Assembly: GCF_017104565.1 (NCBI RefSeq)
Contig: NZ_JAAGPD010000001.1
Coordinates: forward strand, 868,001-932,000
DNA length: 64,000 bases
Direction of reading: 5' to 3'
Origin: Paraburkholderia sp. Tr-20389
GTDB taxonomy: Bacteria; Pseudomonadota; Gammaproteobacteria; Burkholderiales; Burkholderiaceae
Every line of letters begins with the position of its first letter. Within the stretch, counting starts at the first letter, position 1. A program made the translations under genes and the position numbers. Shown piece after piece: positions 1 through 64,000 of this stretch. Below the pieces are notes generated by a model. It did not search any database. It saw nothing but the letters and a program-made list of their open reading frames with translations, and was not told where the DNA came from.

Positions 1-662
1 GCCGCGCCCGCTTCCGAAAAGTCGGAGCGCATGCCTTGCAGCACGGCATCGAGCTGCCCTTCGAGAACAAGATAGCGCGTGCGCAATTCGTCGTGCGAGC
101 GCGCTGCGTGCGCGCCTTCGTGCAACTGCCTGCCGATGCGGTTCACCGATTCGAGCAGTGCCGGATAACGCAGGATCGACAGCGACATCGCGTAGTAACT
201 GTCGAGGTCGGGATCGAGTATCAGGTTCGATTGATTGCCGACGCGCGTCACGAGTTCGCGGCATGCGTCGAGGGCTTCGTTGATCTGTGCGGCGGTGGGC
301 TGCGATTCGCGAGCCAGCACGTCGAGCGCCGCGCGCACACGCGCATTCAGCTCCGCGCTTTGCAGATGTGCGCCATAGCGCGCTTCAGTGTGCGTGAGAT
401 CCGTCTGTGCCGCTTCGAGACGCGCAGCGGGCGGACGCCGCCCCGCGCCCGCCATCGCGACGTCGATCAGCGCATCGCTTACCGTGCCGATATAGGCGTT
501 ACCGACGATCTCCTTGTTCGAAAAGTCGATCGAAATGTATTTCTCGTGGATCAGAATGCCGCTGATGTACACCACCGCGCTCAGATCGAGCAGATAGATC
601 AGCAACAGCTTGCGTCCCACGCGCAAACGCGCAAGCAGGCGGAAGAATAGATTGCGCTTCAT
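1..662 (-). CDS. Membrane sensor protein, N-terminal part (cut by window edge)
   Basis: An open frame runs off the left edge, so only about 220 N-terminal residues are visible. It begins MKRNLFFRLLARLRVGRK, a basic cytoplasmic stub, followed by a hydrophobic segment at about residues 18-38 and then a helical, probably periplasmic region. The block SNLILDPDLDSYY is typical of the sensory regions of bacterial methyl-accepting proteins, hybrid histidine kinases and GGDEF/EAL proteins. The output domain lies outside the window, so which of these it is cannot be decided. No strong Shine-Dalgarno precedes the ATG, so the start is the likely rather than certain one. Confidence 0.8.
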   Translation of the reverse strand, partial: MKRNLFFRLLARLRVGRKLLLIYLLDLSAVVYISGILIHEKYISIDFSNKEIVGNAYIGTVSDALIDVAMAGAGRRPPAARLEAAQTDLTHTEARYGAHLQSAELNARVRAALDVLARESQPTAAQINEALDACRELVTRVGNQSNLILDPDLDSYYAMSLSILRYPALLESVNRIGRQLHEGAHAARSHDELRTRYLVLEGQLDAVLQGMRSDFSEAGA

Positions 663-1061
663 GGCATGCGCGCCACTGCGTACGACATCGAACGAGTCAC
701 ACCGCACTCCCGGTCAAAGGTAGGAGAGAAAGTGGCGCGCCGGCTTCCATGGAACCGCTCGCCACTACGGCATATCGGCGGGTCGATTCGCGACTTTAGC
801 GTTTGCTGAATAATCCCTTCGACGGTGCGCAAATGCTGCGCGCAGGTGCAGAAAACAAGGCCTTTTCGATCGATCCGCACCAACGTGCATCACGCTTCAT
901 GCGCGTTTTTCAACGTCGTTGACTTGACGACGCAACCATTCGCATGCCGACGTGAAATCGGTTTTGGCGGCATCATAGGCGGCTTGAGATGACCTCTTCA
1001 TGCGACACGGCTTTCAGCCTCGACCGCACTGGCGTGCATGGGACCCGGGTAAGGAGACATC
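663..1061. other. Intergenic region between divergent sensor gene and acetyltransferase gene
   Basis: About 400 bases hold the promoters of two divergent genes. An inverted repeat, CGTCGT and ACGACG separated by 7 bases (914-932), could be an operator, but nothing supports this further. A good Shine-Dalgarno (AAGGAG) sits just before 1062. A 74-codon minus-strand frame (659-883) is rich in Arg and Cys and does not look coding. Confidence 0.5.
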
Positions 1062-1928
1062 ATGGAACAGGCGCCGGACACGGCACGCGACTTCGTCGTC
1101 CGCACGATGACCGCCGACGAAGTGAATCTCGCGATCGAATGGGCCGCGCGGGAAGGCTGGAATCCCGGCTTGCACGACGCGTCCTGCTTCCGCTGCGCCG
1201 ACCCGAATGGGTTCTTCATCGGCGAATGGCGGGGCGAACCGGTCGGCTCGATTTCGGCCATCGCCTATGACGGGCACTTCGGCTTCATCGGACTATATAT
1301 CGTGAGGCCGGAGTTTCGCGGCAAAGGGTTCGGCTTGCGCATCTGGCAGCATGGCATCGACTATCTCGGCACGCGCAATATCGGACTCGACGGGGTGGTT
1401 GCGCAGCAGCCGAACTACAGAAAGTCGGGCTTCGAACTCGCGTACCGGAACATCCGCTTTCAGGGAATCGCAGAAGCCGACCCTTCGCGCGACGAGGCTG
1501 CGTTAGTCGATGTGCATGGGTTGCCATTCGAGCAATTCGCATCGTATGACGGGCGCTTCTTTCCTGCGCCGCGTGCAGCGTTCTTGCGCGCGTGGATCGA
1601 TCAACCCGATTCAGTGGCACTCGCCTATATCGGCGACGGTCGGATTCGCGGCTATGGCGTCCTTCGACGCTGCCGCGAAGGACGCAAGATCGGGCCGCTA
1701 TTCGCCGATGACAAGCGGATCGCCGAAGCCCTGTTCGCGGCGCTCGTCGCGCGTTGCCCGAACGAGGTCGTGGCGCTCGACGTGCCCGAACTGAACCCGG
1801 CGGCCGTCGCGCTCGCAGAGCGGCATCGCCTGACGAGCGTGTTCGAAACGGCGCGCATGTACACGAAGCACGCGCCGGACCTTCCGCTTACGCGGCTTTA
1901 TGGCGTCACCACGTTCGAACTCGGATGA
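1062..1928 (+). CDS. GNAT-family N-acetyltransferase
   Basis: 288 residues. The N-terminal half (about 10-140) is a GNAT fold: IGLYIVRPEFRGKGFGLRIW contains the acetyl-CoA pyrophosphate-binding R/Q-x-x-G-x-G/A pattern (RGKGFG). The C-terminal half (about 155-285) resembles the second domain seen in two-domain GNAT proteins of the Acetyltransf_18 type. The acceptor substrate is unknown. The start is supported by AAGGAG 7 bases upstream of ATG. The gene is convergent with the next one, with only 11 bases between the stops. Family assignment is firm; the reaction beyond acyl transfer is not. Confidence 0.88.
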   Translation: MEQAPDTARDFVVRTMTADEVNLAIEWAAREGWNPGLHDASCFRCADPNGFFIGEWRGEPVGSISAIAYDGHFGFIGLYIVRPEFRGKGFGLRIWQHGIDYLGTRNIGLDGVVAQQPNYRKSGFELAYRNIRFQGIAEADPSRDEAALVDVHGLPFEQFASYDGRFFPAPRAAFLRAWIDQPDSVALAYIGDGRIRGYGVLRRCREGRKIGPLFADDKRIAEALFAALVARCPNEVVALDVPELNPAAVALAERHRLTSVFETARMYTKHAPDLPLTRLYGVTTFELG

Positions 1929-1939
1929 CGCGCAATGCT

Positions 1940-2806
1940 TCAGTGCTTCGGATCGTAGCGATACACGCCGTGTCCCGTCTTGCGGCCCAGACGCCCCGCC
2001 GCGACGAGTTCGCGCAGCAGCGGACACGCACGGTATTTCGAATCGCCGAAGTCCTTCAGAAACACGTCCATCACGGACAGGCACACGTCGAGACCGATCA
2101 GGTCCGCGAGCGCAAGCGGCCCGATCGGATGGTTCGCACCGAGACGCATGCCCGCATCGATCTCCTCCGCCGTCGCGGTGCCTTCCGCAAGCAGGAAGAA
2201 CGCCTCGTTGATCATCGGCACGAGGATGCGGTTGACCACGAAGCCCGGCGCGTTCTTGACGCTCACGGGAGTCTTGCCGAGGCGCTCGGTCAACTCGCGC
2301 ACGGCCGTCGCGGTGTCGTCGCTGGTCTGCACGCCGCGGATCACTTCGACGAGCGGCAGCAGCGGCACCGGGTTGAAGAAATGCATGCCGACGAAACGCT
2401 CCGGCTTGCCGATCGTCGCGGCCAGCGCTGTGATCGAAATCGACGACGTGTTCGACGCGACGATCGTCTCGTCGCTCACGACGGATTCGATCTGCTTCAG
2501 AATGCGGACCTTCAGTTCGGCGTTCTCGGTCGCCGCTTCCACGACGATGTCCGCGCCCGCGAGGCGCTGATAGTCGGTCGACGTTTCGATGCGCGTGAGC
2601 GCGGCATCGCGTGCCGCCGCTTCGACCTTGCCCTTCTCGACGAGCTTCGCGAGACTGCCGGTGAGCGTCGCCACGCCCTTCGAGAGCGCGGCGTCCGTCA
2701 CGTCGATGAGCACGACCTTGAGGCCCGCCACGGCCGCCACCTGAGCGATGCCGTTGCCCATCGTGCCCGCGCCGACGATGCCGATTGTTTCGACCTTCTT
2801 TGCCAT
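1940..2806 (-). CDS. 3-hydroxybutyryl-CoA dehydrogenase (3-hydroxyacyl-CoA dehydrogenase family)
   Basis: 288 residues, the usual length for stand-alone 3-hydroxybutyryl-CoA dehydrogenases. It oxidises (S)-3-hydroxyacyl-CoA with NAD(P)+ in short-chain fatty acid or butanoate metabolism in the cytoplasm. The Rossmann motif GIVGAGTMGNGIAQ is near the N-terminus. The catalytic His is in GMHFFNPVPLLPLVEV, and the C-terminal domain carries GFVVNRILVPMINEA. The frame opens further upstream, but the ATG of MAKKVETIG has GGAGAAAAGGAG in front of it and starts where the family starts. It appears to be monocistronic. Confidence 0.95.
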   Translation of the reverse strand: MAKKVETIGIVGAGTMGNGIAQVAAVAGLKVVLIDVTDAALSKGVATLTGSLAKLVEKGKVEAAARDAALTRIETSTDYQRLAGADIVVEAATENAELKVRILKQIESVVSDETIVASNTSSISITALAATIGKPERFVGMHFFNPVPLLPLVEVIRGVQTSDDTATAVRELTERLGKTPVSVKNAPGFVVNRILVPMINEAFFLLAEGTATAEEIDAGMRLGANHPIGPLALADLIGLDVCLSVMDVFLKDFGDSKYRACPLLRELVAAGRLGRKTGHGVYRYDPKH

Positions 2807-2981
2807 TGCTGCTCCTTTTCTCCTGAATTGCTGGGTTTCGACGGCGCGCTGCAGCGCACCATGAACGATACGATACCCGGTTCTCACGCGAATTCGTGTG
2901 AAAGAGGCAACGGCCGCGCGCACCGGGAGCCCCACAAGGCGCGCGGTTATATCATCGGAAGAATTTCACTGAAGGCCCGTC

Positions 2982-3410
2982 ATGCAGCCTGTCGATCTGA
3001 ACCCGAAACGCAAGAAGGAAAATCCGCTCGTCTGGATTTTCGAGCCGCTGGAGCGCGACCCCGAATATTCGCGGGAGCGGTTCTTCAATTTCCAGGCTGC
3101 CTATCTCGATGGACTGCTGTATCTCGCCGTGGCGAGCGGCGAGGAGCCGTGGAATGGGCTCGTCGTATGCACCTCGCATGACCGGCAAGCCGGCTTGCTC
3201 GACGAGTATCCCGTGCTCGCGCCGCATCCCGTGCTCGGCAAGTGGCTGTATGTGTCGCAGCGCGATCCCGAGTTCGAAACCATCGCGCATCAAATGGTCG
3301 AACTCGCACGCGAACGCGATCCGCGCATGGGTGTGGTGCCAGGCAAGCGCAAGCGCTCGCCCGATGTGATCGACATGAAGTCTTCGTCGCGAAAGAAGAA
3401 ATCTTCGTAG
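2982..3410 (+). CDS. Conserved hypothetical protein, basic C-terminus
   Basis: 142 residues, starting MQPVDLNPKRKKENP. I recognise no domain. The middle is a mixed alpha/beta sequence rich in Trp, Tyr and acidic residues (WIFEPLERDPEYSRE), and the last 25 residues are strongly basic (KRKRSP, SSRKKKSS), which could suit nucleic-acid contact or simply be a tail. It diverges from the dehydrogenase gene across about 175 bases. Its amino-acid composition argues for a real gene; function is unknown. Confidence 0.75.
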   Translation: MQPVDLNPKRKKENPLVWIFEPLERDPEYSRERFFNFQAAYLDGLLYLAVASGEEPWNGLVVCTSHDRQAGLLDEYPVLAPHPVLGKWLYVSQRDPEFETIAHQMVELARERDPRMGVVPGKRKRSPDVIDMKSSSRKKKSS

Positions 3411-3535
3411 CGGTTTTCGCGGTAGGCTCGGGCCGCCCTTTTGCGGAGCTGAAGGTTGTCGCCGAAGGCGTTTGAGGAGCTTGAGGCGGGCAGACCGGTA
3501 GTTGCGTTTTTGACTGTGTAAAGAGGCGCAGCAGA

Positions 3536-3820
3536 TCAAGGCAGATGCGTCTCGCCCGCAACAAGCAAATGCCGATGAATACTGCAATAACACTCGTCAT
3601 GCCAGCCGTATTGCAGATCACGGCAGATCGAATACCGTACAGATTCCGGAAGACTCGACGGTTCGCTGCGCAGATCGAACTCAAGCGCTGCGAATACCGA
3701 ATCCGCCTGGGGCCAGTCAGTCTTGCTCGGCCCATCTTTCAGGCGATTGCCTTGCGCGATCTCGCTCGCGAGAATTGCCGCGAGTTCTGGGCACATGGTC
3801 ACTGCGTTCTTCTTCGTCAT
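3536..3820 (-). CDS. Small hypothetical protein
   Basis: 94 residues, soluble, starting MTKKNAVTMCPELA. It has acidic and aromatic patches and ends with several His and Cys residues (WHDECYCSIHRH), a possible metal site but unproven. A GGAA precedes the ATG weakly. It is convergent with the preceding gene and not obviously in an operon. Its balanced composition, compared with the Arg-rich frames overlapping it, makes it probably real. No function can be assigned. Confidence 0.6.
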   Translation of the reverse strand: MTKKNAVTMCPELAAILASEIAQGNRLKDGPSKTDWPQADSVFAALEFDLRSEPSSLPESVRYSICRDLQYGWHDECYCSIHRHLLVAGETHLP

Positions 3821-4030
3821 CGTGTCGATTCCGTGTGCCCGCGCGAGCCGGCGCGTGTATCAGTGCGCCCGAGATACCAGGCATCAGATGCATTTCCCGG
3901 CACGCGGAACGCGCAGCGCGCCGCCCGGATGAAACGCTGCAAAGACCATCGCAAGTCGAAGAGCGCTCCAGGTTGTCGCACTAGCCGATCCGGCATGGCC
4001 TGAGTCAACGCGGCCATCTCGACAAAACCG

Positions 4031-5455
4031 TTATCCGACGATCGCGCTGCGACCGGCTCCGCTCAAAGCGCTCAACGCAGTCAGCCGCGCGACAATCTCG
4101 TCGAATGAAGGCCGCATCTCGATGCGCTCGGCGAAACAGTCTTCGACCAGCGCATCGAACCCGGCGGCGAGATCATCGACCTCTCCCGCCGAACGTTGCG
4201 CGAGTTCTTCGAGCAGGCAACCGAACGCGCGCACCTCGATGCGCTCGAGCGCGTGCGCCCGTGCGCGATCGTCGATATCGTGCAGGGACGCCGCGCCGAA
4301 GTCGCCGAGCAATACGTGCCCTGCGCCGTCATGCAGGATGTTGTGCGCGTAGAGATCGCCATGCATGATCCCGCGCCGATGCAGATGCTGCGCCGCCGAT
4401 GCGATCCTGAGCGCGATCTGCAATGCAACTGCTCCGTCGAACCGTACGTCGGCCGCATAGACGTCACGTGTGCACGAGTCGAGGCTTGGAGGCCCTGCGA
4501 GATTGCCGAACGCCGGATGGATCAGTTTCATCACGAGGCCGTGCTCGTCGAGCGGATGACCCGTGAGCTTGCCGAGCACCGGGATGAGATTCGAGTGCTC
4601 GCCGGCTTGCAGACACGCGGCCATTTCGAGTTCCGGCAAGCCGTCGCTCGTCACCGCGCCCTTGAACAGTTTGACGGCGACCGCCTCGATGGGATGCCCG
4701 TCGCTCAGGAGACGCGTCGCGCGATGCGTCACGCCGGATGCGCCCTCTCCAAGCGTTTGTCCAAGTGCGAGCGTATGCCAGTCGATTTCCGGCACCCGCG
4801 CATCGGTCAGCGCGACGTGCTCGCGCGCTGCGTTCAGCGGATTGCCCGCGTAGGCGAGCCATGCGAGACGAGGCAGACGCAACAGCCAGTCGGGCAACAC
4901 GTCGAGCCGGTTCGCCGAAACGCGCAGCAGTTCGAGGCGGCTGCAAGCGGCCATCGTCTCGGGCAGCGACCGCAGCCGGTTGCCGGCGAGCATCAGCTTC
5001 TGCAAATTCGGACGCTCCCCGATTTCAGCCGGCAGCGCTTCGATGTCGTTATCGGTCAGGATCAGCCAGCGTAATTGAGGCGGCAGCGCTCGCCCCGGCA
5101 CGTGCCGGATGCGGTTCGCCTTGAAGCCGACCATGCTCAGCGATTCGCAGTCGCCGAGCACGGCCGGCAACTCGGTGAACGGGTTATTCGAGGCAAACAG
5201 GACGCGCAGATGACGCAGCCTCGGCAGGTCATCCGGCAGCGATGTGAGCGCATTGCCCGACAGGTCGAGCACCTCAAGGGTGTCGGCGAGGTCGAAGATC
5301 TCGCGCGGAAATTCGGTCAACCCGCAGGCGAGCTTGATGTGTCGCGCACCGGCGAGTTGCCCGTCACGCAATTCTTCGAGGGTAGCAGTCTTCAAACGTA
5401 GATCGAATCGGAGAATGGCAAGTAAGTCGCAAGCGCCGGGAGCGCAATGCGGCAC
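4031..5455 (-). CDS. Leucine-rich-repeat protein kinase (Hanks-type)
   Basis: 474 residues from a GTG. Residues about 30-210 are six to seven 23-residue leucine-rich repeats of the LxxLxLSxNxLxxLP kind (LEVLDLSGNALTSLP). Residues about 228-465 are a eukaryotic-like kinase: glycine loop LGEGASGV (235-242), VAVKLFKG with Lys262, catalytic loop HGDLYAHN (Asp367, Asn372) and DFG (385-387). The HRD arginine is Gly and the loop lysine is absent, but the core catalytic residues are kept, so activity is plausible. It has no signal peptide or membrane segment, so it is cytoplasmic. The start is uncertain: a TTG at residue 21 (position 5395) opens MKTATLEELR, which better fits the repeat start. Substrate is unknown. 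Confidence 0.87.
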   Translation of the reverse strand: MPHCAPGACDLLAILRFDLRLKTATLEELRDGQLAGARHIKLACGLTEFPREIFDLADTLEVLDLSGNALTSLPDDLPRLRHLRVLFASNNPFTELPAVLGDCESLSMVGFKANRIRHVPGRALPPQLRWLILTDNDIEALPAEIGERPNLQKLMLAGNRLRSLPETMAACSRLELLRVSANRLDVLPDWLLRLPRLAWLAYAGNPLNAAREHVALTDARVPEIDWHTLALGQTLGEGASGVTHRATRLLSDGHPIEAVAVKLFKGAVTSDGLPELEMAACLQAGEHSNLIPVLGKLTGHPLDEHGLVMKLIHPAFGNLAGPPSLDSCTRDVYAADVRFDGAVALQIALRIASAAQHLHRRGIMHGDLYAHNILHDGAGHVLLGDFGAASLHDIDDRARAHALERIEVRAFGCLLEELAQRSAGEVDDLAAGFDALVEDCFAERIEMRPSFDEIVARLTALSALSGAGRSAIVG

Positions 5456-5849
5456 CGGTCATGATTCTAGCGGGAACGGCCGTGGAGAACGGCTAATCGG
5501 AGGTACAGGTCCTGCATGGTGATGCTGTCGATGCCGACATTAGCGGATCCCGGAATGCGCTCAACGCACAGAGTGTCGACTGATCCTCGCGATGTCGTTG
5601 GACGTTTGAACTCGCCGGCCCTCCAGGCGCGTGCGTGAGGAGCGGATTACCGCGAATCGCATTCGAGTGAGTTCTTAAAGCGCTTCTGTGCAGCTAGCCG
5701 CCTGTCGAGTACGACGAGGTGGTACGAGCGGTGCGCGCCCGATTCGTTTGGTCCTGAGTCGATCCGTCATCGACTCTACACCGTCACGCAACGCTCATCG
5801 AACTCAGTGCACGCTTCCATAGCATGACGTGCGCACGACCGCGTGGCGC
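5456..5849. other. Intergenic region, nothing recognised
   Basis: About 390 bases between two minus-strand genes. It should hold the promoter of the kinase gene. The only frames are short and unconvincing, and I see no clear terminator stem or repeat. Confidence 0.4.
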
Positions 5850-6797
5850 TCACTGCGCCTCGCCACCGGCCATCGTCTGAATGATGGTCGCAAGCTGCGC
5901 ACTCATCGGCAGGTTGAGGCTGGTTCCCGACGGCAGGCGGCGCAAGAACCACCGCTTGTATTGGCGATCGATTTCTCCGTCCGCCGCGAGTTCCTGGAAA
6001 GCATCCCTCACCACTTGCGCGAGTTGCGGGTCATCCTTGCGAAACATGATGCCATACGGGTCATACGACAGATAATCGCCGACAACGCGATACTCGCCCC
6101 GCTCGCTGGCGTGCTCCGCGATCAGGCCATACAGCAGCACGTCGTCGGTGGCGAACGCGTCGGCCTGGCCTTCGGCCACCTGCGCGAAGCCCTGCGCATG
6201 GTCGGGCACCACCTGCAATTGAATTCCGAGCCTGAACTTCCGGTCCAGATCGCGCAGCGCCTTCTCGTTCGTGGTACCCGCCGTGACCGCGACCCTCCTG
6301 CCCGCGAGATCCCGGAACGAGCCGATCGGCGACCCTTTCTTCACCATCACCTTGGTGCCGGCCACGAAAATAATCGGCGAGAAGGCCACACGTTTCTGGC
6401 GTTCCACGTTGCTGGTGGTAGAACCGCATTCCAGATCGACCCGGCCGCTGACCACCGCGTCAATGCGGTTTTCGGGCGTGACAGGCACCCACTGAATAGT
6501 CAGAGTCCGATTGACCGCATCTCCGATCGCCGACACCAGCGCCTTGCACAGTTCGATCGAATAGCCGATGGGCTCCTTGCGCGCGCTCAGCCAGGAAAAC
6601 GGCACCGACGACTCGCGGTAGCCAAGCGCGATGGTGCCCGTCTCTCGGACCTTGGACAGCGTGCCCGTCAGCGCCGCCGGCGCGAAGCTGTCGGGAACCG
6701 GGCGTGACGTCTGCGCGTCCTCCTGCGCCCGCACTGCGGCGCCGGCCATCAGCAGCCCCGCGATGGCCAGCATCGACCAGAATCGCTGCGTCTTCAT
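5850..6797 (-). CDS. Periplasmic amino-acid-binding protein (GltI-like, SBP family 3)
   Basis: 315 residues with a Sec signal peptide (MKTQRFWSMLAIAGLLMAGA, cleavage near AVRAQ). The mature protein has the family-3 pattern: GTIALGYRESSVPFSW, PIGYSIELCKALV, VDLECGSTTSNVERQ and GRRVAVTAGTTNEKAL. This resembles glutamate/aspartate-binding proteins of ABC importers. No ABC permease or ATPase is nearby. Instead the gene starts 13 bases after the stop of a DAACS symporter, so the two are probably co-transcribed. Ligand is likely an acidic amino acid or dicarboxylate (inference). Whether it serves an ABC system elsewhere or helps the symporter is open. Confidence 0.9.
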   Translation of the reverse strand: MKTQRFWSMLAIAGLLMAGAAVRAQEDAQTSRPVPDSFAPAALTGTLSKVRETGTIALGYRESSVPFSWLSARKEPIGYSIELCKALVSAIGDAVNRTLTIQWVPVTPENRIDAVVSGRVDLECGSTTSNVERQKRVAFSPIIFVAGTKVMVKKGSPIGSFRDLAGRRVAVTAGTTNEKALRDLDRKFRLGIQLQVVPDHAQGFAQVAEGQADAFATDDVLLYGLIAEHASERGEYRVVGDYLSYDPYGIMFRKDDPQLAQVVRDAFQELAADGEIDRQYKRWFLRRLPSGTSLNLPMSAQLATIIQTMAGGEAQ

Positions 6798-6810
6798 GGC
6801 TCGGCCCCTG

Positions 6811-8118
6811 TCAGCTTTCTGCCGGATGGGCGATCGTCGCGCCCAGCTCGGCGTCGATTCGTGCCGCGTTGGCCTCAGCCTCGGCCTCTGACATCAGTTC
6901 CCCTTCCCACTTGGCGACCACCGCGCTCGCGATCGAATTGCCCACCGCGTTCGTGGCCGAACGGCCCATGTCGAGAAACGTATCCACGCCAAGGATCAGC
7001 AGCAAGCCGGCTTCGGGGATGCCGAACTGGTTGAGCGTGGCGGCGATCACCACCAGCGACGCTCGCGGCACGCCCGCCATCCCTTTGGACGTCAGCATCA
7101 GGATCAGCAGCATCGTCAACTGCGTACCTAGCGAGAGGTGCATGTTGTACGCCTGCGCGATGAACAGCGTCGCGAACGTGCAGTACATCATCGAGCCGTC
7201 GAGGTTGAACGAGTATCCCATCGGCATCACGAAGCTGGAGATTTTGCGCTTCACGCCGAAACGGTCGAGCGCGTCGAGGATCTTCGGATACGCGGCCTCG
7301 GAACTCGCCGTCGCAAACGAAAGCATGAATGCCTCCTTGATCAGCGCCAGTAACTTGAAAACGCGTGGCCCGAGGAAAACGAAGCCGGCCGCCGTCAGCA
7401 CCGCCCACAACAGGAAAAGGCTGAGGTAGAAATCCCCCATGAAGACCGCGAATTTCAGCAGGATTGTCAGACCGTTGACCGCCACCGTCGCGGCCATCGC
7501 CGCGAGCACCGCCAGCGGAGCGAGCTTCATCACGTAGCCGGTGATCTTGAGCATGACGTGCGAAAGCTGGTCGATCGCGGCCACCAGAACCTTGCCCTTC
7601 TCGCCGAGTGCGGCAAGCGCGATACCGAAGAACATCGAGAACACGACGATCTGCAGAATCTCGTTGTTGGACATCGCCTCGGCGAACGACCTGGGGACCA
7701 TGTGACCGACGAAGTCCTTGAGCGTGAACTTGGCGGTCGCCAGGTTCGCCGAAGCGCCGATGTCGGGCAAAGGCAACCCGAGATTCTCGCCGGGCCTGAG
7801 CAGATTGGACATCAGCAGGCCGAGAAGCAGCGAGACCAGCGAGGCAGTAACGAACCAGCCTAGCGCTTTCGCGAACACCCGTCCGACCGAGGCCGCGTCG
7901 CCCATGTGCGCAATGCCGACGACGAGCGTAGAAAAGACGAGTGGGCCGATCACCATCTTGATCAGACGCAGGAACACGTCCGACACCAGCGATATGTAGC
8001 CCGCGATCTCGGTCGCAGCCTTTCGGTCCGGAAAGCTCGTGTAGATCATGTAGCCGATTCCGATGCCTGCCAGCATCGCGATCAGAATCCAGATGGCCGC
8101 GGCATTCTTTTTGTTCAT
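6811..8118 (-). CDS. Dicarboxylate/amino acid:cation symporter (DAACS, DctA/GltP-like)
   Basis: 435 residues, inner membrane, about eight transmembrane helices plus re-entrant loops. Signature blocks are FATASSEAAYPKIL (serine-rich hairpin 1), MPMGYSFNLDGSMMY (the NxDG region), SKGMAGVPRASLVV (hairpin 2) and a C-terminal DTFLDMGRSATNAVGNSIA. It should import C4-dicarboxylates or acidic amino acids with Na+ or H+. The frame opens upstream, but the ATG of MNKKNAAAIW is preceded by GGAGG at good spacing. It is followed 13 bases later by a binding-protein gene. Confidence 0.95.
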   Translation of the reverse strand: MNKKNAAAIWILIAMLAGIGIGYMIYTSFPDRKAATEIAGYISLVSDVFLRLIKMVIGPLVFSTLVVGIAHMGDAASVGRVFAKALGWFVTASLVSLLLGLLMSNLLRPGENLGLPLPDIGASANLATAKFTLKDFVGHMVPRSFAEAMSNNEILQIVVFSMFFGIALAALGEKGKVLVAAIDQLSHVMLKITGYVMKLAPLAVLAAMAATVAVNGLTILLKFAVFMGDFYLSLFLLWAVLTAAGFVFLGPRVFKLLALIKEAFMLSFATASSEAAYPKILDALDRFGVKRKISSFVMPMGYSFNLDGSMMYCTFATLFIAQAYNMHLSLGTQLTMLLILMLTSKGMAGVPRASLVVIAATLNQFGIPEAGLLLILGVDTFLDMGRSATNAVGNSIASAVVAKWEGELMSEAEAEANAARIDAELGATIAHPAES

Positions 8119-8451
8119 CTCGAAGCCTCCATTCACTGCATGTGGTTGCGGATGGAAAGGTCGAAACAGGATGCGACATGCGTTGCACGGGATGCTGCCA
8201 ACTGCGTTCAAGGCGGGGGCTGCTGACTCAGAAGATTGCCTGTCCGCCGCCTCGGGGGCCGGCAAGGACCGTGTCCATGCTTCGTCATGGCCCGCGAGCC
8301 CGTGCCCGTCTCGACAGCTTACGGCGGATCGTCCATTAGAGTGTAGCGTAGCCACGTAGCCAGGCAACCTGCGCGAGCGGCTCCGCAACGGTGCGTCGTC
8401 ATTGGCATTCACGCGCTGTCCAGTTCTCCGGGCGCTTCTCCAAGCCGGCGG

Positions 8452-8640
8452 TTAGCGTCGTCCGCTGCGGCCCCATACGTATCGCACCCACCGCTGCCAT
8501 CGACCTTCAGGCACGGGCGAGTTGTGCGTGGCCGGCGCCTCACGGTCCCGCTGGACGGATTTCCGCCCCTGTTCGTGGATCTGCCGCGGCGCCATGCCAC
8601 CAGCGCGCTTCAGTTTGTCGGCATCGGGATCTTCTGTCAT
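8452..8640 (-). CDS. Possible small basic protein
   Basis: 62 residues, hydrophilic and highly charged, starting MTEDPDADKLKRAGG and containing PRQIHEQGRKS. An AGG lies 7 bases before the ATG. It fills an otherwise empty 550-base gap between the symporter start and the beta-propeller gene. No domain is recognised and a second frame overlaps it (8409-8600), so it is a moderate-confidence call. The rest of the gap (8119-8451 and 8641-8675) shows nothing I can name beyond presumed promoters. Confidence 0.45.
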   Translation of the reverse strand: MTEDPDADKLKRAGGMAPRQIHEQGRKSVQRDREAPATHNSPVPEGRWQRWVRYVWGRSGRR

Positions 8641-8675
8641 GGAATTGCCTGGAGACGGTAACGGTCACTGTGGTG

Positions 8676-9719
8676 TCACTTGCTGCCGACGACCGCTGCG
8701 CCAGACCGGTAGCGCAGCAAGTGATCCGTGCCGGACTCGGACAGCCAGACTTCTCCCGGCCGGCCCATCATCTGGCGTACGTTCGCGTGCTGGCGCGGCA
8801 GCGCAAACGTCTCGAACCGTTCGGTTCGCGGGTCGAAGCGCACTAGTGCGTTGGCGCTCCATTCGCTGAGCCAGACGATGTCTTTGTCGTCGACGAATAT
8901 CGCATACGCATGAGGATCGGAGCCCGGCAGTTTCCATTCGCGCCACCGATGCGCCGCCGGGTCGAACACGCCCACCTTTCCCGCGTTCCACTCGCTGATC
9001 CAGACGCGTCCTTTCGAATCGGACCATACCCGGCGTGCTCCCTGTTCCGGTGTCGGCGGCTCGATGACTTGCGCCGCGCCGCTCACCGGATCGATGCGGC
9101 CGAGGTAGCTGCCGGCCAGTGAAGCGAAGTACAAGCTGCCGTCAGGGGTGACACAGATTCCATACGCGCCCGGCCCGCGTGGCGCATTGAACACGCGCAT
9201 GCTGCCGCTTCGCGGGTCGAGTTCGCCATAGATTCCGCCTTGTCCGGTAAACCACAGGTGTCCGCGTTTGTCGAAAACGGCCGTGTTCAGGTTGGCGTTC
9301 GGTCGGTCTTCGGGCAACGGGAAGCGCGCGACAGCGAGTGTCTTCGAATCGACGCGTACGATCGCGTTCAGGCCGCCATCCGTAATCCACGCTGCGCCAT
9401 CCGGACCGACGATCACGCCGTGCGGCGCTGAACCGTTGCCGAGCGGGACCCGCTCCGTTTTGCCGCTGCGCGGGTCCAGCCTTCCGACGGCGCCTTGCGC
9501 CTGCGCGGTGTACCAGACGGCGCCGCCGGGCTCCGGCGCGACGTCGTGCGGTGCGCTGCCGGAGGGGACGGCAAACGAATCGAACGAAGGGGACTGCGCC
9601 TGTACTGAACCTGTTGCCAACATCGCGCCAACAAGAATCGACGCGAAATATCGGAACAACCGGGATGCGAAGATTCCGTTCACCGCCGCTGAAGCCGCTG
9701 CGTTTGCGATGTGAATCAC
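8676..9719 (-). CDS. Exported Vgb-like beta-propeller protein (virginiamycin B lyase family)
   Basis: 347 residues from a GTG with a strong GGAGG 5 bases upstream. A long N-terminal signal segment ends near GSVQAQ. The rest is repeated beta-propeller blades with GxVWYTxxxxGxxGRxDPxxG-type units (VWYTAQAQGAVGRLDPRSG, LWFTGQGGIYGELDPRSG, VWISEWNAGKVGVFDP). This repeat style is shared by streptogramin B lyases (Vgb), which cleave the antibiotic ring. Export makes a resistance role unlikely, and many family members are uncharacterised periplasmic proteins. Ligand or substrate is unknown. Confidence 0.85.
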   Translation of the reverse strand: MIHIANAAASAAVNGIFASRLFRYFASILVGAMLATGSVQAQSPSFDSFAVPSGSAPHDVAPEPGGAVWYTAQAQGAVGRLDPRSGKTERVPLGNGSAPHGVIVGPDGAAWITDGGLNAIVRVDSKTLAVARFPLPEDRPNANLNTAVFDKRGHLWFTGQGGIYGELDPRSGSMRVFNAPRGPGAYGICVTPDGSLYFASLAGSYLGRIDPVSGAAQVIEPPTPEQGARRVWSDSKGRVWISEWNAGKVGVFDPAAHRWREWKLPGSDPHAYAIFVDDKDIVWLSEWSANALVRFDPRTERFETFALPRQHANVRQMMGRPGEVWLSESGTDHLLRYRSGAAVVGSK

Positions 9720-10143
9720 GTCCGCCTCCGTAACCAGAATTGGCTTGCACGCTGGTGCCGGCTTATTGTGGCACTAACCGGAAGAATTCTCGGGTTGGGC
9801 GCGGACAAGGGCTGCGCCGAGGTGATTTTCGCGCGGCCAATCCAGCTTCCATTCAGCAGAATCCTTTCGCGACCTGGCGCTCAACACCACTCCTTTCAAC
9901 CCCCACTCATGTGGCGCTATTTTTACTGCTCTCAGCATCTTGCAGTGCAGCTTTTCGACAGCGTCAAAAAGGGCCCGATTAACTTGGGCAAATCGACGAA
10001 AAGAGGCCTAAAAAAAGGCCTATTCGCGATGTACGCGCGCGCGCGCGGTCTATAGAATTTCTTCCCATCTACAGGTTACGCAGCATCACGCGTCCGACAC
10101 CTGTCGGGTCGCTTTCCCACATCGGATTTCCGGTTAATTCAGC
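9720..10143. other. AT-richer intergenic region with a small repeat and a CG-alternating tract
   Basis: About 420 bases between divergent genes. AGGCCT occurs twice around an A6 spacer (10004-10021), forming a potential small hairpin. Immediately after it is GTACGCGCGCGCGCGCG (10031-10047), a 17-base alternating purine-pyrimidine tract of the sort that can adopt Z-DNA. No gene is visible. The promoter of the transposase-like gene presumably lies here. Confidence 0.5.
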
Positions 10144-10872
10144 ATGACACGGCTTGCACGGCACTACGTCCCAGAACAACCGCAGCACGTTATCTTGCAG
10201 GGGCTCTCGGGGCCCGCATTCCTGGACGAAGGAGACTACCTGTACTTCCTCGCCTGCCTGGCAGACGCCGCGCGCGTCGCCGATCTGGCAGTCCATGCGT
10301 GGGTGTTGATGCCCGACGCAGTACAGTTCCTCGTCACGCCTTCCTACGAGTCGAGTGTGGCAATGGCGATGCAGGCTGTCTGCCGTCGCTATGTCGAGAC
10401 CTTCAACCGCCGCCACGGACGCCGAGGTACGATGTGGCGCGGCGGGTACCGGGCAACGGTGATCGAACCCGACCGCTATTTTCTGCTCGCGAGTCAGGTC
10501 ATCGATCAGGCGCCCGTGCGCAACCGCCTTGTCGCCGAGCCGGGAAGCTACCAATGGTCGAGCTACACGCATCACATCGGGCTGCGTGTCGATAGCTTCA
10601 TCAAGGATCATCCGCTCTATCGTGCGCTCGGCGAGACGCCGGTGGCGCGCCAACAGGCTTACCGCGATTTCGGCGCACATCCGCTCGACGAACACGAGGT
10701 CGATAACCTGATGCAGTCGACGCTCAACGGTTGGGTGCTAGGCAGCGCCGCCTATTGCGAGTGGGCGGCACAGACAGCGAACCGGCGTTTGATGCCGCTG
10801 CTGCTACGCGACCGGCCCGCTGCCCAAGGTTCGCGCGACGCGCGCCCTCGCATGCGAGGGCGAATCAAATGA
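10144..10872 (+). CDS. REP-associated tyrosine transposase (RAYT) relative lacking catalytic residues
   Basis: 242 residues. The overall pattern is that of Y1_Tnp/RAYT proteins: an N-terminal HVILQG block, DYLYFLACLADAARVADLAV, HAWVLMP, a long helix with RRHGRRGTMWRGGYRATVIE, and SYQWSSYTHH. In active family members LMTNHVHLL carries the HUH histidines and RYIELNPVRA carries the catalytic Tyr. Here the equivalents are LMPDAVQFL (residues 55-63, both His gone) and QVIDQAPVRN (Val119 instead of Tyr). It is therefore probably a domesticated DNA-binding protein and not a transposase. It ends one base before a strong hairpin. No flanking terminal repeats are seen. Confidence 0.85.
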   Translation: MTRLARHYVPEQPQHVILQGLSGPAFLDEGDYLYFLACLADAARVADLAVHAWVLMPDAVQFLVTPSYESSVAMAMQAVCRRYVETFNRRHGRRGTMWRGGYRATVIEPDRYFLLASQVIDQAPVRNRLVAEPGSYQWSSYTHHIGLRVDSFIKDHPLYRALGETPVARQQAYRDFGAHPLDEHEVDNLMQSTLNGWVLGSAAYCEWAAQTANRRLMPLLLRDRPAAQGSRDARPRMRGRIK

Positions 10873-10899
10873 AAACGAGCAAGGGAACCTTGCTCGTTT
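10873..10899. terminator. Hairpin terminator after the RAYT-like gene
   Basis: A perfect 12-bp stem (AAACGAGCAAGG / CCTTGCTCGTTT) with a GAA loop begins directly after the stop codon. The arms start with AAA and end with TTT, so it can act in both directions between the convergent RAYT-like and alr genes. The T tract is short. Confidence 0.75.
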
Positions 10900-11018
10900 G
10901 AGGGATGCTGCGTCGGGTCAGAGCAGTTCAATGCTCGTGATCGGGTTGGGCATTGCTTTGCCTGGCAGAGCACCGACGAAGTGTCCTGGGCACGATTCAA
11001 TACACTGACATCAGTGCA

Positions 11019-12116
11019 TCACACCTCGACCACTTCTTCGCGAACTCCGGCCTCGACGCTCACCGGCACACGCCGCGCGAGCGCGCACATCAGCTCGTAG
11101 CCGATCGTATTCGACGGTTCGGCCACTTCATCGACCCTGATCTGTTCGCCCCACAGTTCCACCCGCGAGCCGATACCTGCCACAGGGCATGGCGTGAGAT
11201 CGACGGTGAGCATGTCCATCGAAACGCGCCCGACGATGCGCGTGCGTACGCCATCGACCATCACGGGCGTGCCCGCCGGCGCATGGCGTGGATAGCCGTC
11301 CGCGTAGCCGCATGCGACCACGCCGATCGTGATCGCACGATCCGCCGTGAAGGTACGCCCATAACCGATCGTTTCTCCCGCAGCAAGCGTCTGCACACCG
11401 ATGATCCGGCTTTCCAGCGTCATCGCGGCGCGCAGCGACGACCCGTCGATATGGCGCGCGCAACCCGTCGGCGACGCGCCATAGAGAATCGTGCCGGGCC
11501 GGACCCAGTCGCGGTGCGCACGCGGATGCCACAACACAGCAGCCGAGTTCGACAGCGAGCGCGTGCCGGGCAGATCTCGCGTAGCGGCATCGAATTCATC
11601 GATCTGCCAGTCGATTTCGCCATCGTCGGCATTCGCGAAGTGGCTCATCAAACCGATCGAACCGATGGCCGGGACAGCCGACGCACGCTCCCACGCATGC
11701 CGGAATTCGTGCGGCCTGAACCCGAGCCGGTTCATACCGGAGTTCATCTTCAACTGAATGTCGATACGCTCGTTCGGCCTTGCAGCCTTCAGCAAATCGA
11801 GTTGTTCGTTGCAGTGAATGGTGACCGTCAAACGATGGCGGTCCGCAATCTCCACATCGCCGGGCTCGAAAATCCCTTCGAGCAACAACACGGGTTTCGT
11901 CCAGCCGCGTTCGCGCACGCGCACGGCTTCATCGAGATCGAGCAACGCGATACCGTCCGCTTCCGCGAGCGCCGGATAGATGCGCTCGATACCGTGACCA
12001 TAGCCATTCGCCTTGATCACGGCCCACACGCGCGACTGCGCCGCCGTGCGCTTGACCAGCCGCAGGTTGTGCCGGACAGCATCGAGATGAATGCGCGCGG
12101 AAATCGGACGAGGCAT
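11019..12116 (-). CDS. alr: Alanine racemase
   Basis: 365 residues, the normal length. A cytoplasmic PLP enzyme that interconverts L- and D-alanine for peptidoglycan. The PLP lysine is in [11 protein letters not shown] near residue 35. The catalytic tyrosine region is TIGYGRTF and [19 protein letters not shown] and [11 protein letters not shown] are conserved phosphate and substrate contacts. GGGAGAACTC precedes the ATG. The gene stands alone, convergent with the RAYT-like gene. Confidence 0.97.
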
Positions 12117-12288
12117 GAGTTCTCCCTAGCCGGCGCGCATCCCGGCGCACCGTTATATGTGATTGAAAACAGGAAAGTGCACCATCGTATCGAGCAATTT
12201 GTAGTGTTTGTTAATGTATTTTCGCGATTTTTTGGTCGCATAACCTAAGCAACGGACGTGCACGTCAACAGACGCTCGCGCGATGAAG

Positions 12289-13893
12289 TCATCGACCGGC
12301 TTGTGCAGAAGGCCCCGCCACTTCCCCATCGACGAGACGCCATACGCCCAACGGATTGCCTTCCTTCACCGCATCCGGAAGCAGCCCTTCAGGCAGATCC
12401 TGATAGCAGACGGGACGCAGGAAACGGTCGATTGCCGTCGCCCCCACCGACGTGAACATTGCATTCGACGTCGATGGGAACGGGCCGCCATGAACCATCG
12501 CGTGGCACACTTCGACACCCGTCGGGAAGCCATTGGCCAGAATGCGGCCGGCCTTCCGTTCGAGCACCGGCAACAGGCGCTGTGCGTCGGCATGATCTGC
12601 TGCGTCGATCTGAAGCGTCACGGTGAGCTGTCCTTCGATGTGCTCCGCGATCGCGATCAACTCATTGAGATCACGAGCGCGAACCACAACGGATGCCGGC
12701 CCGAACATCTCGGCCTCCAGTTCGGGGGACGCGAGCAGGCGCTGCGCGTCGGTCACATAGAGCGCCGCCTGTGCGGAATTCGCACGCTCACCTGCCGATT
12801 GACCCTGCGCGACGATCGTCACGCCCTGTACGGCGTCGACGTTCTTCGTTCCGGCGCAATACGCTTCGAAGATGCCGGGCGTCAGCATCGTCTGCGCGGG
12901 CTTCCCGGTCAACGCCTCGCCCGCTGCCTTCACGAAACGTTCGAGACCCGGCCCGTCGATGGCAAGTACAACGCCGGGGTTCGTGCAGAACTGGCCCGCT
13001 CCCATCGTCAGAGAATCGACGAACGCACCGCCGATCGCTTCAGCACGGTTTTCGAGCGCTGACGGAAACAGGAATACCGGGTTGATGCTGCTCATCTCCG
13101 CATAGACGGGGATCGGCTCCGGGCGAGCGTTCGCGATGCGCATCAACGCAAGCCCGCCCTGCCGCGAGCCCGTGAAGCCGACTGCCTTGATGACGGGGTG
13201 AGACACGAGCGCTTCGCCGAGCGTGCGACCCGCGCCGAACAGCAGCGAGAAAGTGCCTTCGGGCAAGCCGTTTTCCTTCACGGCTTTCTGGATAGCGCAG
13301 CCAACGAGCTTCGACGTGCCCAGATGTGCGCCATGCGCCTTGACGACGACGGGCGCGCCGGCCGCCAACGCCGATGCCGTGTCGCCTCCCGCAACCGAAA
13401 ACGCCAACGGAAAATTGCTCGCGCCGAATACGGCGACGGGACCGAGCGGTACTTTCGCAAGCCGCAGATCCGCGCGCGGCAAAGGTTGACGCGCGGGCTG
13501 CGCGTGATCGATCGTCGCGCCGAGAAAGTGTCCGTCGTGCACGACTTTGGCAAACAAACGCAACTGTCCAACCGTGCGTGCACGTTCTCCTTGCAGGCGC
13601 TGCAGCGGCAAACCCGTCTCCGCGTGTGCGCGCTCGATCAGTTCATCGCCCAGGTCCAGAATGTTATCGGCGATCGCTTCGAGAAATGCCGCGCGCTTTG
13701 CAAGCGGCACATTGCGATAACTATCGAAAGCCTGCTGTGCCAGCGAAGTCGCGCGCTCGACCTCCGCTGCGCCACCCATGCCGAAGACCGGCTCCGCGAT
13801 CTCCGAATTGCTTGCGGGATTGAATGCCCGCTGTTCGCCCTCGTTCCCGCGCACTGCAGAAAAGCCGATGAGCATGTCGCCCGTGATAGTCAT
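12289..13893 (-). CDS. Aldehyde dehydrogenase, alpha-ketoglutarate semialdehyde dehydrogenase type
   Basis: 534 residues from the ATG of MTITGDMLIG, which has GGAAAT upstream. ALDH features: PLGPVAVFGASNFPLAFS (oxyanion Asn), cofactor-binding APVVVKAHGAH, VGFTGSRQGG, catalytic Glu in YAEMSSINPVF and catalytic Cys in AGQFCTNPG. The atypical AEMSSINP and the C-terminal FPTGVEVCHAMVHGGPFPST are typical of KGSADH enzymes, which convert 2-oxoglutarate semialdehyde to 2-oxoglutarate at the end of sugar-acid or hydroxyproline routes. Its upstream region carries the shared 43-bp element (14278-14320), which links it to the catabolic region. The substrate in this setting is uncertain. Confidence 0.92.
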   Translation of the reverse strand: MTITGDMLIGFSAVRGNEGEQRAFNPASNSEIAEPVFGMGGAAEVERATSLAQQAFDSYRNVPLAKRAAFLEAIADNILDLGDELIERAHAETGLPLQRLQGERARTVGQLRLFAKVVHDGHFLGATIDHAQPARQPLPRADLRLAKVPLGPVAVFGASNFPLAFSVAGGDTASALAAGAPVVVKAHGAHLGTSKLVGCAIQKAVKENGLPEGTFSLLFGAGRTLGEALVSHPVIKAVGFTGSRQGGLALMRIANARPEPIPVYAEMSSINPVFLFPSALENRAEAIGGAFVDSLTMGAGQFCTNPGVVLAIDGPGLERFVKAAGEALTGKPAQTMLTPGIFEAYCAGTKNVDAVQGVTIVAQGQSAGERANSAQAALYVTDAQRLLASPELEAEMFGPASVVVRARDLNELIAIAEHIEGQLTVTLQIDAADHADAQRLLPVLERKAGRILANGFPTGVEVCHAMVHGGPFPSTSNAMFTSVGATAIDRFLRPVCYQDLPEGLLPDAVKEGNPLGVWRLVDGEVAGPSAQAGR

Positions 13894-13982
13894 GCTGATT
13901 TCCTGAACGTGTTCAATGAAGTTGTTGTGCCATGCGCAATTCGATTTCGGCTGCCTCTTCGCCCACATTGACCCAGCCGCTT

Positions 13983-14213
13983 TCAAAGCCAATTCAACGT
14001 TGGCTGAACGACGGAAGGCGGATAGACACACCACGAGCCGTCGTCGTGGCGAAAGAACACAATCGCGAACGTTCCGGACGTGCGCGCCACTTCGACTCTG
14101 ACGACTCGCCACGGCATCGACTTCGACCGGTCCGGCCGCGTGACCCGGAAATGCCCGCCGTTCCCAAACCAGTCCTTGATGAGGACACGAAGGGATTTGC
14201 ACTGACTGCTCAT
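13983..14213 (-). CDS. Small hypothetical protein upstream of the aldehyde dehydrogenase gene
   Basis: 76 residues. The start is placed at MSSQCKSLRVL because GGAGAAGCGT sits directly before this ATG; the frame opens further up. The sequence is a compact beta-rich pattern (WRVVRVEVARTSGTFAIVFF) with several Trp. No known domain. It lies 89 bases upstream of the aldehyde dehydrogenase start and 65 bases downstream of a regulatory element, so both genes are probably co-transcribed. Confidence 0.65.
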   Translation of the reverse strand: MSSQCKSLRVLIKDWFGNGGHFRVTRPDRSKSMPWRVVRVEVARTSGTFAIVFFRHDDGSWCVYPPSVVQPTLNWL

Positions 14214-14277
14214 ACGCTTCTCCGTGCTGTCTCGCTCCATTCGATGTCTTGTCATCATCGTGCGGTGTGTCGGCGCC

Positions 14278-14320
14278 GTCCATTGAAGTTAAAGTCCAAC
14301 GACTTAACCGGAACGTTAAA
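14278..14320 (-). promoter_or_regulatory. Shared 43-bp regulatory element, copy 1
   Basis: On the plus strand: GTCCATTGAA, 16 bases, TTAACC, 4 bases, CGTTAAA. It aligns without gaps to five other copies in this region. It lies just after the stop of the MFS gene and 65 bp upstream of the 76-residue gene start, in the same orientation to the downstream gene as the other copies. Probable LysR-type activator site (inference). Confidence 0.6.
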
Positions 14321-14323
14321 GCG

Positions 14324-15577
14324 CTATCGATGCAAGGTATCGCGCCGCGCCAAGGGTTTGAACAGTCGACTCCACGCGATGCTGACGAGCACCGTCGCGC
14401 ATCCGCCGAGCACCACCGAGCCGATCGCGCCGAATGCCGTCGCCGTGACGCCGGATTCGAATTCACCCAGTTGATTGCTCGCGCCGATGAAGAGCGTGTT
14501 CACGGCCGCGACCCGTCCACGCATAGGGTCCGGTGTTTCGAGCTGAATCAGCGTCTGCCGCACGATCACACTGATCGTGTCGGCGCCGCCGGAAATTGCC
14601 AGCAGCAACAGCGATAGCGGAAACGAGCGTGACACGCCGAATGCGACGATCGCGATTCCATAGACGGCAACCGCAACGAGCAGCTTCTTGCCGACACCGC
14701 TCACCATGGCACGCCGCGACAGCATCAGACCCACACACAGCGCGCCCACGGCGGGCGCGGAGCGCAGCAAGCCCAGACCTTGCGGCCCGACGTGAAGAAT
14801 CTCTTTCGCGTAGACAGGCAGCAATGCCGTCGCACCGCCGAACAGCACCGCGAACAGATCGAGCGAGATGCCGCCTAGCAGCAGCGGATTGCTCCACACG
14901 AAGCGCACGCCGGCGAGCACGGTCTCGGCCGTGACGGGCTCGCGTGGCGGCGCAACGTAGTCGTAGCGGATCAGCGCGTACATCACGGCGCTCACGCAGA
15001 ACACTGCAGCGCAGGTCAGATAGAGCGCGTTGACGCCCGTCGCAAACAAAAGGCCGCCCAGCGCCGGCCCGGCGATCACACACACCTGCTGCACCACCGT
15101 GCTGAGCGCCATCGCGCGCGCGAGCAAGGTCTGCGGAACGAGCATCGGCAGCAACGCCTGCTGCCCCGACATCTGAAACGGGCGGATCGCACCAAGCACG
15201 AGCGAGAGCCCGAGCAACAGGTCGCGTGTCACGACGTGCGTCATCGTCGATACGGCCAGCAGCGCGGCCGTGACGGCCTGGGCCGCAAGACAGACCGCAA
15301 CGATCTGTCCGCGATGCATGCGATCGGCGCAATGGCCTGCTACGAACGTCGTCGCGAGCCCCGGAATGAACTGGAAGAGTCCGACGAGACCGAGATACCA
15401 GGCACTCCCCGTCAGGTCGTACATATGCCAGCTGATCGCGAGCATCAGCATCTGCTGCGCCGTGATGGAGCCGGCGCGCGCTATCAGGAAGCGCGTCAAC
15501 GATGCATGCTGCAGCAAGGGCGCCGTGCCGGCGCGCGCGTCGATCGCCGCCGACGATGAATCGTTGAGACGCGTCAT
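14324..15577 (-). CDS. MFS transporter (MFS_3/EntS-like)
   Basis: 417 residues, about 12 transmembrane helices, inner membrane. The start at MTRLNDSSSAA is chosen because the hydrophobic core begins shortly after and the upstream extension is unlikely coding. FVAGHCADRMHRGQ matches the MFS loop 2-3 motif (G-x-x-x-D-R-x-x-R/G), and RGRVAAVNTLFIGASNQLGEFESG in the second half is typical of MFS_3 proteins. Such proteins often export small molecules. A copy of the 43-bp element sits 127 bp upstream, so it may export or import a pathway compound. Confidence 0.9.
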   Translation of the reverse strand: MTRLNDSSSAAIDARAGTAPLLQHASLTRFLIARAGSITAQQMLMLAISWHMYDLTGSAWYLGLVGLFQFIPGLATTFVAGHCADRMHRGQIVAVCLAAQAVTAALLAVSTMTHVVTRDLLLGLSLVLGAIRPFQMSGQQALLPMLVPQTLLARAMALSTVVQQVCVIAGPALGGLLFATGVNALYLTCAAVFCVSAVMYALIRYDYVAPPREPVTAETVLAGVRFVWSNPLLLGGISLDLFAVLFGGATALLPVYAKEILHVGPQGLGLLRSAPAVGALCVGLMLSRRAMVSGVGKKLLVAVAVYGIAIVAFGVSRSFPLSLLLLAISGGADTISVIVRQTLIQLETPDPMRGRVAAVNTLFIGASNQLGEFESGVTATAFGAIGSVVLGGCATVLVSIAWSRLFKPLARRDTLHR

Positions 15578-15703
15578 GACGATTGCCTGCCTTCCGCGTC
15601 GTGGACGTGCACGTGAGTGTCGAAGATTCTTGTTGGCATAAAACAGATACTGCGGAAGGCAGGCTATGAGAATGCCGCAATCATCGGCATCCGCGCACAA
15701 GCC

Positions 15704-15745
15704 GTCTATTGAATAAAAACGCGCACGTCTTAACCGTCCGGTTAT
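15704..15745 (-). promoter_or_regulatory. Shared 43-bp regulatory element, copy 2
   Basis: Plus strand: GTCTATTGAA, 16 bases, TTAACC, GTCC, GGTTAT. It lies between the end of one MFS gene and 127 bp before the start codon of the next (15577), the same distance as at 23600 and 33899. Confidence 0.7.
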
Positions 15746-15763
15746 AGCGGCGTGCAGACCGGC

Positions 15764-17116
15764 TTACGACTCGTCGTGATATCGACCCGCATCCGCTTCG
15801 AGAATGGGAGCGCTCTGCAAGGCCCGCGGCGGCACGTCGTCGGACGGCTGCTCGTGTCCGCTCATGTTGACTTTCGGCGCCCATTTCCGCTGCAACAAGA
15901 CCACGGTACTGGCGGCACCGAGCAACAGAAAACCGAAAATGGCCAGCATCGGCAGCGTGTAGCTGTGTCCCACATGAAGCAACCAGCCGGACAGACTCGC
16001 CGAAACGCCGCCCGCGAGACTCGTCGCAACCTGCTGCAAGCCCGTATTCAAACCCACCGCCTGCTTCGGAATCAGCGTGAGCTTGACGAGCGCGAGGTTG
16101 TTCGCGGTGACGAGACCCAACAGAGACAAAGAGACGACGTTCCAGAACAACGCCATCTGCGGCGAGCGTGTAAAAGCGCCGATCAGCACCGTCGTGCCGC
16201 CGATGAACCCCGCCACGATGAACGATTTGCGCACGACGACAGCGTCGTGTCCGCGTGCGATCAGGCGGTCCGCTGCGAGCCCTGCGAACGCCGCCACGAT
16301 CGCAATGCCAATGAAACTGAAGAACGTATAGAGCCCCGACTGCCGCAGCGAAAGCCCGCGCTGTTCGACCAGATACGCGGGCATCCACGTCATGCAGTAG
16401 AACGCGAAATAGCTGTAGCAGAAGTTGGTGATCAAACCGCCCCACACCACGGGACTCGACAGCAGATTTCCCAGCGGCACGGCAGCGGCTCGCCGTTTCC
16501 GTGCCGCAAGTTCAGCCTTCGACGGATAGTCGTTGTCGAGCATCAGCTGCCACGGCATCAGCCACACCAGTCCGGCGAGCCCGGTGACGATGAACATCGC
16601 TTTCCATGAACTGACGGCGATCAGCCACGCCGCGATCGGCGCCCCGAGCGCCGGCCCCATCTTCCCGCCGATCGAATAGATGCCGAGCGCTGTGCCCTTA
16701 CGCGTTTCGTCGAAGTTGTTCGCGAGATAACGATAGGTGGCGGGGACCACCACCGCTTCGGCGACGCCGATCAGCAGACGCACGAAAATCAGCGCGGACA
16801 GCGTCGTGACCATGCCCGTTGCCGCCGCCGCGAGACACCACAGCAGGAAACAGATCGAGTAAGGCCACTTCACGCCATAGCGGTCGACCAGCCAGCCCAT
16901 CGGCATCTGCAACAAACCGTAGGACCAGAACATCGCGGAGCCGAGCCAGCCGCGCTCGACGTGCGTCAGCGCGAACTCCTGCACGAAATGATGATCGGCG
17001 AGCGCAGCCGACATGCTCGTCCGGTCCACGAAGGAAATCATCAGCCCGAGCGCGAGCAGCACGAGAATGCCCCAGCGATTCTCCGCCCGCGCCGCCCTGC
17101 TTCGGGTGATCTCCAT
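15764..17116 (-). CDS. MFS transporter, anion:cation symporter (ACS) family
   Basis: 450 residues, 12 predicted transmembrane segments. Family marks: LALGLMISFVDRTSMSAALA in helix 1, WLVDRYGVKWP in the loop 2-3 motif and RLLIGVAEAVVVPATYRYL in helix 4. ACS carriers import organic anions such as hexuronates, phthalate, 4-hydroxybenzoate or tartrate with protons. GGAGACACGCAG precedes the ATG. It is the last gene of a seven-gene operon of catabolic enzymes, so it probably imports the substrate or an analogue. Confidence 0.92.
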   Translation of the reverse strand: MEITRSRAARAENRWGILVLLALGLMISFVDRTSMSAALADHHFVQEFALTHVERGWLGSAMFWSYGLLQMPMGWLVDRYGVKWPYSICFLLWCLAAAATGMVTTLSALIFVRLLIGVAEAVVVPATYRYLANNFDETRKGTALGIYSIGGKMGPALGAPIAAWLIAVSSWKAMFIVTGLAGLVWLMPWQLMLDNDYPSKAELAARKRRAAAVPLGNLLSSPVVWGGLITNFCYSYFAFYCMTWMPAYLVEQRGLSLRQSGLYTFFSFIGIAIVAAFAGLAADRLIARGHDAVVVRKSFIVAGFIGGTTVLIGAFTRSPQMALFWNVVSLSLLGLVTANNLALVKLTLIPKQAVGLNTGLQQVATSLAGGVSASLSGWLLHVGHSYTLPMLAIFGFLLLGAASTVVLLQRKWAPKVNMSGHEQPSDDVPPRALQSAPILEADAGRYHDES

Positions 17117-17167
17117 CTGCGTGTCTCCGATGATTGTTCTGTTTTCTCCGGCGCGATCTTGCGTCGC

Positions 17168-18061
17168 TCAACCGAGACTGCCCGTCACATCGTCGAACAG
17201 TTCGTCGACGGACAGGCGGCGCGGAATGATCTTCTGATCGAGCGCCCAGTCGATTGCCAGTTGCAGGCCCTTGCGATTCGCTTCCGGTCCGACCGGCGGA
17301 AAGATGGCCGGCACGCCTTCGGCGAGCGAGCGGCTCTCGACGATCATCCGGTACAGCTCGCGCACCACATCGGGCCGCTCCTTCGACAGATTCTCGTGCA
17401 CCACGAACATGTGGTTGATCGGGACCACGCCCGTGCGCGCGAACCAGTCTTTCGCGGCGGCATGCGCATCGGGGACCAGCGTGCGCACGCGTTCGTCCTT
17501 CGGCATGTCTTCGCCGAGCAGCGCGGCCGTCAATTCGCCGTCGAGCATCATCTGCGGAATCGACGAACCTGCCGGCAGACGCTGACAGTTCGACGGATCG
17601 CGGTACTCGGCAAGGTGCCCGTCGCCGAGCGTCATCCACGTGACCTTGTCGAGATCGACGCCGTATTCATGGCGCAGAATGCCCCGAATCCACAGTGCCG
17701 TGGTTTGCGTATAGGTGCGCACGCCGACCTTCTTGCCTTCGATATCCTTCGGATCGAGGTGCCCGAAGTCGAGGTTGTAGCCCGCGCAGTGATGCTGGAA
17801 GCGGCCTGAGATCGGCGTCGGCAGCAGCACATAGGGCTTGCCGTACGCCTTGGCCTGAAGGAACGTGACGATCGCCAGTTCGCCCGCGTCGAACCTGTTC
17901 TCGCGCACCATCGCCTTGAAGCCGTTGTGCGCCGGGGTCGGTCCGCAGAAGTCCAGCGTCACCACGTCGGAGCTTACGCGCCCGTCGCGCATCGCCTTCG
18001 TCACGGCGTATTCGGCCAGATTGGTGCGCAGCGTCGGCACGCCAGTCAGCGTCGTTGTCAT
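17168..18061 (-). CDS. 4,5-dihydroxyphthalate decarboxylase-like protein (binding-protein fold), second copy in operon
   Basis: 297 residues, no signal peptide, so cytoplasmic in spite of its resemblance to periplasmic binding proteins. GKKVGVRTYTQTTALWIRG, PAGSSIPQMMLDGEL and WFARTGVVPINHMFVVHENL match the Pht5-type 4,5-dihydroxyphthalate decarboxylase family, metal-independent decarboxylases built on a type-2 binding-protein scaffold. It is homologous to the protein at 22501-23472, first in the same operon. GGAGAGACAAGC precedes ATG. Two such proteins may be subunits of one enzyme or act on two substrates. Exact substrate is unknown. Confidence 0.82.
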   Translation of the reverse strand: MTTTLTGVPTLRTNLAEYAVTKAMRDGRVSSDVVTLDFCGPTPAHNGFKAMVRENRFDAGELAIVTFLQAKAYGKPYVLLPTPISGRFQHHCAGYNLDFGHLDPKDIEGKKVGVRTYTQTTALWIRGILRHEYGVDLDKVTWMTLGDGHLAEYRDPSNCQRLPAGSSIPQMMLDGELTAALLGEDMPKDERVRTLVPDAHAAAKDWFARTGVVPINHMFVVHENLSKERPDVVRELYRMIVESRSLAEGVPAIFPPVGPEANRKGLQLAIDWALDQKIIPRRLSVDELFDDVTGSLG

Positions 18062-18100
18062 GCTTGTCTCTCCGTATGCTTTTGTATCTTGTCGAACGAA

Positions 18101-19651
18101 TTACAACCGGACCTCGATCAGGCACGGACCCGGCTCGCGCGTCGAATCGACCATCGCTTTGTGGAAGTCTTCCGCCGTCTCCACCGCGATGCCCGGCACG
18201 CCCATGCTCTTCGCCATCGCCAGCCAGTCGATGCGCGGCTTGTCGATGTCGATCATCGACAGCGCGCGTTCACCGGGCGTGCCCGCGCCCATGTTGGCGT
18301 ACTCGGCCTTGAGAATCGCGTAGCTGTTGTTGGCGAAGACGATGGTCGTGACGTTCAGGTTTTCGCGCGCCTGGGTCCATAGCGATTGAATCGTGTACAT
18401 CGCGCTGCCGTCGCCGACCATGCAGAACACGCGCCGGTCGGGACACGCGAGCGCAGCGCCCGTCGCGACGGGCGTCGAATAACCGATCGAGCCGCCCATG
18501 TTGTTGATGAGGTCGTGCGGCAGCGCGCCCATCGTCAGACTCATCGACTCGCGGCCCGTCGTCAGCGATTCATCGACCACGATGCAGTGCTCGGGCAAGG
18601 CTGCCGCCAGCGCGTGGGCGATGCTCGTCGGGTTGAGTGCGCCCGTCGGCACGGCTGTCTCGATGCGCGGCTGCACGAGCGGTGCCGTGCCCGCAGCGCC
18701 GAGCGCCTGCAACAGCATGTCGAATGCGAGTTCGCTGTCTTCGTCGGACTCGACGAGCGGATGCACCAGCGTGCCCTCCGCCTTCAGCAAGCTCGGCTTG
18801 TCCGGGTACGCGAAGAACGCGACGGGCTCGGTCGTCTCGACCGTGACGATGTGCTTGTAGTCCTTCAGAAATGCCGTGGCCTGCGCGACCGCGTATGGAA
18901 TGCGCGCAATCGGCACACGCCCGGCGCCGCGCTCGATACGCGCCGTGAAGAACTGCGAGCCGAGCCGCGCACCCGTCGCCGCCGCGATGCGGCCGGCTTT
19001 GTCGAGGGCCGCGCCGCGCGTCGCCTTGTTCGCGAGGATGATCAGCGTCGGCTCGCCCGAGCGCAGCACTTGTGCGACGTGTTCGATGCGCGCGGCGCTG
19101 GGCGTCTTGCGACGCGCATCGACAGGCGGCGGCAATACGCGCGCCGCGCCCGCCTGTTGCCACGAGGTATCGCCGGGCAGGATCAAGGTGGCGATCTGCC
19201 CCGGATGCTCGCTGGCTTTGGCCACGGCCTGCGCGGTATCCCACGCGATCGTATCGGCCGATCCGGCGCGGCGCACCCAGTGGCTCAGCGGCCGCGCAAG
19301 ACCCTCGATGTCCGACGTGAGCGGCGGATCGTACTTCAGATGCGACACCGAATGCTCGCCGACCACATTGACCATGCCCGACGACGCGCGCTTCGCATTG
19401 TGAATATTCGCGAGACCGTTCGCGAGTCCCGGCCCCAGGTGCAGCAGCGTCGAGGCGGGTTTGTCCTTCATCCGGTAGAAGCCGTCGGCTGCGCCCGTCG
19501 CCACGCCTTCGAACAGGCACAGTACGCTGCGCATCTTCGGGTTGTCGCCCAGCGCGGCGAGGAAATGCATCTCCGACGTGCCGGGATTCGCAAAGCAGAT
19601 GTCGACGCCCTGCTCGACCAGCGTCGCGACGAGACTTTCGGCGCCGTTCAT
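18101..19651 (-). CDS. Thiamine-diphosphate-dependent enzyme (benzoylformate decarboxylase / acetolactate synthase family)
   Basis: 516 residues, cytoplasmic. The ThDP-activating Glu lies in CLFEGVATGAADGFYRM. The ThDP/Mg motif begins GDGSAMYTIQSLW and ends NNSYAIL, the usual GDG-N(about 26)-NN arrangement. Length and domain order fit decarboxylases of 2-oxo acids more than anabolic acetolactate synthases. Its ATG overlaps the stop of the aldolase gene by one base (TGATG), indicating translational coupling. In context it would decarboxylate or ligate a 2-oxo acid made by the pathway (inference). Confidence 0.85.
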   Translation of the reverse strand: MNGAESLVATLVEQGVDICFANPGTSEMHFLAALGDNPKMRSVLCLFEGVATGAADGFYRMKDKPASTLLHLGPGLANGLANIHNAKRASSGMVNVVGEHSVSHLKYDPPLTSDIEGLARPLSHWVRRAGSADTIAWDTAQAVAKASEHPGQIATLILPGDTSWQQAGAARVLPPPVDARRKTPSAARIEHVAQVLRSGEPTLIILANKATRGAALDKAGRIAAATGARLGSQFFTARIERGAGRVPIARIPYAVAQATAFLKDYKHIVTVETTEPVAFFAYPDKPSLLKAEGTLVHPLVESDEDSELAFDMLLQALGAAGTAPLVQPRIETAVPTGALNPTSIAHALAAALPEHCIVVDESLTTGRESMSLTMGALPHDLINNMGGSIGYSTPVATGAALACPDRRVFCMVGDGSAMYTIQSLWTQARENLNVTTIVFANNSYAILKAEYANMGAGTPGERALSMIDIDKPRIDWLAMAKSMGVPGIAVETAEDFHKAMVDSTREPGPCLIEVRL

Positions 19652-20508
19652 CAGTAGCCCGCCATGTCGCGCGCGAGACCGACCACGCCGTAGGTGCGTT
19701 GCGGCGCCGACATCAGATAGCGATAACCCTCTTCCATCAGTCGTCGATGGTTCTTTGCCGTGACGTGCGGATGACCGACGACCACGTTGTGCTTCTTGCA
19801 GGTCTCGACGATCCGGCGCATCGCATCGAGGACTTCAGGGTGTTCGTACTGGCGCGGAAAGCCCAGTTCCTGGCTGAGGTCGCCTTCGCCGATCAGGATG
19901 AAGCCGATGCCGGGTACATTAGCGAGGATGTCGTCGAGGTTCTCGATTGCCTGCGTGCTCTCGCACATCAGGCCGACGAGAATCTCGCCCTGCGGCGCGA
20001 GCGGCCACACATCGGCCTTTTCGTAATACTCCTGCATCGACAGGCCCCAGTAGCGCGCCGCATTCGCGGGACCATCGCCGCGCACACCCTTCGGCTCGTA
20101 CAGCGGCGCACTCTTCGGCCGCGCATAACGGCACGACGCGACGGCGTTATAGGCCTGCTCGACGGTCGCGACGTGCGGCCAGATCACGCCATACGCGCCG
20201 CGATCGAGCACCTGCTTCGCGAAGCTCTGGTTCATCTCGACACCGTTGGCGGGAATGCGCGCGATCGGCGTCACCTTCGTTTCCACCGATGCCGTCTCGA
20301 CGATCTGCTTGCGGCTGAGCATGTATTGCAGCGCGTCGCCGAGTGCGCTCACGTCGTACGGGTTGTGCTCCATCTCGAAGACGATGCCGTCATACGGCGA
20401 ATCGCTCATTTCGATGGCAGTCTGCTTGTCGAGCTTGGCGAACGCAGCATGCGCGGCCTTGCCCGATTCGAACGCGCGGATGATGCTGTTGAGGCGTATG
20501 TTGGACAT
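19651..20508 (-). CDS. HpcH/HpaI-family aldolase
   Basis: 285 residues, (beta/alpha)8 barrel. VFEMEHNPYDVSALGDALQ, GVIWPHVATVEQAYNAVAS and GLMCESTQAIENLDDI followed by ILIGEGDLSQELG give the metal-binding Glu and Asp and the phosphate/carboxylate loop of this family. Members cleave 4-hydroxy-2-oxo acids to pyruvate plus an aldehyde or oxo acid using a divalent metal. In this operon it follows a LigJ-type hydratase, whose product, 4-carboxy-4-hydroxy-2-oxoadipate, is normally split by the unrelated LigK, so it could be an analogous aldolase. Its exact substrate is not determined by the sequence. Confidence 0.85.
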   Translation of the reverse strand: MSNIRLNSIIRAFESGKAAHAAFAKLDKQTAIEMSDSPYDGIVFEMEHNPYDVSALGDALQYMLSRKQIVETASVETKVTPIARIPANGVEMNQSFAKQVLDRGAYGVIWPHVATVEQAYNAVASCRYARPKSAPLYEPKGVRGDGPANAARYWGLSMQEYYEKADVWPLAPQGEILVGLMCESTQAIENLDDILANVPGIGFILIGEGDLSQELGFPRQYEHPEVLDAMRRIVETCKKHNVVVGHPHVTAKNHRRLMEEGYRYLMSAPQRTYGVVGLARDMAGY

Positions 20509-20586
20509 GTTGATCTCTCGTTCTCACTGCGCGGCGGCGCTTTGGTTGGCCGCGCACGCGGTTGGCAATGTTCGGTGCGATTCCCG

Positions 20587-21432
20587 TCAGCTCAGCGCGG
20601 GATACAGCTTCTGTGCGGTCTTGCCGAAGATCCACGCGCGGTCTTCTTCGCCGAGACAGGCGACCCCTTCTTCGGCTGTCGCAAGAATCTCCTCGAGCGT
20701 TCCCGTCGAGGTCGGAAAGTTCGAACCCCAGGCCATGCGCTGGGCGCCGAAGGCTTCGACGACGCGCGGGAAGAAGGTCTCTGCACTCGCCTTCTCCTTC
20801 TTCACGTCGCCGAAGATGCGCGGCGTGAGCTTGAGATAGATGTTCGGCAGATCGGCCAGTGCGAACAGGCCGGCGGCGTTCGCATACGGCGGCCCGTCGA
20901 GCACGTCGGGACGGCCGAGGTGATCGAGGATGATGTTCACACCCGGAAACTTCTCCGCCAGCATGCCCACCTGGGGCAAGCCGATCGGCCCGGTCTGGAT
21001 GCACATCGGCAGCCTCAGTTCGGCCAGCATCTCCCATGCCTTGAATGACCTGGGATTGTCGAGTTCGCTCGGATCGAAGTCCTTGGTCGAGCCGCCCGTG
21101 AAGATGCGCAGCCCGGCAAGACCCTTGTCCGCCCAGCCTTTGATCACGGCCGGCACGTCGTCGGCCAGCATATCGACCGAACCCACCGCCACGAGACGGT
21201 CCTTGTACTGGTTGCAGCCGTCCACGACATAGCTGTTGTCGAAGCCATAGGTCGTCGACGAGTGCACGACGGCGGCCTTCGCGACGCCCGCTGCGTCCAT
21301 TGCCTCGATCAGCGCTTCGACGGTATTGGGCCGCTCCTGAGACCAGTCCGAGCGCTTGCCGAACAGCGGCGCGGACGGGTAGCGCTTCTCATCGTCCGAG
21401 ATGATGTGAGGATGAATGTCGATGAAGTTCAT
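20587..21432 (-). CDS. Amidohydrolase-family lactone hydrolase-like protein (LigI-like), copy A
   Basis: 281 residues from MNFIDIHPHIIS, where the family's metal-binding H-x-H lies (HPH). Amidohydrolase_2 barrel. GGSTKDFDPSELD, ILDHLGRPD and a late WGSNFPTS are family landmarks. LigI-type 2-pyrone-4,6-dicarboxylate hydrolases have Asp at the last position (GTDWP); here it is Asn. It has a paralogue at 28169-29023 with long matching blocks (SSTTYG, EMDxAGVAKAA). Located next to a LigJ-like gene, it probably opens a lactone (inference). Confidence 0.83.
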   Translation of the reverse strand: MNFIDIHPHIISDDEKRYPSAPLFGKRSDWSQERPNTVEALIEAMDAAGVAKAAVVHSSTTYGFDNSYVVDGCNQYKDRLVAVGSVDMLADDVPAVIKGWADKGLAGLRIFTGGSTKDFDPSELDNPRSFKAWEMLAELRLPMCIQTGPIGLPQVGMLAEKFPGVNIILDHLGRPDVLDGPPYANAAGLFALADLPNIYLKLTPRIFGDVKKEKASAETFFPRVVEAFGAQRMAWGSNFPTSTGTLEEILATAEEGVACLGEEDRAWIFGKTAQKLYPALS

Positions 21433-21457
21433 GATGTCCGTGCAGATCGCGTCTGCG

Positions 21458-22483
21458 TTACAGTCCCTTGGCTTTGAGGTGCGCGTCGAGGCGCGGATAG
21501 ACGCGGCGCGCATTGCCCTCGAAGATCGCGTGACGATCGGCGTCGCTCAACGCGCTGCACGCGTCGATGTAACGCTTGGTGTCGTCGAAGTACTCGCCCG
21601 TGTCCGGGTCGCGGCCGCGCACGGCGCCGATCATTTCCGATCCGAACAGCACGTTGCTGGTCGGCACGACCTTGGTCAGCAGTTCGACGCCCGGATGGTG
21701 ATAGACGCAGGTGTCGAAGAAGATGTTGTTCAGCAACCCTTCGAGCGGGCGCTTCGCCATCTCCAGCGACATGCCGCGATAACGGCCCCAGTGGTAAGGC
21801 ACCGCGCCGCCGCCGTGCGGAATCACGAGGCGCAGCGTCGGGAAGTCCTTGAAGACATCGCCCTGCAGCAGTTGCATGAAGACCGACGTGTCGGCGTTCA
21901 GGTAGTGCGCGCCGGTGCCGTGATGACACGGGTTGCACGACGCCGCGACGTGGATCATCGCGGGCACGTCGAGATCGCACAGTGCTTCGTAGACGGGATA
22001 CCACTCGCGATCCGTCATCGGCTTGCCGGTCCAGTAACCGCCGCTCGGATCGGGATTCAGATTGCAGCCTACAAAGCCCATCTCTTCGACACAGCGCCGC
22101 AGCTCGGCCACGGAGTTCTTCGGCGGCGCCAGCGGCGACTGCGGCAACTGGCAGACGGGCACGAAGTTGTCCGGGTAGATGTCGCAGACGCGGCGCACCA
22201 GGTTGTTCGACACTTCAGCCCATTCGAGGCTCGTGCGCTCGTTGCCAAGGTGATGGCTCATCAGGCCGGCGATCGGCGAGAACAGCGTGAGGTCGCCGCC
22301 GCGCTCTTTTTGCAGGCGCAACTGGCCATTGCCGACGCCTTCGCGAATAGCGTCGTCGCTGACGTGCGCGCCCGAGAGCGGCGGCGCGTTGGCGGGATCG
22401 TTAGCGGAGTCGATCTGCTTCGCGCGCCAGTCGCGGAAGGAAGCAGGGACGGTCGTGAAGTGACCGTGACAATCGATGATCAT
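21458..22483 (-). CDS. 4-oxalomesaconate hydratase-like amidohydrolase (LigJ type)
   Basis: 341 residues, equal in length to LigJ of the protocatechuate 4,5-cleavage route. It starts MIIDCHGHF, giving His6 and His8, and has His178 (PAMIHVAASC) and Glu283 (LFGSEMIGAVRG), matching the zinc ligands described for LigJ (His, His, His, Glu). GFVGCNLNPDPSGGYWTGKP and IPHGGGAVPYHWGRYRGM are typical LigJ blocks. LigJ hydrates 4-oxalomesaconate to 4-carboxy-4-hydroxy-2-oxoadipate. This is the best-defined enzyme of the operon and the main clue to its chemistry, but a related tricarboxylate cannot be excluded. Confidence 0.88.
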   Translation of the reverse strand: MIIDCHGHFTTVPASFRDWRAKQIDSANDPANAPPLSGAHVSDDAIREGVGNGQLRLQKERGGDLTLFSPIAGLMSHHLGNERTSLEWAEVSNNLVRRVCDIYPDNFVPVCQLPQSPLAPPKNSVAELRRCVEEMGFVGCNLNPDPSGGYWTGKPMTDREWYPVYEALCDLDVPAMIHVAASCNPCHHGTGAHYLNADTSVFMQLLQGDVFKDFPTLRLVIPHGGGAVPYHWGRYRGMSLEMAKRPLEGLLNNIFFDTCVYHHPGVELLTKVVPTSNVLFGSEMIGAVRGRDPDTGEYFDDTKRYIDACSALSDADRHAIFEGNARRVYPRLDAHLKAKGL

Positions 22484-22500
22484 TTTTCTTCCGTCCTGAT

Positions 22501-23472
22501 TCAAACGCGGGGATCGACGAACAGCTCGCTCATGGACATGCGCTTCGGCGTGAGGCCTTGCTTGAACGCGGTCGCTTCGAGTGCCTCGATCGTCTTGCGG
22601 TTCTCCTCGATGCCATAGGGCAGGGGATCATGTCCGACGATCTTCTGCAGCTCGATATACTTCTTGTTCTTCTTGTCGGTGAGTTCGCCTGCGTCGAGCT
22701 TCGCGAGCCAATCCTGCTTGGCTTTGTCGAATGCGTCGTAAATCGACTTCGCCACCCACGGATGCTCGGCCAGCACCGAATCCTTCACGACGATCGTGCC
22801 ATGCATCGGATACACGCCCGTGCGTGCGTAGTACTCAGCTTCCAGTTCTTGCGCATTCGGGAAGAGATCCGGATAGTCGGCCTCGACTTCCTTCCAGCCG
22901 CCCGTCGGCGCGCCCGTGCGGCCGATGCCCGCGTTGCCGTGAAAGCCCGCTACCAGTTCGCCCTTCTCCATCATTTCCGCCAGCGAGCTGCCAGCCGGTG
23001 CGTGAATCACGTTCGGCGGCAGTTTCAGTTGCGTGACATGCTCTTCGTCATCGACGACCCAGGTCACCTTCGATGCATCGAGACCGAACTCGTCCATCAG
23101 CACCTGACGCGTCCATGCGCCCGTCGTCACCGAATACGCGCGCACGCCGACTTTCTTGCCTTCGAGGTCCTTGGGCGTCTTGATGCCCGCATCCGGACGC
23201 ACCAGCAGACCCGAATGGTGAAAGCGACGTACCACGAAGATCGGCAGCGCGACGAACGGCGCGCCGTATGCACGGGCGATGATGTAGGTCGTCGGCGCCA
23301 GTTCGCATACGTCGAACTCGACATCGCGGACCATGCGGCGGAACGCGCCGATCTGCGGCTGGACGGTGACAAATTCCGCATCCACGCCTTCGATAGGAAT
23401 GGAACCGTCGCGGATCGCAGCGGTATGCGGATGCTCGGCAATGGCGAGCTTGAGGTGCACTTTCTTGGTCAA
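22501..23472 (-). CDS. 4,5-dihydroxyphthalate decarboxylase-like protein, first gene of the operon
   Basis: 323 residues from a TTG codon. The TTG is preferred over upstream ATG and GTG codons because AGGAG lies 6 bases before it and translation then begins MTKKVHLKLAIAEHP. Blocks shared with the protein at 17168-18061: GKKVGVRAYSVTTGAWTR, PAGSSLAEMMEKGEL, YARTGVYPMHGTIVVKDS. It lacks a signal peptide, so it is a cytoplasmic enzyme-like member of the fold and not an importer subunit. The 43-bp element lies 128 bp upstream. Substrate is unknown. Confidence 0.82.
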   Translation of the reverse strand: MTKKVHLKLAIAEHPHTAAIRDGSIPIEGVDAEFVTVQPQIGAFRRMVRDVEFDVCELAPTTYIIARAYGAPFVALPIFVVRRFHHSGLLVRPDAGIKTPKDLEGKKVGVRAYSVTTGAWTRQVLMDEFGLDASKVTWVVDDEEHVTQLKLPPNVIHAPAGSSLAEMMEKGELVAGFHGNAGIGRTGAPTGGWKEVEADYPDLFPNAQELEAEYYARTGVYPMHGTIVVKDSVLAEHPWVAKSIYDAFDKAKQDWLAKLDAGELTDKKNKKYIELQKIVGHDPLPYGIEENRKTIEALEATAFKQGLTPKRMSMSELFVDPRV

Positions 23473-23986
23473 CGTAGTCTCCTTTGACTTGGACAATCGG
23501 ATCGGCCTGTATGCCCTCTGCTTCATGCGTGCTGCTTGCAAGTTGCGTGGCTGTTCAGGCGATCTCGTTGACTGAATGATCTTTCTGCGCCCGTTTTCCG
23601 TCTATTGAATTAACCTGCGGGCGCGTTAACCATTCGGTAAAGGCTCGGTTGTGCCGGCGCGTGCCAACGCACGCCGGCAGCGGCGCTTTGCGATGTTCGA
23701 TGCAGATGCTGTTCCAGACCGGCTCTGGATGCCGGAGGCGTTGACGCGTATCGCGCCAGAGAGCCTGGCCGGATCGATGAAGTGTGGAATCGACAGAAGA
23801 AAGCGGGCAGCCGCTCAAGCCGTCCAGGCCGCACTGTGTGCTCGCCGATGCAGTTGAGTCTCCGGTTATGTTGACTCAATAGATAAGGGAGATAAGGGCA
23901 AAACGCTGCCGCGCCGCCGCATGCAGCCTCGCGAAACCCGACAGCGCCAGTGCGGCCGGATCCGCACCGGCACAGTCAATCGTGTC
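23473..23986. other. Promoter region of the seven-gene catabolic operon
   Basis: About 510 bases between a leaderless-looking small lipoprotein gene and the operon. It contains the 43-bp element at 23600-23641. The remainder (23642-23986) has only short, unconvincing frames and no recognisable repeat. Confidence 0.6.
23600..23641 (-). promoter_or_regulatory. Shared 43-bp regulatory element, copy 3
   Basis: Plus strand: GTCTATTGAA, 16 bases, TTAACC, ATTC, GGTAAA. It lies 128 bp upstream of the TTG start of the operon's first gene and aligns without gaps to the other copies. Most likely an activator binding site. Confidence 0.75.
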
Positions 23987-24277
23987 TTAAACCGGGCAGT
24001 CCTTCCTGTACCAGTCAGCGACGCGCCGCTGCGCGTGGTGCAACGCACCAGGATAGACGTCTCCGTCGGTCACCGAGTTATAGCCGGCTGTCAGCAGCAC
24101 ATCGGCCTCAGTCGTCAACAGTGCATGCGTCGGCGCGGCGCCCTGTTTGAGCGCGGCAAGATCCTGGCATTGCCGGGGCGTGATATGGGCGCTCGACACA
24201 CTGTCGGCAGATGGCGCGGCGCAAGCCGCCAGCAACGCGGGAAGAGTCAGACACGCAAGAATGATCTTCTTCATCAT
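23987..24277 (-). CDS. Small lipoprotein
   Basis: 96 residues. MMKKIILACLTLPALLAACAAP is a lipoprotein signal with lipobox LLAAC, so the mature protein of about 78 residues is lipid-anchored in the envelope. The rest has a conserved-looking ITPRQCQDLAALK and ends WYRKDCPV, with two Cys that might pair. GGAGACC precedes two adjacent ATGs; the second (24274) has the better spacing. It lies downstream of and in the same direction as a LysR gene. No function is known. Confidence 0.75.
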   Translation of the reverse strand: MMKKIILACLTLPALLAACAAPSADSVSSAHITPRQCQDLAALKQGAAPTHALLTTEADVLLTAGYNSVTDGDVYPGALHHAQRRVADWYRKDCPV

Positions 24278-24415
24278 GGTCTCCGCTTCGAGAAAAACGG
24301 GTACTCCACGACGAAGTGTAGTGCGCAGAAACTGTCCAAAAGATGGCGGGAGGCTGACAAATCCGCCATTCGAGCGAGGCTGCGCGCATGGCGAACCTCG
24401 AGTGCTGAAGCTCGC

Positions 24416-25423
24416 TCAGTTTGCCTCTGGAGCCGGTTGCAGCCGGTTTGCCCGCGCCGGCGACGACACCCCGCGCGGCGCGGCGCCAGCCCCTGCCTGA
24501 AGCCGCTCGGCCGCCTCCTCCAGACACGACACCATCAGCTGCGCGCTAGGCGTCAGGCCGCGATTGCGGTTCCACAGCACGCCGGCAGGACGCAGCAGCC
24601 GCGGCAGGCTCAACGGCAGCGTATGCAGCGGCTGAGCGGTGTCGCCGGCGGGTGTGCCCGCCATCACGGCGATGAAGTCCGAGATCTGCAGATGCGCGCG
24701 CGCGACGTGAATCGACAGCGTTTCGATGTAGTTATTGGTCAGTGGCACGTCGTGCGCTTCGAGTGCGCGTTCCAGCGGATCGCGCAGTATCGAGCCGGGC
24801 GGCGGCAGTATCCACGGAAAGGGACGCAGATCCGACCATGCCAGCGTCTTCCTGCGCGCCAACGGATGATGACGGCCCGTCATCAGCGTAACGGGCTCTT
24901 CGAGAAGCTCCTTTTCGTCGAAGCTGCCGAGCGTATCCGGCGGCGGCAGACGGCCCACCACGAGGTCGAGATGGCCTTGCCAGAGTTCGGGCAGCAGCAA
25001 AGCCGTGGTGCCTTCCGTGACCATCACGTTGGTGCCGGGCGAACGCTGCTTCAGAAGGCTCAGTGCTTGCGGCAGCAGCACGGAGGCCGATGCGGGCAGC
25101 ATGCCGATGTGCACCTTGCCCTCGGTTCCCGAACTCAGCGCTTTCAGTTCGTCGCGTGCCTGATGAAGGATGGTCAGCATCTCGCGCGCGTGGCGGATCA
25201 GGCAGTCGCCATACGGTGTGGGCACGAGCCCTTGCGCCGTGCGAGAAAACAGCGTGAGCCCGAGTCCTTTTTCGAGTTCGGCAAGCGACTTCGACACGGC
25301 GGGCACCGTCACATGCGTGACGTCGGCCACCTGGGTCAGATTGCGATACGTGTCGATCGTCACGAGCAGGCGCAGATGACGCGCCTTCAGATTGATCTGC
25401 AGGTACCAGTCGAGAGCTGACAC
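24416..25423 (-). CDS. LysR-type regulator, paralogue A
   Basis: 335 residues. N-terminal winged HTH (about 15-75: LTQVADVTHVTVPAVSKSLAELE) and a C-terminal effector domain (VHIGMLPASASVLLPQAL, TLSIHVARAHLQISDFIAVM). In the first 60 residues it differs from the LysR at 30370-31320 at only four positions, and most of the rest also matches, so the two arose by recent duplication. It follows the carboxymuconolactone-decarboxylase gene by 60 bases in the same direction and may be at the end of that operon. It carries an extra Ala/Pro-rich C-terminal tail. A likely regulator of the surrounding region. Confidence 0.93.
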   Translation of the reverse strand: MSALDWYLQINLKARHLRLLVTIDTYRNLTQVADVTHVTVPAVSKSLAELEKGLGLTLFSRTAQGLVPTPYGDCLIRHAREMLTILHQARDELKALSSGTEGKVHIGMLPASASVLLPQALSLLKQRSPGTNVMVTEGTTALLLPELWQGHLDLVVGRLPPPDTLGSFDEKELLEEPVTLMTGRHHPLARRKTLAWSDLRPFPWILPPPGSILRDPLERALEAHDVPLTNNYIETLSIHVARAHLQISDFIAVMAGTPAGDTAQPLHTLPLSLPRLLRPAGVLWNRNRGLTPSAQLMVSCLEEAAERLQAGAGAAPRGVSSPARANRLQPAPEAN

Positions 25424-25483
25424 GTCGTGTACCTCCGCGGTTTCACCATCTCTTGAATATGCGCGCCGCCCGGCGCGTTCAGG

Positions 25484-26014
25484 TCAGCCCTTCGGCTGCA
25501 GCGCGTGCAAGGTCATGCCGAGCGAGATCGACGTGAAATAACCCACCGTGACGAGCAGTTCGGCGATCACGGCGCGTCCGAGCCCGGCGTCGTAACGTGC
25601 AAAGCGCGCGTCGTCGATCGCGCCGCCCGCGAGAAGGTCGCAGACCGCGTCGCAGATCAAACCGAAACGATCATCACCGGCTTCGGGTCGCCGCTTCTCC
25701 AGGATTGCAGCCACCACGACCTCTGGAACGCCGGATTTCAACGCATGGCGGCGATGATTGGCGATCACGTAAGGCGCATTCCAGAACACGGCCGTCGAGA
25801 GAATGGCGACTTCGCTTTCCGCCTCGCTGAGCACGGGCGATCGATCGACATGCGTGCCGATGATCTCCATGCCTTCGGCGAGATTCGGGTTGTGCAGCCA
25901 GATATTGAACGGCGTCGGGATGCGCCCTCGCCCTTCGCCGAGCCGTGAGATGACTTTCTTCTGAGCGTCGGTGGCGTTGTCCGCGTCGATGCGTTCGAGT
26001 CGGTTGTCCGTCAT
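25484..26014 (-). CDS. Carboxymuconolactone decarboxylase-family (AhpD-like) protein
   Basis: 176 residues, all-helical. RIPTPFNIWLHNPNLAEG, SEVAILSTAVFWNAPYVIANHRRHALKSGVPEVVVAAI and an alpha-helical C-terminus match the CMD/AhpD superfamily. The AhpD Cys-x-x-Cys pair is not present: Phe-Trp-Asn precedes the conserved His region, so peroxidase activity is unlikely, and a decarboxylase or isomerase role in the pathway is possible. It is the last enzyme gene of the operon running from 30138, 51 bases after the transporter gene. Confidence 0.82.
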   Translation of the reverse strand: MTDNRLERIDADNATDAQKKVISRLGEGRGRIPTPFNIWLHNPNLAEGMEIIGTHVDRSPVLSEAESEVAILSTAVFWNAPYVIANHRRHALKSGVPEVVVAAILEKRRPEAGDDRFGLICDAVCDLLAGGAIDDARFARYDAGLGRAVIAELLVTVGYFTSISLGMTLHALQPKG

Positions 26015-26065
26015 ACCCGTTCCTTCGAGTGTTCGTTCAATGAAGAGGTGCTAAAGCAGTGGCGC

Positions 26066-28072
26066 TCACAGCAGGCTGCTCGGCCACGGAATATGGATGA
26101 TCTGATCGAACACGCCATAGATCAGCGCCGTCACACAGGCCGCGAGAATCAGACTGAGCCGCCAGGACTCGCGCCCTTCGATCCGCATAAACGCGACGAT
26201 CACGATCGGCACCGTCGGGATCATGCCGATCAGCGACATGCAGACCAGGAACCCGACGAACCAGCCAAAGAACTTCGCTGCCCGCAGCAGCACGACCTTG
26301 TTCGGCAGCTTTTCGCCGTGGTCGCTCGATACATCCATGTGGATGCCGCCACCGGCGTTCGCCATGCCTGCTTGCGCCGGAATGAAAAACACCTTGTAGG
26401 CGAGACTGCCCGTTCCGGCGATCACGAGAATGCTCGCGATGACCGTCGGCCCGATTCGCGCCATCAGGAGCCAGCTCTGCGCCGTCAGCAGCATGTAGAG
26501 TCCGATGCCGATGAAGAACACATAGACGAGGTCTTCGAGCTTGAACGCGATCTTTCCGCTCGGCCGCATCCGCGCGAGGCCGCCGCTGCGCAGTGCGCTG
26601 AACAAGGGCTTGAAGAAGACCAGTGCCGCGAGAATCAGAAGAACCATCACGACCGGACGCGTGACCCACTCCGTCCCGTAGCGCACGTACGAGATCGACA
26701 TGTAGCGCTCCATCAGCACGCCGAGCACGAGACCGAGAATCAGCGGCGGACGCGCCCATTTGAGGCGCTTCATGGTCCAGCCGATCAGACCGGCGATCAG
26801 CAGCACGAACAGGTCGCCCCAGCTACGCGAGCCCTGAAAGGCGCCGACGTAGATGATGGGCATGATGACGGGCAGGATCAGCGTGTAGCGCAGCGTCGAA
26901 ATCTTCGCGAACTGCCCGCTGAGCAGAAAGCACAGTCCTGCGCCGAAGATGTTCGCCAGTGCGATCGACCAGACCATCGAATAGGTGAAGTCGAGATGCT
27001 TGGTCAGCATGTCGGGCCCTGGGATGAAGCCGTGCACCATCATCGCGCCGAGCAGGATCGCCTGAGCGGCGCCGCCCGGCACGCCGAACGACAGCATCGG
27101 CACGAGGCTGCCGCCTTCGCGTGCATTGTTGGCCGCTTCAGGCGCAATCACGCCGCGCACATCGCCCGTGGTGAAGGTCTGCTTCGCGCCCTTCGAGGTT
27201 TGCAGCGCGTGGCCGTAGGCGATCCAGTCCGTCACCGCGCCGGTGATACCGGGCACTGCACCGAGGATTGCGCCGAGCCCGCCGCAGCGAAGCACCAGGA
27301 ACCAGTTACGCAAGCTGTCGGCCACGCCCTGTTGCATGCCCTGGCGCGAAGTGAACTGCACATTCTCCGCGATGGCCGTGCGCCGGATCGCAAGCTCGCA
27401 CAGTTCCGGCAATGCAAAGATGCCGAGGATGATCGGCACCAGCGGAATGCCGTCCTGCAGATAAAGAATGTCCCCCGTCCAGCGCATTTGCCCCGTAGCG
27501 ACGTTGGTGCCGACCATGCCGACCAGAATGCCGAAACAGGCCGCGACCACGCCCCTCAGCGGCGCGTTGCCCGACAGGGCCGACACCATCGAGACGCCGA
27601 AGATCGTGAGCCCCAGCATTTCCGGCGTGCCGATCGACAGCACGAAAGGCCGTACCAGCGGCAGCGAAACAGCAAGAATGACCGCGCCGATCAGGCCGCC
27701 GAGCAGTGAAGACATGTAGCACGCACTCAATGCGCGCGACGCTTCTCCGCGCTTCGTCATCGGCAGCCCGTCGAGTACGGTGGCCTGCGACGCCGCGTGT
27801 CCCGGCACGCCGAAGAGCACGGCGGGAATGACGTCCGAAGTCGTAATGACGGACGCCATGCCGAGCAGCATCGCAAACGCCGCATACGGGTCCATCGTGT
27901 AAGTGAACGGCACCAGCAGCGCGAAGCCCGTCAGCCCTCCGATTCCCGGCAGCAACCCGATCGACAGTCCGACGACGACGCCGAACACGAGGAAGATCAG
28001 ACGGTTGAACTGCAAGAGCGTCGATAGCGCATGGCCTGCTGCCAATAGCGTTGCGTCGTTGAAAAATTCCAT
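26066..28072 (-). CDS. Tripartite tricarboxylate transporter permease, TctA-TctB fusion
   Basis: 668 residues, inner membrane. Residues 1-500 are TctA: GLLPGIGGLTGFALLVPFT, GVPGHAASQATVLDG and a second repeat GAVPGITGAVTDW / SFGVPGGAAQAILLGAM. TctA alone is about 500 residues. The last about 160 residues (from KLEDLVYVFFIG) have the four-helix pattern and the ending YGVFDQIIHIPWPSSLL typical of the small subunit TctB. No separate tctB exists nearby, so the two subunits are fused. With the TctC-type protein at 29098-30138 it forms a complete importer for a di- or tricarboxylate. Confidence 0.92.
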   Translation of the reverse strand: MEFFNDATLLAAGHALSTLLQFNRLIFLVFGVVVGLSIGLLPGIGGLTGFALLVPFTYTMDPYAAFAMLLGMASVITTSDVIPAVLFGVPGHAASQATVLDGLPMTKRGEASRALSACYMSSLLGGLIGAVILAVSLPLVRPFVLSIGTPEMLGLTIFGVSMVSALSGNAPLRGVVAACFGILVGMVGTNVATGQMRWTGDILYLQDGIPLVPIILGIFALPELCELAIRRTAIAENVQFTSRQGMQQGVADSLRNWFLVLRCGGLGAILGAVPGITGAVTDWIAYGHALQTSKGAKQTFTTGDVRGVIAPEAANNAREGGSLVPMLSFGVPGGAAQAILLGAMMVHGFIPGPDMLTKHLDFTYSMVWSIALANIFGAGLCFLLSGQFAKISTLRYTLILPVIMPIIYVGAFQGSRSWGDLFVLLIAGLIGWTMKRLKWARPPLILGLVLGVLMERYMSISYVRYGTEWVTRPVVMVLLILAALVFFKPLFSALRSGGLARMRPSGKIAFKLEDLVYVFFIGIGLYMLLTAQSWLLMARIGPTVIASILVIAGTGSLAYKVFFIPAQAGMANAGGGIHMDVSSDHGEKLPNKVVLLRAAKFFGWFVGFLVCMSLIGMIPTVPIVIVAFMRIEGRESWRLSLILAACVTALIYGVFDQIIHIPWPSSLL

Positions 28073-28168
28073 GCGTCATCCTGATGAAAGGGCAAGCTCG
28101 CTGGCTCACTTGATGGGTCCCACTTCACGCGCCGGCGAGAATCGAGGGTTTCCCACCTCGCGACGAAT

Positions 28169-29023
28169 TCAGTCGGCAAGCGACGGGTACAGCACCTTCG
28201 CCGTACGTCCCCAGACCCACGCGCGTTCGTCGTCGCTGAGACCTGCGAAACACGCATGTCCCTGATCGATCAGCTTCTTCAACGGTCCCGCGGAAGCCGG
28301 ATAATTCGAGCCGAAGGCCAGGTGATCGGCGCCGAACACCTTCGCCAGTTTCTGGAAGAATGCCTCTGCTCCACCAGGCGCTGCCTGCGCGAGATCGAAG
28401 GTTCGCGGCGTGATCTTCATGTAGATGTTGTCGTACTTCGCCAGATCGAACAGTGCAGCACAACGTGCATACGGCGGGCCATCCTCGAGATCGGGACGCG
28501 CACAATGATCGAGCGCGATCTTCACCGTGGGGAAACGTTCGGCGAGTTCGGCGACCATCGACAAGCCATCCGGCGTCGTCTGCACTGCCATCGTCATGCC
28601 GATCTCTGCGCAGCGCTCCCAGATCGGGAATGTCGCCGGATTGACCAGCCAGCTTCCGTCGCTCTGATGCGTCGCCCCGCCCGTGAAGAGCCGGATACCG
28701 CCCATGCCGTTGGCCAGCCAGTAGTCGAAGGTCTTCAGCGCATCGGGTGCGAGCAGGTCGAACGAATAGACACCCGTGAAGCGCTTCGGAAATTGCGCCA
28801 CGCTGTCGGCCACATACGCGTTGTTGTGCCCGTAGGTCGTCGACGAATGCACGATCGCGGCTTTTGCCACGCCGGCCTCGTCCATCTCGGCGATCATCTG
28901 TTCGAACGTGACGGGGCGCGTGGCCGACCACTTCGAGCGATGTCCGTGTTGCGGAGCGACCGGATAGCGATCCGTATCCGCCGAAATGATATGCGGGTGA
29001 ATGTCGATGATTTCAGGTGTCAT
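28169..29023 (-). CDS. Amidohydrolase-family lactone hydrolase-like protein (LigI-like), copy B
   Basis: 284 residues from MTPEIIDIHPHIIS, with AAAAGG shortly upstream; an earlier ATG (29053) has poor spacing. H-x-H metal motif (HPH), FTGGATHQSDGSW, ALDHCARPD and a final FGSNYPASAG with Asn where LigI has Asp. It is clearly a paralogue of 20587-21432 but diverged. It is placed between the Tct binding protein and the TctAB permease in a transport/catabolic operon. Likely reaction: hydrolysis of a lactone or a related C-C/C-O bond of the imported acid (inference). Confidence 0.82.
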   Translation of the reverse strand: MTPEIIDIHPHIISADTDRYPVAPQHGHRSKWSATRPVTFEQMIAEMDEAGVAKAAIVHSSTTYGHNNAYVADSVAQFPKRFTGVYSFDLLAPDALKTFDYWLANGMGGIRLFTGGATHQSDGSWLVNPATFPIWERCAEIGMTMAVQTTPDGLSMVAELAERFPTVKIALDHCARPDLEDGPPYARCAALFDLAKYDNIYMKITPRTFDLAQAAPGGAEAFFQKLAKVFGADHLAFGSNYPASAGPLKKLIDQGHACFAGLSDDERAWVWGRTAKVLYPSLAD

Positions 29024-29097
29024 TTGCCTAAGCCTTTTGATGGTGGCTGTCATTCACCTGCATGAGGTTCATGACGTCTCGTGGTCAGATCAAGCGA

Positions 29098-30138
29098 TCA
29101 ACGCGAACTGAAGATGAGCTTGCGTGCGCTCTCTAGCTGCGGTTCGGGCGTCGCGTACAGCTTGCTGACGATCTGCTCCACCGCGCTGCCGTCGATCGGA
29201 TCGATGGGAAAACCCGAAGTTTTCATGGCCTCGATGAACGAGGGATCCGCAATCGTCTTTGCAAACGCATCGCGCAGTGCGTTCAGACGATCCTGAGGCA
29301 CGTCCTTCGGCACGGCGATCGGACGCCCCGCGTTGAACGGCAGCAGGAACAGGTTGAACAGCGCCTTCACATTGGGATCCGTGATGTACGCGCTCAGGTT
29401 CGGAATATCGGAGAAAGGCGCCGGACTGTTCCAGCCAAGATGCAACAACACCTTCATCTTGCCGTCGGCAAGCATGCGCACGGGTTCGCCCTGTTGCAGA
29501 CCATCGATGGTCGACGCCCAGCCGTCGACTTCGCCGCGCTGCATCGCCAGATACACTTCGCCGCGGCCCGTGTATCCCGGCACGATGCTCATCTTCGCGC
29601 CGAGGTATTCGTCGAGCAGCGCGGGCAACGTTCTGTCCTCGTTAGCGAAGCCTGTCGCGCCGATGTACATCTTCTTTTTCATCAGGTCGTCAGCGGTGGT
29701 GACGCCGGAACGCGTCATCGACACCAGGCAGTATTCGACCTTGTTGAGACTGCCGAGCCATCTCACCTGGCGGGGATCGAATCTGTTCTGCCGCGGATCG
29801 AGCAGAGGGATATAGAGGTTGTTGCGCTGAAGAAAGCCGATCACGGTGCCGTCGTTGGGCTGTCTGGACTGAAGCGACGCCGCCGCGACCATCCCGCCGG
29901 CGCCCACCACGTTCATCACCACCGCACGCGGTTTGCCGGGAATGTAGTTGACGAAGAAGCGCGCGAACTGACGCGCGATGATGTCAGTCGGCGTGCCTGC
30001 ATCGGCGCTGACAACCAGCGTCAGCGTCTTGCCGTGATAGAAGTTTTCGACCGACTGGCCAAAAGCGGGTCCATTCATCGCCATCGCGGCAATACCCAGC
30101 AGCGCCGCGCAAGCGCGAATTGCGGTCCTGAACTTCAT
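29098..30138 (-). CDS. Tripartite tricarboxylate transporter binding protein (TctC/Bug family)
   Basis: 346 residues with a Sec signal peptide (MKFRTAIRACAALLGIAAMA, cleavage near AFGQ), so periplasmic. Bug-family marks: GKTLTLVVSADAGTPTDIIARQFARFF, NVVGAGGMVAAASLQ and RGEVDGWASTIDGL. It captures a carboxylate for the TctAB fusion. It is the first gene of the operon 30138-25484, with a copy of the 43-bp element 139 bp upstream. Its leader region and first codons resemble those of the porin gene at 33771, pointing to a duplicated promoter and signal sequence. Confidence 0.92.
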   Translation of the reverse strand: MKFRTAIRACAALLGIAAMAMNGPAFGQSVENFYHGKTLTLVVSADAGTPTDIIARQFARFFVNYIPGKPRAVVMNVVGAGGMVAAASLQSRQPNDGTVIGFLQRNNLYIPLLDPRQNRFDPRQVRWLGSLNKVEYCLVSMTRSGVTTADDLMKKKMYIGATGFANEDRTLPALLDEYLGAKMSIVPGYTGRGEVYLAMQRGEVDGWASTIDGLQQGEPVRMLADGKMKVLLHLGWNSPAPFSDIPNLSAYITDPNVKALFNLFLLPFNAGRPIAVPKDVPQDRLNALRDAFAKTIADPSFIEAMKTSGFPIDPIDGSAVEQIVSKLYATPEPQLESARKLIFSSR

Positions 30139-30276
30139 GGTCGTCTCTGTCTCCGGTAATAGTCCGCGATTCGCATTCGTGGCCAGGCCGACACATTGCA
30201 GGCCGGATGCGGATCGCGTTGTCTACGTTCGTTTATCGAGTGAACGTAGACAAATTTTGCCAGCACGACGACGTGG

Positions 30277-30319
30277 GTCAATTGAGAAAAACGGCGAGGG
30301 GTTTGAGCAAATGGTTAAG
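30277..30319 (-). promoter_or_regulatory. Shared 43-bp regulatory element, copy 4
   Basis: Plus strand: GTCAATTGAG, 16 bases, TTGAGC, AAAT, GGTTAAG. It lies 139 bp upstream of the Tct binding-protein start. AAATTTTGCCAGC lies 13 bases from its gene-proximal end and recurs identically placed at copy 6. Confidence 0.75.
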
Positions 30320-30369
30320 GCCCGCGCAGAACGGCGGGCGGCAGGCAGGTTCGTGTGAGCGGGCGACGC

Positions 30370-31320
30370 TTAACGCGCGGCCCGGCTCTTTTCGGCGAGA
30401 CGTTGAGCCGCCTCTTCCAGACACGAGACCATCAGTTGCGCACTGGGCGTCAGGCCACGATTGCGATTCCACAGCACGCCCGTCGGCCGCAGCAGACGGG
30501 GCAGGCTCAACGGCAGCGTGTGAAGCGGTTGTGCGGGATCGTTAGCGGGCGTGTCGGCCATCACGGCAATGAAGTCCGATACCTGCAGATGCGCGCGCAC
30601 GACGTGAATCGAGAGCGTTTCGATGTAGTTGCTGGTCAACGGCACGTCATGCGCTTCGAGCGCACGTTCGAGCGGATCGCGCAGTATCGATCCCGGCGGC
30701 GGCAATATCCACGGGTACGGTTGCAGGTCCGACCACTTCAGTGTCTTCCTGCGGGCCAGCGGATGCTGACGGCCCGTCACCAGTGTCACCGGATCTTCAA
30801 GCAGTTCCTTCTCCTCGAAACTGCCGAGCGTATCCGGAGGCGGCAGACGGCCCACCACGAGGTCGAGCCGCCCCTGCCAGAGTTCGGGCAAGAGCGAGGC
30901 CGTCGTCCCTTCGATCACCACCACATTGGTTCCGGGCGAACGCTGCTTCAGAAGGCCCAGCGCTTGCGGCACCAGCACGGACGCCGATGCGGGCAGCATG
31001 CCGATGTGGACTTTGCCCTCGGTGCCCGAACTCAGCGCTTTCAATTCGTCGCGTGCCTGATGAAGGATCGTCAGCATCGACCGTGCGTGGCGAATCAGGC
31101 AATCGCCGTACTGCGTGGGCACGAGGCCCTGAGCCGTGCGTGAAAACAGCGTGAGCCCGAGTCCTTTTTCAAGCTCGGCCAGCGACTTCGACACGGCAGG
31201 CACGGTCACATGCGTGACGTCGGCGACCTGGGTCAGGTTGCGGTACGTGTCGATTGCCACGATCAGGTGCAAATGGCGCGCCTTCAGATTGATCTGCAGG
31301 TACCAGTCAAGCTCCGACAC
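30370..31320 (-). CDS. LysR-type regulator, paralogue B
   Basis: 316 residues, same family and nearly the same sequence as 24416-25423, without that protein's C-terminal tail. Winged HTH about 15-75, effector domain about 95-300. It is divergent from the Tat-exported binding-protein gene (31493), and the 172-base gap contains copy 5 of the 43-bp element, the classical arrangement in which a LysR protein controls its neighbour. It is the best candidate for the regulator that reads all six copies (inference). Confidence 0.93.
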   Translation of the reverse strand: MSELDWYLQINLKARHLHLIVAIDTYRNLTQVADVTHVTVPAVSKSLAELEKGLGLTLFSRTAQGLVPTQYGDCLIRHARSMLTILHQARDELKALSSGTEGKVHIGMLPASASVLVPQALGLLKQRSPGTNVVVIEGTTASLLPELWQGRLDLVVGRLPPPDTLGSFEEKELLEDPVTLVTGRQHPLARRKTLKWSDLQPYPWILPPPGSILRDPLERALEAHDVPLTSNYIETLSIHVVRAHLQVSDFIAVMADTPANDPAQPLHTLPLSLPRLLRPTGVLWNRNRGLTPSAQLMVSCLEEAAQRLAEKSRAAR

Positions 31321-31332
31321 GTCGTGTGCCCC

Positions 31333-31376
31333 CTTTTACCAACTCGTTAAGTCTGAGGCCATTTTACTCAATTGCC
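31333..31376 (+). promoter_or_regulatory. Shared 43-bp regulatory element, copy 5
   Basis: Inverted relative to the other copies, matching its plus-strand gene. Plus strand reads TTTACC, AACT, CGTTAA, 16 bases, CTCAATTGCC. It is 117 bp upstream of the ATG at 31493 and 13 bp from the divergent LysR start. GCTGGCA follows 15 bases later, as at copies 4 and 6. Confidence 0.75.
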
Positions 31377-31492
31377 CGCAGTTGCTGTTCGCTGGCAGGA
31401 TCGCGATGCGCCCGATGGCGCTTTTTTGCATTGGCCGCAAGCTACACGATGAACGACAACTCGTCGGCACGACCGGCGTATGGAGACAGCCG

Positions 31493-32512
31493 ATGACCCA
31501 CACCTTAAGCCGCCGCCGCTTTCTGCGCAGCGCCGGCCTGCTCGGCCTGAGCGTTGCCGCTGGCGGGCTCGCCGTGCCGTATTTCGCGAGGAGCGCGACG
31601 ACCCAGCTGCGCATCGTCAGCAACCCGGGACTGGAGAATGCCACGCTGAACGCGTTGATGGACGAGATGGGTTATTTCAGGCAGTTCGGCGTCAATGCGA
31701 TGATCGTGCAGATCCCCGGCGCAACGGGCCCTTTCGATGCCATCTCCGCGGGCGCGGCAGATGTCTGCATGGTATCCGGCTACAACATGGTGTTGTCACG
31801 CATCGCGCAAGGCGCCAGGGTCAAGATCGTCGGCGCCGGGATGAAGAAATGCGCGCTAACGGTTTTCACGCGGCCCGCCGATAGGGTCACGACGCTCGCC
31901 GATCTAAAGGGCAAGACGGTCGCGGTCGGCCCGACCTTGGGCTTGCTGCATACGCTGATGCTGCAGTTGATGAAGGAAAAGGGGATCGACGCTTCGCAGG
32001 TCAATTTCGTCGATAAAGGCAGCAACGAACAATGCTACGACGCGGTTATCAGGGGCGAAGCGGACGCGTGCTGCGCGAGCATCTCGCATCTGAACGTTTC
32101 TGGCGGGCTCGTGGCGATCAGCGATGCCAACATGTGGCAAGCGCTGCCGCGATGCATTTTCCAGACCGCCTATGCGTCCGATACTGCATTGCAGGAAAAG
32201 CACGAGGGATTGGTCGCCGTCATGGCCGCCTATGGCGCGCTCTACGATTTCCTGATGTCGCCCGCATCGCGCGATGCGTTCTTCGAAGCACGCAAACACG
32301 CGCAGAAAAAATTCGACAAGCAATCGGCGCAGGCCATCTGGGAGTTCAATGAATCGCAACGGCCCTACTCGAAGGATCTCTCGCTGACAGGCGACGATAT
32401 CGGCTATCTGCAAGACATGTTCATCGGCCTCGGCAGCCTGAAGCGGAAACAACCCTTCGCGGAAGTGGCCGACATGTCGGCGGCAAAAGCCGCGACGAAG
32501 CTGCTCGGCTGA
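31493..32512 (+). CDS. Tat-exported NitT/TauT-type substrate-binding protein
   Basis: 339 residues. The N-terminus MTHTLSRRRFLRSAGLLGL is a twin-arginine signal, so it is exported folded. The mature part is an ABC-type aromatic sulfonate/nitrate-like binding protein: DEMGYFRQFGVNAMIVQIPG, LKGKTVAVGPTLGLLHTLML and GEADACCASISHLNV. The start is the ATG preceding the Tat motif, although the frame opens far upstream. No ABC permease or ATPase is in the window, so it is an orphan or works with a distant transporter. It probably senses or captures the regulon's substrate. It ends before a bidirectional terminator. Confidence 0.88.
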   Translation: MTHTLSRRRFLRSAGLLGLSVAAGGLAVPYFARSATTQLRIVSNPGLENATLNALMDEMGYFRQFGVNAMIVQIPGATGPFDAISAGAADVCMVSGYNMVLSRIAQGARVKIVGAGMKKCALTVFTRPADRVTTLADLKGKTVAVGPTLGLLHTLMLQLMKEKGIDASQVNFVDKGSNEQCYDAVIRGEADACCASISHLNVSGGLVAISDANMWQALPRCIFQTAYASDTALQEKHEGLVAVMAAYGALYDFLMSPASRDAFFEARKHAQKKFDKQSAQAIWEFNESQRPYSKDLSLTGDDIGYLQDMFIGLGSLKRKQPFAEVADMSAAKAATKLLG

Positions 32513-32547
32513 ACGGGTCACGCGGTTCAGTCTTTGCGATGACAAAA

Positions 32548-32583
32548 GCCCCGCAGGCCGGATCGATGTCCGGCCTGCGGGGC
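32548..32583. terminator. Bidirectional hairpin terminator
   Basis: A perfect 15-bp GC-rich stem (GCCCCGCAGGCCGGA and its complement) with a TCGATG loop lies between convergent binding-protein and porin genes. On the minus strand it is followed by TTTTGTC, so it ends the porin transcript well. Confidence 0.85.
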
Positions 32584-32625
32584 ATGCTTCATTTGGGTGC
32601 TGCGATGCGTGCGTCCTGCATCATG

Positions 32626-33771
32626 TCAGAACGTGTGCCGGATACCCGCGATGATTGATATCTGCGAACTGCCGGCCGGAGGCGTGGGAACAGGCGTGAT
32701 GGTGGTCGCTGCGAGCGCGAGATTGCCGTAGTTGTGGATATGCTCGCCCGTCAGGTAAAGAAACGTGCGCTTCGACAGCAGATATTCACCGCGCAATACG
32801 AGCACCAGCGCCTTGTTGGGCGAATGGTCGTACTTGAGTTGCGCCACCATGCCGTCGACATACACGAACGGTGTAACGGGTACGGTGCCCGTCACCCAGA
32901 AGAGGTTGCTCTTCGGCGTCTTGAGGCCTTCGTCATCGCGCCTGATCCAGCCTACGCCGAACTTGGCTTGACTGATCTTGAAGTAGCCACCCAACGTGAA
33001 CCGGCTGTCGGTGAGATTCGGTGAAGTGAGGCCGCCGAACGTTCCTGACGTGCCGCCGTAGTTGCGTTCATAAGAGGTCGCCACGCCCCAGGTGTGTCCA
33101 TCGTACTTACCCATGACCGAATATTCCCGGCATTCGTTCGACGGTGTCGTCTGTCCCGGGCAATTGGCGGCTGCGGCGGTCGCCGGATTGCCGTTCACGG
33201 CATCGCGACCGAAGCTGTAGTTCACCCCGCCTTCGAATCCGCCGAGAAAATAGCGGTAGCTCACGGAATTGTCGGCGCGTGCATTGGCGATGCCGTTATC
33301 CAGCGTGGTAAGACCTTGCGCGCCCGTTCCGAACGGATTGATGAACGAGGTCGCATAGAAGCGCATCGTGTATTGACGCCCGAACGTCAGCCGGCCGAAC
33401 TTCCCATCGAGACCGACGTACGATTGCCGCCCGAACAGACGGCCACCTTGCCGCGACGTTCCATTGCTGGGCATGAAGCCGCCTTGCAGATCGAAGATCG
33501 CCTTCGTCCCGCCGCCGAGATCTTCGCTGCCGCGAATCCCGAAGTACGACGTTGCCGTTCCGTCTCCCATGCGATAAGCGTTGGTCGTGGCGTTCTTTCC
33601 CTTGGCCACGTTGTTGACGTATTCCAATCCCTGATCGATCAAGCCATAGATGGTCACCATACTGGTACCCGTGGCTTTACCATCGGCCGCGCCTTCGTCT
33701 TCAGCCTGCGCCCAGGTCGGCACAATGCTCATCAATGCCGCGCAAGCACATATTGCGGTCCTGTATTTCAT
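32626..33771 (-). CDS. Outer-membrane porin (Gram-negative porin_4 family)
   Basis: 381 residues. Signal peptide MKYRTAICACAALMSIVPTWAQA, then the porin_4 start SMVTIYGLIDQGLEYVNN, beta-strand pairs such as SYFGIRGSEDLGGGTKAIFDL and LTFGRQYT, and the terminal Phe (GIRHTF) needed for outer-membrane assembly. Trimeric beta-barrel general or specific diffusion channel. The frame extends upstream, but the signal peptide fixes the start. Copy 6 of the 43-bp element is 128 bp upstream, so it is probably a substrate-specific entry channel of this regulon. Confidence 0.95.
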   Translation of the reverse strand: MKYRTAICACAALMSIVPTWAQAEDEGAADGKATGTSMVTIYGLIDQGLEYVNNVAKGKNATTNAYRMGDGTATSYFGIRGSEDLGGGTKAIFDLQGGFMPSNGTSRQGGRLFGRQSYVGLDGKFGRLTFGRQYTMRFYATSFINPFGTGAQGLTTLDNGIANARADNSVSYRYFLGGFEGGVNYSFGRDAVNGNPATAAAANCPGQTTPSNECREYSVMGKYDGHTWGVATSYERNYGGTSGTFGGLTSPNLTDSRFTLGGYFKISQAKFGVGWIRRDDEGLKTPKSNLFWVTGTVPVTPFVYVDGMVAQLKYDHSPNKALVLVLRGEYLLSKRTFLYLTGEHIHNYGNLALAATTITPVPTPPAGSSQISIIAGIRHTF

Positions 33772-33898
33772 GATTGATGCCGTCTCCTTGAATGGGTCAC
33801 AATGTGCCAGATCGCGAACTGGCGTCGCTATCGGGACTTGGACCATGCTTTTTCGTTTGTTTGTAACGCACTGAAATTTTGCCAGCGCGTGACGGCAG

Positions 33899-33941
33899 GT
33901 CTATTGAGAAAAACAGCCTCGGCATTGAGCGAATGGTTAAG
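33899..33941 (-). promoter_or_regulatory. Shared 43-bp regulatory element, copy 6
   Basis: Plus strand: GTCTATTGAG, 16 bases, TTGAGC, GAAT, GGTTAAG. It lies 128 bp upstream of the porin start. It and copy 4 are the closest pair and share flanking sequence. Confidence 0.75.
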
Positions 33942-34078
33942 CTCCATGCGGCGCGTTGAAGTTCAGGTGCTATTCGGGCAATTACAGGCTGGGGCGCGAA
34001 ATGTTCTCAGGCGACCTGCCCGATACGCAGAGCAGATGCGATGTCGGAAGAACTCGCGTTAGGGTGACTTGAAGAAAC

Positions 34079-34110
34079 ACTCAACCGCTCGTCGCTTTTA
34101 TTCAATGGCC
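34079..34110 (+). promoter_or_regulatory. Weak, half-conserved match to the shared element
   Basis: ACTCAA, exactly 16 bases, then TTCAATGGCC, in plus-strand orientation 80 bp before the DUF4148 gene. The outer TTAACC half is missing. It may be a degenerate or chance match. Confidence 0.25.
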
Positions 34111-34189
34111 TAAGTGTTTTCCCTAGTGTGAAATGCGGCTTCGTCGCTGCGGAAATTCGCGGCCATCTTCAAGTTAGAAGGGTAAGAAA

Positions 34190-34459
34190 ATGAACATGTC
34201 GATCAAAGCCGCTTTCGTCACTGCAGTCGTCCTGGTTCCGGCACTGGCGTTCGCTCAGACGAACGTGCCTCTCACGCGCGGGCAGGTTCGCGCGCAACTC
34301 GTACAGCTGGAAAACGCCGGCTACAATCCGCTCGCTGATTGTTCGGGGGATTGTCCGGGAAGCCTGCAACGTGCTCAGGCCATCATCGCGCAACAGGAGG
34401 CCAACGCGAACGCCGCTTACGGTCCTGCGTTTAATGGTACGGAACAATCCGGCAAATAA
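34190..34459 (+). CDS. DUF4148-domain secreted protein
   Basis: 89 residues. Signal peptide MNMSIKAAFVTAVVLVPALAFA, then LTRGQVRAQLVQLENAGYNP, the hallmark of DUF4148, a family of small exported proteins common in Burkholderiaceae. Two Cys (ADCSGDCPG) follow, as is usual. AGAAGGG-type Shine-Dalgarno lies upstream. Function of the family is unknown. It is monocistronic. Confidence 0.9.
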   Translation: MNMSIKAAFVTAVVLVPALAFAQTNVPLTRGQVRAQLVQLENAGYNPLADCSGDCPGSLQRAQAIIAQQEANANAAYGPAFNGTEQSGK

Positions 34460-34592
34460 GTCGGATGCATTCCGACCCTTGCACGGTAATCAGCTCGAAT
34501 GCATGTGTTCGGCGCGCATGATCACGCGTTCGAACACATGAGCAATTTCCCACTGCATCGAACTGTGCCGCTATGGTTTGGCCGCCCACGCT

Positions 34593-35426
34593 TCAGCCGT
34601 CCGTCGAAACCGTCGTTGCCTCCCATGCATCGATTTCCGTCTTCGACGTCGACAGTTTTTCTCGCACGAACCCGAGTGCGTCGCTGCCGAGCAAAAGATG
34701 CGCGGGCGGGTGATCGGCAGCCATGACAGCCAGCATGGCGCGTGCAGCTTTCGTGGGATCTCCCAGTTGCTTGCCGCTTTTTTCTTCACGGGCTTTGCGG
34801 ATGGGGTTGAAGATATCGTCGTAATCCGCAATCGAGCGGGGCGTGCGCCTCATCGAGCGGCCCGCCCAGTCAGTGCGGAACGAGCCCGGCGCCACGGCCG
34901 TCACGGCAATGCCGAAGGCTTTGACCTCTTTGCCAAGCGCCTCGGAGATACCCTCCAGCGCGAATTTGCTCCCGCAGTAATACGCGATTCCCGGCATCGT
35001 GATGTGGCCGCCCATCGACGTGATATTCAGAATGTGACCGCGACGGCGCTTACGCATGAATGGCAGAACAGCCTTCATCATGGCGACCGCACCAAATACA
35101 TTCACATCGAACTGCTGGCGCATCTCCGACAGCGGCGTTTCCTCCATGATCCCTTCGTGTCCGTAGCCGGCATTGTTGACCAGTACGTCGATGGGTCCGA
35201 CGCCAGCCTCGATTTCCGCCACGACGCCGTCGATTGAGTCGAAGTCGGTCACGTCAAGCACACGCCCCCAAGCGGCATTCGCGGACAGAGACTCGAACTC
35301 GCGTTTTGCCTGCTCGCTTCTCACCGTACCGACGACTTGGTGACCCGCTGCCAGTGCTTCTTGTGCAAGGGCGCGACCGAAGCCGCTGCTGACGCCGGTG
35401 ATGAGCAGAGTTTTGCTGGATGCCAT
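34593..35426 (-). CDS. Short-chain dehydrogenase/reductase
   Basis: 277 residues. Classical SDR: TGVSSGFGRAL cofactor loop, NNAGYG, catalytic Ser in ILNITSMGG and the YxxxK motif as YYCGSK (Tyr, Lys). The C-terminal region RTDWAGRSM belongs to a common group of oxidoreductases of unknown substrate. It is divergent from an AraC-family gene (95 bases between starts), which probably controls it. Confidence 0.92.
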   Translation of the reverse strand: MASSKTLLITGVSSGFGRALAQEALAAGHQVVGTVRSEQAKREFESLSANAAWGRVLDVTDFDSIDGVVAEIEAGVGPIDVLVNNAGYGHEGIMEETPLSEMRQQFDVNVFGAVAMMKAVLPFMRKRRRGHILNITSMGGHITMPGIAYYCGSKFALEGISEALGKEVKAFGIAVTAVAPGSFRTDWAGRSMRRTPRSIADYDDIFNPIRKAREEKSGKQLGDPTKAARAMLAVMAADHPPAHLLLGSDALGFVREKLSTSKTEIDAWEATTVSTDG

Positions 35427-35520
35427 TGAAGCTTCTCCCAGATATCGGTTGGAGAGTGCATACTAATCTGGCCAACGGAGCACGATAAGCCGAGTTACGC
35501 TGATTTTCTTGCATAAAACT

Positions 35521-36492
35521 ATGAGAACGACACGCGCATCGAAGCAGTATCCGGATCTATCCGCTCGAAGCCAGAAACGCATGATTGCCTTGCTCCGCGC
35601 GTTGGCACCCGACGAAGGGTACAACCTCACGGCACTGCCAGGCGTGCGCATCCTGCGGTCGAACCGGGCACTGTCGCGCACGCCCGTTCTGTACGACCCT
35701 GGTATCGTGATCGTCTGCCAGGGCCGCAAGCGAGGCTATTTCGGCGAGCAACTCTATCTGTACGATGAGCGTCACTACCTCGCCGTATCCGTGCCTGTGC
35801 CGTTCAGCATGGAGACCGACGCGACAGCGGAGCGCCCGCTGCTCGCGCTGTATCTGCACCTCGATTTCACATTGGCCGCCGAGCTTGCGGAGCAGATCGA
35901 CCACGAAGGCGGAGCGGCGCCCTCACAAGCACCTCAGAGCATGATGTCGACGCCGATGGATGACGCAATGCAGGCGTCGGTGTTGCGATTCCTGGAGGCA
36001 ATGAATCGGCCGCTCGAAGCTGCCGTGTTGGGTGCCGGGTTATTGCGTGAACTGTATTTCCGGGTGCTCACGGGAGCCCAGGGAGCCTCGATGCGCGAGG
36101 CGTTGGCGTTGCGAGGACAATTCGGCCGGATAGGCCGGTCACTCCGACTGATTCATGCAAGCTATGCGCAGCCGCTCGACGTCACGCAACTCGCCGGCGA
36201 AGCGGGTATGAGTGTCCCGAGTTTTCACAGCCACTTCAAGGCCATTACGCAGGTGTCGCCGATGCAGTACGTGAAGTCGACGCGTCTGCATCAGGCTCGA
36301 CTGTTGATGGTGCGCAAGGACCTGACCGCCGAAGCGGCGGGACACGCCGTGGGTTACACGAGCCCATCGCAGTTCAGCAGGGAATTCAAGCGGCTCTTTG
36401 GTTTGACGCCGGCGGCGGAAGCGAAGCGTATGCGCGAGAGCTTCGCTATCCCCGCAGAATTCGCAGATACGGCTTACGTCTCTTCGCACTGA
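35521..36492 (+). CDS. AraC-family transcriptional regulator
   Basis: 323 residues. An N-terminal AraC_N effector domain (VLYDPGIVIVCQGRKRGYFG, YLAVSVPVPF) is followed by two HTH motifs (LDVTQLAGEAGMSVPSFHSHFK and AEAAGHAVGYTSPSQFSREF). A TTG twelve bases earlier could also start it, but the ATG is preferred. Being divergent to the SDR gene, it is its likely activator. This AraC_N/SDR pair is common in proteobacteria. Confidence 0.92.
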   Translation: MRTTRASKQYPDLSARSQKRMIALLRALAPDEGYNLTALPGVRILRSNRALSRTPVLYDPGIVIVCQGRKRGYFGEQLYLYDERHYLAVSVPVPFSMETDATAERPLLALYLHLDFTLAAELAEQIDHEGGAAPSQAPQSMMSTPMDDAMQASVLRFLEAMNRPLEAAVLGAGLLRELYFRVLTGAQGASMREALALRGQFGRIGRSLRLIHASYAQPLDVTQLAGEAGMSVPSFHSHFKAITQVSPMQYVKSTRLHQARLLMVRKDLTAEAAGHAVGYTSPSQFSREFKRLFGLTPAAEAKRMRESFAIPAEFADTAYVSSH

Positions 36493-36755
36493 TCGAGGCC
36501 CGCGCGGCCATCGAACGAGCGTGCTGTTCGCATCAGGCCCAAACCGAAAAAATTTTTTGTTCTCAACCTTTCGGACCCACCTTTCTCCCCGTTCCCGGCT
36601 CTTGCACTATTCGCAACATCAACACCGAACACGGTTGCTTGATCGCCCGGCGAACGTGCCCTGCCCGTTCCAGCGAAGCGCCTCCATCGATGAGCGGCAG
36701 CACGCAATCGCCCCATGCCCGCTGGCATGAACGGACAAATGAAAGGAGACAACCC

Positions 36756-38063
36756 ATGTCCTCACACCCCGCCATGCCGGTGGACGCTGAACAAGCGACC
36801 GCCGATGCAACCTTCCGGCGGGCAGCATGGCACTTTATGCCACTGCTGTTCATCTGCTACGTCGTTGCTTACCTTGACCGCGTGAACGTCGGATTCGCAA
36901 AACTGCAGATGCTGAACGATCTGCACTTCAGCGATGCAGTCTACGGACTCGGCGCCGGCCTCTTCTTTGTCGGTTACTTCTTCTTCGAGATTCCAAGCAA
37001 TCTGCTGCTGCATCGCGTGGGCGCCCGGCGCTGGATCGCGCGCATCATGGTGACGTGGGCAGTGCTTTCGCTCGCGACGGCCTGGGTGACCACACCCGCG
37101 ACGTTCTACGTCGTCCGCTTCCTTCTCGGTGTCGCGGAAGCAGGGTTCTACCCCGGCATGATTCTCTACCTGACTTACTGGTTTCCATCGCACCGCCGCG
37201 GGAAGATGATGGCCGTCCTCACAGCGGGCAATCCAGTATCGGGCATGATTGGCGGACCGCTTTCCGGATACATCATGCACACCTTTGCCGGAACCGCCGG
37301 ATATGCAGGATGGCAATGGCTTTTTATCATCGAAGCCGTGCCGGCTGTCGTGCTCGGAGTCGTCGTCTATTTCTTTCTCGACGACCGCGTGCAAGATGCA
37401 AAGTGGCTTACCGATCAGGAAAAAGCGCACATAGCGCGCGAGATAAGTGGCGACGCTGCGAAGCGCACGCACGGATCCGTCAAGGCGGCTTTCACGTCGA
37501 GGTGGGTGTGGTTGCTGTGCGTAATCCTGTTCGGCATCATCATGGGATCGTATGCGCTCGGATTCTGGCAACCGACGATCATCAAAAGCGCCGGCGTCAA
37601 CGACCCGTTGACCGTCGGTCTGCTCACCGTGATTCCCTATACCTGTGCGCTCATTGCCATGATTCTCGTTGGCCGTCACGCAGATCAAACGCGGGAACGC
37701 AGGTGGCACGTCAGCGCGCCCGCCCTCCTCGCCGCTCTTGGCTTCTGTATATGCGCGCTCAGTGGCAACCAGTTGATTCCATCGATGATCGGCTTGTCCC
37801 TCGCAGCAGCAGGCATCATCTCCGCATTACCGATGTTCTGGGCGCTTCCGACCTCGTTCCTCGGCGGCGCGGGCGCGGCGGCCGGCATCGCACTGATCAA
37901 TTCGACAGGCAACCTCGCGGGCTTCGTCAGTCCTTCGGTGATGGGATGGCTCAAAACCGAAACCCATTCGCTGACATCCGGCCTTTACCTCGTAGCGGGC
38001 AGCCTCACGCTCTCTGCGATTCTGATTCTGGTTTTTCTTCCCGCTCGCATCGTCAATCGATGA
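36756..38063 (+). CDS. MFS transporter, ACS family (sugar-acid or hexuronate type)
   Basis: 435 residues, 12 transmembrane segments. AYLDRVNVGFAKLQM in helix 1, RVGARRWIARIM in the loop 2-3 motif and RFLLGVAEAGFYPGMILYLTYWFP in helix 4 are typical of the ACS subgroup that carries tartrate, galactarate, glucarate and related acids. AAAGGAGACAACCC precedes the ATG. The dehydratase gene follows 57 bases later, so the two form an uptake-plus-dehydration operon for an aldonic or aldaric acid (inference). Confidence 0.93.
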   Translation: MSSHPAMPVDAEQATADATFRRAAWHFMPLLFICYVVAYLDRVNVGFAKLQMLNDLHFSDAVYGLGAGLFFVGYFFFEIPSNLLLHRVGARRWIARIMVTWAVLSLATAWVTTPATFYVVRFLLGVAEAGFYPGMILYLTYWFPSHRRGKMMAVLTAGNPVSGMIGGPLSGYIMHTFAGTAGYAGWQWLFIIEAVPAVVLGVVVYFFLDDRVQDAKWLTDQEKAHIAREISGDAAKRTHGSVKAAFTSRWVWLLCVILFGIIMGSYALGFWQPTIIKSAGVNDPLTVGLLTVIPYTCALIAMILVGRHADQTRERRWHVSAPALLAALGFCICALSGNQLIPSMIGLSLAAAGIISALPMFWALPTSFLGGAGAAAGIALINSTGNLAGFVSPSVMGWLKTETHSLTSGLYLVAGSLTLSAILILVFLPARIVNR

Positions 38064-38120
38064 GATTCCCGGTGCGCGTACAACGGGACGCACTGCATTG
38101 ATGTTTATCTGGAGAAAGTC

Positions 38121-39878
38121 ATGGCTGACAAGAAAGATGCCCCCCAGGCCCCCGTGGAAGCAACGGGCATGAAGCGTGGACTGACGTCTTACGGTGATCA
38201 GGGATTCTCGCTTTTCCTTCGCAAGGCATTCATCAAAGGCGCTGGATATACGGACCAGGCGCTGGATCGTCCCGTCATTGGCATCGTGAACACTGGCAGC
38301 GGCTTCAACGCATGCCACGGCAACATGCCGCAACTGGTCGAAGCGGTGAAGCGCGGCGTGATGCTCGCGGGTGGCTTGCCCGTCGACTTCCCCACTATCT
38401 CGATCCACGAAAGTTTCTCGTCGCCGACATCAATGTATCTCCGCAATCTGATGTCGATGGATACCGAAGAGATGATTCGGGCGCAGCCGATGGACGCGGT
38501 CGTGTTGATCGGTGGATGCGACAAGACAGTCCCGGCACAACTGATGGGCGCGGCATCCGCCGGCATTCCGGCTATCCAGCTTGTCACCGGCTCGATGCTG
38601 ACGGGATCGCATCGCGGCGAACGTGTCGGCGCGTGTACCGACTGCCGACGTTACTGGGGGAAGTTTCGCGCGAACGAAATCGATCAGGAAGAGATCGCCG
38701 ACGTGAATAACCAGCTTGTCGCGAGCGTCGGCACCTGTTCGGTAATGGGCACCGCCAGCACGATGGCATGCATTGCCGAAGCGTTGGGGATGACCGTGCC
38801 TGGCGCGGCGACGCCGCCTGCTGTGACTTCCGACCGAATCCGTGTGGCAGAACAAACCGGCACGGTTGCAGTCAGGATCGCGAGCGAACGCTTGACCATC
38901 GACAGGATTCTCACGCCAAAGGCTTTCGAGAACGCGATGCGCGTGCTGCTGTCGATTGGCGGATCGACGAATGCGATCGTCCACCTCGCTGCTGTTGCGG
39001 GTCGCCTGGGCCATAAGATCGACCTGGACATGCTTGATCGCATGGGCAAGGAAACGCCGGTGTTGCTGGACCTCAAGCCTACGGGCCAGCATTATATGGA
39101 AGACTTCCATAAGGCAGGAGGTGTCGTCACTTTGCTTCGCGAGTTGAAGCCTCTGCTGCATCTGGATGCGCTGACCGTGACGGGACGTACCCTCGGCGAA
39201 GAGATCGAAGCAAGCGGCGCTGGGTTCAGACAGGATGTCGTGCGTTCGTTCTCGGACCCTATCTACCCGCAAGGCGGCCTTGCCGTGCTCCGTGGCAACC
39301 TCGCGCCCGCAGGGGCGATCATCAAGCAATCGGCCGCCGATCCCGCGCTCATGGAACACGAGGGCCGGGCTGTCGTGTTCGAGAACGTAGAAGATCTGAT
39401 CAACCGGATCGACGATGAAGCACTGGACGTCAAGCCGGACGATGTTCTCGTACTGAAGAACATCGGACCGGTCGGCGCACCCGGCATGCCGGAAGCGGGG
39501 TATATCCCGATCCCCCGCAAACTCGCGAGGGCCGGCGTAAAGGACATGGTGCGGATTTCGGATGGACGCATGAGCGGAACTGCTTTCGGCACAATCGTAC
39601 TGCACGTGACGCCCGAAGCCGCGATCGGCGGGCCGCTCGCTTATGTGCGCAACGGCGACCGCATTCGTCTTAGTGTGTCTCGTCGCGAGATCGCGCTGCT
39701 GGTTGCCGATGAAGAAATGCGGAAGCGTGCCGAAGCAATGCCCGTCGAGCGGCCAACCGCCGAACGTGGTTATCGCAAGCTTTTCCTGCAAACGGTCACC
39801 CAAGCCGACGAGGGTGTCGATTTCGATTTCTTGCGTTCAGCGAGTCTGCAGAAAGATCAGGCGTCGAAGCTCGGATAG
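38121..39878 (+). CDS. IlvD/Edd-family sugar-acid dehydratase
   Basis: 585 residues. Iron-sulfur-cluster dehydratase: GGCDKTVPAQLMGA and GTCSVMGTASTMACI hold cluster cysteines, and ISDGRMSGTAFGTIVLHVTPEAA is the family C-terminal signature. The length and CTDCRRYWGKFRANEI place it with arabinonate/xylonate/galactonate-type dehydratases more than with anabolic IlvD. Product would be a 2-keto-3-deoxy acid. Encoded after an ACS carrier and ended by a strong terminator. It may feed the KGSADH-like enzyme at 12289-13893, but that gene is distant. Confidence 0.92.
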   Translation: MADKKDAPQAPVEATGMKRGLTSYGDQGFSLFLRKAFIKGAGYTDQALDRPVIGIVNTGSGFNACHGNMPQLVEAVKRGVMLAGGLPVDFPTISIHESFSSPTSMYLRNLMSMDTEEMIRAQPMDAVVLIGGCDKTVPAQLMGAASAGIPAIQLVTGSMLTGSHRGERVGACTDCRRYWGKFRANEIDQEEIADVNNQLVASVGTCSVMGTASTMACIAEALGMTVPGAATPPAVTSDRIRVAEQTGTVAVRIASERLTIDRILTPKAFENAMRVLLSIGGSTNAIVHLAAVAGRLGHKIDLDMLDRMGKETPVLLDLKPTGQHYMEDFHKAGGVVTLLRELKPLLHLDALTVTGRTLGEEIEASGAGFRQDVVRSFSDPIYPQGGLAVLRGNLAPAGAIIKQSAADPALMEHEGRAVVFENVEDLINRIDDEALDVKPDDVLVLKNIGPVGAPGMPEAGYIPIPRKLARAGVKDMVRISDGRMSGTAFGTIVLHVTPEAAIGGPLAYVRNGDRIRLSVSRREIALLVADEEMRKRAEAMPVERPTAERGYRKLFLQTVTQADEGVDFDFLRSASLQKDQASKLG

Positions 39879-39917
39879 GAGGTTAGTACAGGTATTGCCT
39901 CTTTTTTGCGGCACAAC

Positions 39918-39945
39918 GGCCCCGTCTTCGCGGGGCCTTTCTTTT
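39918..39945 (+). terminator. Rho-independent terminator after the dehydratase gene
   Basis: A 7-bp stem GGCCCCG / CGGGGCC with loop TCTTCG is followed by TTTCTTTT. Position 40 bases after the stop codon fits the end of the MFS-dehydratase operon. Confidence 0.88.
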
Positions 39946-39999
39946 AGCAACTGTTCTATTCAGCAACCACGCGTGCGGCTCGCAATTCGAGTAAAGCAG

Positions 40000-40896
40000 T
40001 CACGGCTGCATGTCGCCGTGAGGACGATTGAACAAACCCAGCGCCTCGCGGGCAAACACCTCCACCAGCGCAAAACGAGGTGTATGGCGCGCCATGATCA
40101 GCCCGATGCGGCGAACCGGTGCGCGTTCCGGCAGCGGTATGCGCGTGATAGCCAGTCCGCTCGTCCACATCGACGGCCAATCGGGCAATAGAGAGACGCC
40201 TAGCCCCTTGTCCACGAGCGTCGCAATGGCAAGCAAGCCGTCGATCTCCAGTCTCGAGCGCGTATGGATATGGTGATCGCGAAGGTATCTGTCCGCAAGC
40301 TGGCCGCCGAGAACCGAGCGAGCGTAGCGAATGAACGGTTCGTTTTGCAGAACCTCGTGAGCGTCCCGCCCCACCATCGACTCGTGGGCAACGACAACCA
40401 GCGGCTCCTCCGTGAGCGGTTGCCATTCACACGTCTTCGGCATCGCGAACTGAGGCTCTACTACGATCGCCACGTCCAGTTCGCTGGCAGCCACTTTCCG
40501 GCACAGTTCGACAGAACTGCCGGGCTCCACGAAGAGCTTCATATCAGGATGGTGGGCATAAACACGCTGCAACACCGACGGCAATACGCTCACCATTGCC
40601 GACACGAATACGCCGACCCTCAGTTCGCCAATCTGCGTCTGGCCGTCCTGTGCGATTGCCTGCATGTCGCGCATCGCTCGCAGAAGCGCCTGCGCGCTGT
40701 CGAGAACCTTGACTCCTTCCGCCGTAGGTCTGACGTATCGGCCGGAACGCTGGATGAGCGGTGCGCCCAAAGTCTCCTCCAGCGAGCGAATGCGGGCCGC
40801 CACTGCTGTTGCAGTCAGCCCAAGGCGTCGCGCGGCTTCTGCAATCGACCCGCTTTCCACCACCGCGACGAAACTTTGCACGTAACGAATGTCCAT
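40000..40896 (-). CDS. LysR-type regulator
   Basis: 298 residues from MDIRYVQSF. HTH about 18-60 (SIAEAARRLGLTATAVAARIRSLEE), then a type-2 binding-protein effector domain (IGELRVGVFVSAMVSVLP). It lies convergent to the sugar-acid operon and downstream of its terminator, so it could control that operon or the neighbouring glycoside-hydrolase gene. No 43-bp element is nearby. Confidence 0.93.
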   Translation of the reverse strand: MDIRYVQSFVAVVESGSIAEAARRLGLTATAVAARIRSLEETLGAPLIQRSGRYVRPTAEGVKVLDSAQALLRAMRDMQAIAQDGQTQIGELRVGVFVSAMVSVLPSVLQRVYAHHPDMKLFVEPGSSVELCRKVAASELDVAIVVEPQFAMPKTCEWQPLTEEPLVVVAHESMVGRDAHEVLQNEPFIRYARSVLGGQLADRYLRDHHIHTRSRLEIDGLLAIATLVDKGLGVSLLPDWPSMWTSGLAITRIPLPERAPVRRIGLIMARHTPRFALVEVFAREALGLFNRPHGDMQP

Positions 40897-40962
40897 GACC
40901 GATTTTACGATGCGGCACACTGCATCCGCACGTGTTCGATCATCTCGCTCGTTATGCGGGTA

Positions 40963-42237
40963 TCAGTTGTCCGGGTTGCCCGAAACGAAAGAGGCGAACG
41001 CACTGTACGGCGGATTCAGTGCAACGCCGTCCTTCATAATGCCGAACGTATTGTTCCCGCTATCGAGGATGTAGTACATCACGGACTGAACGTTGTGCGC
41101 TTTCCGCCCTTGATAGAAACTGCCCAGCGTTTTCGTAATGTAGCTGGCGCGATAGTCCTGAGCCTTCTCCGGGCCCGTGTTCCATTCCGTGATCATGAAC
41201 GGTACGCCATATCGTGCCTTGCAATACGTCGGGAGATCGAATCCCGGGCCCGCGCCATCCATTCCGATGTTGAAGATGTCGCCATACACCTCGTAGTTGT
41301 GCCAGGTCGTGATGTCCCAACGCACTTTCGGGTGCCCGCCCGTGCCATCCGGTTGCATGCCGTCCCACAACGCGTCCGCTGCGCCGATATCGGCAACGCA
41401 GAAGTTGATACCGCATTTCGCGGATGACTGCACCGCCTTCACGCCGTCGATCATTCCACGCATCGCCCCGCGCATGACGGGCCAATTCAGGTTATTGAAG
41501 TCGATGGCCTTGGTGCCGGCGTTGGTGAAGTCAAGAACTGTTGCGTTTTGACGCGTCAACTCATTCCCACACTCATACATCGTGACGCCGTATTGCTTGA
41601 GCGCGTTTGCGATGGACATGGCAGCCTGCAATCCGCGGTTATAGGCGGCAGACTCGCTCGGAAACAGATTGTTATTCGAATCGTAGATGCCCATGTTGAT
41701 GAGCACCAGCAGCGAAATTCCATTCGACTGAAACGCTTGAGCCAGTTTGGAAACGGCGCTGATCTGCGCGGGATCGTCAGTGCATCCGACGCGGTAGGTC
41801 GTGCAACCTATCCCTTTGAGGATCGATACGAGCTGCGCCGGCTTATACGTATAGTCGTAGTGTCCGTTGATACCGTAGAACATTCCCGCCTGGGCTGCGA
41901 CAGCGACGCGTGGATCGCTGCAAGGCAGCCAGACGTCGAGGTCCGCGCACACATAGAACTGCCCGCCCGTACCGATGTGCCAGATCTTCCCGCCATACCA
42001 GAGCAACAGCGACACGTTATACGTGTTGCCCACGGTAAGCCCATTGCGATATACGACGCCGTTCTTGACCGTCCACCTCGATCCCATCTTGTCGATGATG
42101 ACGGAAGCCGAAGGAATCGTCGTGCCGTCCGGTGACGCTCCACTGGTTACGGCTCCGAAAGCCTGTCCATACGTGCTCATGAGATATCCACCACCCAGAG
42201 CCGTCAGGCTGCCAAGAAATTGACGTCGCTTAATCAT
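40963..42237 (-). CDS. Tat-exported glycoside-hydrolase-like protein (GH-A clan)
   Basis: 424 residues. MIKRRQFLGSLTALGGGYL is a twin-arginine signal. Residues about 45-110 form a small beta domain (WTVKNGVVYRNG, LLLWYGGKIWHIG). From about 115 a TIM barrel has YECGNELT (Asn225-Glu226, acid/base) and FMITEWNTG (Glu351, nucleophile), the GH-A clan layout seen in GH5, GH39 and relatives. The substrate polysaccharide is unknown. Upstream DNA is unusually AT-rich for this window, which suggests transfer or strong regulation. It is not part of an evident polysaccharide cluster. Confidence 0.83.
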   Translation of the reverse strand: MIKRRQFLGSLTALGGGYLMSTYGQAFGAVTSGASPDGTTIPSASVIIDKMGSRWTVKNGVVYRNGLTVGNTYNVSLLLWYGGKIWHIGTGGQFYVCADLDVWLPCSDPRVAVAAQAGMFYGINGHYDYTYKPAQLVSILKGIGCTTYRVGCTDDPAQISAVSKLAQAFQSNGISLLVLINMGIYDSNNNLFPSESAAYNRGLQAAMSIANALKQYGVTMYECGNELTRQNATVLDFTNAGTKAIDFNNLNWPVMRGAMRGMIDGVKAVQSSAKCGINFCVADIGAADALWDGMQPDGTGGHPKVRWDITTWHNYEVYGDIFNIGMDGAGPGFDLPTYCKARYGVPFMITEWNTGPEKAQDYRASYITKTLGSFYQGRKAHNVQSVMYYILDSGNNTFGIMKDGVALNPPYSAFASFVSGNPDN

Positions 42238-42896
42238 CGAAAATGAGTTCTCTCGAGAAAGTTTAAGGGAACAAAAAATTTGGTTTTCGTTCGTATATGC
42301 GAACCCGAAGGACAGAACGATCGAGTTCTATTTAAACAGTACTGCTTACTGATAATGGCAATGAGTCGCCTGCTCGATGCGCGGAATTGAAGGCCCGGAG
42401 ATCGACTCTTTGAGGTGGCGACGCAATTTGGCTGCGGGTTCATCCCGCCACCTGTTGCCGCTCATTCCGATGCGTTACGCAAACATCTCCCTGCGTAAGC
42501 AAAGGGAGCGTGCAACTCGTTCGCCCCCGCCGTTCGACCGGGGTAAATAATACCCGTCTAACGATTTGATTTACATACTTCTCGCCTGCCAATAGGCCAA
42601 TTAGCGAGATTCTTTCCGCCGTTAATTTCAGGAAAGGAAATTCCGCCTTATTCGAAAACGCGGGAAAAGATGTTTCATCTTTTTGAACCGCCTTACCTGG
42701 CGAGCCGGTATTTATTGGACTTATTGCGCTGCAACCAGGTCATACCTTGCCTTGAGAAGGTCGCGACCAGGGTCGAGCGCCGGTTCGGCTCTCTCTTTGA
42801 AGTCACAATTACCGACCGCCACGCAGTGTAGAACCGGTGAAAATTTAATCGCGATGAGAAAATCTTTTCGGAATCGACCCCGAACTCAAATGACAC
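42238..42896. other. Long AT-rich intergenic region
   Basis: About 660 bases upstream of the glycoside-hydrolase gene and downstream of the Lrp-type gene, noticeably lower in GC than the rest. It contains an inverted repeat GTTCG-N6-CGAAC (42289-42304) near the hydrolase start and an AT-rich 8-bp hairpin AAAAGATG/CATCTTTT (42665-42683). No convincing gene is present. Confidence 0.5.
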
Positions 42897-43328
42897 TCAG
42901 GCCTTGTGCGTCGACAGCAGGATGCTGGTCTCCGTATTCGCGATCCCATCGATCAGCCTGATCGCTGCCAGTACGCGATCGAAGTTCTCCAGCGAATCGG
43001 CGTGCAATTCGGCGATCAGATCCCAACGCCCGTTGGTGCTGTGAATGGTGGCCACGCTTGGATGCCCGCGCAAGACCTTGACGACATCGGCAGCCCGGTT
43101 GCCCTGCACGGCGATCGACATCAGCGCACGGATGCGATGCTTCTCCGCCGCGGGCTTGAGCCGGACCGTATACCCGACGATCACGCCGTGCTTCTCCAGC
43201 CGCAAGAGCCGGTTTTGCACCGTCGCGCGCGCCACTCGCAGTTCCTTCGCCAGCGTGACGACGGAAGCGCGCGCGTTATCGCGCAACAACGCGATGAGCT
43301 GACGATCGACGTCATCGAGATTGATCAT
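42897..43328 (-). CDS. Lrp/AsnC-family regulator
   Basis: 143 residues. N-terminal HTH (NLDDVDRQLIALLRDNARASVVTLAKEL, ARATVQNRLLRLEKHGVI) and a C-terminal RAM effector domain (ALMSIAVQGNRAADVVKVLRGHPSV). AAAGGTAA precedes the ATG chosen; the frame runs further up. It is divergent from ornithine cyclodeaminase and CtlX genes, which it probably controls in response to an amino acid such as arginine or ornithine (inference). Confidence 0.93.
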   Translation of the reverse strand: MINLDDVDRQLIALLRDNARASVVTLAKELRVARATVQNRLLRLEKHGVIVGYTVRLKPAAEKHRIRALMSIAVQGNRAADVVKVLRGHPSVATIHSTNGRWDLIAELHADSLENFDRVLAAIRLIDGIANTETSILLSTHKA

Positions 43329-43562
43329 CTGTTTACCTTTGACGCGATGAATGGGCGCACAGCATAAGGGCACCGTCTCGCGAAACACCATACGCTTGAA
43401 CAAATTGCTATCCGGACTCTAGCAAAATGCCCGAAAGCTGGACACTTTTAGCACCTTTGCCATCTTTCTGTTGGCTGCCCTCGTCGAAATAATGTCTCTG
43501 TCGGCGGCGTATCATGCCGCAAACCGCTTAGGCAACAGATCTGATCGACAGGAGACAACACC

Positions 43563-44624
43563 ATGACCCGCTTTCTCGACGTTCCCGACACTAGCCGCCT
43601 GGTAGCAACCATCGGCGTGCCGCGTTTTCTCGCCGAGCTGGTCGGCACTTTGCGAGCCGACTATCTGCGATGGACGGACTTCGACAAATCGCCGCGCGTC
43701 GCGTGCCATTCGCGCGACGGTGTGATCGAACTGATGCCCGTCGCCGACGCAAAGCTGTTCGCGTTCAAGTACGTCAACGGTCATCCGGTCAATGCACAAA
43801 GGGGCATCCATACCGTGATGGCGTTCGGCGCGCTCGCCAACGTCGACACGGGCTATCCCGTCCTGCTCGCCGAGCTGACACTGACCACGGCGCTGCGCAC
43901 GGCGGCGACCTCCGTGCTTGCCGCGCAAGCATTGGCGCGTCCCGATTCGAAGACGATGGCGCTGATCGGCAACGGCGCACAAAGCGAATTTCAGGCGATT
44001 GCGTTTCACACACTACTGGGCATCGACGAAATCCGCGTGTTCGATGTCGATGAGCACGCGACCGCGAAGCTCGTGCGCAACCTGTCGGCGTACCCGGCAT
44101 TGCGCGTCGTGCGGACTGCTTCGACGGCCGACGCTGTGCGCGGCGCCGATATCGTCACGACGGTCACCGCCGACAAGGCGTATGCAACGATCCTCACACC
44201 GGACATGATCGAGCCCGGCATGCATCTGAACGCGGTAGGCGGCGATTGTCCGGGCAAGACCGAACTGCATGCCGACGTACTGCGCATGGGTCGCGTGTTC
44301 GTCGAATACGAGCCGCAAACGCGTATCGAAGGCGATATCCAGCAGATGTCCGCGGACTTCCCCGTTGTCGAACTATGGCGCGTTCTGCGGGGCGAAGCGG
44401 CCGGCCGCGAGAGCGCAACGCAAATCACCGTGTTCGATTCAGTCGGCTTCGCGCTGGAAGACTATTCCGCGCTGCGTTACCTGCATGCGCTCGCGCTGCA
44501 ACACGATGCCGGCACGCAGATTTCACTGATTCCCCCTGCAGCCGACCCGAAGAACCTCTTTGCGCTGATCGCCGCGGAATCCACGCCTGCGGCTGAAAGC
44601 GTCGCGTTCGAACTGGCGCACTGA
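43563..44624 (+). CDS. Ornithine cyclodeaminase
   Basis: 353 residues. Mu-crystallin/OCD family: NGHPVNAQRGIHTVMAFG substrate region, LTTALRTAATSVLAAQALARPDSK, Rossmann LIGNGAQSEFQAIAFH and GMHLNAVGGDCPGKTELHADVL. The NAD-dependent enzyme turns L-ornithine into L-proline and ammonia. AGGAGACAACACC precedes ATG. Next to a citrulline/arginine-related hydrolase gene, so an arginine-to-proline degradation unit. Confidence 0.92.
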   Translation: MTRFLDVPDTSRLVATIGVPRFLAELVGTLRADYLRWTDFDKSPRVACHSRDGVIELMPVADAKLFAFKYVNGHPVNAQRGIHTVMAFGALANVDTGYPVLLAELTLTTALRTAATSVLAAQALARPDSKTMALIGNGAQSEFQAIAFHTLLGIDEIRVFDVDEHATAKLVRNLSAYPALRVVRTASTADAVRGADIVTTVTADKAYATILTPDMIEPGMHLNAVGGDCPGKTELHADVLRMGRVFVEYEPQTRIEGDIQQMSADFPVVELWRVLRGEAAGRESATQITVFDSVGFALEDYSALRYLHALALQHDAGTQISLIPPAADPKNLFALIAAESTPAAESVAFELAH

Positions 44625-44674
44625 ATCGCAATCGCCTCGCTGCTCCTTCTTGCATCTTGCAACCACGTGCTCAT

Positions 44675-45619
44675 ATGAACCGATTGTCGACTCAGGCGCC
44701 ATCCGCCGTCGTGATGGTGCGGCCGCACTGCTTCACGCCCAACCCGGAAACGGCCGCGGACAACGCATTCCAACATGCGCCTGTCGCCTACGACGGCGAT
44801 GCGCGAGCGCTGCTCTCCAACGCGGCACACGACGAAGTGACCATCGCGGCGCAAACACTCTCCGACGCGGGCGTCCGCGTGCATCTGTTCGATGACCTTG
44901 GTGGGGACAGCACGCCCGACTCCGTCTTCCCCAACAACTGGTTCTCGACGCATGCGGGAGGCCATGTCGCGCTGTATCCGATGTACAGCAGCAACCGGCG
45001 GCGCGAGCGGCGCGCCGATGTGATCGAACTGCTCAAGTCGGAATATCGGGTACAGGATGTCGTCGATTATTCGGGCCTCGAACACGACGAGATCTTTCTT
45101 GAAGGGACGGGCGCGATGGTGCTCGATCACGTGGCGCGCATCGCCTATACAGCACGCTCGCGGCGGGCGAATCCGGTAGCGCTGGAACGCTTCTGCACGC
45201 ACTTCGGTTTCGAGCCGATGTGCTTCGACACCGCCGACTCCAACGGCGAGCCTGTCTATCACACGAACGTGATGATGAGCGTCGCAACCGAATTCGCGCT
45301 GGTCGGCTTCGACGTGATCAGCGATCCCATCCGGCGTGAGCACGTTCAACGTCGTCTGGTCGAAACAGGGCGCACGGTGATCGCGCTCGACAATGGACAG
45401 TTGAACAACTTTGCGGGGAATGCGCTCGAACTGACGGCACGCGACGGCCGCCTGCTTGCGCTGTCACGGCGTGCATTCGACTGCCTCACGCAACGGCAGC
45501 GCAGGCTGATCGAACGTTCGGCGCGGCTGCTGCCGCTCGACGTTCCCACCATCGAACTGGCGGGAGGCTCGGTGCGCTGCATGCTGGCGGGTATCCACCT
45601 CGCGCGTAGAGACCGCTAG
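44675..45619 (+). CDS. ctlX: Citrulline utilisation hydrolase CtlX (arginine-deiminase superfamily)
   Basis: 314 residues from the ATG; a TTG 18 bases earlier is in frame. Guanidino-group-modifying fold: VMVRPHCFTPNPETAADNAFQ, PDSVFPNNWFSTHAGG, FLEGTGAMVLDHVARIAY, YHTNVMMSV and the late catalytic Cys in AGGSVRCMLAGIH. CtlX proteins were described in citrulline use. It lies 50 bases after ornithine cyclodeaminase, an operon that would convert citrulline to ornithine and on to proline. Confidence 0.9.
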   Translation: MNRLSTQAPSAVVMVRPHCFTPNPETAADNAFQHAPVAYDGDARALLSNAAHDEVTIAAQTLSDAGVRVHLFDDLGGDSTPDSVFPNNWFSTHAGGHVALYPMYSSNRRRERRADVIELLKSEYRVQDVVDYSGLEHDEIFLEGTGAMVLDHVARIAYTARSRRANPVALERFCTHFGFEPMCFDTADSNGEPVYHTNVMMSVATEFALVGFDVISDPIRREHVQRRLVETGRTVIALDNGQLNNFAGNALELTARDGRLLALSRRAFDCLTQRQRRLIERSARLLPLDVPTIELAGGSVRCMLAGIHLARRDR

Positions 45620-45965
45620 GCCCTACTGGCGAGGCTCGGTGGTCGTCTGCAATTCGAGTCCGCCCGCCATTTCCGGCGTCCCGCGCAAAACATCTGGACG
45701 CCCGGACATTCCTCCCCACGGCTGACGTGCCGATACTGGCACTCACGCGATCTGCAACACCGGTCCCATTCTGAAAGCCCGAAGCGCTGTGCATCACACA
45801 TCGCTTCGACGGCCCCTCGGCCTTTCCGGCAAACCGCTTGTCAGATCCCGTGCGCTTCGCCCGATCGCCGCGCGGGCACGCTCGAAGCATCGTTTCGCGG
45901 CGCCAACTGAGGCGCGGGACGCACGCATTGTCGAACGCGCCGCCCCGGTCTTTCAGGAGATCTCC
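45620..45965. other. Intergenic region, nothing recognised
   Basis: About 350 bases between two plus-strand genes. Open frames here are Arg-rich and continuous with the methyltransferase frame upstream of its real start. Presumably holds the methyltransferase promoter; no clear hairpin or repeat. Confidence 0.4.
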
Positions 45966-46799
45966 ATGTCCGTTGTCGATTCCGCTTTCGCACCCGTCGC
46001 AGACTTCGCCGCCGTCAAGCTCCGTCAACAGGCAGCCTGGTCGACGGGCGACTACGCCGTCGTCGGCACCACGCTGCAAATCGTCGGTGAGAACCTGTGC
46101 GAGGCGCTCGATCTTCGCGCAGGCAGCCGCGTGCTCGACGTCGCCGCGGGCAACGGCAACGCGACGCTAGCCGCCGCGCGCCGCTGGTGCGAGGTGACGT
46201 CGACTGACTACGTCGCGTCGCTGCTCGATGCAGGTCGTGCACGTGCGCAAGCTGAAGGCCTCCGGGTGCAGTTCCAGGAAGCGGACGCTGAAGCGCTGCC
46301 CTACGCGGACGCTTCATTCGACGTCGTGATGTCGACCTTCGGCGTGATGTTCACTCCCGATCAGCAAAAAGCGGCGGCCGAACTCGCCCGTGTTTGCAAA
46401 CCTGGAGGACGGATCGGCCTCGCCAACTGGACACCGGACAGCTTCATTGGGAAGCTGTTCAAGACGATCGGCAAGTACATTTCGCCGCCCGCCGGCGTGA
46501 ATTCGCCGGCGCTCTGGGGGACGAAGGCGCGCCTCGACGCGTTGTTCGACGGCACTGCGCGGAATATCACTGCGATCAGCCGCGATTTCACGTTCCGCTA
46601 TCGTTCGCCGGTGCATTTCATCGAGGTGTTCCGCACGTTCTACGGGCCGATGAACAAGGCGTTCGCTTCACTGGAAGGAGAACGGCAGGCGGCGTTCCTC
46701 GCCGATCTCATTGCACTGATCGACGACGGCAACCGGTCGAACGACGCAACGCTTGTTCTGCCTGGCGAGTATCTCGAAGTCGTGGTGGAGCGACTGTAG
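45966..46799 (+). CDS. Class I SAM-dependent methyltransferase (UbiE/COQ5-like)
   Basis: 277 residues. The start at MSVVDSAF has CAGGAGATCTCC before it, though the frame opens earlier. SAM motif I VLDVAAGNGNATLAAA, acidic end of strand 2 VTSTDYVASLLDAG, FQEADAEALPYADASFD and ARVCKPGGRIGLANW are all present. Cytoplasmic; substrate unknown. 263 non-coding bases separate it from the following hydrolase gene. Confidence 0.92.
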   Translation: MSVVDSAFAPVADFAAVKLRQQAAWSTGDYAVVGTTLQIVGENLCEALDLRAGSRVLDVAAGNGNATLAAARRWCEVTSTDYVASLLDAGRARAQAEGLRVQFQEADAEALPYADASFDVVMSTFGVMFTPDQQKAAAELARVCKPGGRIGLANWTPDSFIGKLFKTIGKYISPPAGVNSPALWGTKARLDALFDGTARNITAISRDFTFRYRSPVHFIEVFRTFYGPMNKAFASLEGERQAAFLADLIALIDDGNRSNDATLVLPGEYLEVVVERL

Positions 46800-47062
46800 A
46801 TCCAGTGAGCAGCAACACACGTGTCTGCAAAAGTCCAACGTCGAGCCGTGCATCTGTCGGCGGCTCGACGACGTTTCGCCCGATCCGTTCAGCGGGTGAT
46901 AGCCAAACGCTCCTCCAGGCAAGGCTCGTCCAACTATGGCATGGACTCTGCAAGTGCACGGCGTTCGCACCGACGTCAAAGCGCGATCGGTTTCGTCGAC
47001 CGCGCCGGAGAACATCGTGCTCATCCATCTGTTGCCGTTATCGACAAAGGCGCTTGACCGAC

Positions 47063-47884
47063 ATGAATAGCACCGCCGCATCGCCAGCCTTCTCATCTGC
47101 AACGTCGGTGATCGCGTTGCATTGCTCCGGGTCGGGAGCCGCGCAATGGCGAAAGCTCGGCGAGGCCCTGGGTTCACGCCACGCGTTCGTCACGCCTGAG
47201 CACTACGGCTGCGAAAGCACGGGGCCGTGGAGCGGCGAGCGAGCATTCACGCTCGCCGACGAGGCAGCGAGGACCGTCGGCATCATCGACGCGTCGAGCG
47301 GCAAGGTCCATCTCGTGGGTCACTCGTATGGCGGTGGTGTAGCGTTGCGTGCAGCGCTCGAACGGCCCCATCGCATCGCGAGTCTGACGCTCTACGAGCC
47401 CTCGGCGTTTCATCTGCTCAAGATGATGGGCTCGTATGGCACGCATGCACTCGCAGAAATCATTGCAATTTCGAAGCTCACCGCCGATGGCGTGAGCTGC
47501 GGCGACTATCGCGGCGCCGCCGCTTCGTTCGTCGATTACTGGGGCGGCCTGGGCGCGTGGGACGCGCTGCGGCCTTCTCTGCAGGCCGCGCTCACGCGCT
47601 GGGCTCCGAAGGCGCCGCTCGATTTCCGCGCGCTGCTCGACGAGCGCACGCCCGCCGATGCATACGCCACGCTGCGCGTACCGGCACTGATCATGCGCGG
47701 ACAGCACGCTCCGTTTCCAACGCGCGCGATCGCCGAGCGCCTGCCGATGCTGCTGCCGGCGGCGCGGCTTGCGGTTGTCGAAGGCGCGGGACACATGGGG
47801 CCCGTCACGCACGCCGACGAAGTCAACGCCGCCATCGTGCGGCATATCGCCGAAGCCGAAGCTGATCTTTGCGCAACGCATTGA
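47063..47884 (+). CDS. Alpha/beta hydrolase
   Basis: 273 residues from MNSTAASPAF. The oxyanion region is ALHCSGSGAAQW, the nucleophile elbow is GHSYGGG with the catalytic Ser, and the catalytic His is in VEGAGHMGPVTHADEVN. No signal peptide. Esterase, lactonase or C-C hydrolase cannot be distinguished. The stop lies 47 bases from the convergent GntR gene stop. Confidence 0.9.
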   Translation: MNSTAASPAFSSATSVIALHCSGSGAAQWRKLGEALGSRHAFVTPEHYGCESTGPWSGERAFTLADEAARTVGIIDASSGKVHLVGHSYGGGVALRAALERPHRIASLTLYEPSAFHLLKMMGSYGTHALAEIIAISKLTADGVSCGDYRGAAASFVDYWGGLGAWDALRPSLQAALTRWAPKAPLDFRALLDERTPADAYATLRVPALIMRGQHAPFPTRAIAERLPMLLPAARLAVVEGAGHMGPVTHADEVNAAIVRHIAEAEADLCATH

Positions 47885-47931
47885 AGGATGAAGCCAGGAT
47901 CGTCACCGCGTACGCACGCGCAAGCTGCCCG

Positions 47932-48711
47932 TCACTTCCACCCTTCGAGCCTGAGGGTCGCCCGCACCAGCCGCTGCTCTTCCTGCTCGATCTCCTGCAG
48001 GCTGTCGCGCACGCTGTTGATGTGATCGGCGGCTGTCCGATACGCTTGTTCGGGCAGCTTGCCCGTCACCGCGCTATAGAGCCGCGCATGCTGGCGGTCG
48101 ATCCGCTTGCGATGCGGCTGACGGTGATAAAGATTGTTCACCGACGCGAACACCGAACTCAGCAGCAACTCGGTCAACGACCGGAGCGTATGCACGAGCA
48201 CGGGGTTATGCGACGCCTCGCAGATCGCCAGATGAAATGCGTGGTCGAGGCGTGCATGCGTCGCGGGGTCCGTATCGGTTTCGTGCGCGGCGAGCATTTC
48301 CTCGTAGCGGCGCGTGATCATCATGTAATCGGCGGGCGTGCCGCGCAATGCGGCGAGGCGCGCGGATTCCGCTTCGAGCATGCCGCGCACCTCGAACAGG
48401 TCGTAGAGCGTGCGCGGCTGTGAAGCGAGCAGATGCATCAGCGGTGATTGCGGCGGCTGCGCGGTCAGATTCGCGACGAACGAGCCCTTGCCGTGCGCCG
48501 TTTCGATGATGCCCCGCGCGCGCAGCAGCTTGAGCCCTTCGCGCAGCGCCGTTCTCGATACACCGAGCTTGTCCGTCAGGCGCCGCTCCGACGGCAACGC
48601 CTGTCCTGACCTCAGCACGCCGTCGACGATCAAGCGTTCGATGCGCTCCGCGACGACGTCCGCAATCTTCCGATCGGCCTCTTTTCCGCTCGATTCCGTG
48701 TCTGCAATCAC
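47932..48711 (-). CDS. glcC: GntR/FadR-family regulator of glycolate genes
   Basis: 259 residues from a GTG. N-terminal wHTH (GQALPSERRLTDKLGVSRTALREGLKLL) and a helical FCD effector domain (TLYDLFEVRGMLEAESARLAA, HARLDHAFHLAICEASHNPV, with the metal/ligand His residues). It diverges from glcDEF, so it is the likely GlcC. Two TGGTATnACCA palindromes lie at 48712 and 48821. The start is uncertain: an in-frame TTG at 48795 or GTG at 48723 is possible, but starting at 48711 leaves the first palindrome directly upstream of the coding region. Confidence 0.85.
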   Translation of the reverse strand: MIADTESSGKEADRKIADVVAERIERLIVDGVLRSGQALPSERRLTDKLGVSRTALREGLKLLRARGIIETAHGKGSFVANLTAQPPQSPLMHLLASQPRTLYDLFEVRGMLEAESARLAALRGTPADYMMITRRYEEMLAAHETDTDPATHARLDHAFHLAICEASHNPVLVHTLRSLTELLLSSVFASVNNLYHRQPHRKRIDRQHARLYSAVTGKLPEQAYRTAADHINSVRDSLQEIEQEEQRLVRATLRLEGWK

Positions 48712-48722
48712 TGGTATGACCA
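48712..48722. promoter_or_regulatory. GntR-type operator, site 1
   Basis: TGGTATGACCA is a palindrome of the TGGTnnnACCA kind bound by FadR-subfamily GntR proteins such as PdhR. It abuts the regulator start, suggesting autorepression. Confidence 0.7.
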
Positions 48723-48820
48723 CTTTCTCAACTGGTTTTTCATGAAGCCGATGATACTGCCATTTCCTGCATTCTTGCTGGCTCAACGCGCTCAACGCGC
48801 CGTAGACCGCGGATAAAAAC

Positions 48821-48831
48821 TGGTATTACCA
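48821..48831. promoter_or_regulatory. GntR-type operator, site 2
   Basis: TGGTATTACCA, the same palindrome as at 48712, 109 bp away and 115 bp upstream of glcD. It is well placed to control the glcDEF promoter. Confidence 0.75.
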
Positions 48832-48945
48832 CCTTCCATCTTCATCGACAGCCCGATCCGAAACGTGAACAATCGGCGGCTACACGGATAAGCGGCGCGT
48901 GAAAGCAGGTGCAAAACAGCACTCGCGCGCCCACGGAGACGCCCC

Positions 48946-50445
48946 ATGAGCTACGCGTACGACGAACGGATCGACGGCCCCCTTCCCTCGCATGACAAGA
49001 CCGCCCTGGTTGCCGAACTTCAGCGCCTCGTGCCCGGCATGCAGCTGCTGTACGACAGGGAAGACCTGCGTCCATTCGAATGCGACGGTCTTTCCGCGTA
49101 TCGCACCACGCCGATGATGGTCGCGCTGCCCGATTCGATCGAACAGGTGCAGGCACTGCTGAAATTCGCTGCCGCGCGCAAGGTGCCCGTCGTCGCGCGC
49201 GGCGCGGGCACGGGTCTGTCGGGCGGCGCGTTGCCGCTCGAACAGGGCATCCTGCTCGTGATGGCGCGCTTCAACCGCATTCTGCACATCGACCCCGATG
49301 CATCGATTGCACGCGTGCAGCCCGGCGTGCGCAATCTCGCGATCTCGCAGGCGGCCGCGATTCACGGCCTCTACTACGCACCGGATCCGTCGTCGCAGAT
49401 CGCATGTTCGATCGGCGGCAACGTCGCCGAGAACGCAGGCGGCGTGCACTGCCTGAAATACGGCCTGACCGTGCACAACATCATGAAGCTCGAAGTGATG
49501 ACTATCGACGGCGAGCGCCTGACGATCGGCTCAGAAGCGCTCGACTCGCCCGGCTTCGACCTGCTCGCGCTGCTGACGGGCTCCGAAGGCATGCTCGGCA
49601 TCGTCACGGAAATCACCGTGAAGCTGCTGACCAAACCGCAAAGCGCAAAGGTGCTGCTCGCCAGCTTCGACGACGTCGAAAAAGCGGGCGCGGCCGTCGC
49701 TCAAATCATCGGCGCGGGTGTGATTCCCGGCGGCCTCGAAATGATGGACAACCTCGCGATCCGCGCCGCCGAAGACTTCATTCACGCGGGCTATCCCGTC
49801 GACGCGGAAGCGATCCTGCTATGCGAACTCGACGGCGCCGAATCCGACGTGCAGGAAGACTGCGATCGCGTCGGCGCGTTGCTGCGCGAAGCAGGCGCGA
49901 CCGATATCCGCATCGCGAAGGACGAAGCCGAACGCCAGCGTTTCTGGGCCGGCCGCAAGAATGCATTCCCCGCTGTGGGCCGCGTTTCGCCCGATTACTA
50001 CTGCATGGACGGCACGATTCCGCGTCGCGAACTGGCGCGCGTGCTGCGCGGAATCGCAGCGCTGTCGGACGAATATGGCCTGCGGGTCGCGAACGTCTTT
50101 CACGCGGGCGACGGCAACATGCATCCGCTGATCCTCTTCGATGCGAATGCGCCCGGCGAAATGGAACGCGCCGAAACGCTCGGCGCGAAGATCCTCGAAC
50201 TGTGCGTCGACGTGGGCGGCAGCATCACGGGCGAACATGGCGTCGGACGCGAGAAGATCAACCAGATGTGCGTGCAGTTCAGCAGCGAAGAACTCACGCT
50301 GTTCCATTCATTGAAAGCCGCGTTCGATCCCGACGGCCTGCTCAATCCCGGCAAGAACATTCCGACGCTGCACCGCTGCGCGGAATTCGGCGCGATGCAC
50401 ATTCATCACGGCAAGCTGCCGTTTCCCGAGCTGGAGCGCTTCTGA
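48946..50445 (+). CDS. glcD: Glycolate oxidase subunit GlcD (FAD-linked)
   Basis: 499 residues, the expected length. FAD_binding_4 domain: RKVPVVARGAGTGLSGGALP and PDPSSQIACSIGGNVAENAGG. The C-terminal FAD-oxidase domain has VFHAGDGNMHPLILFD and SITGEHGVGREK. It oxidises glycolate (and some D-2-hydroxy acids) to glyoxylate as the catalytic subunit of the membrane-associated GlcDEF complex. GGAGACGCCCC precedes ATG. It overlaps glcE by one base. Confidence 0.97.
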   Translation: MSYAYDERIDGPLPSHDKTALVAELQRLVPGMQLLYDREDLRPFECDGLSAYRTTPMMVALPDSIEQVQALLKFAAARKVPVVARGAGTGLSGGALPLEQGILLVMARFNRILHIDPDASIARVQPGVRNLAISQAAAIHGLYYAPDPSSQIACSIGGNVAENAGGVHCLKYGLTVHNIMKLEVMTIDGERLTIGSEALDSPGFDLLALLTGSEGMLGIVTEITVKLLTKPQSAKVLLASFDDVEKAGAAVAQIIGAGVIPGGLEMMDNLAIRAAEDFIHAGYPVDAEAILLCELDGAESDVQEDCDRVGALLREAGATDIRIAKDEAERQRFWAGRKNAFPAVGRVSPDYYCMDGTIPRRELARVLRGIAALSDEYGLRVANVFHAGDGNMHPLILFDANAPGEMERAETLGAKILELCVDVGGSITGEHGVGREKINQMCVQFSSEELTLFHSLKAAFDPDGLLNPGKNIPTLHRCAEFGAMHIHHGKLPFPELERF

Positions 50446-51512
50446 TGCGACGCGAATTCGATTCAATGGACGACAGCGCGCGCCTCATCGCGCAGGTTCA
50501 GCGCGCAATCGCGCAGCACACGCCGCTGCGCATTCGCGGCAGCGACAGCAAGCGTTTTCTGGGCCGCGACGTGCAAGGCGAAGAACTCGATACGCGCTCG
50601 CATCGTGGCGTCGTCGCGTATGACCCGACCGAACTCGTGATCACGGCGCGCGCGGGAACGCCGCTCGTCGAACTGAACGCCGTGCTCGACGACGCCGGCC
50701 AGATGTTGCCGTGCGAGCCGCCGCTGTTCGACGGCGAGGGAACCGTGGGCGGCGCGGTGGCGACGGGATTGTCGGGACCGCGCCGCCCGTGGGCGGGCTC
50801 GATGCGCGACTTCGTGCTCGGCTGCCGCGTGATTACGGGCGACGGCGATCATCTGCGCTTCGGCGGTCAGGTGATGAAGAACGTCGCGGGCTACGACATG
50901 TCGCGTCTGCTGGCAGGCAGTTTCGGTTCGCTCGGCGTATTGACGGAAGTGTCGCTGAAGGTGCTGCCGAAGCCGCGCGAGCGCCGCAGTTTCGCGCTCA
51001 CGCTCGGCGTGGACGACGCGATGCGCGAGCTGTCGGCATGGCGCAAGGCCGCGTTGCCCGTGAGCGGCGCCTGTTATGTCGGCGGCAAACTGCATGTGCG
51101 GCTCGAAGGCGGCAGCGGCTCGGTGAAATCGGCCGTGGACCGCGTCGGCGGCGAAGAGATCGATTGCGCGTTCTGGGATGCATTGCGCGACCATCGGCTG
51201 TCGTTCTTCGCGGACACGCGTCCGCTGTGGCGTCTGTCGCTGCCGAATGCGACGCCGTTGATGCCCTTGCCGGGCGAAGCGCTGATCGACTGGGCAGGCG
51301 CGCAGCGCTGGCTCAAGAGCGACGCACTCGCTGCCGAAATCCGCCAGCTTGCGCATGCCGCGGGCGGACATGCGACGTGCTTTACGCCGTCGCCGGAGCG
51401 CGAGCCATTCCAGCCGCTCGCCGCACCGTTGCTGCGCTATCAGCGTCAACTAAAACATCGCCTCGATCCGAATGGCGTGTTGAATCCTGGCCGGCTGTAC
51501 GCCGATCTCTGA
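50445..51512 (+). CDS. glcE: Glycolate oxidase subunit GlcE (FAD-binding)
   Basis: 355 residues. FAD-binding motifs TPLRIRGSDSKRFLG and FDGEGTVGGAVATGLSGPRRPW, then GGQVMKNVAGYDMSRLLAGSFGSLGV, and the ending HRLDPNGVLNPGRL. Translation is coupled to glcD by TGATG overlap. Part of the GlcDEF complex, handing electrons from GlcD toward GlcF. Confidence 0.96.
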   Translation: MRREFDSMDDSARLIAQVQRAIAQHTPLRIRGSDSKRFLGRDVQGEELDTRSHRGVVAYDPTELVITARAGTPLVELNAVLDDAGQMLPCEPPLFDGEGTVGGAVATGLSGPRRPWAGSMRDFVLGCRVITGDGDHLRFGGQVMKNVAGYDMSRLLAGSFGSLGVLTEVSLKVLPKPRERRSFALTLGVDDAMRELSAWRKAALPVSGACYVGGKLHVRLEGGSGSVKSAVDRVGGEEIDCAFWDALRDHRLSFFADTRPLWRLSLPNATPLMPLPGEALIDWAGAQRWLKSDALAAEIRQLAHAAGGHATCFTPSPEREPFQPLAAPLLRYQRQLKHRLDPNGVLNPGRLYADL

Positions 51513-51525
51513 AGCGAGCGCGCTC

Positions 51526-52806
51526 ATGCAAACGAATCTCGACTCTCACGCAAAAGCCCTTCCCGATGCCGAAGAAGCGGAAAGCATCCTGCGTTCGTGC
51601 GTGCATTGCGGCTTCTGCAATGCGACGTGCCCGACGTATCAACTGCTCGGCAACGAACTCGACGGGCCGCGCGGGCGCATCTATCTGATCAAGCAGCTTC
51701 TCGAAGGCGAGCCTGTCAGCGACAAGACGCAATTGCATCTGGACCGCTGCCTCACGTGCCGCAATTGCGAAACGACGTGTCCGTCGGGCGTCACGTATCA
51801 CCGGCTACTCGATATCGGGCGCGCGGAACTCGAACGCCGCGTCGAACGGCCCGTCGGCGAGCGCTTGAGGCGCAAAGGCCTGCGCGCCGTGATTCCGCGA
51901 CCCGCTGTGTTCGACGCGCTGCTCAAGACGGGACGCGCGGTGCGGCCGCTGTTGCCCGCAAGCGTGCAGGCGAAGATTCCCGCGCGCGCCGCCGTGTCCG
52001 CGAAGCAACGCCCGACACCCCGTCACGCACGCCGCGTGCTGATGCTCGAAGGCTGCGTGCAGCCGTCGCTCTCGCCGAATACGAATGCCGCGGCGGCGCG
52101 CGTGCTCGATCGGCTCGGCATCAGCGTGACGCCCGTGAGCGAAGCGGGCTGCTGCGGCGCGACTGACTATCACCTGAACGCGCAGGATGCAGGCCTCGAT
52201 CGTGCGCGCCGCAATATCGATGCATGGTGGCCGGCTATCACCGCGGGCGCTGAAGCGATCGTGCAGACGGCGAGCGGCTGCGGTGCGTTCGTGAAGGAAT
52301 ATGGACATCTGCTGCGCAACGATCCGCTTTACGCGGCGAAGGCGGCGCGCGTGAGCGAGCTGGCGCGCGATCTCGTCGAAGTGCTGGCGGCCGAACCGCT
52401 CGACGCGCTGCAGCCCGCCGACGATGCCATCGCAATGCGCGTTGCGTTTCACTGTCCCTGCACGCTGCAACACGCGCAAAAGCTAGGCGGCGCAGTCGAA
52501 AGCGTGCTGACGCGGCTCGGCTTCGATCTGTCCGCTGTGCCCGACGCGCATCTGTGCTGCGGTTCAGCGGGCACGTATTCGATCACACAGCCCGAACTCG
52601 CACAGAAGCTGCGCGACAACAAGCTGACCGCGCTCGAAAGCGGAAAGCCGGACATCATCGCGACGGCGAACATCGGTTGCCAGATGCATCTCGATGGTGC
52701 AGGCAGAACGCGCGTGCGTCACTGGATCGAACTGGTGGAGGAAGCACTGGATGCGTCGAACGCGTCGCTGCGACCGCTGCAACCCATTGCAACGGCCGAG
52801 CCTTGA
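51526..52806 (+). CDS. glcF: Glycolate oxidase iron-sulfur subunit GlcF
   Basis: 426 residues. Two 4Fe-4S motifs near the N-terminus, CVHCGFCNATCPTYQ and CLTCRNCETTCPSG. Two CCG domains follow with EAGCCGATDYH and HLCCGSAGTYS. It passes electrons to the quinone pool at the inner membrane. Starts 13 bases after the glcE stop, completing a three-gene operon. Confidence 0.97.
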   Translation: MQTNLDSHAKALPDAEEAESILRSCVHCGFCNATCPTYQLLGNELDGPRGRIYLIKQLLEGEPVSDKTQLHLDRCLTCRNCETTCPSGVTYHRLLDIGRAELERRVERPVGERLRRKGLRAVIPRPAVFDALLKTGRAVRPLLPASVQAKIPARAAVSAKQRPTPRHARRVLMLEGCVQPSLSPNTNAAAARVLDRLGISVTPVSEAGCCGATDYHLNAQDAGLDRARRNIDAWWPAITAGAEAIVQTASGCGAFVKEYGHLLRNDPLYAAKAARVSELARDLVEVLAAEPLDALQPADDAIAMRVAFHCPCTLQHAQKLGGAVESVLTRLGFDLSAVPDAHLCCGSAGTYSITQPELAQKLRDNKLTALESGKPDIIATANIGCQMHLDGAGRTRVRHWIELVEEALDASNASLRPLQPIATAEP

Positions 52807-52897
52807 CGGGCGATACGGATCGACCGGGCGCATGCAATTCCAATGGAACGCATGCACCCGGTCAGTTATACCGATTCACAGCGAGTACCGCGCGAAC

Positions 52898-53251
52898 TCA
52901 CTGCCCGCCCTCGCGAACCGTCAACGCATTTTTCACGGACGTGACGCCGGCAACGCCCTTCGCAATCGAGGTCGCCTTGTCGATCTGGGCCGGATCGTTG
53001 ACACCGCCCGCCAGCGTTACGGCGCCGCCTTTGGCCAGCACGTTGATGCCCGTCGTATCGATGCCTCCCTTGGAAAGCGCCTGAGCCACTTTCTTGCTCA
53101 ACGCCCGATTCGCTTTCTTGACGTCGGACTTCGACGTCCCATGCGTCGGAGCCGACGCATCGGCAGATTCGCTTCCCTGCGCCCACGCATTGACGGAAGC
53201 GACGACTACGAATGCAGCACCAAGCAGTTTCAACGTTCTGATTGCGTTCAT
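52898..53251 (-). CDS. Exported BON-domain protein
   Basis: 117 residues. Signal peptide MNAIRTLKLLGAAFVVVASV with cleavage near NAWAQ. Residues about 40-112 form a single BON domain (KVAQALSKGGIDTTGINVLAKGGAVTLAGGV, ITSVKNALTV-like ending VTSVKNALTV). BON proteins bind envelope lipids or sugars and often help stress tolerance. Monocistronic, convergent with glcF. Confidence 0.88.
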   Translation of the reverse strand: MNAIRTLKLLGAAFVVVASVNAWAQGSESADASAPTHGTSKSDVKKANRALSKKVAQALSKGGIDTTGINVLAKGGAVTLAGGVNDPAQIDKATSIAKGVAGVTSVKNALTVREGGQ

Positions 53252-53369
53252 TCGTGACTCCAGTAGAAATGACCTGACGGAAGTTTCGATCCGGCCTGGA
53301 ACCCGCGAAGCCGTCGCGGCTCGGTCTCGGCGAACGAGGAGACCATTCTAGAACGTCGCATCGGATTTC

Positions 53370-54821
53370 TCATTCAAGGGACAGGGCGGGCGGCCGCCTG
53401 GACGGCGCATGCCTCGGCTCGGTCAGCATGGCGGGTTGCAGGATTTCGTCGAGTTGCGCCCGGCTCAGCAGTCCCTTTTCGACGACGATCTCCGCAACGC
53501 TTTTCCCCGACAGCAGCGCCTGCTGTGCGACCTGCGTCGCATTGGTATAGCCGATGTAGGGATTGAGCGCCGTCACGATGCCGATCGAGTTCTCAACCAG
53601 CGCGTGCAGTCGATCGCGGTTCGCGGTGATTCCATCGACACATCTCGACGCAAGCGTGAGACATCCTGCGCGTAAATGCGCAACGCTTTTGAAAATGCTG
53701 TGCGCAATGAGCGGCTCGAACGCATTCAACTGCAACTGACCGGCTTCGGCGGCAAAGCTGACCGTGACGTCGTTTCCGATGACTTCGAACGCGATCTGGT
53801 TGACGACTTCCGGGATCACCGGGTTGACCTTGCCGGGCATGATGCTCGACCCCGCCTGAACAGGCGGAAGGTTGATCTCGCCGAAACCCGCTCGCGGACC
53901 ACTCGAAAGAAGACGAAGGTCGTTACACGTCTTCGAGAGCTTGATGGCCACGCGCTTGAGCACGCCCGACAACTGGACGAACGAGCCCACGTCCTGGGTC
54001 GCCTCGACGAGATTGGGCGAAGTAACGACGGGTATGCCCGTGATACTGGCCAGATGCCGGCACGCGAGCGGCGCATAGTCCGGCGACGTATTGATACCCG
54101 TACCGATGGCCGTTGCACCGAGGTTGATTTCGCAGATCAGCTTCGATGCTTCCTTCAACCGCTCTTCGTCTTCTCCGAGCATGACGGCGAACGCACTGAA
54201 CTCCTGCCCGAGTGTCATGGGAACCGCATCCTGCAGTTGGGTGCGCCCCATCTTGAGGTCGTTGCGGAATTCTTCTGCCTTGCGCTCGAAAGCGTGACGC
54301 AATACACCCATCGCATGCACCAGCTGAACGATCCCCATGTAGGTCGCAATCTTCAACGCGGTCGGATACACGTCATTCGTGCTTTGACCGAGATTGACGT
54401 CTTCGTTGGGATGCAACACAGCATAATCGCCGCGCCGGTGGCCAAGATGCTCCAGCGCGAGATTGGCGATCACTTCGTTGGCGTTCATGTTCGTCGAAGT
54501 GCCTGCACCGCCCTGAATGACATCCACCACGAACTGATCATGTGCGATGCCATTGCGAATCTCACGACACGCGTGGACGATCGCCTTCATCTTGTGCTCT
54601 TCGAGCAGACCAAGGTCGTAGTTCGCCATGGCGGCGGCTTCTTTTACGCTCGCCAGAGCGTTCACAAGATTCGGATACGTCGAGATCGGAATGCCTGTGA
54701 TAGCGAAATTCACGAGTGCACGCAGCGTGTGCACGCCATAGTAGGCGGCATCGGGTACTGCGAGATCGCCTAGAAGGTCGTGCTCGATACGCTCGGTGAT
54801 ACTGGACATGGACAACTCCAT
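53370..54821 (-). CDS. aspA: Aspartate ammonia-lyase
   Basis: 483 residues. Fumarase/aspartase superfamily: GGAGTSTNMNANEVIAN, HPNEDVNLGQSTNDVYPTA, GRTQLQDAVPMTLGQEF and the signature loop GSSIMPGKVNPVIPE. It converts L-aspartate to fumarate and ammonia. An internal ATG at 54809 (MSSITERIEHD) has a better Shine-Dalgarno and may be the true start. It begins 12 bases after a racemase-like gene and ends an operon with a symporter and LysR gene, which together suggest use of external L- or D-aspartate. Confidence 0.95.
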   Translation of the reverse strand: MELSMSSITERIEHDLLGDLAVPDAAYYGVHTLRALVNFAITGIPISTYPNLVNALASVKEAAAMANYDLGLLEEHKMKAIVHACREIRNGIAHDQFVVDVIQGGAGTSTNMNANEVIANLALEHLGHRRGDYAVLHPNEDVNLGQSTNDVYPTALKIATYMGIVQLVHAMGVLRHAFERKAEEFRNDLKMGRTQLQDAVPMTLGQEFSAFAVMLGEDEERLKEASKLICEINLGATAIGTGINTSPDYAPLACRHLASITGIPVVTSPNLVEATQDVGSFVQLSGVLKRVAIKLSKTCNDLRLLSSGPRAGFGEINLPPVQAGSSIMPGKVNPVIPEVVNQIAFEVIGNDVTVSFAAEAGQLQLNAFEPLIAHSIFKSVAHLRAGCLTLASRCVDGITANRDRLHALVENSIGIVTALNPYIGYTNATQVAQQALLSGKSVAEIVVEKGLLSRAQLDEILQPAMLTEPRHAPSRRPPALSLE

Positions 54822-54833
54822 TTAATTCGGTCG

Positions 54834-56333
54834 TCAGGCTGGCAAGGTCAGGCTGTTCGTGATTGCGGCGCGTGCAGAGTCCCGGGCTGCCGTCGCGTAG
54901 GCGATGCAGCGCCGGGCGAGGACGTCGGTTGGATCGACGAGTCTTGCCCGCTTGCCGTTTCTGCCGATGAATTCGGCAAGCGGAAGAAGAAGCGGCAGTT
55001 CGGTGCAGCCGAGAATGATGATTTCCACGCCTTGGGCAATCAGTCCTTCGACTGCCGCGGCGATATCTTCCTGACACCGTCCCGTAGTGAAGCCCGCCTT
55101 CACGCCGTTGTTGCCGTAGATCGCTGCCATCACGCACTTTTGTAGCGCCTCGTCGGGAGCCACCTGGCGAAGGCCTTGTGATTCGAGCGCCTTTTCATAA
55201 ACACCGCTCGCGATCGTGCCCGACGTCGCAAGAACGCCGATGTCGCGATGCGCCGGCCACGACTCGCACACGTAGCGGACCGTCTCGGTCAGCATGTTGA
55301 CGATCGGTATGCCGAGGTACGGCTGGATCCTTTCGACGAACGCATGAGCGGTATTGCAAGGTATCGCAATGATGTCCGCGTCGCCTTCCTCCAGCCTCTT
55401 GCACGTCGCGTATAGCGAGACGGTCGGGTCTGCTCCGTTGCCTATCAGGTTTTCGGTACGATCCGGAATCTGCGGATTCTGCTCGACGATCAGCCTGATA
55501 TGGTCCTGGTCCCGAGTGGCCGGCGTGTTGCGCACTACTTTATCGAGGAAATCGATGGTCGCAGCGGGACCGACGCCGCCCACGACCCCCACCTTGAAGA
55601 CACTCGACGGCGAGTCATACTGGCCGGACACGACCTGTTGTGCGTACACCAGATTGGAGTCCACCAGCGGCACACTGAGCACGCGAATTTCATCGGCAAC
55701 GAGCGCGATCTCCGTCATGCCGGGCACGATGACATCGACGCCCTGCTCGATCAGATCGGCACATGCCCTGTGCAGCAGTTCGACGGGCCGGCCACGCAGA
55801 TTGCCGCTCTTGATGCCTTCGCCGCCATACACGGCTTCCGTCACGAGATCGACGCCATCGCGCAGGCGCGGGTAGACGACCTCGAACTCGGGCGATATGA
55901 AATAACGCTCGAACAAACGCTTTTCTCGCGTGAAGTCCGACGCGAGAATGCCGATTCGCCTTGCCCCGTGCATCCGTTTGCGAACATGCTGGCGCACCGC
56001 GTCGACCATGTCCACGATCTGCAGACTCGTGTTCGTCTTCAGTTCATCGATGAACGTATGACTGAGGAAGCAGGGAAGCACGACTGTCGTCACGCCCTGC
56101 TTTTCGAAATCGCGGATCATCTCGAAGATATACAGCTTGCGTTCTGTCGTTGCCGCACTGCCCGCGCTGGCGCTGCGAAACGGATGCTGCTGGAAAATCA
56201 GGTCAGCGTGCTCGGCATCCGTCGATGACGGCAACGCCTTCACGAGCTTGAAAAACACGTCGGCGCTTGCCAACGGCCCGAGGCCGCCGACGATACCGTA
56301 CTTGCGCCTGTGTTCGGCGATCACCGGCGTCAT
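54834..56333 (-). CDS. Tandem aspartate/glutamate racemase-family protein, N-half lacking one catalytic Cys
   Basis: 499 residues, about twice the usual 230-250. Both halves begin with GGxGPxA (GIVGGLGPLASADVFF; VGVVGGVGPAATIDFL). The C-half has both catalytic cysteines, Cys326 (AIPCNTAHAF) and Cys443 (ILGCTELPLL), as in active cofactor-independent racemases. The N-half has Cys88 (VLPCFLSHTF) but Met206 in PGMTEIA where Cys is expected. The ATG overlaps the symporter stop (ATGA). It is likely a racemase for aspartate with a regulatory or structural N-half (inference). Confidence 0.9.
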   Translation of the reverse strand: MTPVIAEHRRKYGIVGGLGPLASADVFFKLVKALPSSTDAEHADLIFQQHPFRSASAGSAATTERKLYIFEMIRDFEKQGVTTVVLPCFLSHTFIDELKTNTSLQIVDMVDAVRQHVRKRMHGARRIGILASDFTREKRLFERYFISPEFEVVYPRLRDGVDLVTEAVYGGEGIKSGNLRGRPVELLHRACADLIEQGVDVIVPGMTEIALVADEIRVLSVPLVDSNLVYAQQVVSGQYDSPSSVFKVGVVGGVGPAATIDFLDKVVRNTPATRDQDHIRLIVEQNPQIPDRTENLIGNGADPTVSLYATCKRLEEGDADIIAIPCNTAHAFVERIQPYLGIPIVNMLTETVRYVCESWPAHRDIGVLATSGTIASGVYEKALESQGLRQVAPDEALQKCVMAAIYGNNGVKAGFTTGRCQEDIAAAVEGLIAQGVEIIILGCTELPLLLPLAEFIGRNGKRARLVDPTDVLARRCIAYATAARDSARAAITNSLTLPA

Positions 56334-57613
56334 TTTGCTCCCGCCTCCACCTGATCGAACACCCGTGCGTCGTCGTCAGATCGTGCCCGGCGCGCGCCCT
56401 CCCATTTCGCAATGACAGCCGTCGCCACGCTATTGCCGATGACATTGGTCATGGTCCGTCCCATGTCCAGGATCTGATCGATTGCCAGCACCATCGCCAC
56501 GCCGGCAGCAGGCAAATGGAACATCGGCGCCACGGCCGCGACCACTACGACGGAACCGCGCGGTACGCTGGCCATTCCCTTGCTGCTCAGCATCAGCACC
56601 AGCAGCATGAAGATCTGCTGCGAGACGGGCATGTCGACGCCGAACGCCTGCGCGATAAAGATCGCGGCAAAGGCCTGGTACATCATCGAGCCGTCGAGAT
56701 TGAACGCATAGCCGAGCGGCAAGGTGAAGCCCACTACCTTCTTGTCGACGCCGAAGCGCTCCAGTTGTTCAGTGAGGCGGGGATACGCCGCTTCACTGCT
56801 TGCCGTCGAGAACGCAATCATGGCCGGCTCGCGCACGGACTTCAGAAGCGCTCCAATGCGGCGGCCCAGAAACAGATAACCCATGCCGATCAGAATCGCC
56901 CACAGAAGCGCCAGCCCAAGGTAGAACGAGCCGATCAGCTTGCCGTAGGTGTAGAGGACATCGGCGCCGCGCAACGTGACAGCCGATGCAATCGCGCCGA
57001 ACACACCAAGCGGCGCAGCGCGCATCACATAGTTCGTCAAACGCAGCATGACGGGCACCATTCCGTCGATCGCGTGGATGACGATCTTCACGCGCTCGTC
57101 GCGTTTCAGTGCACTGAGTGCGAGCCCGAGAAACACGGAGAAGACGAGTATCTGCAGGATGTCGTTGCGTGCCATCGCGTCCAGCAAGCTGGTCGGAAAT
57201 GCGTGCGTAATGACATCCTTGACGTTCAACGCCGATGTGTTCAGGCCGGTGTTCACCTCGCCAGTACTTTCGACCAGGTGCAATCCGGCTCCCGGCTGCA
57301 GCAGATTGGCCAGTACGAGGCCGAGACTCAGCGAGAGCAGAGATGCGCAGACGAACCAGCCTACCGAACGAAGACCGATCCGGCCCACGTCCTGGCCGCT
57401 GTCCATGCCTGCGAGTCCGGATACCAGCGTCGCAAAGACCAGCGGCGCAATGATCATCTTGATGAGCCGCAGGAAGATATCCGTGACGATCGAGAAGTAC
57501 CCCGCGACAGCCTTCACCATTGCAGGGTCGGACAAGCTCGTGTGACACACGTAGCCTGCGATGACGCCGAGCACCATCCCGGCGGCAATATTCAGAGTAA
57601 GGCGATTCTTCAT
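56330..57613 (-). CDS. Dicarboxylate/amino acid:cation symporter (DAACS)
   Basis: 427 residues, same family as 6811-8118. FSTASSEAAYPRLTEQLERFG, LPLGYAFNLDGSMMYQAFA, SKGMASVPRGSVVVV and DQILDMGRTMTNVIGNSVAT are the hairpin and transport motifs. The start MKNRLTLNIA is chosen for its spacing to AAGGA. It is translationally coupled to the racemase-like gene, so it probably imports aspartate. Confidence 0.94.
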   Translation of the reverse strand: MKNRLTLNIAAGMVLGVIAGYVCHTSLSDPAMVKAVAGYFSIVTDIFLRLIKMIIAPLVFATLVSGLAGMDSGQDVGRIGLRSVGWFVCASLLSLSLGLVLANLLQPGAGLHLVESTGEVNTGLNTSALNVKDVITHAFPTSLLDAMARNDILQILVFSVFLGLALSALKRDERVKIVIHAIDGMVPVMLRLTNYVMRAAPLGVFGAIASAVTLRGADVLYTYGKLIGSFYLGLALLWAILIGMGYLFLGRRIGALLKSVREPAMIAFSTASSEAAYPRLTEQLERFGVDKKVVGFTLPLGYAFNLDGSMMYQAFAAIFIAQAFGVDMPVSQQIFMLLVLMLSSKGMASVPRGSVVVVAAVAPMFHLPAAGVAMVLAIDQILDMGRTMTNVIGNSVATAVIAKWEGARRARSDDDARVFDQVEAGAK

Positions 57614-57794
57614 TTCCATCCGTCCTTGAGTGACGCATGGCGGTCGCGATGCGATCGTCATGCGCTGGAAGAGGTTCTGCACGGCGTCGGCCACGCGTCG
57701 CGCCAGAGTCAGAACGGATGGTAGAGATGATCAAAAAGACCTGAATGCCAGTGCTGCATGTGGCTATGCTGATTCCGCATAAGCCGGGAAAACC

Positions 57795-58709
57795 CTAGCC
57801 GGCCACAGGAGAAACGGCACGAAGGTGCTGCCAGAGTGAATCGAGAAACTCATTGCGATTGGACGCATCGCGATAGACGCGCAACTCGATTTCGAGGTTC
57901 CACATGGACGGTCCGGCGGGAACGAGATCGCCACTATCAAGCTCGGCGGCGATTGCGCTTTTGGGAAGCCACGCAATGCCCTCGCCTTCCATCACGAGTT
58001 TCTTGAGAACTTCGGCCATGTCCGATTCGTAATGAAGTCGCAATGCAGGCGTACTGGAAGCCCGGCCAAGCAGGAGTGAAAGACAACGTCCGAAATAGCT
58101 CGTGTCCGTATAAGAGATGTGCGGCAAGGGCTGTTTTGCGGTGCCCGGCAGACGGTACATCGGAGCGGAGCGTTGATTAGGCCTGCTCGCGGGCATGAGC
58201 GTGTCGATGCCTACCGTGACGTGCTCATACTTCGCAGGGTCGAGATGCAAGGGGAGTTCGGGATGGTGATACGCAAACATCAACTCGCAGTTGCCGTTGA
58301 CGAGCATCAGAATCGAGTCGTGTACGTTGGTCGGCACCACCCGCGCACGCACCTCTCCAAAGTGAGCCGCAAGAGCCTTTAGCCAGGAGGGAAGAAAATT
58401 CAGCGCGATCGTATGTCCGGCCGCAATCTGCAGACTCTTGCCCGCAATCCGCTGCTCAGTGCGGATGATCGCGCGCGTATCGAAGAGCTTGTTCAGGACG
58501 TCGTCCGCCACCTCGCGGAACAGTTGACCTGCGGGCGTCAAGACCGGTGGGAAACTGCTGCGGTCGATCAGTTCGGCGCCGACCCATTGCTCTAGAGACT
58601 GGATTCGCCTGCTGAATCCCGATTGGGTCACATTCCGGAATTCCGCTGCTCGCGAGAAGCTCTGGTATTGAGCGAGGGCGATGAAATCCTCAATCCACTT
58701 GATTTCCAT
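57795..58709 (-). CDS. LysR-type regulator of the aspartate operon
   Basis: 304 residues. MEIKWIEDFIALAQYQSFSR with HTH SFSRAAEFRNVTQSGFSRRIQSLE and an effector domain (SLQIAAGHTIALNFLPSW, GEGIAWLPKSAIAAEL). It is the first gene of a same-strand set LysR-symporter-racemase-aspA, with 181 bases before the symporter, so it may have a separate promoter. Confidence 0.93.
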   Translation of the reverse strand: MEIKWIEDFIALAQYQSFSRAAEFRNVTQSGFSRRIQSLEQWVGAELIDRSSFPPVLTPAGQLFREVADDVLNKLFDTRAIIRTEQRIAGKSLQIAAGHTIALNFLPSWLKALAAHFGEVRARVVPTNVHDSILMLVNGNCELMFAYHHPELPLHLDPAKYEHVTVGIDTLMPASRPNQRSAPMYRLPGTAKQPLPHISYTDTSYFGRCLSLLLGRASSTPALRLHYESDMAEVLKKLVMEGEGIAWLPKSAIAAELDSGDLVPAGPSMWNLEIELRVYRDASNRNEFLDSLWQHLRAVSPVAG

Positions 58710-58931
58710 AACGCGCGGGTAGCCTTGTGTGGAGCGAACGTCGCTTTCGTCGACGCCAGCATTCTAACCTCGCCCGCTTGCTGCGCTTTCGTCGGCACGG
58801 TGGCGCCGTTTGCGGTCAGCAATTGCGTCAACAGGCGGGCGAACGGATGATAGGGATAAACAAAAAAGTTGATGATGCCAGTCGCGCATGGCCGTATGCG
58901 GATCACGCATAGGGTAAGAAAACCCGCGGTA

Positions 58932-60284
58932 TCAGATACCCGGTTGCATGGCAGCGAGGCGCTCCGCTGAACTCCTCAGACCATCGAAGATCCGCTTCGC
59001 CACCTTCTGCGGGAAGCCGGCGGGAAGTGCTGCGGCGACCTGTTCGATAGCGACGGGGGTCTTCTCGATCAGGCTCTCGATCAGCGGCTCGGCATCGGTG
59101 CCATAGAAGCAGCGCGATGCCATCGCGTTGAAGTTGCGGCGCTGGATGTCCTTCATCAGGTAATGCCGGTTCTTGCCGGCCACGGCCATCGCGAGCTTCG
59201 CCTTGTGCCACGACCACTGATTGCCGCCGTCGCCTTCGACGGGCCAGATCGACATGATGTCGTACAGCGGCGTCAACGCGTAGCGCCCGCCCGCCAACAA
59301 CTGGATGCTGAAGTTCTTCGCGTGGCCGTCCGGCGCGGCAAGCATCCAGAACAGAATCTGCGCACTGAGGAACGTGGCGAGATCGTCGTCGGGCCGCTCC
59401 GACTGACGCAGCACGGCGGCGATATCGATCATGCCGGGACCGCCGTCCGCCTCATACCGTTGATGCGGCGGCTTGCCGAGCACCTGGCAAAAGTCCTCCT
59501 GCGGCAGCCGCAAAATCCACTTCCGCGAAGGATGCAACCGCCGGTCGAAGCGTTCGACGGCGAGTACTTTCTGTTTGCCGAAGGACAGGATGTCGGCATG
59601 CGGCACGGGCAACCCGAACGCTCTGCAGAGCGCGAGACAAAGCCATTCGTTTTCGACTGAAGTGGTCCAATCCGCCTGCTTGTTGCCGACGAGCCCGAGC
59701 GGCAGCTTGAAGATGTGCGTGGTCGGCGTCGCGCCGTGCGGACGCATCCACTTTCCCTTGTGACGAAGCAGCGCCGTCTTTTCCTGCGCCCCTGCGAGCG
59801 AGATGCGAAAGTCGTCGTTGTCGCCGCCCGCGCCCGGACCGCTCGATGCAACCGTGCGCGCGAGCATCTGTTCGATCGCTTCGTCCGACATCGGCGTGCC
59901 GTCGATCCCGTCGAATCCTTCCGGCTGCGCGTCTTCGGCGAGCAGTTGCGCAGCGCCCACACAGTCGCGGCCGATAGCTTCGAGCAGATCGAAGGCGTCG
60001 GTGGTGGCCGTCCTGAAGCGCGTGGCGAGACGCCGCCGGATCGCTTCGCTGTCGGGCAGCAGATTGTCGAAGTAATTGCGCACGCGCTCGCCGCGCAACG
60101 GCGCATCGTCGATCCCAAATGGGAGCGACAGCGACAACGGCCGCCCCGCGTCCGACGCCATCCATTCGCGGTCGTACTGGAACTCCATGTCCCCGCGCGA
60201 CGGAATGCGCCACGCGCCGACCCGCAGACCGTTGGTCCACACCGACAGCGCGCGGGCATGAGACGGGCGGCCCACGACTACCAC
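58932..60284 (-). CDS. hipA: HipA-type kinase toxin
   Basis: 450 residues from a GTG that overlaps hipB by 7 bases. HipA N-terminal barrel, then ISLAGAQEKTALL (ATP-site region), APDGHAKNFSI (catalytic Asp319) and LYDIMS (metal-binding Asp342). HipA phosphorylates glutamyl-tRNA synthetase in E. coli and induces growth arrest or persistence. The target here is untested. Cytoplasmic. All key residues are present, so it is probably active. Confidence 0.93.
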   Translation of the reverse strand: MVVVGRPSHARALSVWTNGLRVGAWRIPSRGDMEFQYDREWMASDAGRPLSLSLPFGIDDAPLRGERVRNYFDNLLPDSEAIRRRLATRFRTATTDAFDLLEAIGRDCVGAAQLLAEDAQPEGFDGIDGTPMSDEAIEQMLARTVASSGPGAGGDNDDFRISLAGAQEKTALLRHKGKWMRPHGATPTTHIFKLPLGLVGNKQADWTTSVENEWLCLALCRAFGLPVPHADILSFGKQKVLAVERFDRRLHPSRKWILRLPQEDFCQVLGKPPHQRYEADGGPGMIDIAAVLRQSERPDDDLATFLSAQILFWMLAAPDGHAKNFSIQLLAGGRYALTPLYDIMSIWPVEGDGGNQWSWHKAKLAMAVAGKNRHYLMKDIQRRNFNAMASRCFYGTDAEPLIESLIEKTPVAIEQVAAALPAGFPQKVAKRIFDGLRSSAERLAAMQPGI

Positions 60285-60526
60285 TCCGCCTGCGAGGGCG
60301 CAGTGCTCGCGGGCCGCGTCTGCACGCTCAGTTCGAGGCCGTACATGGCCAGCAGCGCAAACAGCTGCTCCGCGGTAATCGAGTCGGGATTGAGTTCGAT
60401 CGCCGAGAGGCGGCTCTGGCTCAGGCCGACGCGCGACGCGGCCTGGGCCTGCGAAAGCCCTTTGCCGCGCCGTGCGGTGCGCAGAATCTGGCCGAGCTGT
60501 GGTGGGTTGAGCAACGTGCGTTTCAT
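60278..60526 (-). CDS. hipB: HipB-type antitoxin, HTH_3
   Basis: 82 residues. A Cro/C1-type HTH at about 10-62 (LGQILRTARRGKGLSQAQAASRVGLSQSRLSAIE) and a polar tail. It binds HipA and represses the operon. Order antitoxin-toxin with a 7-base overlap is typical for hipBA. An operator palindrome lies 20 bp upstream. Confidence 0.93.
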   Translation of the reverse strand: MKRTLLNPPQLGQILRTARRGKGLSQAQAASRVGLSQSRLSAIELNPDSITAEQLFALLAMYGLELSVQTRPASTAPSQAEW

Positions 60527-60545
60527 CGCGTAGCGCCTCGATGGA

Positions 60546-60564
60546 TTACCTGCCTGACAGGTAA
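60546..60564. promoter_or_regulatory. Probable HipB operator
   Basis: TTACCTG-N5-CAGGTAA, perfect 7-bp arms, begins 20 bp upstream of the hipB ATG. A matching half-site CAGGTAA is at 60610-60616. Two sites of this kind fit cooperative binding of dimeric HipB (inference). Confidence 0.7.
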
Positions 60565-60813
60565 ATGCATTTTACGCGTATTACGGGTATTTGCAAGATA
60601 GTCGTGTGACAGGTAAAGAGAGGTTGACGTGATGCTCGTGCAGTGAAGCCTCGGACGCGCCTCCTGCGCCTTCTACCCACCAAACCGCATTGACAAGCGC
60701 GCATCCACCAACAAATACTCTCAGGAAACTTTGTTGACCAAGGTGAATTCACAAGCGAAGCCGATTCATTGACCACCGCCGGCGGTGCCGGCACGTCCGA
60801 GGGAGTTGCCGAG

Positions 60814-61149
60814 ATGGAACACGCGATTCGCAAGCGCATCAATCAGATGTTCTCCCGCGACCGGCGCATGGCGCAGATTGCGCTCCTGCTGCTCTGGGTC
60901 ACGATCGGCTACGTGTACTTCGCCGTCACCTCGCAGACAAACGACTTTTTCGTACGCGTCGCGCTCACCATTGGCGCGGGCGCGGTGCTCGTTTTCAACT
61001 CCGCGTCGATCCTTGCCATGATCCGTCATTACGAGGAAGACAAGGATCACATCTACGGGCTCGATATTCGTCACCTCGATGAGAATCGCGCGGCCAAAGC
61101 CGCACTCGCGACAGGCGACGGCGAAGCGCTCAGCCCGGCCGTCGACTAG
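60814..61149 (+). CDS. Small membrane protein upstream of APC permease
   Basis: 111 residues from the ATG of MEHAIRKRINQMF, with GGGAG upstream. Two hydrophobic stretches (IALLLLWVTIGYVYFAVTS and VALTIGAGAVLVFNSASIL) suggest two membrane helices, with a polar C-tail. It starts a same-strand set of six genes. No domain is recognised; it may be part of, or a helper to, the permease downstream. Confidence 0.75.
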   Translation: MEHAIRKRINQMFSRDRRMAQIALLLLWVTIGYVYFAVTSQTNDFFVRVALTIGAGAVLVFNSASILAMIRHYEEDKDHIYGLDIRHLDENRAAKAALATGDGEALSPAVD

Positions 61150-61272
61150 GCGCCCGATTTCCTTCTCAAGCAGCCCGATGTGTTCTCCCGGCGCCGTGCA
61201 GGCACCGGGCCGCTGCCGCATTGCGCTCCACTCTTGCAAACCGGAATGCCGTCACCCGAAAGGAGGCCCACC

Positions 61273-61659
61273 ATGGCAGCCGATTACGTTCCGCCCGTTC
61301 AGAAAGGCTTCGGCCAGCTCGTCGACAGCATCTTTCTGCTCGTGCTCGTCTATTGCAGTCTGCTCGCGCCGTTATTGCTCAAGACGCCCGACAAGCCACC
61401 TGAAGCACAAACTGCGAAGACCCAGGTGTCATGGCGCGAGCTTGGACAAACGCCCGCCATGGAAGCGCAATGGCGCAAGCTCGGCTATGACGCGCAGCAG
61501 GCGAAGCCGATCATCACGTCCCGCTTCGATTACCAGATCGAACCCGTCTCGCTGATCGTGACTGCGCTCGTGATCGCGGGCTACTTCGTCTTCGTGCTGC
61601 GCGTGTCGGACAGGCAATACCGTCAGGTGATTGCCGAAAAATTCGGGGAGACGTCATGA
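61273..61659 (+). CDS. Small membrane protein of the permease operon
   Basis: 128 residues from MAADYVPPVQKGFG, preceded by AAAGGAGG. Two membrane helices (SIFLLVLVYCSLLAPLLL and VSLIVTALVIAGYFVFVLRV) flank a roughly 55-residue soluble loop rich in Gln and Glu. Its stop overlaps the ATG of the next gene (ATGA), so synthesis is coupled. No known family; likely an integral membrane partner. Confidence 0.78.
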   Translation: MAADYVPPVQKGFGQLVDSIFLLVLVYCSLLAPLLLKTPDKPPEAQTAKTQVSWRELGQTPAMEAQWRKLGYDAQQAKPIITSRFDYQIEPVSLIVTALVIAGYFVFVLRVSDRQYRQVIAEKFGETS

Positions 61660-61796
61660 ACTTCTGGCAATGGCTGAGCAACGCCGCATGGGGTCTTTCG
61701 ATCCTTATTTTCGCGTGGATTCTGATCGATGCGTTCCGGGTTCATCGCGATTACGACGACGACTTCCTGATGAGTTCGACGGAAGGCAAAGAGTGA
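61656..61796 (+). CDS. 46-residue membrane microprotein
   Basis: MNFWQWLSNAAWG begins a protein with one hydrophobic helix (about 8-25) and an acidic tail (DYDDDFLMSS). GGGGAG sits 6 bases before the ATG, and the ATGA overlap with the preceding stop indicates translational coupling. It lies directly between a small membrane protein and the permease. No family is recognised. Confidence 0.8.
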   Translation: MNFWQWLSNAAWGLSILIFAWILIDAFRVHRDYDDDFLMSSTEGKE

Positions 61797-61829
61797 TCCA
61801 ACAGTCATCATGCCGCAAAGGAGCAGCTC

Positions 61830-63224
61830 ATGAGTGACGCAGCAGGCGTGGCACAGCAAGGCGAGCGGATCGCGTTGCTGAAAGTGTTGGGGCCGATTCA
61901 CGTGTGGGCGCTCGGCGTCGGCATCGTGCTGGTCGGGGAATTCATGGGCTGGAACTTCTCGGTCGCGAAAGGCGGCGCATATGGATCGCTGATCGCGTGC
62001 TGGATCATCGGTCTGCTCTATACGTGCGTCGCGATGATCGATTCGGAAGTGACGTCGACCGTCGCCGCAGCGGGCGGCCAGTACACACAGGCCAAGCACA
62101 TCATCGGACCGCTGATGGCGTTCAACGTGGGCCTCTATCTGGTGATGGCCTACACGATGCTGGAAGCCGCCGACGCGCTGGTGGTCGGCGATCTGATCAA
62201 GGCGGTGGCCATCGACTCGGGCTACGCGAATTTCGACTCGCGTCCCTTTACGCTGGTCACGATCGCCTTTCTCGCGCTGTTGAATTATCGCGGCGTATTC
62301 GTGACGCTCACAGTCAACTTCGTGATCACGGCTGTCGCGTTCATCGCGATCGTCGTGCTGTTTCTCGGCGTCGCGCCGTGGCATCCAGGGCAGACACTCA
62401 TTCATCGCGAACTGCTCACGCAACTGCCATATGGATGGCTCGGCGTGGTCGCTGCGTTGCAGTTCGGCATGTGGTACTACCTCGGCATCGAAGGCACCTG
62501 TCAGGCCGCCGAAGAGGTTCGCTCGGCGGGCCGCTCCATTCCGCTCGGCACGATGTGCGGGATGATCACGCTGCTCGTTGCGGCGGCGATGACCTGGTAC
62601 GTCGCGACCGGCCTGATGCCGTGGGAATATCTCGGCCAGGCGGTGACGCCGCTGTACGACGCTGCCCGTCTGTCCGGCAGCAAGAGTTTGCAGACGCTGC
62701 TTTTCGTGGGCACGCTGTTCTCGGCGGTGGCCTCAGCGAACGGCTGCATCAACGATGCATCGCGCGCATGGTTCTCGATGTCTCGCGACCGCTATATGCC
62801 GATGTGGTTCGGCGCAGTGCATCCGCGTTACCGCACGCCTTATCGCGCGATCATCTTTCTCGTGCCGATCGCCATTTCGTTCGCGTTCACCGGGCTGCTC
62901 GATCAGGTAATCACGTTCTCGATCCTCTCGGGCCTGCTTGGCTACACGTTCATGTCGATCAACATCATCAAGTTTCGCCGCCAATGGCCGCTCGGCAGCA
63001 TCAATCGCGGCTACATCCATCCGTTCCACCCCATCCCCGCGATCGTGCTGGCAGTGCTGTGCACCGCGACATACTTTGCGACGTATCTCGGCTACGGCAC
63101 GTCGCTGCTGTCGATCATGGCCTTCTACATCATGGCGTCGATCTGGTTCGCGCTGCATCGATACAAATACGTGAAGCGCGGCGATCAGTTCACGATGGAC
63201 TGGCCACGTCCGAAGCATTATTGA
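61830..63224 (+). CDS. APC-family amino acid/amine permease (ethanolamine-permease-like)
   Basis: 464 residues, about 12 transmembrane helices. LGPIHVWALGVGIVLVGEFMGWNFSVAKGG is the APC helix-1 region, GGQYTQAKHIIG follows in helix 3 and YYLGIEGTCQAAEEVRSAGRSIP matches the E-x-x-N/E-P-region loop of the family. The sequence is closest in style to ethanolamine/amino-acid permeases, but substrate is not proven. AAGGAGCAGCTC precedes ATG. Flanked by small membrane proteins on both sides. Confidence 0.9.
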   Translation: MSDAAGVAQQGERIALLKVLGPIHVWALGVGIVLVGEFMGWNFSVAKGGAYGSLIACWIIGLLYTCVAMIDSEVTSTVAAAGGQYTQAKHIIGPLMAFNVGLYLVMAYTMLEAADALVVGDLIKAVAIDSGYANFDSRPFTLVTIAFLALLNYRGVFVTLTVNFVITAVAFIAIVVLFLGVAPWHPGQTLIHRELLTQLPYGWLGVVAALQFGMWYYLGIEGTCQAAEEVRSAGRSIPLGTMCGMITLLVAAAMTWYVATGLMPWEYLGQAVTPLYDAARLSGSKSLQTLLFVGTLFSAVASANGCINDASRAWFSMSRDRYMPMWFGAVHPRYRTPYRAIIFLVPIAISFAFTGLLDQVITFSILSGLLGYTFMSINIIKFRRQWPLGSINRGYIHPFHPIPAIVLAVLCTATYFATYLGYGTSLLSIMAFYIMASIWFALHRYKYVKRGDQFTMDWPRPKHY

Positions 63225-63241
63225 CGCGAGGCGCGCCCGAC

Positions 63242-63919
63242 ATGCAATCAGCGGGAATCGTACTGGCGGCCCTCTTCGTGACCGCGCTGGTCCTGATGCA
63301 CCGGCGCGATCGCCATGCCTTGAGAGCGGAGCGGGGCAAGCTGTTCGATGCGTGCCTTGCGCTGTTCGAACGCCATCGCGTCACTCAGGATTCCGTCGCG
63401 TGGCCTGTGCTTGCCGGGACGTATGGCGGATATGAAGTGCACATCGCGCCACTCGTCGACGACGTCGTGTTTCGCAAGGTGCCGTCGCTATGGTTGCTGG
63501 TCACGGTGAAACGCGCTCTGCCGATAACGGGTACCGTCGACATGCTCGCGCGCGCGCAGAACACCGAGTTCTATTCGCCCGCCGATGGTTTGCCCGTTCG
63601 CGTCGCGACGCCGCACGAATGGCCGCGCCAGATGACGATCAAGGCCGACAGGCCCGCTGCCGATCTTCCGCTTGCCGCGCTCGATCCTCACGTGCGGGCG
63701 TTCTTTGCCGACCCTCGCGCGAAGGAAATGCTCGTGACGCGCCAGGGTGTGAGGATGGTGTATCAGGCACACGGCGCGGACCGCAGCGAATATCTCGTGT
63801 TACGACGCGCCGTGTTTCGCGACGCACGCTTGCCGGCGGCGCTCGTCGGCTCGCTGCTCGATCAGGCCCTGCAGGTATGTTCCGCTGTGATGAAGGGAGG
63901 CGTTCATGGGCAAGCTTAA
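63242..63919 (+). CDS. Membrane-anchored hypothetical protein
   Basis: 225 residues. One N-terminal hydrophobic helix (SAGIVLAALFVTALVLM) and a positively charged cytoplasmic flank, then a globular alpha/beta domain (WPVLAGTYGGYEVHIAPLV, LWLLVTVKRALPITGTVDML). No domain is recognised. It begins 17 bases after the permease stop and its end overlaps the next gene. Confidence 0.75.
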   Translation: MQSAGIVLAALFVTALVLMHRRDRHALRAERGKLFDACLALFERHRVTQDSVAWPVLAGTYGGYEVHIAPLVDDVVFRKVPSLWLLVTVKRALPITGTVDMLARAQNTEFYSPADGLPVRVATPHEWPRQMTIKADRPAADLPLAALDPHVRAFFADPRAKEMLVTRQGVRMVYQAHGADRSEYLVLRRAVFRDARLPAALVGSLLDQALQVCSAVMKGGVHGQA

Positions 63920-64000
63920 GGCGGCACGGCCGGTGCATCCGTACATTGTTCTGGCAGCCGCAGTCCTGCTGCCATGTGCGGGACAGGTGCTCAACCGCAT
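63906..64000 (+). CDS. Membrane protein, N-terminal part (cut by window edge)
   Basis: The ATG at 63906 overlaps the previous gene by 14 bases. About 31 residues are visible: a basic start MGKLKAARPVHPY followed by a hydrophobic stretch IVLAAAVLLPCAGQVL. It resembles the opening of small polytopic membrane proteins, but no family can be given from this part. Confidence 0.55.
   Translation, partial: MGKLKAARPVHPYIVLAAAVLLPCAGQVLNR

Follow-up and report, generated by a model that had tools for sequence, protein, structure and literature searches.

Six near-identical elements, spread over 20 kb of the genome of Paraburkholderia sp. Tr-20389, appear to switch on a gene set for the uptake and breakdown of an aromatic acid. 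The question raised by this locus, which was analysed within a window of 64,000 nucleotides (contig NZ_JAAGPD010000001.1, positions 868,001 to 932,000), is what kind of element this is and which protein acts on it. The reading that we favour, with a probability of roughly 0.87, is that the 42-bp element combines an operator with a core promoter and serves two paralogous LysR-type activators encoded in the cluster, lysR1 and lysR2. It neatly illustrates a familiar type of bacterial gene control.

The composite element and its copies

As the initial annotation had claimed, six ungapped copies with one fixed spacing are present, each consisting of a dyad, 16 bases and YTCAATRGAC; the inverted copy was delimited as 31335-31376. 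The dyad previously given as TTAACC-N4-GGTTAA is there, but the true motif is slightly looser: the consensus of the six copies in the window is TTWACC-N4-GSTYAA, 17 bases and TCAAT-N-GAC, 42 bp in all, with a right half of either GGTTAA or GCTCAA, and the copy at 31335 has TTGCC at its end. Against the 20 specified positions, the copies carry 0, 0, 1, 1, 1 and 3 mismatches. Five of them are directed toward the minus strand and one toward the plus strand:

14278..14319, minus strand: composite site 1; dyad at the high-coordinate end, TCAATGGAC at the low end; -10-like GATGAT at 14254-14259; predicted transcription start, read from the sequence, at about 14247
15704..15745, minus strand: composite site 2, before MFS transporter a; dyad ATAACC-N4-GGTTAA; -10-like GATGAT at 15680-15685
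23600..23641, minus strand: composite site 3, before the presumed decarboxylase operon; -10-like GATCAT at 23576-23581
30277..30318, minus strand: composite site 4, before the presumed tctC operon; TTGACC as -35; -10-like AAAATT at 30253-30258
31335..31376, plus strand: composite site 5, between lysR2 (14 bases from dyad edge to lysR2 start) and the divergent gene of a Tat-signal binding protein; poor -10
33899..33940, minus strand: composite site 6, before the porin gene; -10-like AAAATT at 33875-33880

The genes that follow these sites are:

12289..13893, minus strand: aldehyde dehydrogenase, start chosen by homology
13983..14213, minus strand: first gene after site 1, a conserved ORF of 76 aa present in 8 other loci
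14324..15577, minus strand: MFS transporter a
22501..23472, minus strand: 4,5-dihydroxyphthalate decarboxylase-like protein 2 (DHPD2), first in its presumed operon; PDB 9jp7, E 1.4e-44
29098..30138, minus strand: TctC-type binding protein, first gene after site 4
31493..32512, plus strand: first gene after site 5, an NMT1-type binding protein with the twin-arginine signal RRRFLR
32626..33771, minus strand: porin, first gene after site 6

Between site and start there are 126 bases for the MFS gene, 138 for TctC, 116 for the Tat-signal protein and 127 for the porin; for DHPD2 the distance is 127 bases to its TTG start and 73 to an upstream ATG, an alternative that moves the start to 23526. Site 1 lies 64 bases from the 76-aa ORF and 384 bases from the aldehyde dehydrogenase start (13893). 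These intervals of 116-138 and 64 intervening bases agree with the 117-139 bp and 65 bp reported earlier for five copies and the sixth, and the orientation to the gene is kept in all six copies, also as reported. The target list held for the MFS, decarboxylase, TctC, Tat-signal protein and porin genes, but the sixth start belongs to the conserved 76-aa ORF; the aldehyde dehydrogenase comes next and was rejected as the first gene after site 1.

A scan of the 9.0-Mb genome at up to 3 mismatches returned exactly six matches, every one inside the cluster, while the reversed pattern gave 3 forward and 0 reverse matches. In 200 first-order shuffles of the window, no match had 3 or fewer mismatches, and matches with exactly 4 averaged 0.07 per window. 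Frequent occurrence across the genome had been named as an outcome that would speak against a single regulon, and the scan came out in favour of the regulon.

Proposed regulators of the cluster and comparison with PcaQ and LigR

Two regulatory genes of the LysR type lie among the targets:

30370..31320, minus strand: lysR2, divergent from its target gene
24416..25423, minus strand: lysR1, last gene of the tctC run and a paralogue of lysR2 with 90% identity

Both have Pfam HTH_1 and LysR_substrate domains, and the best NCBIfam model of both is TIGR02424 (PcaQ), with scores of 201 and 203 bits (203 for lysR2) against a cut-off of 303.8. Either LysR1 or LysR2 fits as regulator, and the data do not separate the two. 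We propose lysR2 as the main sensor; lysR1 is the last gene of the tctC run and is therefore possibly self-amplifying. A gene for an AraC-family protein (35509-36492) adjoins the cluster.

The motif had been described as not known, but its type is recognisable, since it resembles the recognition sites of PcaQ, a LysR-type activator of aromatic-acid uptake and catabolic operons whose regulon, concerned with protocatechuate, is found in S. meliloti, A. tumefaciens and Burkholderia xenovorans. PcaQ sites are ATA-n10-TAT in S. meliloti and ATAAC-N5-GTTAT in Burkholderiales, and their half-sites TAAC/GTTA are near-identical to those of the element. The S. meliloti site has the form ATAACC-N4-GGTTAA, a string that, used as a literature search term, was found in no paper.

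This closeness of the dyad to PcaQ sites, together with PcaQ being the NCBIfam model closest to LysR1 and LysR2, could mean that the true PcaQ of the genome, or another PcaQ-like LysR protein encoded elsewhere, binds the sites and that the cluster is part of the protocatechuate regulon, which we consider improbable. The genome's own PcaQ is encoded on contig 18 and scores 373 bits on TIGR02424; the site at its locus, ATAACGATCCGTTAT, is of the N5 form, one base shorter than the dyad of the cluster and without TCAAT 17 bases on, and no match to the element at up to 3 mismatches was found at this locus. On the phylogenetic tree, the cluster LysR clade is far from PcaQ, although the branch in question is a long one, and clusters carrying the motif follow this clade. 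The element also adds TCAAT to the dyad. Membership of the PcaQ regulon was rejected: both LysR proteins score under the cut-off, the dyad is N6 in all six sites rather than the N5 of Burkholderiales, and the targets differ from protocatechuate 3,4-cleavage (pca) genes, no intradiol dioxygenase having been detected among the cluster ORFs scanned.

According to the accessible part of another report, LigR of Novosphingobium and Sphingobium is a LysR activator of protocatechuate 4,5-cleavage genes, bound at about -51 to -85, with the conserved sequence TT-N-GC-N6-TTAT and two flanking operons as targets (PMC12710314). Although it shares with the present system the regulator type and an aromatic 4,5-cleavage pathway, its site, as far as that part of the source describes it, is different, and six promoters are found here instead of two flanking operons; LigR membership was rejected, as TT-N-GC-N6-TTAT so described is absent by inspection from the logo of 85 sites presented below. 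A description of the motif or cluster was not found in the literature searched, which was mostly without subscription papers, so absence is unproven.

Conservation in relatives and association with the LysR clade

Lack of conservation upstream of orthologous genes in relatives was the other outcome named as speaking against the regulon. Here too the result favoured it, with conservation found for five of the six targets and the MFS site as the one weak point. The site precedes all 8 of 8 aldehyde dehydrogenase orthologues, 29 of 32 DHPD2 orthologues, 22/25 TctC orthologues (25/25 at up to 4 mismatches), 22/24 porin orthologues (24/24) and 18/26 orthologues of the Tat-signal protein (22/26), but only 4 of the 18 MFS orthologues assessed for the 15704 site, so that retention at all six targets was rejected. 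Eleven other cluster genes have a site ahead in 1 of 265 cases. The orientation and the target genes of the element are kept across genera.

Among 145 genomes of the genus, at least two motif matches occur in 16 of the 17 with the LysR clade and in 0 of the 128 without it (p about 2e-20, kinship ignored). At least one match is present in 17/17 versus 5/128 (p about 4e-18, kinship ignored); single matches mean little, since the reversed pattern matches 55 of the 145 genomes, once each and twice in one. A homologue of DHPD2 is encoded in 42 genus genomes, 25 of which have no clade LysR, and beside DHPD2 none of these 25 shows the motif at up to 2 mismatches; one of them (G063) has a match on another contig. 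The idea that the site goes with the enzyme genes irrespective of the regulator was therefore rejected: computation shows that the element tracks the LysR clade, not the enzymes. Individual cases deviate: in G003 the match with no more than 2 mismatches lies on a contig other than that of its clade LysR, and the one beside that LysR has 3; Massilia L055 has the genes and one site, with no clade LysR in the sequence stretch examined; and L068 and L069 have the clade LysR and no site. The element appears to be passed on together with its regulator genes among related soil bacteria.

Control by another local regulator, for example the neighbouring AraC-family protein, is very unlikely. Although its gene adjoins the cluster, tblastn of this protein against related loci matched a single region only (L015, L034, L086), partially and at 39%, on which ground it was rejected as regulator, while the dyad and its -65 geometry fit LysR and motif clusters accompany the LysR clade. 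One regulon under LysR control, as initially suggested, is thus well supported by cluster confinement, kept orientation and targets, and the tracking of the LysR clade; the two LysR proteins would be the ones that bind the element.

Predicted promoter geometry

In a logo built from 85 sites of related genomes, the dyad, TCAAT, -35 and -10 are all in register, with near-zero information in the flanks. The conservation of dyad and TCAAT is inflated there, because the sites were picked by a pattern containing those bases; the -10 and GC columns lie outside this pattern. The second part of the element coincides with the -35 box, and a -10-like hexamer follows 17 bp further. This register places the dyad centre near -64.5 relative to predicted starts, an arrangement that would fit the geometry of a LysR activator. 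For sites 2 to 6 the predicted starts are near 15673, 23569, 30246, 31407 and 33868.

The initial annotation had considered a dyad and a second site about three helical turns away as typical of LysR activators. The LysR-type geometry stands, but the right half-site of the dyad is repeated as TCAA 21 bp (two turns) on, within a second part that lies on the -35 box; the centres of dyad and second site are about 29 bp apart. By sequence, TCAAT-N-GAC at offset 17 and this repeat are compatible with an activation site that lies near -35 and on the same face of the DNA. The strict T-N11-A box varies among the sites of the logo: T2 (99%) and A15 (98%) give T-N12-A, the same as in the S. meliloti PcaQ form ATA-n10-TAT, and T in column 3 (33% of weighted sites) gives T-N11-A.

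In LysR two-site promoters, such as that of OccR, a recognition site is located at about -65 and an activation site at about -35, and BenM is another example. The distance and position of the two sites are alike here, as is the arrangement of regulator and target gene diverging from one site. In the accessible part of a 2017 paper, a conserved sequence motif for the LysR activation site is said not to have been identified (PMC5603801); compared with LysR promoters so described, the activation-site part is nearly invariant here, and a consensus thus seems to be present.

The overlap with -35 and the fixed 17 bp to the -10-like hexamer could also suggest an unusual promoter for an alternative sigma factor, the dyad being incidental. 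There is little room for this explanation: of 114 second parts used as the sole anchor, 95 have the dyad at offset 17 (TCAAT is at 17 in 118 of 148 when the dyad is the anchor), no further copy of the element occurs in the genome, and the element accompanies the LysR clade. A dispersed MITE- or REP-like repeat lying before genes by chance, which six similar copies within 20 kb might recall, can be dismissed because conservation stops at the promoter, the flanks share no sequence and this genome has no other copies, and orientation to the gene is kept in all six.

Proposed mechanism and substrate

In the LysR-dependent operator-promoter that we favour, a LysR dimer would hold the dyad, as recognition site, at about -65, and in the presence of an inducer the second dimer of the tetramer would contact TCAAT overlapping the -35 box, helping RNA polymerase to start at a weak promoter. 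The fixed spacing could be explained by the need for both contacts and the -35 box to share one DNA face. lysR2 would be autoregulated via the shared divergent site, and lysR1, which closes the tctC run, would bring in a positive feedback loop. With about 85 sites of one geometry, the element offers exceptionally clean natural material for studying how LysR tetramers contact their recognition and activation sites; its matrix can be used to find targets in other genomes, and a regulator and an operator, together with promoter positions, can be proposed for a 20-kb catabolic island of Paraburkholderia, Caballeronia and beyond. More tentatively, this could be a self-contained, horizontally moving regulon that has been fitted onto gene sets differing in part among Beta- and Gammaproteobacteria. 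Its LysR clade would use an activation site of specific sequence, with TCAAT fused to the -35 box at a fixed 17 bp, in a single 42-bp composite operator-promoter, and two co-occurring paralogous regulators would possibly form mixed tetramers.

Joint control points to a common substrate. The six promoters would provide for outer-membrane entry (porin), periplasmic capture (TctC and the Tat-exported binding protein), inner-membrane uptake (Tct and MFS) and catabolism by decarboxylase-like proteins, amidohydrolases, a LigJ-type hydratase, an aldolase and an aldehyde dehydrogenase. This substrate would probably be an aromatic or pyrone acid with two or three carboxyl groups, feeding the 4-oxalomesaconate route. 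The remaining genes are:

15764..17116, minus strand: MFS transporter b, at the end of the presumed decarboxylase operon
17168..18061, minus strand: 4,5-dihydroxyphthalate decarboxylase-like protein 1; PDB 9jp7, E 1.8e-19
18101..19651, minus strand: thiamine-diphosphate enzyme, PRK07586 family; 741 bits, cut-off 363
19651..20508, minus strand: HpcH/HpaI-type aldolase
20587..21432, minus strand: amidohydrolase, remote relative of LigI (2-pyrone-4,6-dicarboxylate hydrolase); 2ffi, E 2.1e-7
21458..22483, minus strand: LigJ-like 4-oxalomesaconate hydratase; 2gwg, E 1.6e-145; 6dxq, 4.3e-145
25484..26014, minus strand: 176-aa protein in the tctC run, no Pfam match
26066..28072, minus strand: TctA permease with a C-terminal extension
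28169..29023, minus strand: amidohydrolase sharing its Pfam family with 20587-21432; PDB search without a match at 0.001

The 176-aa protein may be AhpD/carboxymuconolactone decarboxylase-like, and the C-terminal extension of TctA is probably a fused TctB.

Occurrence and Anatomy of the Element

The six copies reported in the initial annotation are all present in the window, at 14278–14319, 15704, 23600, 30277, 31335, and 33899, as a 42-bp element (dyad TTWACC-N4-GSTYAA, 17 bases, TCAAT-N-GAC). Two have no mismatch to the pattern GTC-N-ATTGA-N17-TTRASC-N4-GGTTAA, three have one, and one has three. A scan of the whole genome (8,997,065 bases in 129 contigs, with the window at 868001–932000 of contig 19), allowing up to three mismatches, returned these six copies and no seventh match anywhere, so the motif is not spread over unrelated places. 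The reversed-pattern control gave three forward and no reverse matches in the same genome scan, and 200 first-order shuffles of the window yielded none at this threshold.

A logo was built from 85 distinct sites (effective number 58) in gene orientation. Columns 1–16 read TTWACC-N4-GSTYAA, columns 34–38 TCAAT, column 39 any base, and columns 40–42 GAC, the percentages in the dyad and TCAAT being inflated because the selection pattern contained most of those letters. A GC pair (columns 24–25), a T-rich run (columns 28–33), and, 17 bases downstream of a −35 box TNGACS (columns 38–43), a −10-like hexamer (columns 61–66; A in 75% at position 2, T in 81% at position 6) were also found; the selection pattern did not cover the GC, T-run, or −10 columns. 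Outside the element the information content is near zero. The right half-site T[TC]AA (columns 13–16) is repeated as TCAA (columns 34–37) 21 bp, or two turns, downstream.

The spacing remained fixed when the offset was left free in the window and the related loci L031–L092, although many sites are orthologous and the following counts are not independent events: among 114 distinct occurrences of TCAATNGAC, 95 had the dyad at offset 17 and one had it at 16, with none at any other offset within 5 to 39, and among 148 dyads, 118 were followed by TCAAT at 17, three at 12, and one at 21, with no TCAAT downstream of 26.

Given a transcription start about 7 bases past the −10 hexamer, the dyad centre would lie at about −64.5. 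This predicted position and the two-site geometry agree with the LysR-activator type of promoter proposed initially, and the element would work like a two-site LysR activator promoter. A 2017 paper (PMC5603801) states that no conserved motif had been identified for the activation site, whereas the putative activation-site part of the cluster element is nearly invariant, which is its most unusual trait. The interest of the system lies in its clean geometry and in the putatively mobile regulon.

Association with the LysR Clade

Among 145 genus genomes, 22 carry at least one match with up to two mismatches (2 to 7 matches in 16 genomes, one in six). Since the reversed pattern matched 55 genomes, with one match apiece and two in one genome, single matches carry little weight, and clusters are the signal. 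Homologues of LysR2 (30370–31320, minus strand) with at least 48% identity occur in 17 of the 145; the search found 22 genomes within the E-value limit, five of these having 40–41% homologues only. Two or more matches were found in 16/17 genomes with such a homologue against 0/128 others, and at least one match in 17/17 and 5/128 (G030, G063, G073, G074, and G133), respectively (Fisher's test, kinship ignored, ~2e-20 and ~4e-18). This coincidence supports the proposal of one LysR regulon. In genome G003, the sole match and the clade LysR are on different contigs, and a 3-mismatch site adjoins the clade LysR.

The TctAB permease was found in 15 of the 145 genomes, every one within the 17. Homologues (at least 78%) of DHPD2, the 4,5-dihydroxyphthalate decarboxylase-like protein 2, occur in 42 genomes, namely the 17 and 25 others; of the latter, none but G063 shows a match, and that one lies on a different contig. 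The site therefore goes with the regulator rather than the enzyme. In the window's own genome, six of the catabolic genes recur on contig 32, where the genome scan found no sites:

L112, 6388–13522 (contig 32, 205500–225000): second catabolic copy, 64–88% identical

This copy comprises two decarboxylase-like proteins, LigJ, a LigI-like protein, MFS, and HpcH, with a LigB-family match within it. In G133, which has no clade LysR, a lone site precedes only short porin pieces (L070, 8121–8559) and looks like the remnant of a lost cluster.

Putative Target Genes in Related Loci

Upstream sites in the correct orientation were tallied across 43 related loci, one of which is the window, within 320 bases (720 for ALDH) and with up to three or, alternatively, four mismatches. 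At three mismatches, sites precede 8/8 ALDH, 29/32 DHPD2, 22/25 TctC, 22/24 porin, and 18/26 Tat-signal protein orthologues, rising at four to 25/25 for TctC, 24/24 for porin, and 22/26 for the Tat-signal protein; eleven other cluster genes, pooled as a control, are preceded by one in 1/265. The expected conservation thus holds for these five targets and fails for MFS a (4/18), the only site that the counts weaken; with so few orthologues preceded by one, it is recent or often lost. In other loci MFS a usually directly follows MFS b and may be cotranscribed with the operon. A 76-aa ORF (13983–14213, minus strand), present in 8 related loci, lies between the first site and the ALDH gene.

Clusters may be rearranged (L057, L060, L075) or split (L089/L090), and occur beyond the genus in Caballeronia, Trinickia, a Janthinobacterium assembly, Pseudomonas daroniae, and a gammaproteobacterium. 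Of 26 named loci found, 17 were scanned, and all 17 have at least one site (up to three mismatches).

Some loci count against the regulon reading. L055 (Massilia niastensis) carries the gene set with one site, ahead of the porin gene, and shows no clade LysR within the stretch examined; L068 and L069 have no site despite a clade LysR; and no recognised cluster gene lies downstream of the sites in L062, L064, and L071. An unrelated LysR (28%) stands amid the L055 gene set, and regulator replacement is possible there.

At L057, L060, and L075, a further LysR of ~48% identity adjoins the site-bearing decarboxylase gene, which suggests that diverged regulators have the operator in common. In L059 (G039), two sites, adjoined by a LysR of ~52%, lie ahead of the gene for another TctC-type protein and of a lactonase/decarboxylase set (~50% identity): the same operator with a partly different gene set. 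The porin match in L088 (1064–3632, G100) is split into two pieces separated by ~1.2 kb, as an insertion would leave it, with a 1-mismatch site upstream.

Proposed Regulators and Comparison with PcaQ and LigR

The lysR1 (24416–25423, minus strand) and lysR2 products both contain the two LysR-family domains. Among NCBIfam models, both score highest with PcaQ (201 and 203 bits), below the cut-off of 303.8; the true PcaQ of the genome (contig 18) scores 373 bits. A 75-row tree groups the cluster LysRs with their 47–55% relatives in a 57-row clade (100/98), and PcaQ falls far outside it on a long branch. The true PcaQ locus carries ATAACGATCCGTTAT, matching the Burkholderiales form ATAAC-N5-GTTAT given in PMC3572157, and has no TCAAT element 17 bases downstream. 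Of the genome's 20 family matches, 12 further PcaQ-like LysR loci were examined, and none shows such a dyad. PcaQ membership was rejected on the scores and the site at the true PcaQ; LigR membership was likewise rejected by the tests run. The Sinorhizobium meliloti PcaQ site, described in PMC5002191 as ATA-n10-TAT, equals the cluster dyad in length.

lysR2 and the gene of the Tat-signal protein diverge from each other on either side of the site at 31335, and 14 bases separate the dyad of this site from the start of lysR2, an arrangement that would correspond to the classical layout of regulator autocontrol. Judging from gene order, lysR1 may amplify its own expression, since it is the final gene of the run starting with tctC downstream of the site at 30277.

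Putative Pathway

The assignment of a LigJ-type 4-oxalomesaconate hydratase is firm by homology (E 1.6e-145). Matches to 4,5-dihydroxyphthalate decarboxylase were found for two cluster proteins. The cluster holds two further amidohydrolases, a remote LigI relative and one with no PDB match. An HpcH-type aldolase and a thiamine-diphosphate enzyme are also encoded. None of the five LigB-family ring-cleavage matches in the genome lies within the cluster, and one is inside the second catabolic copy. The pathway probably, though by no means certainly, degrades an aromatic or pyrone polycarboxylic acid via 4-oxalomesaconate.
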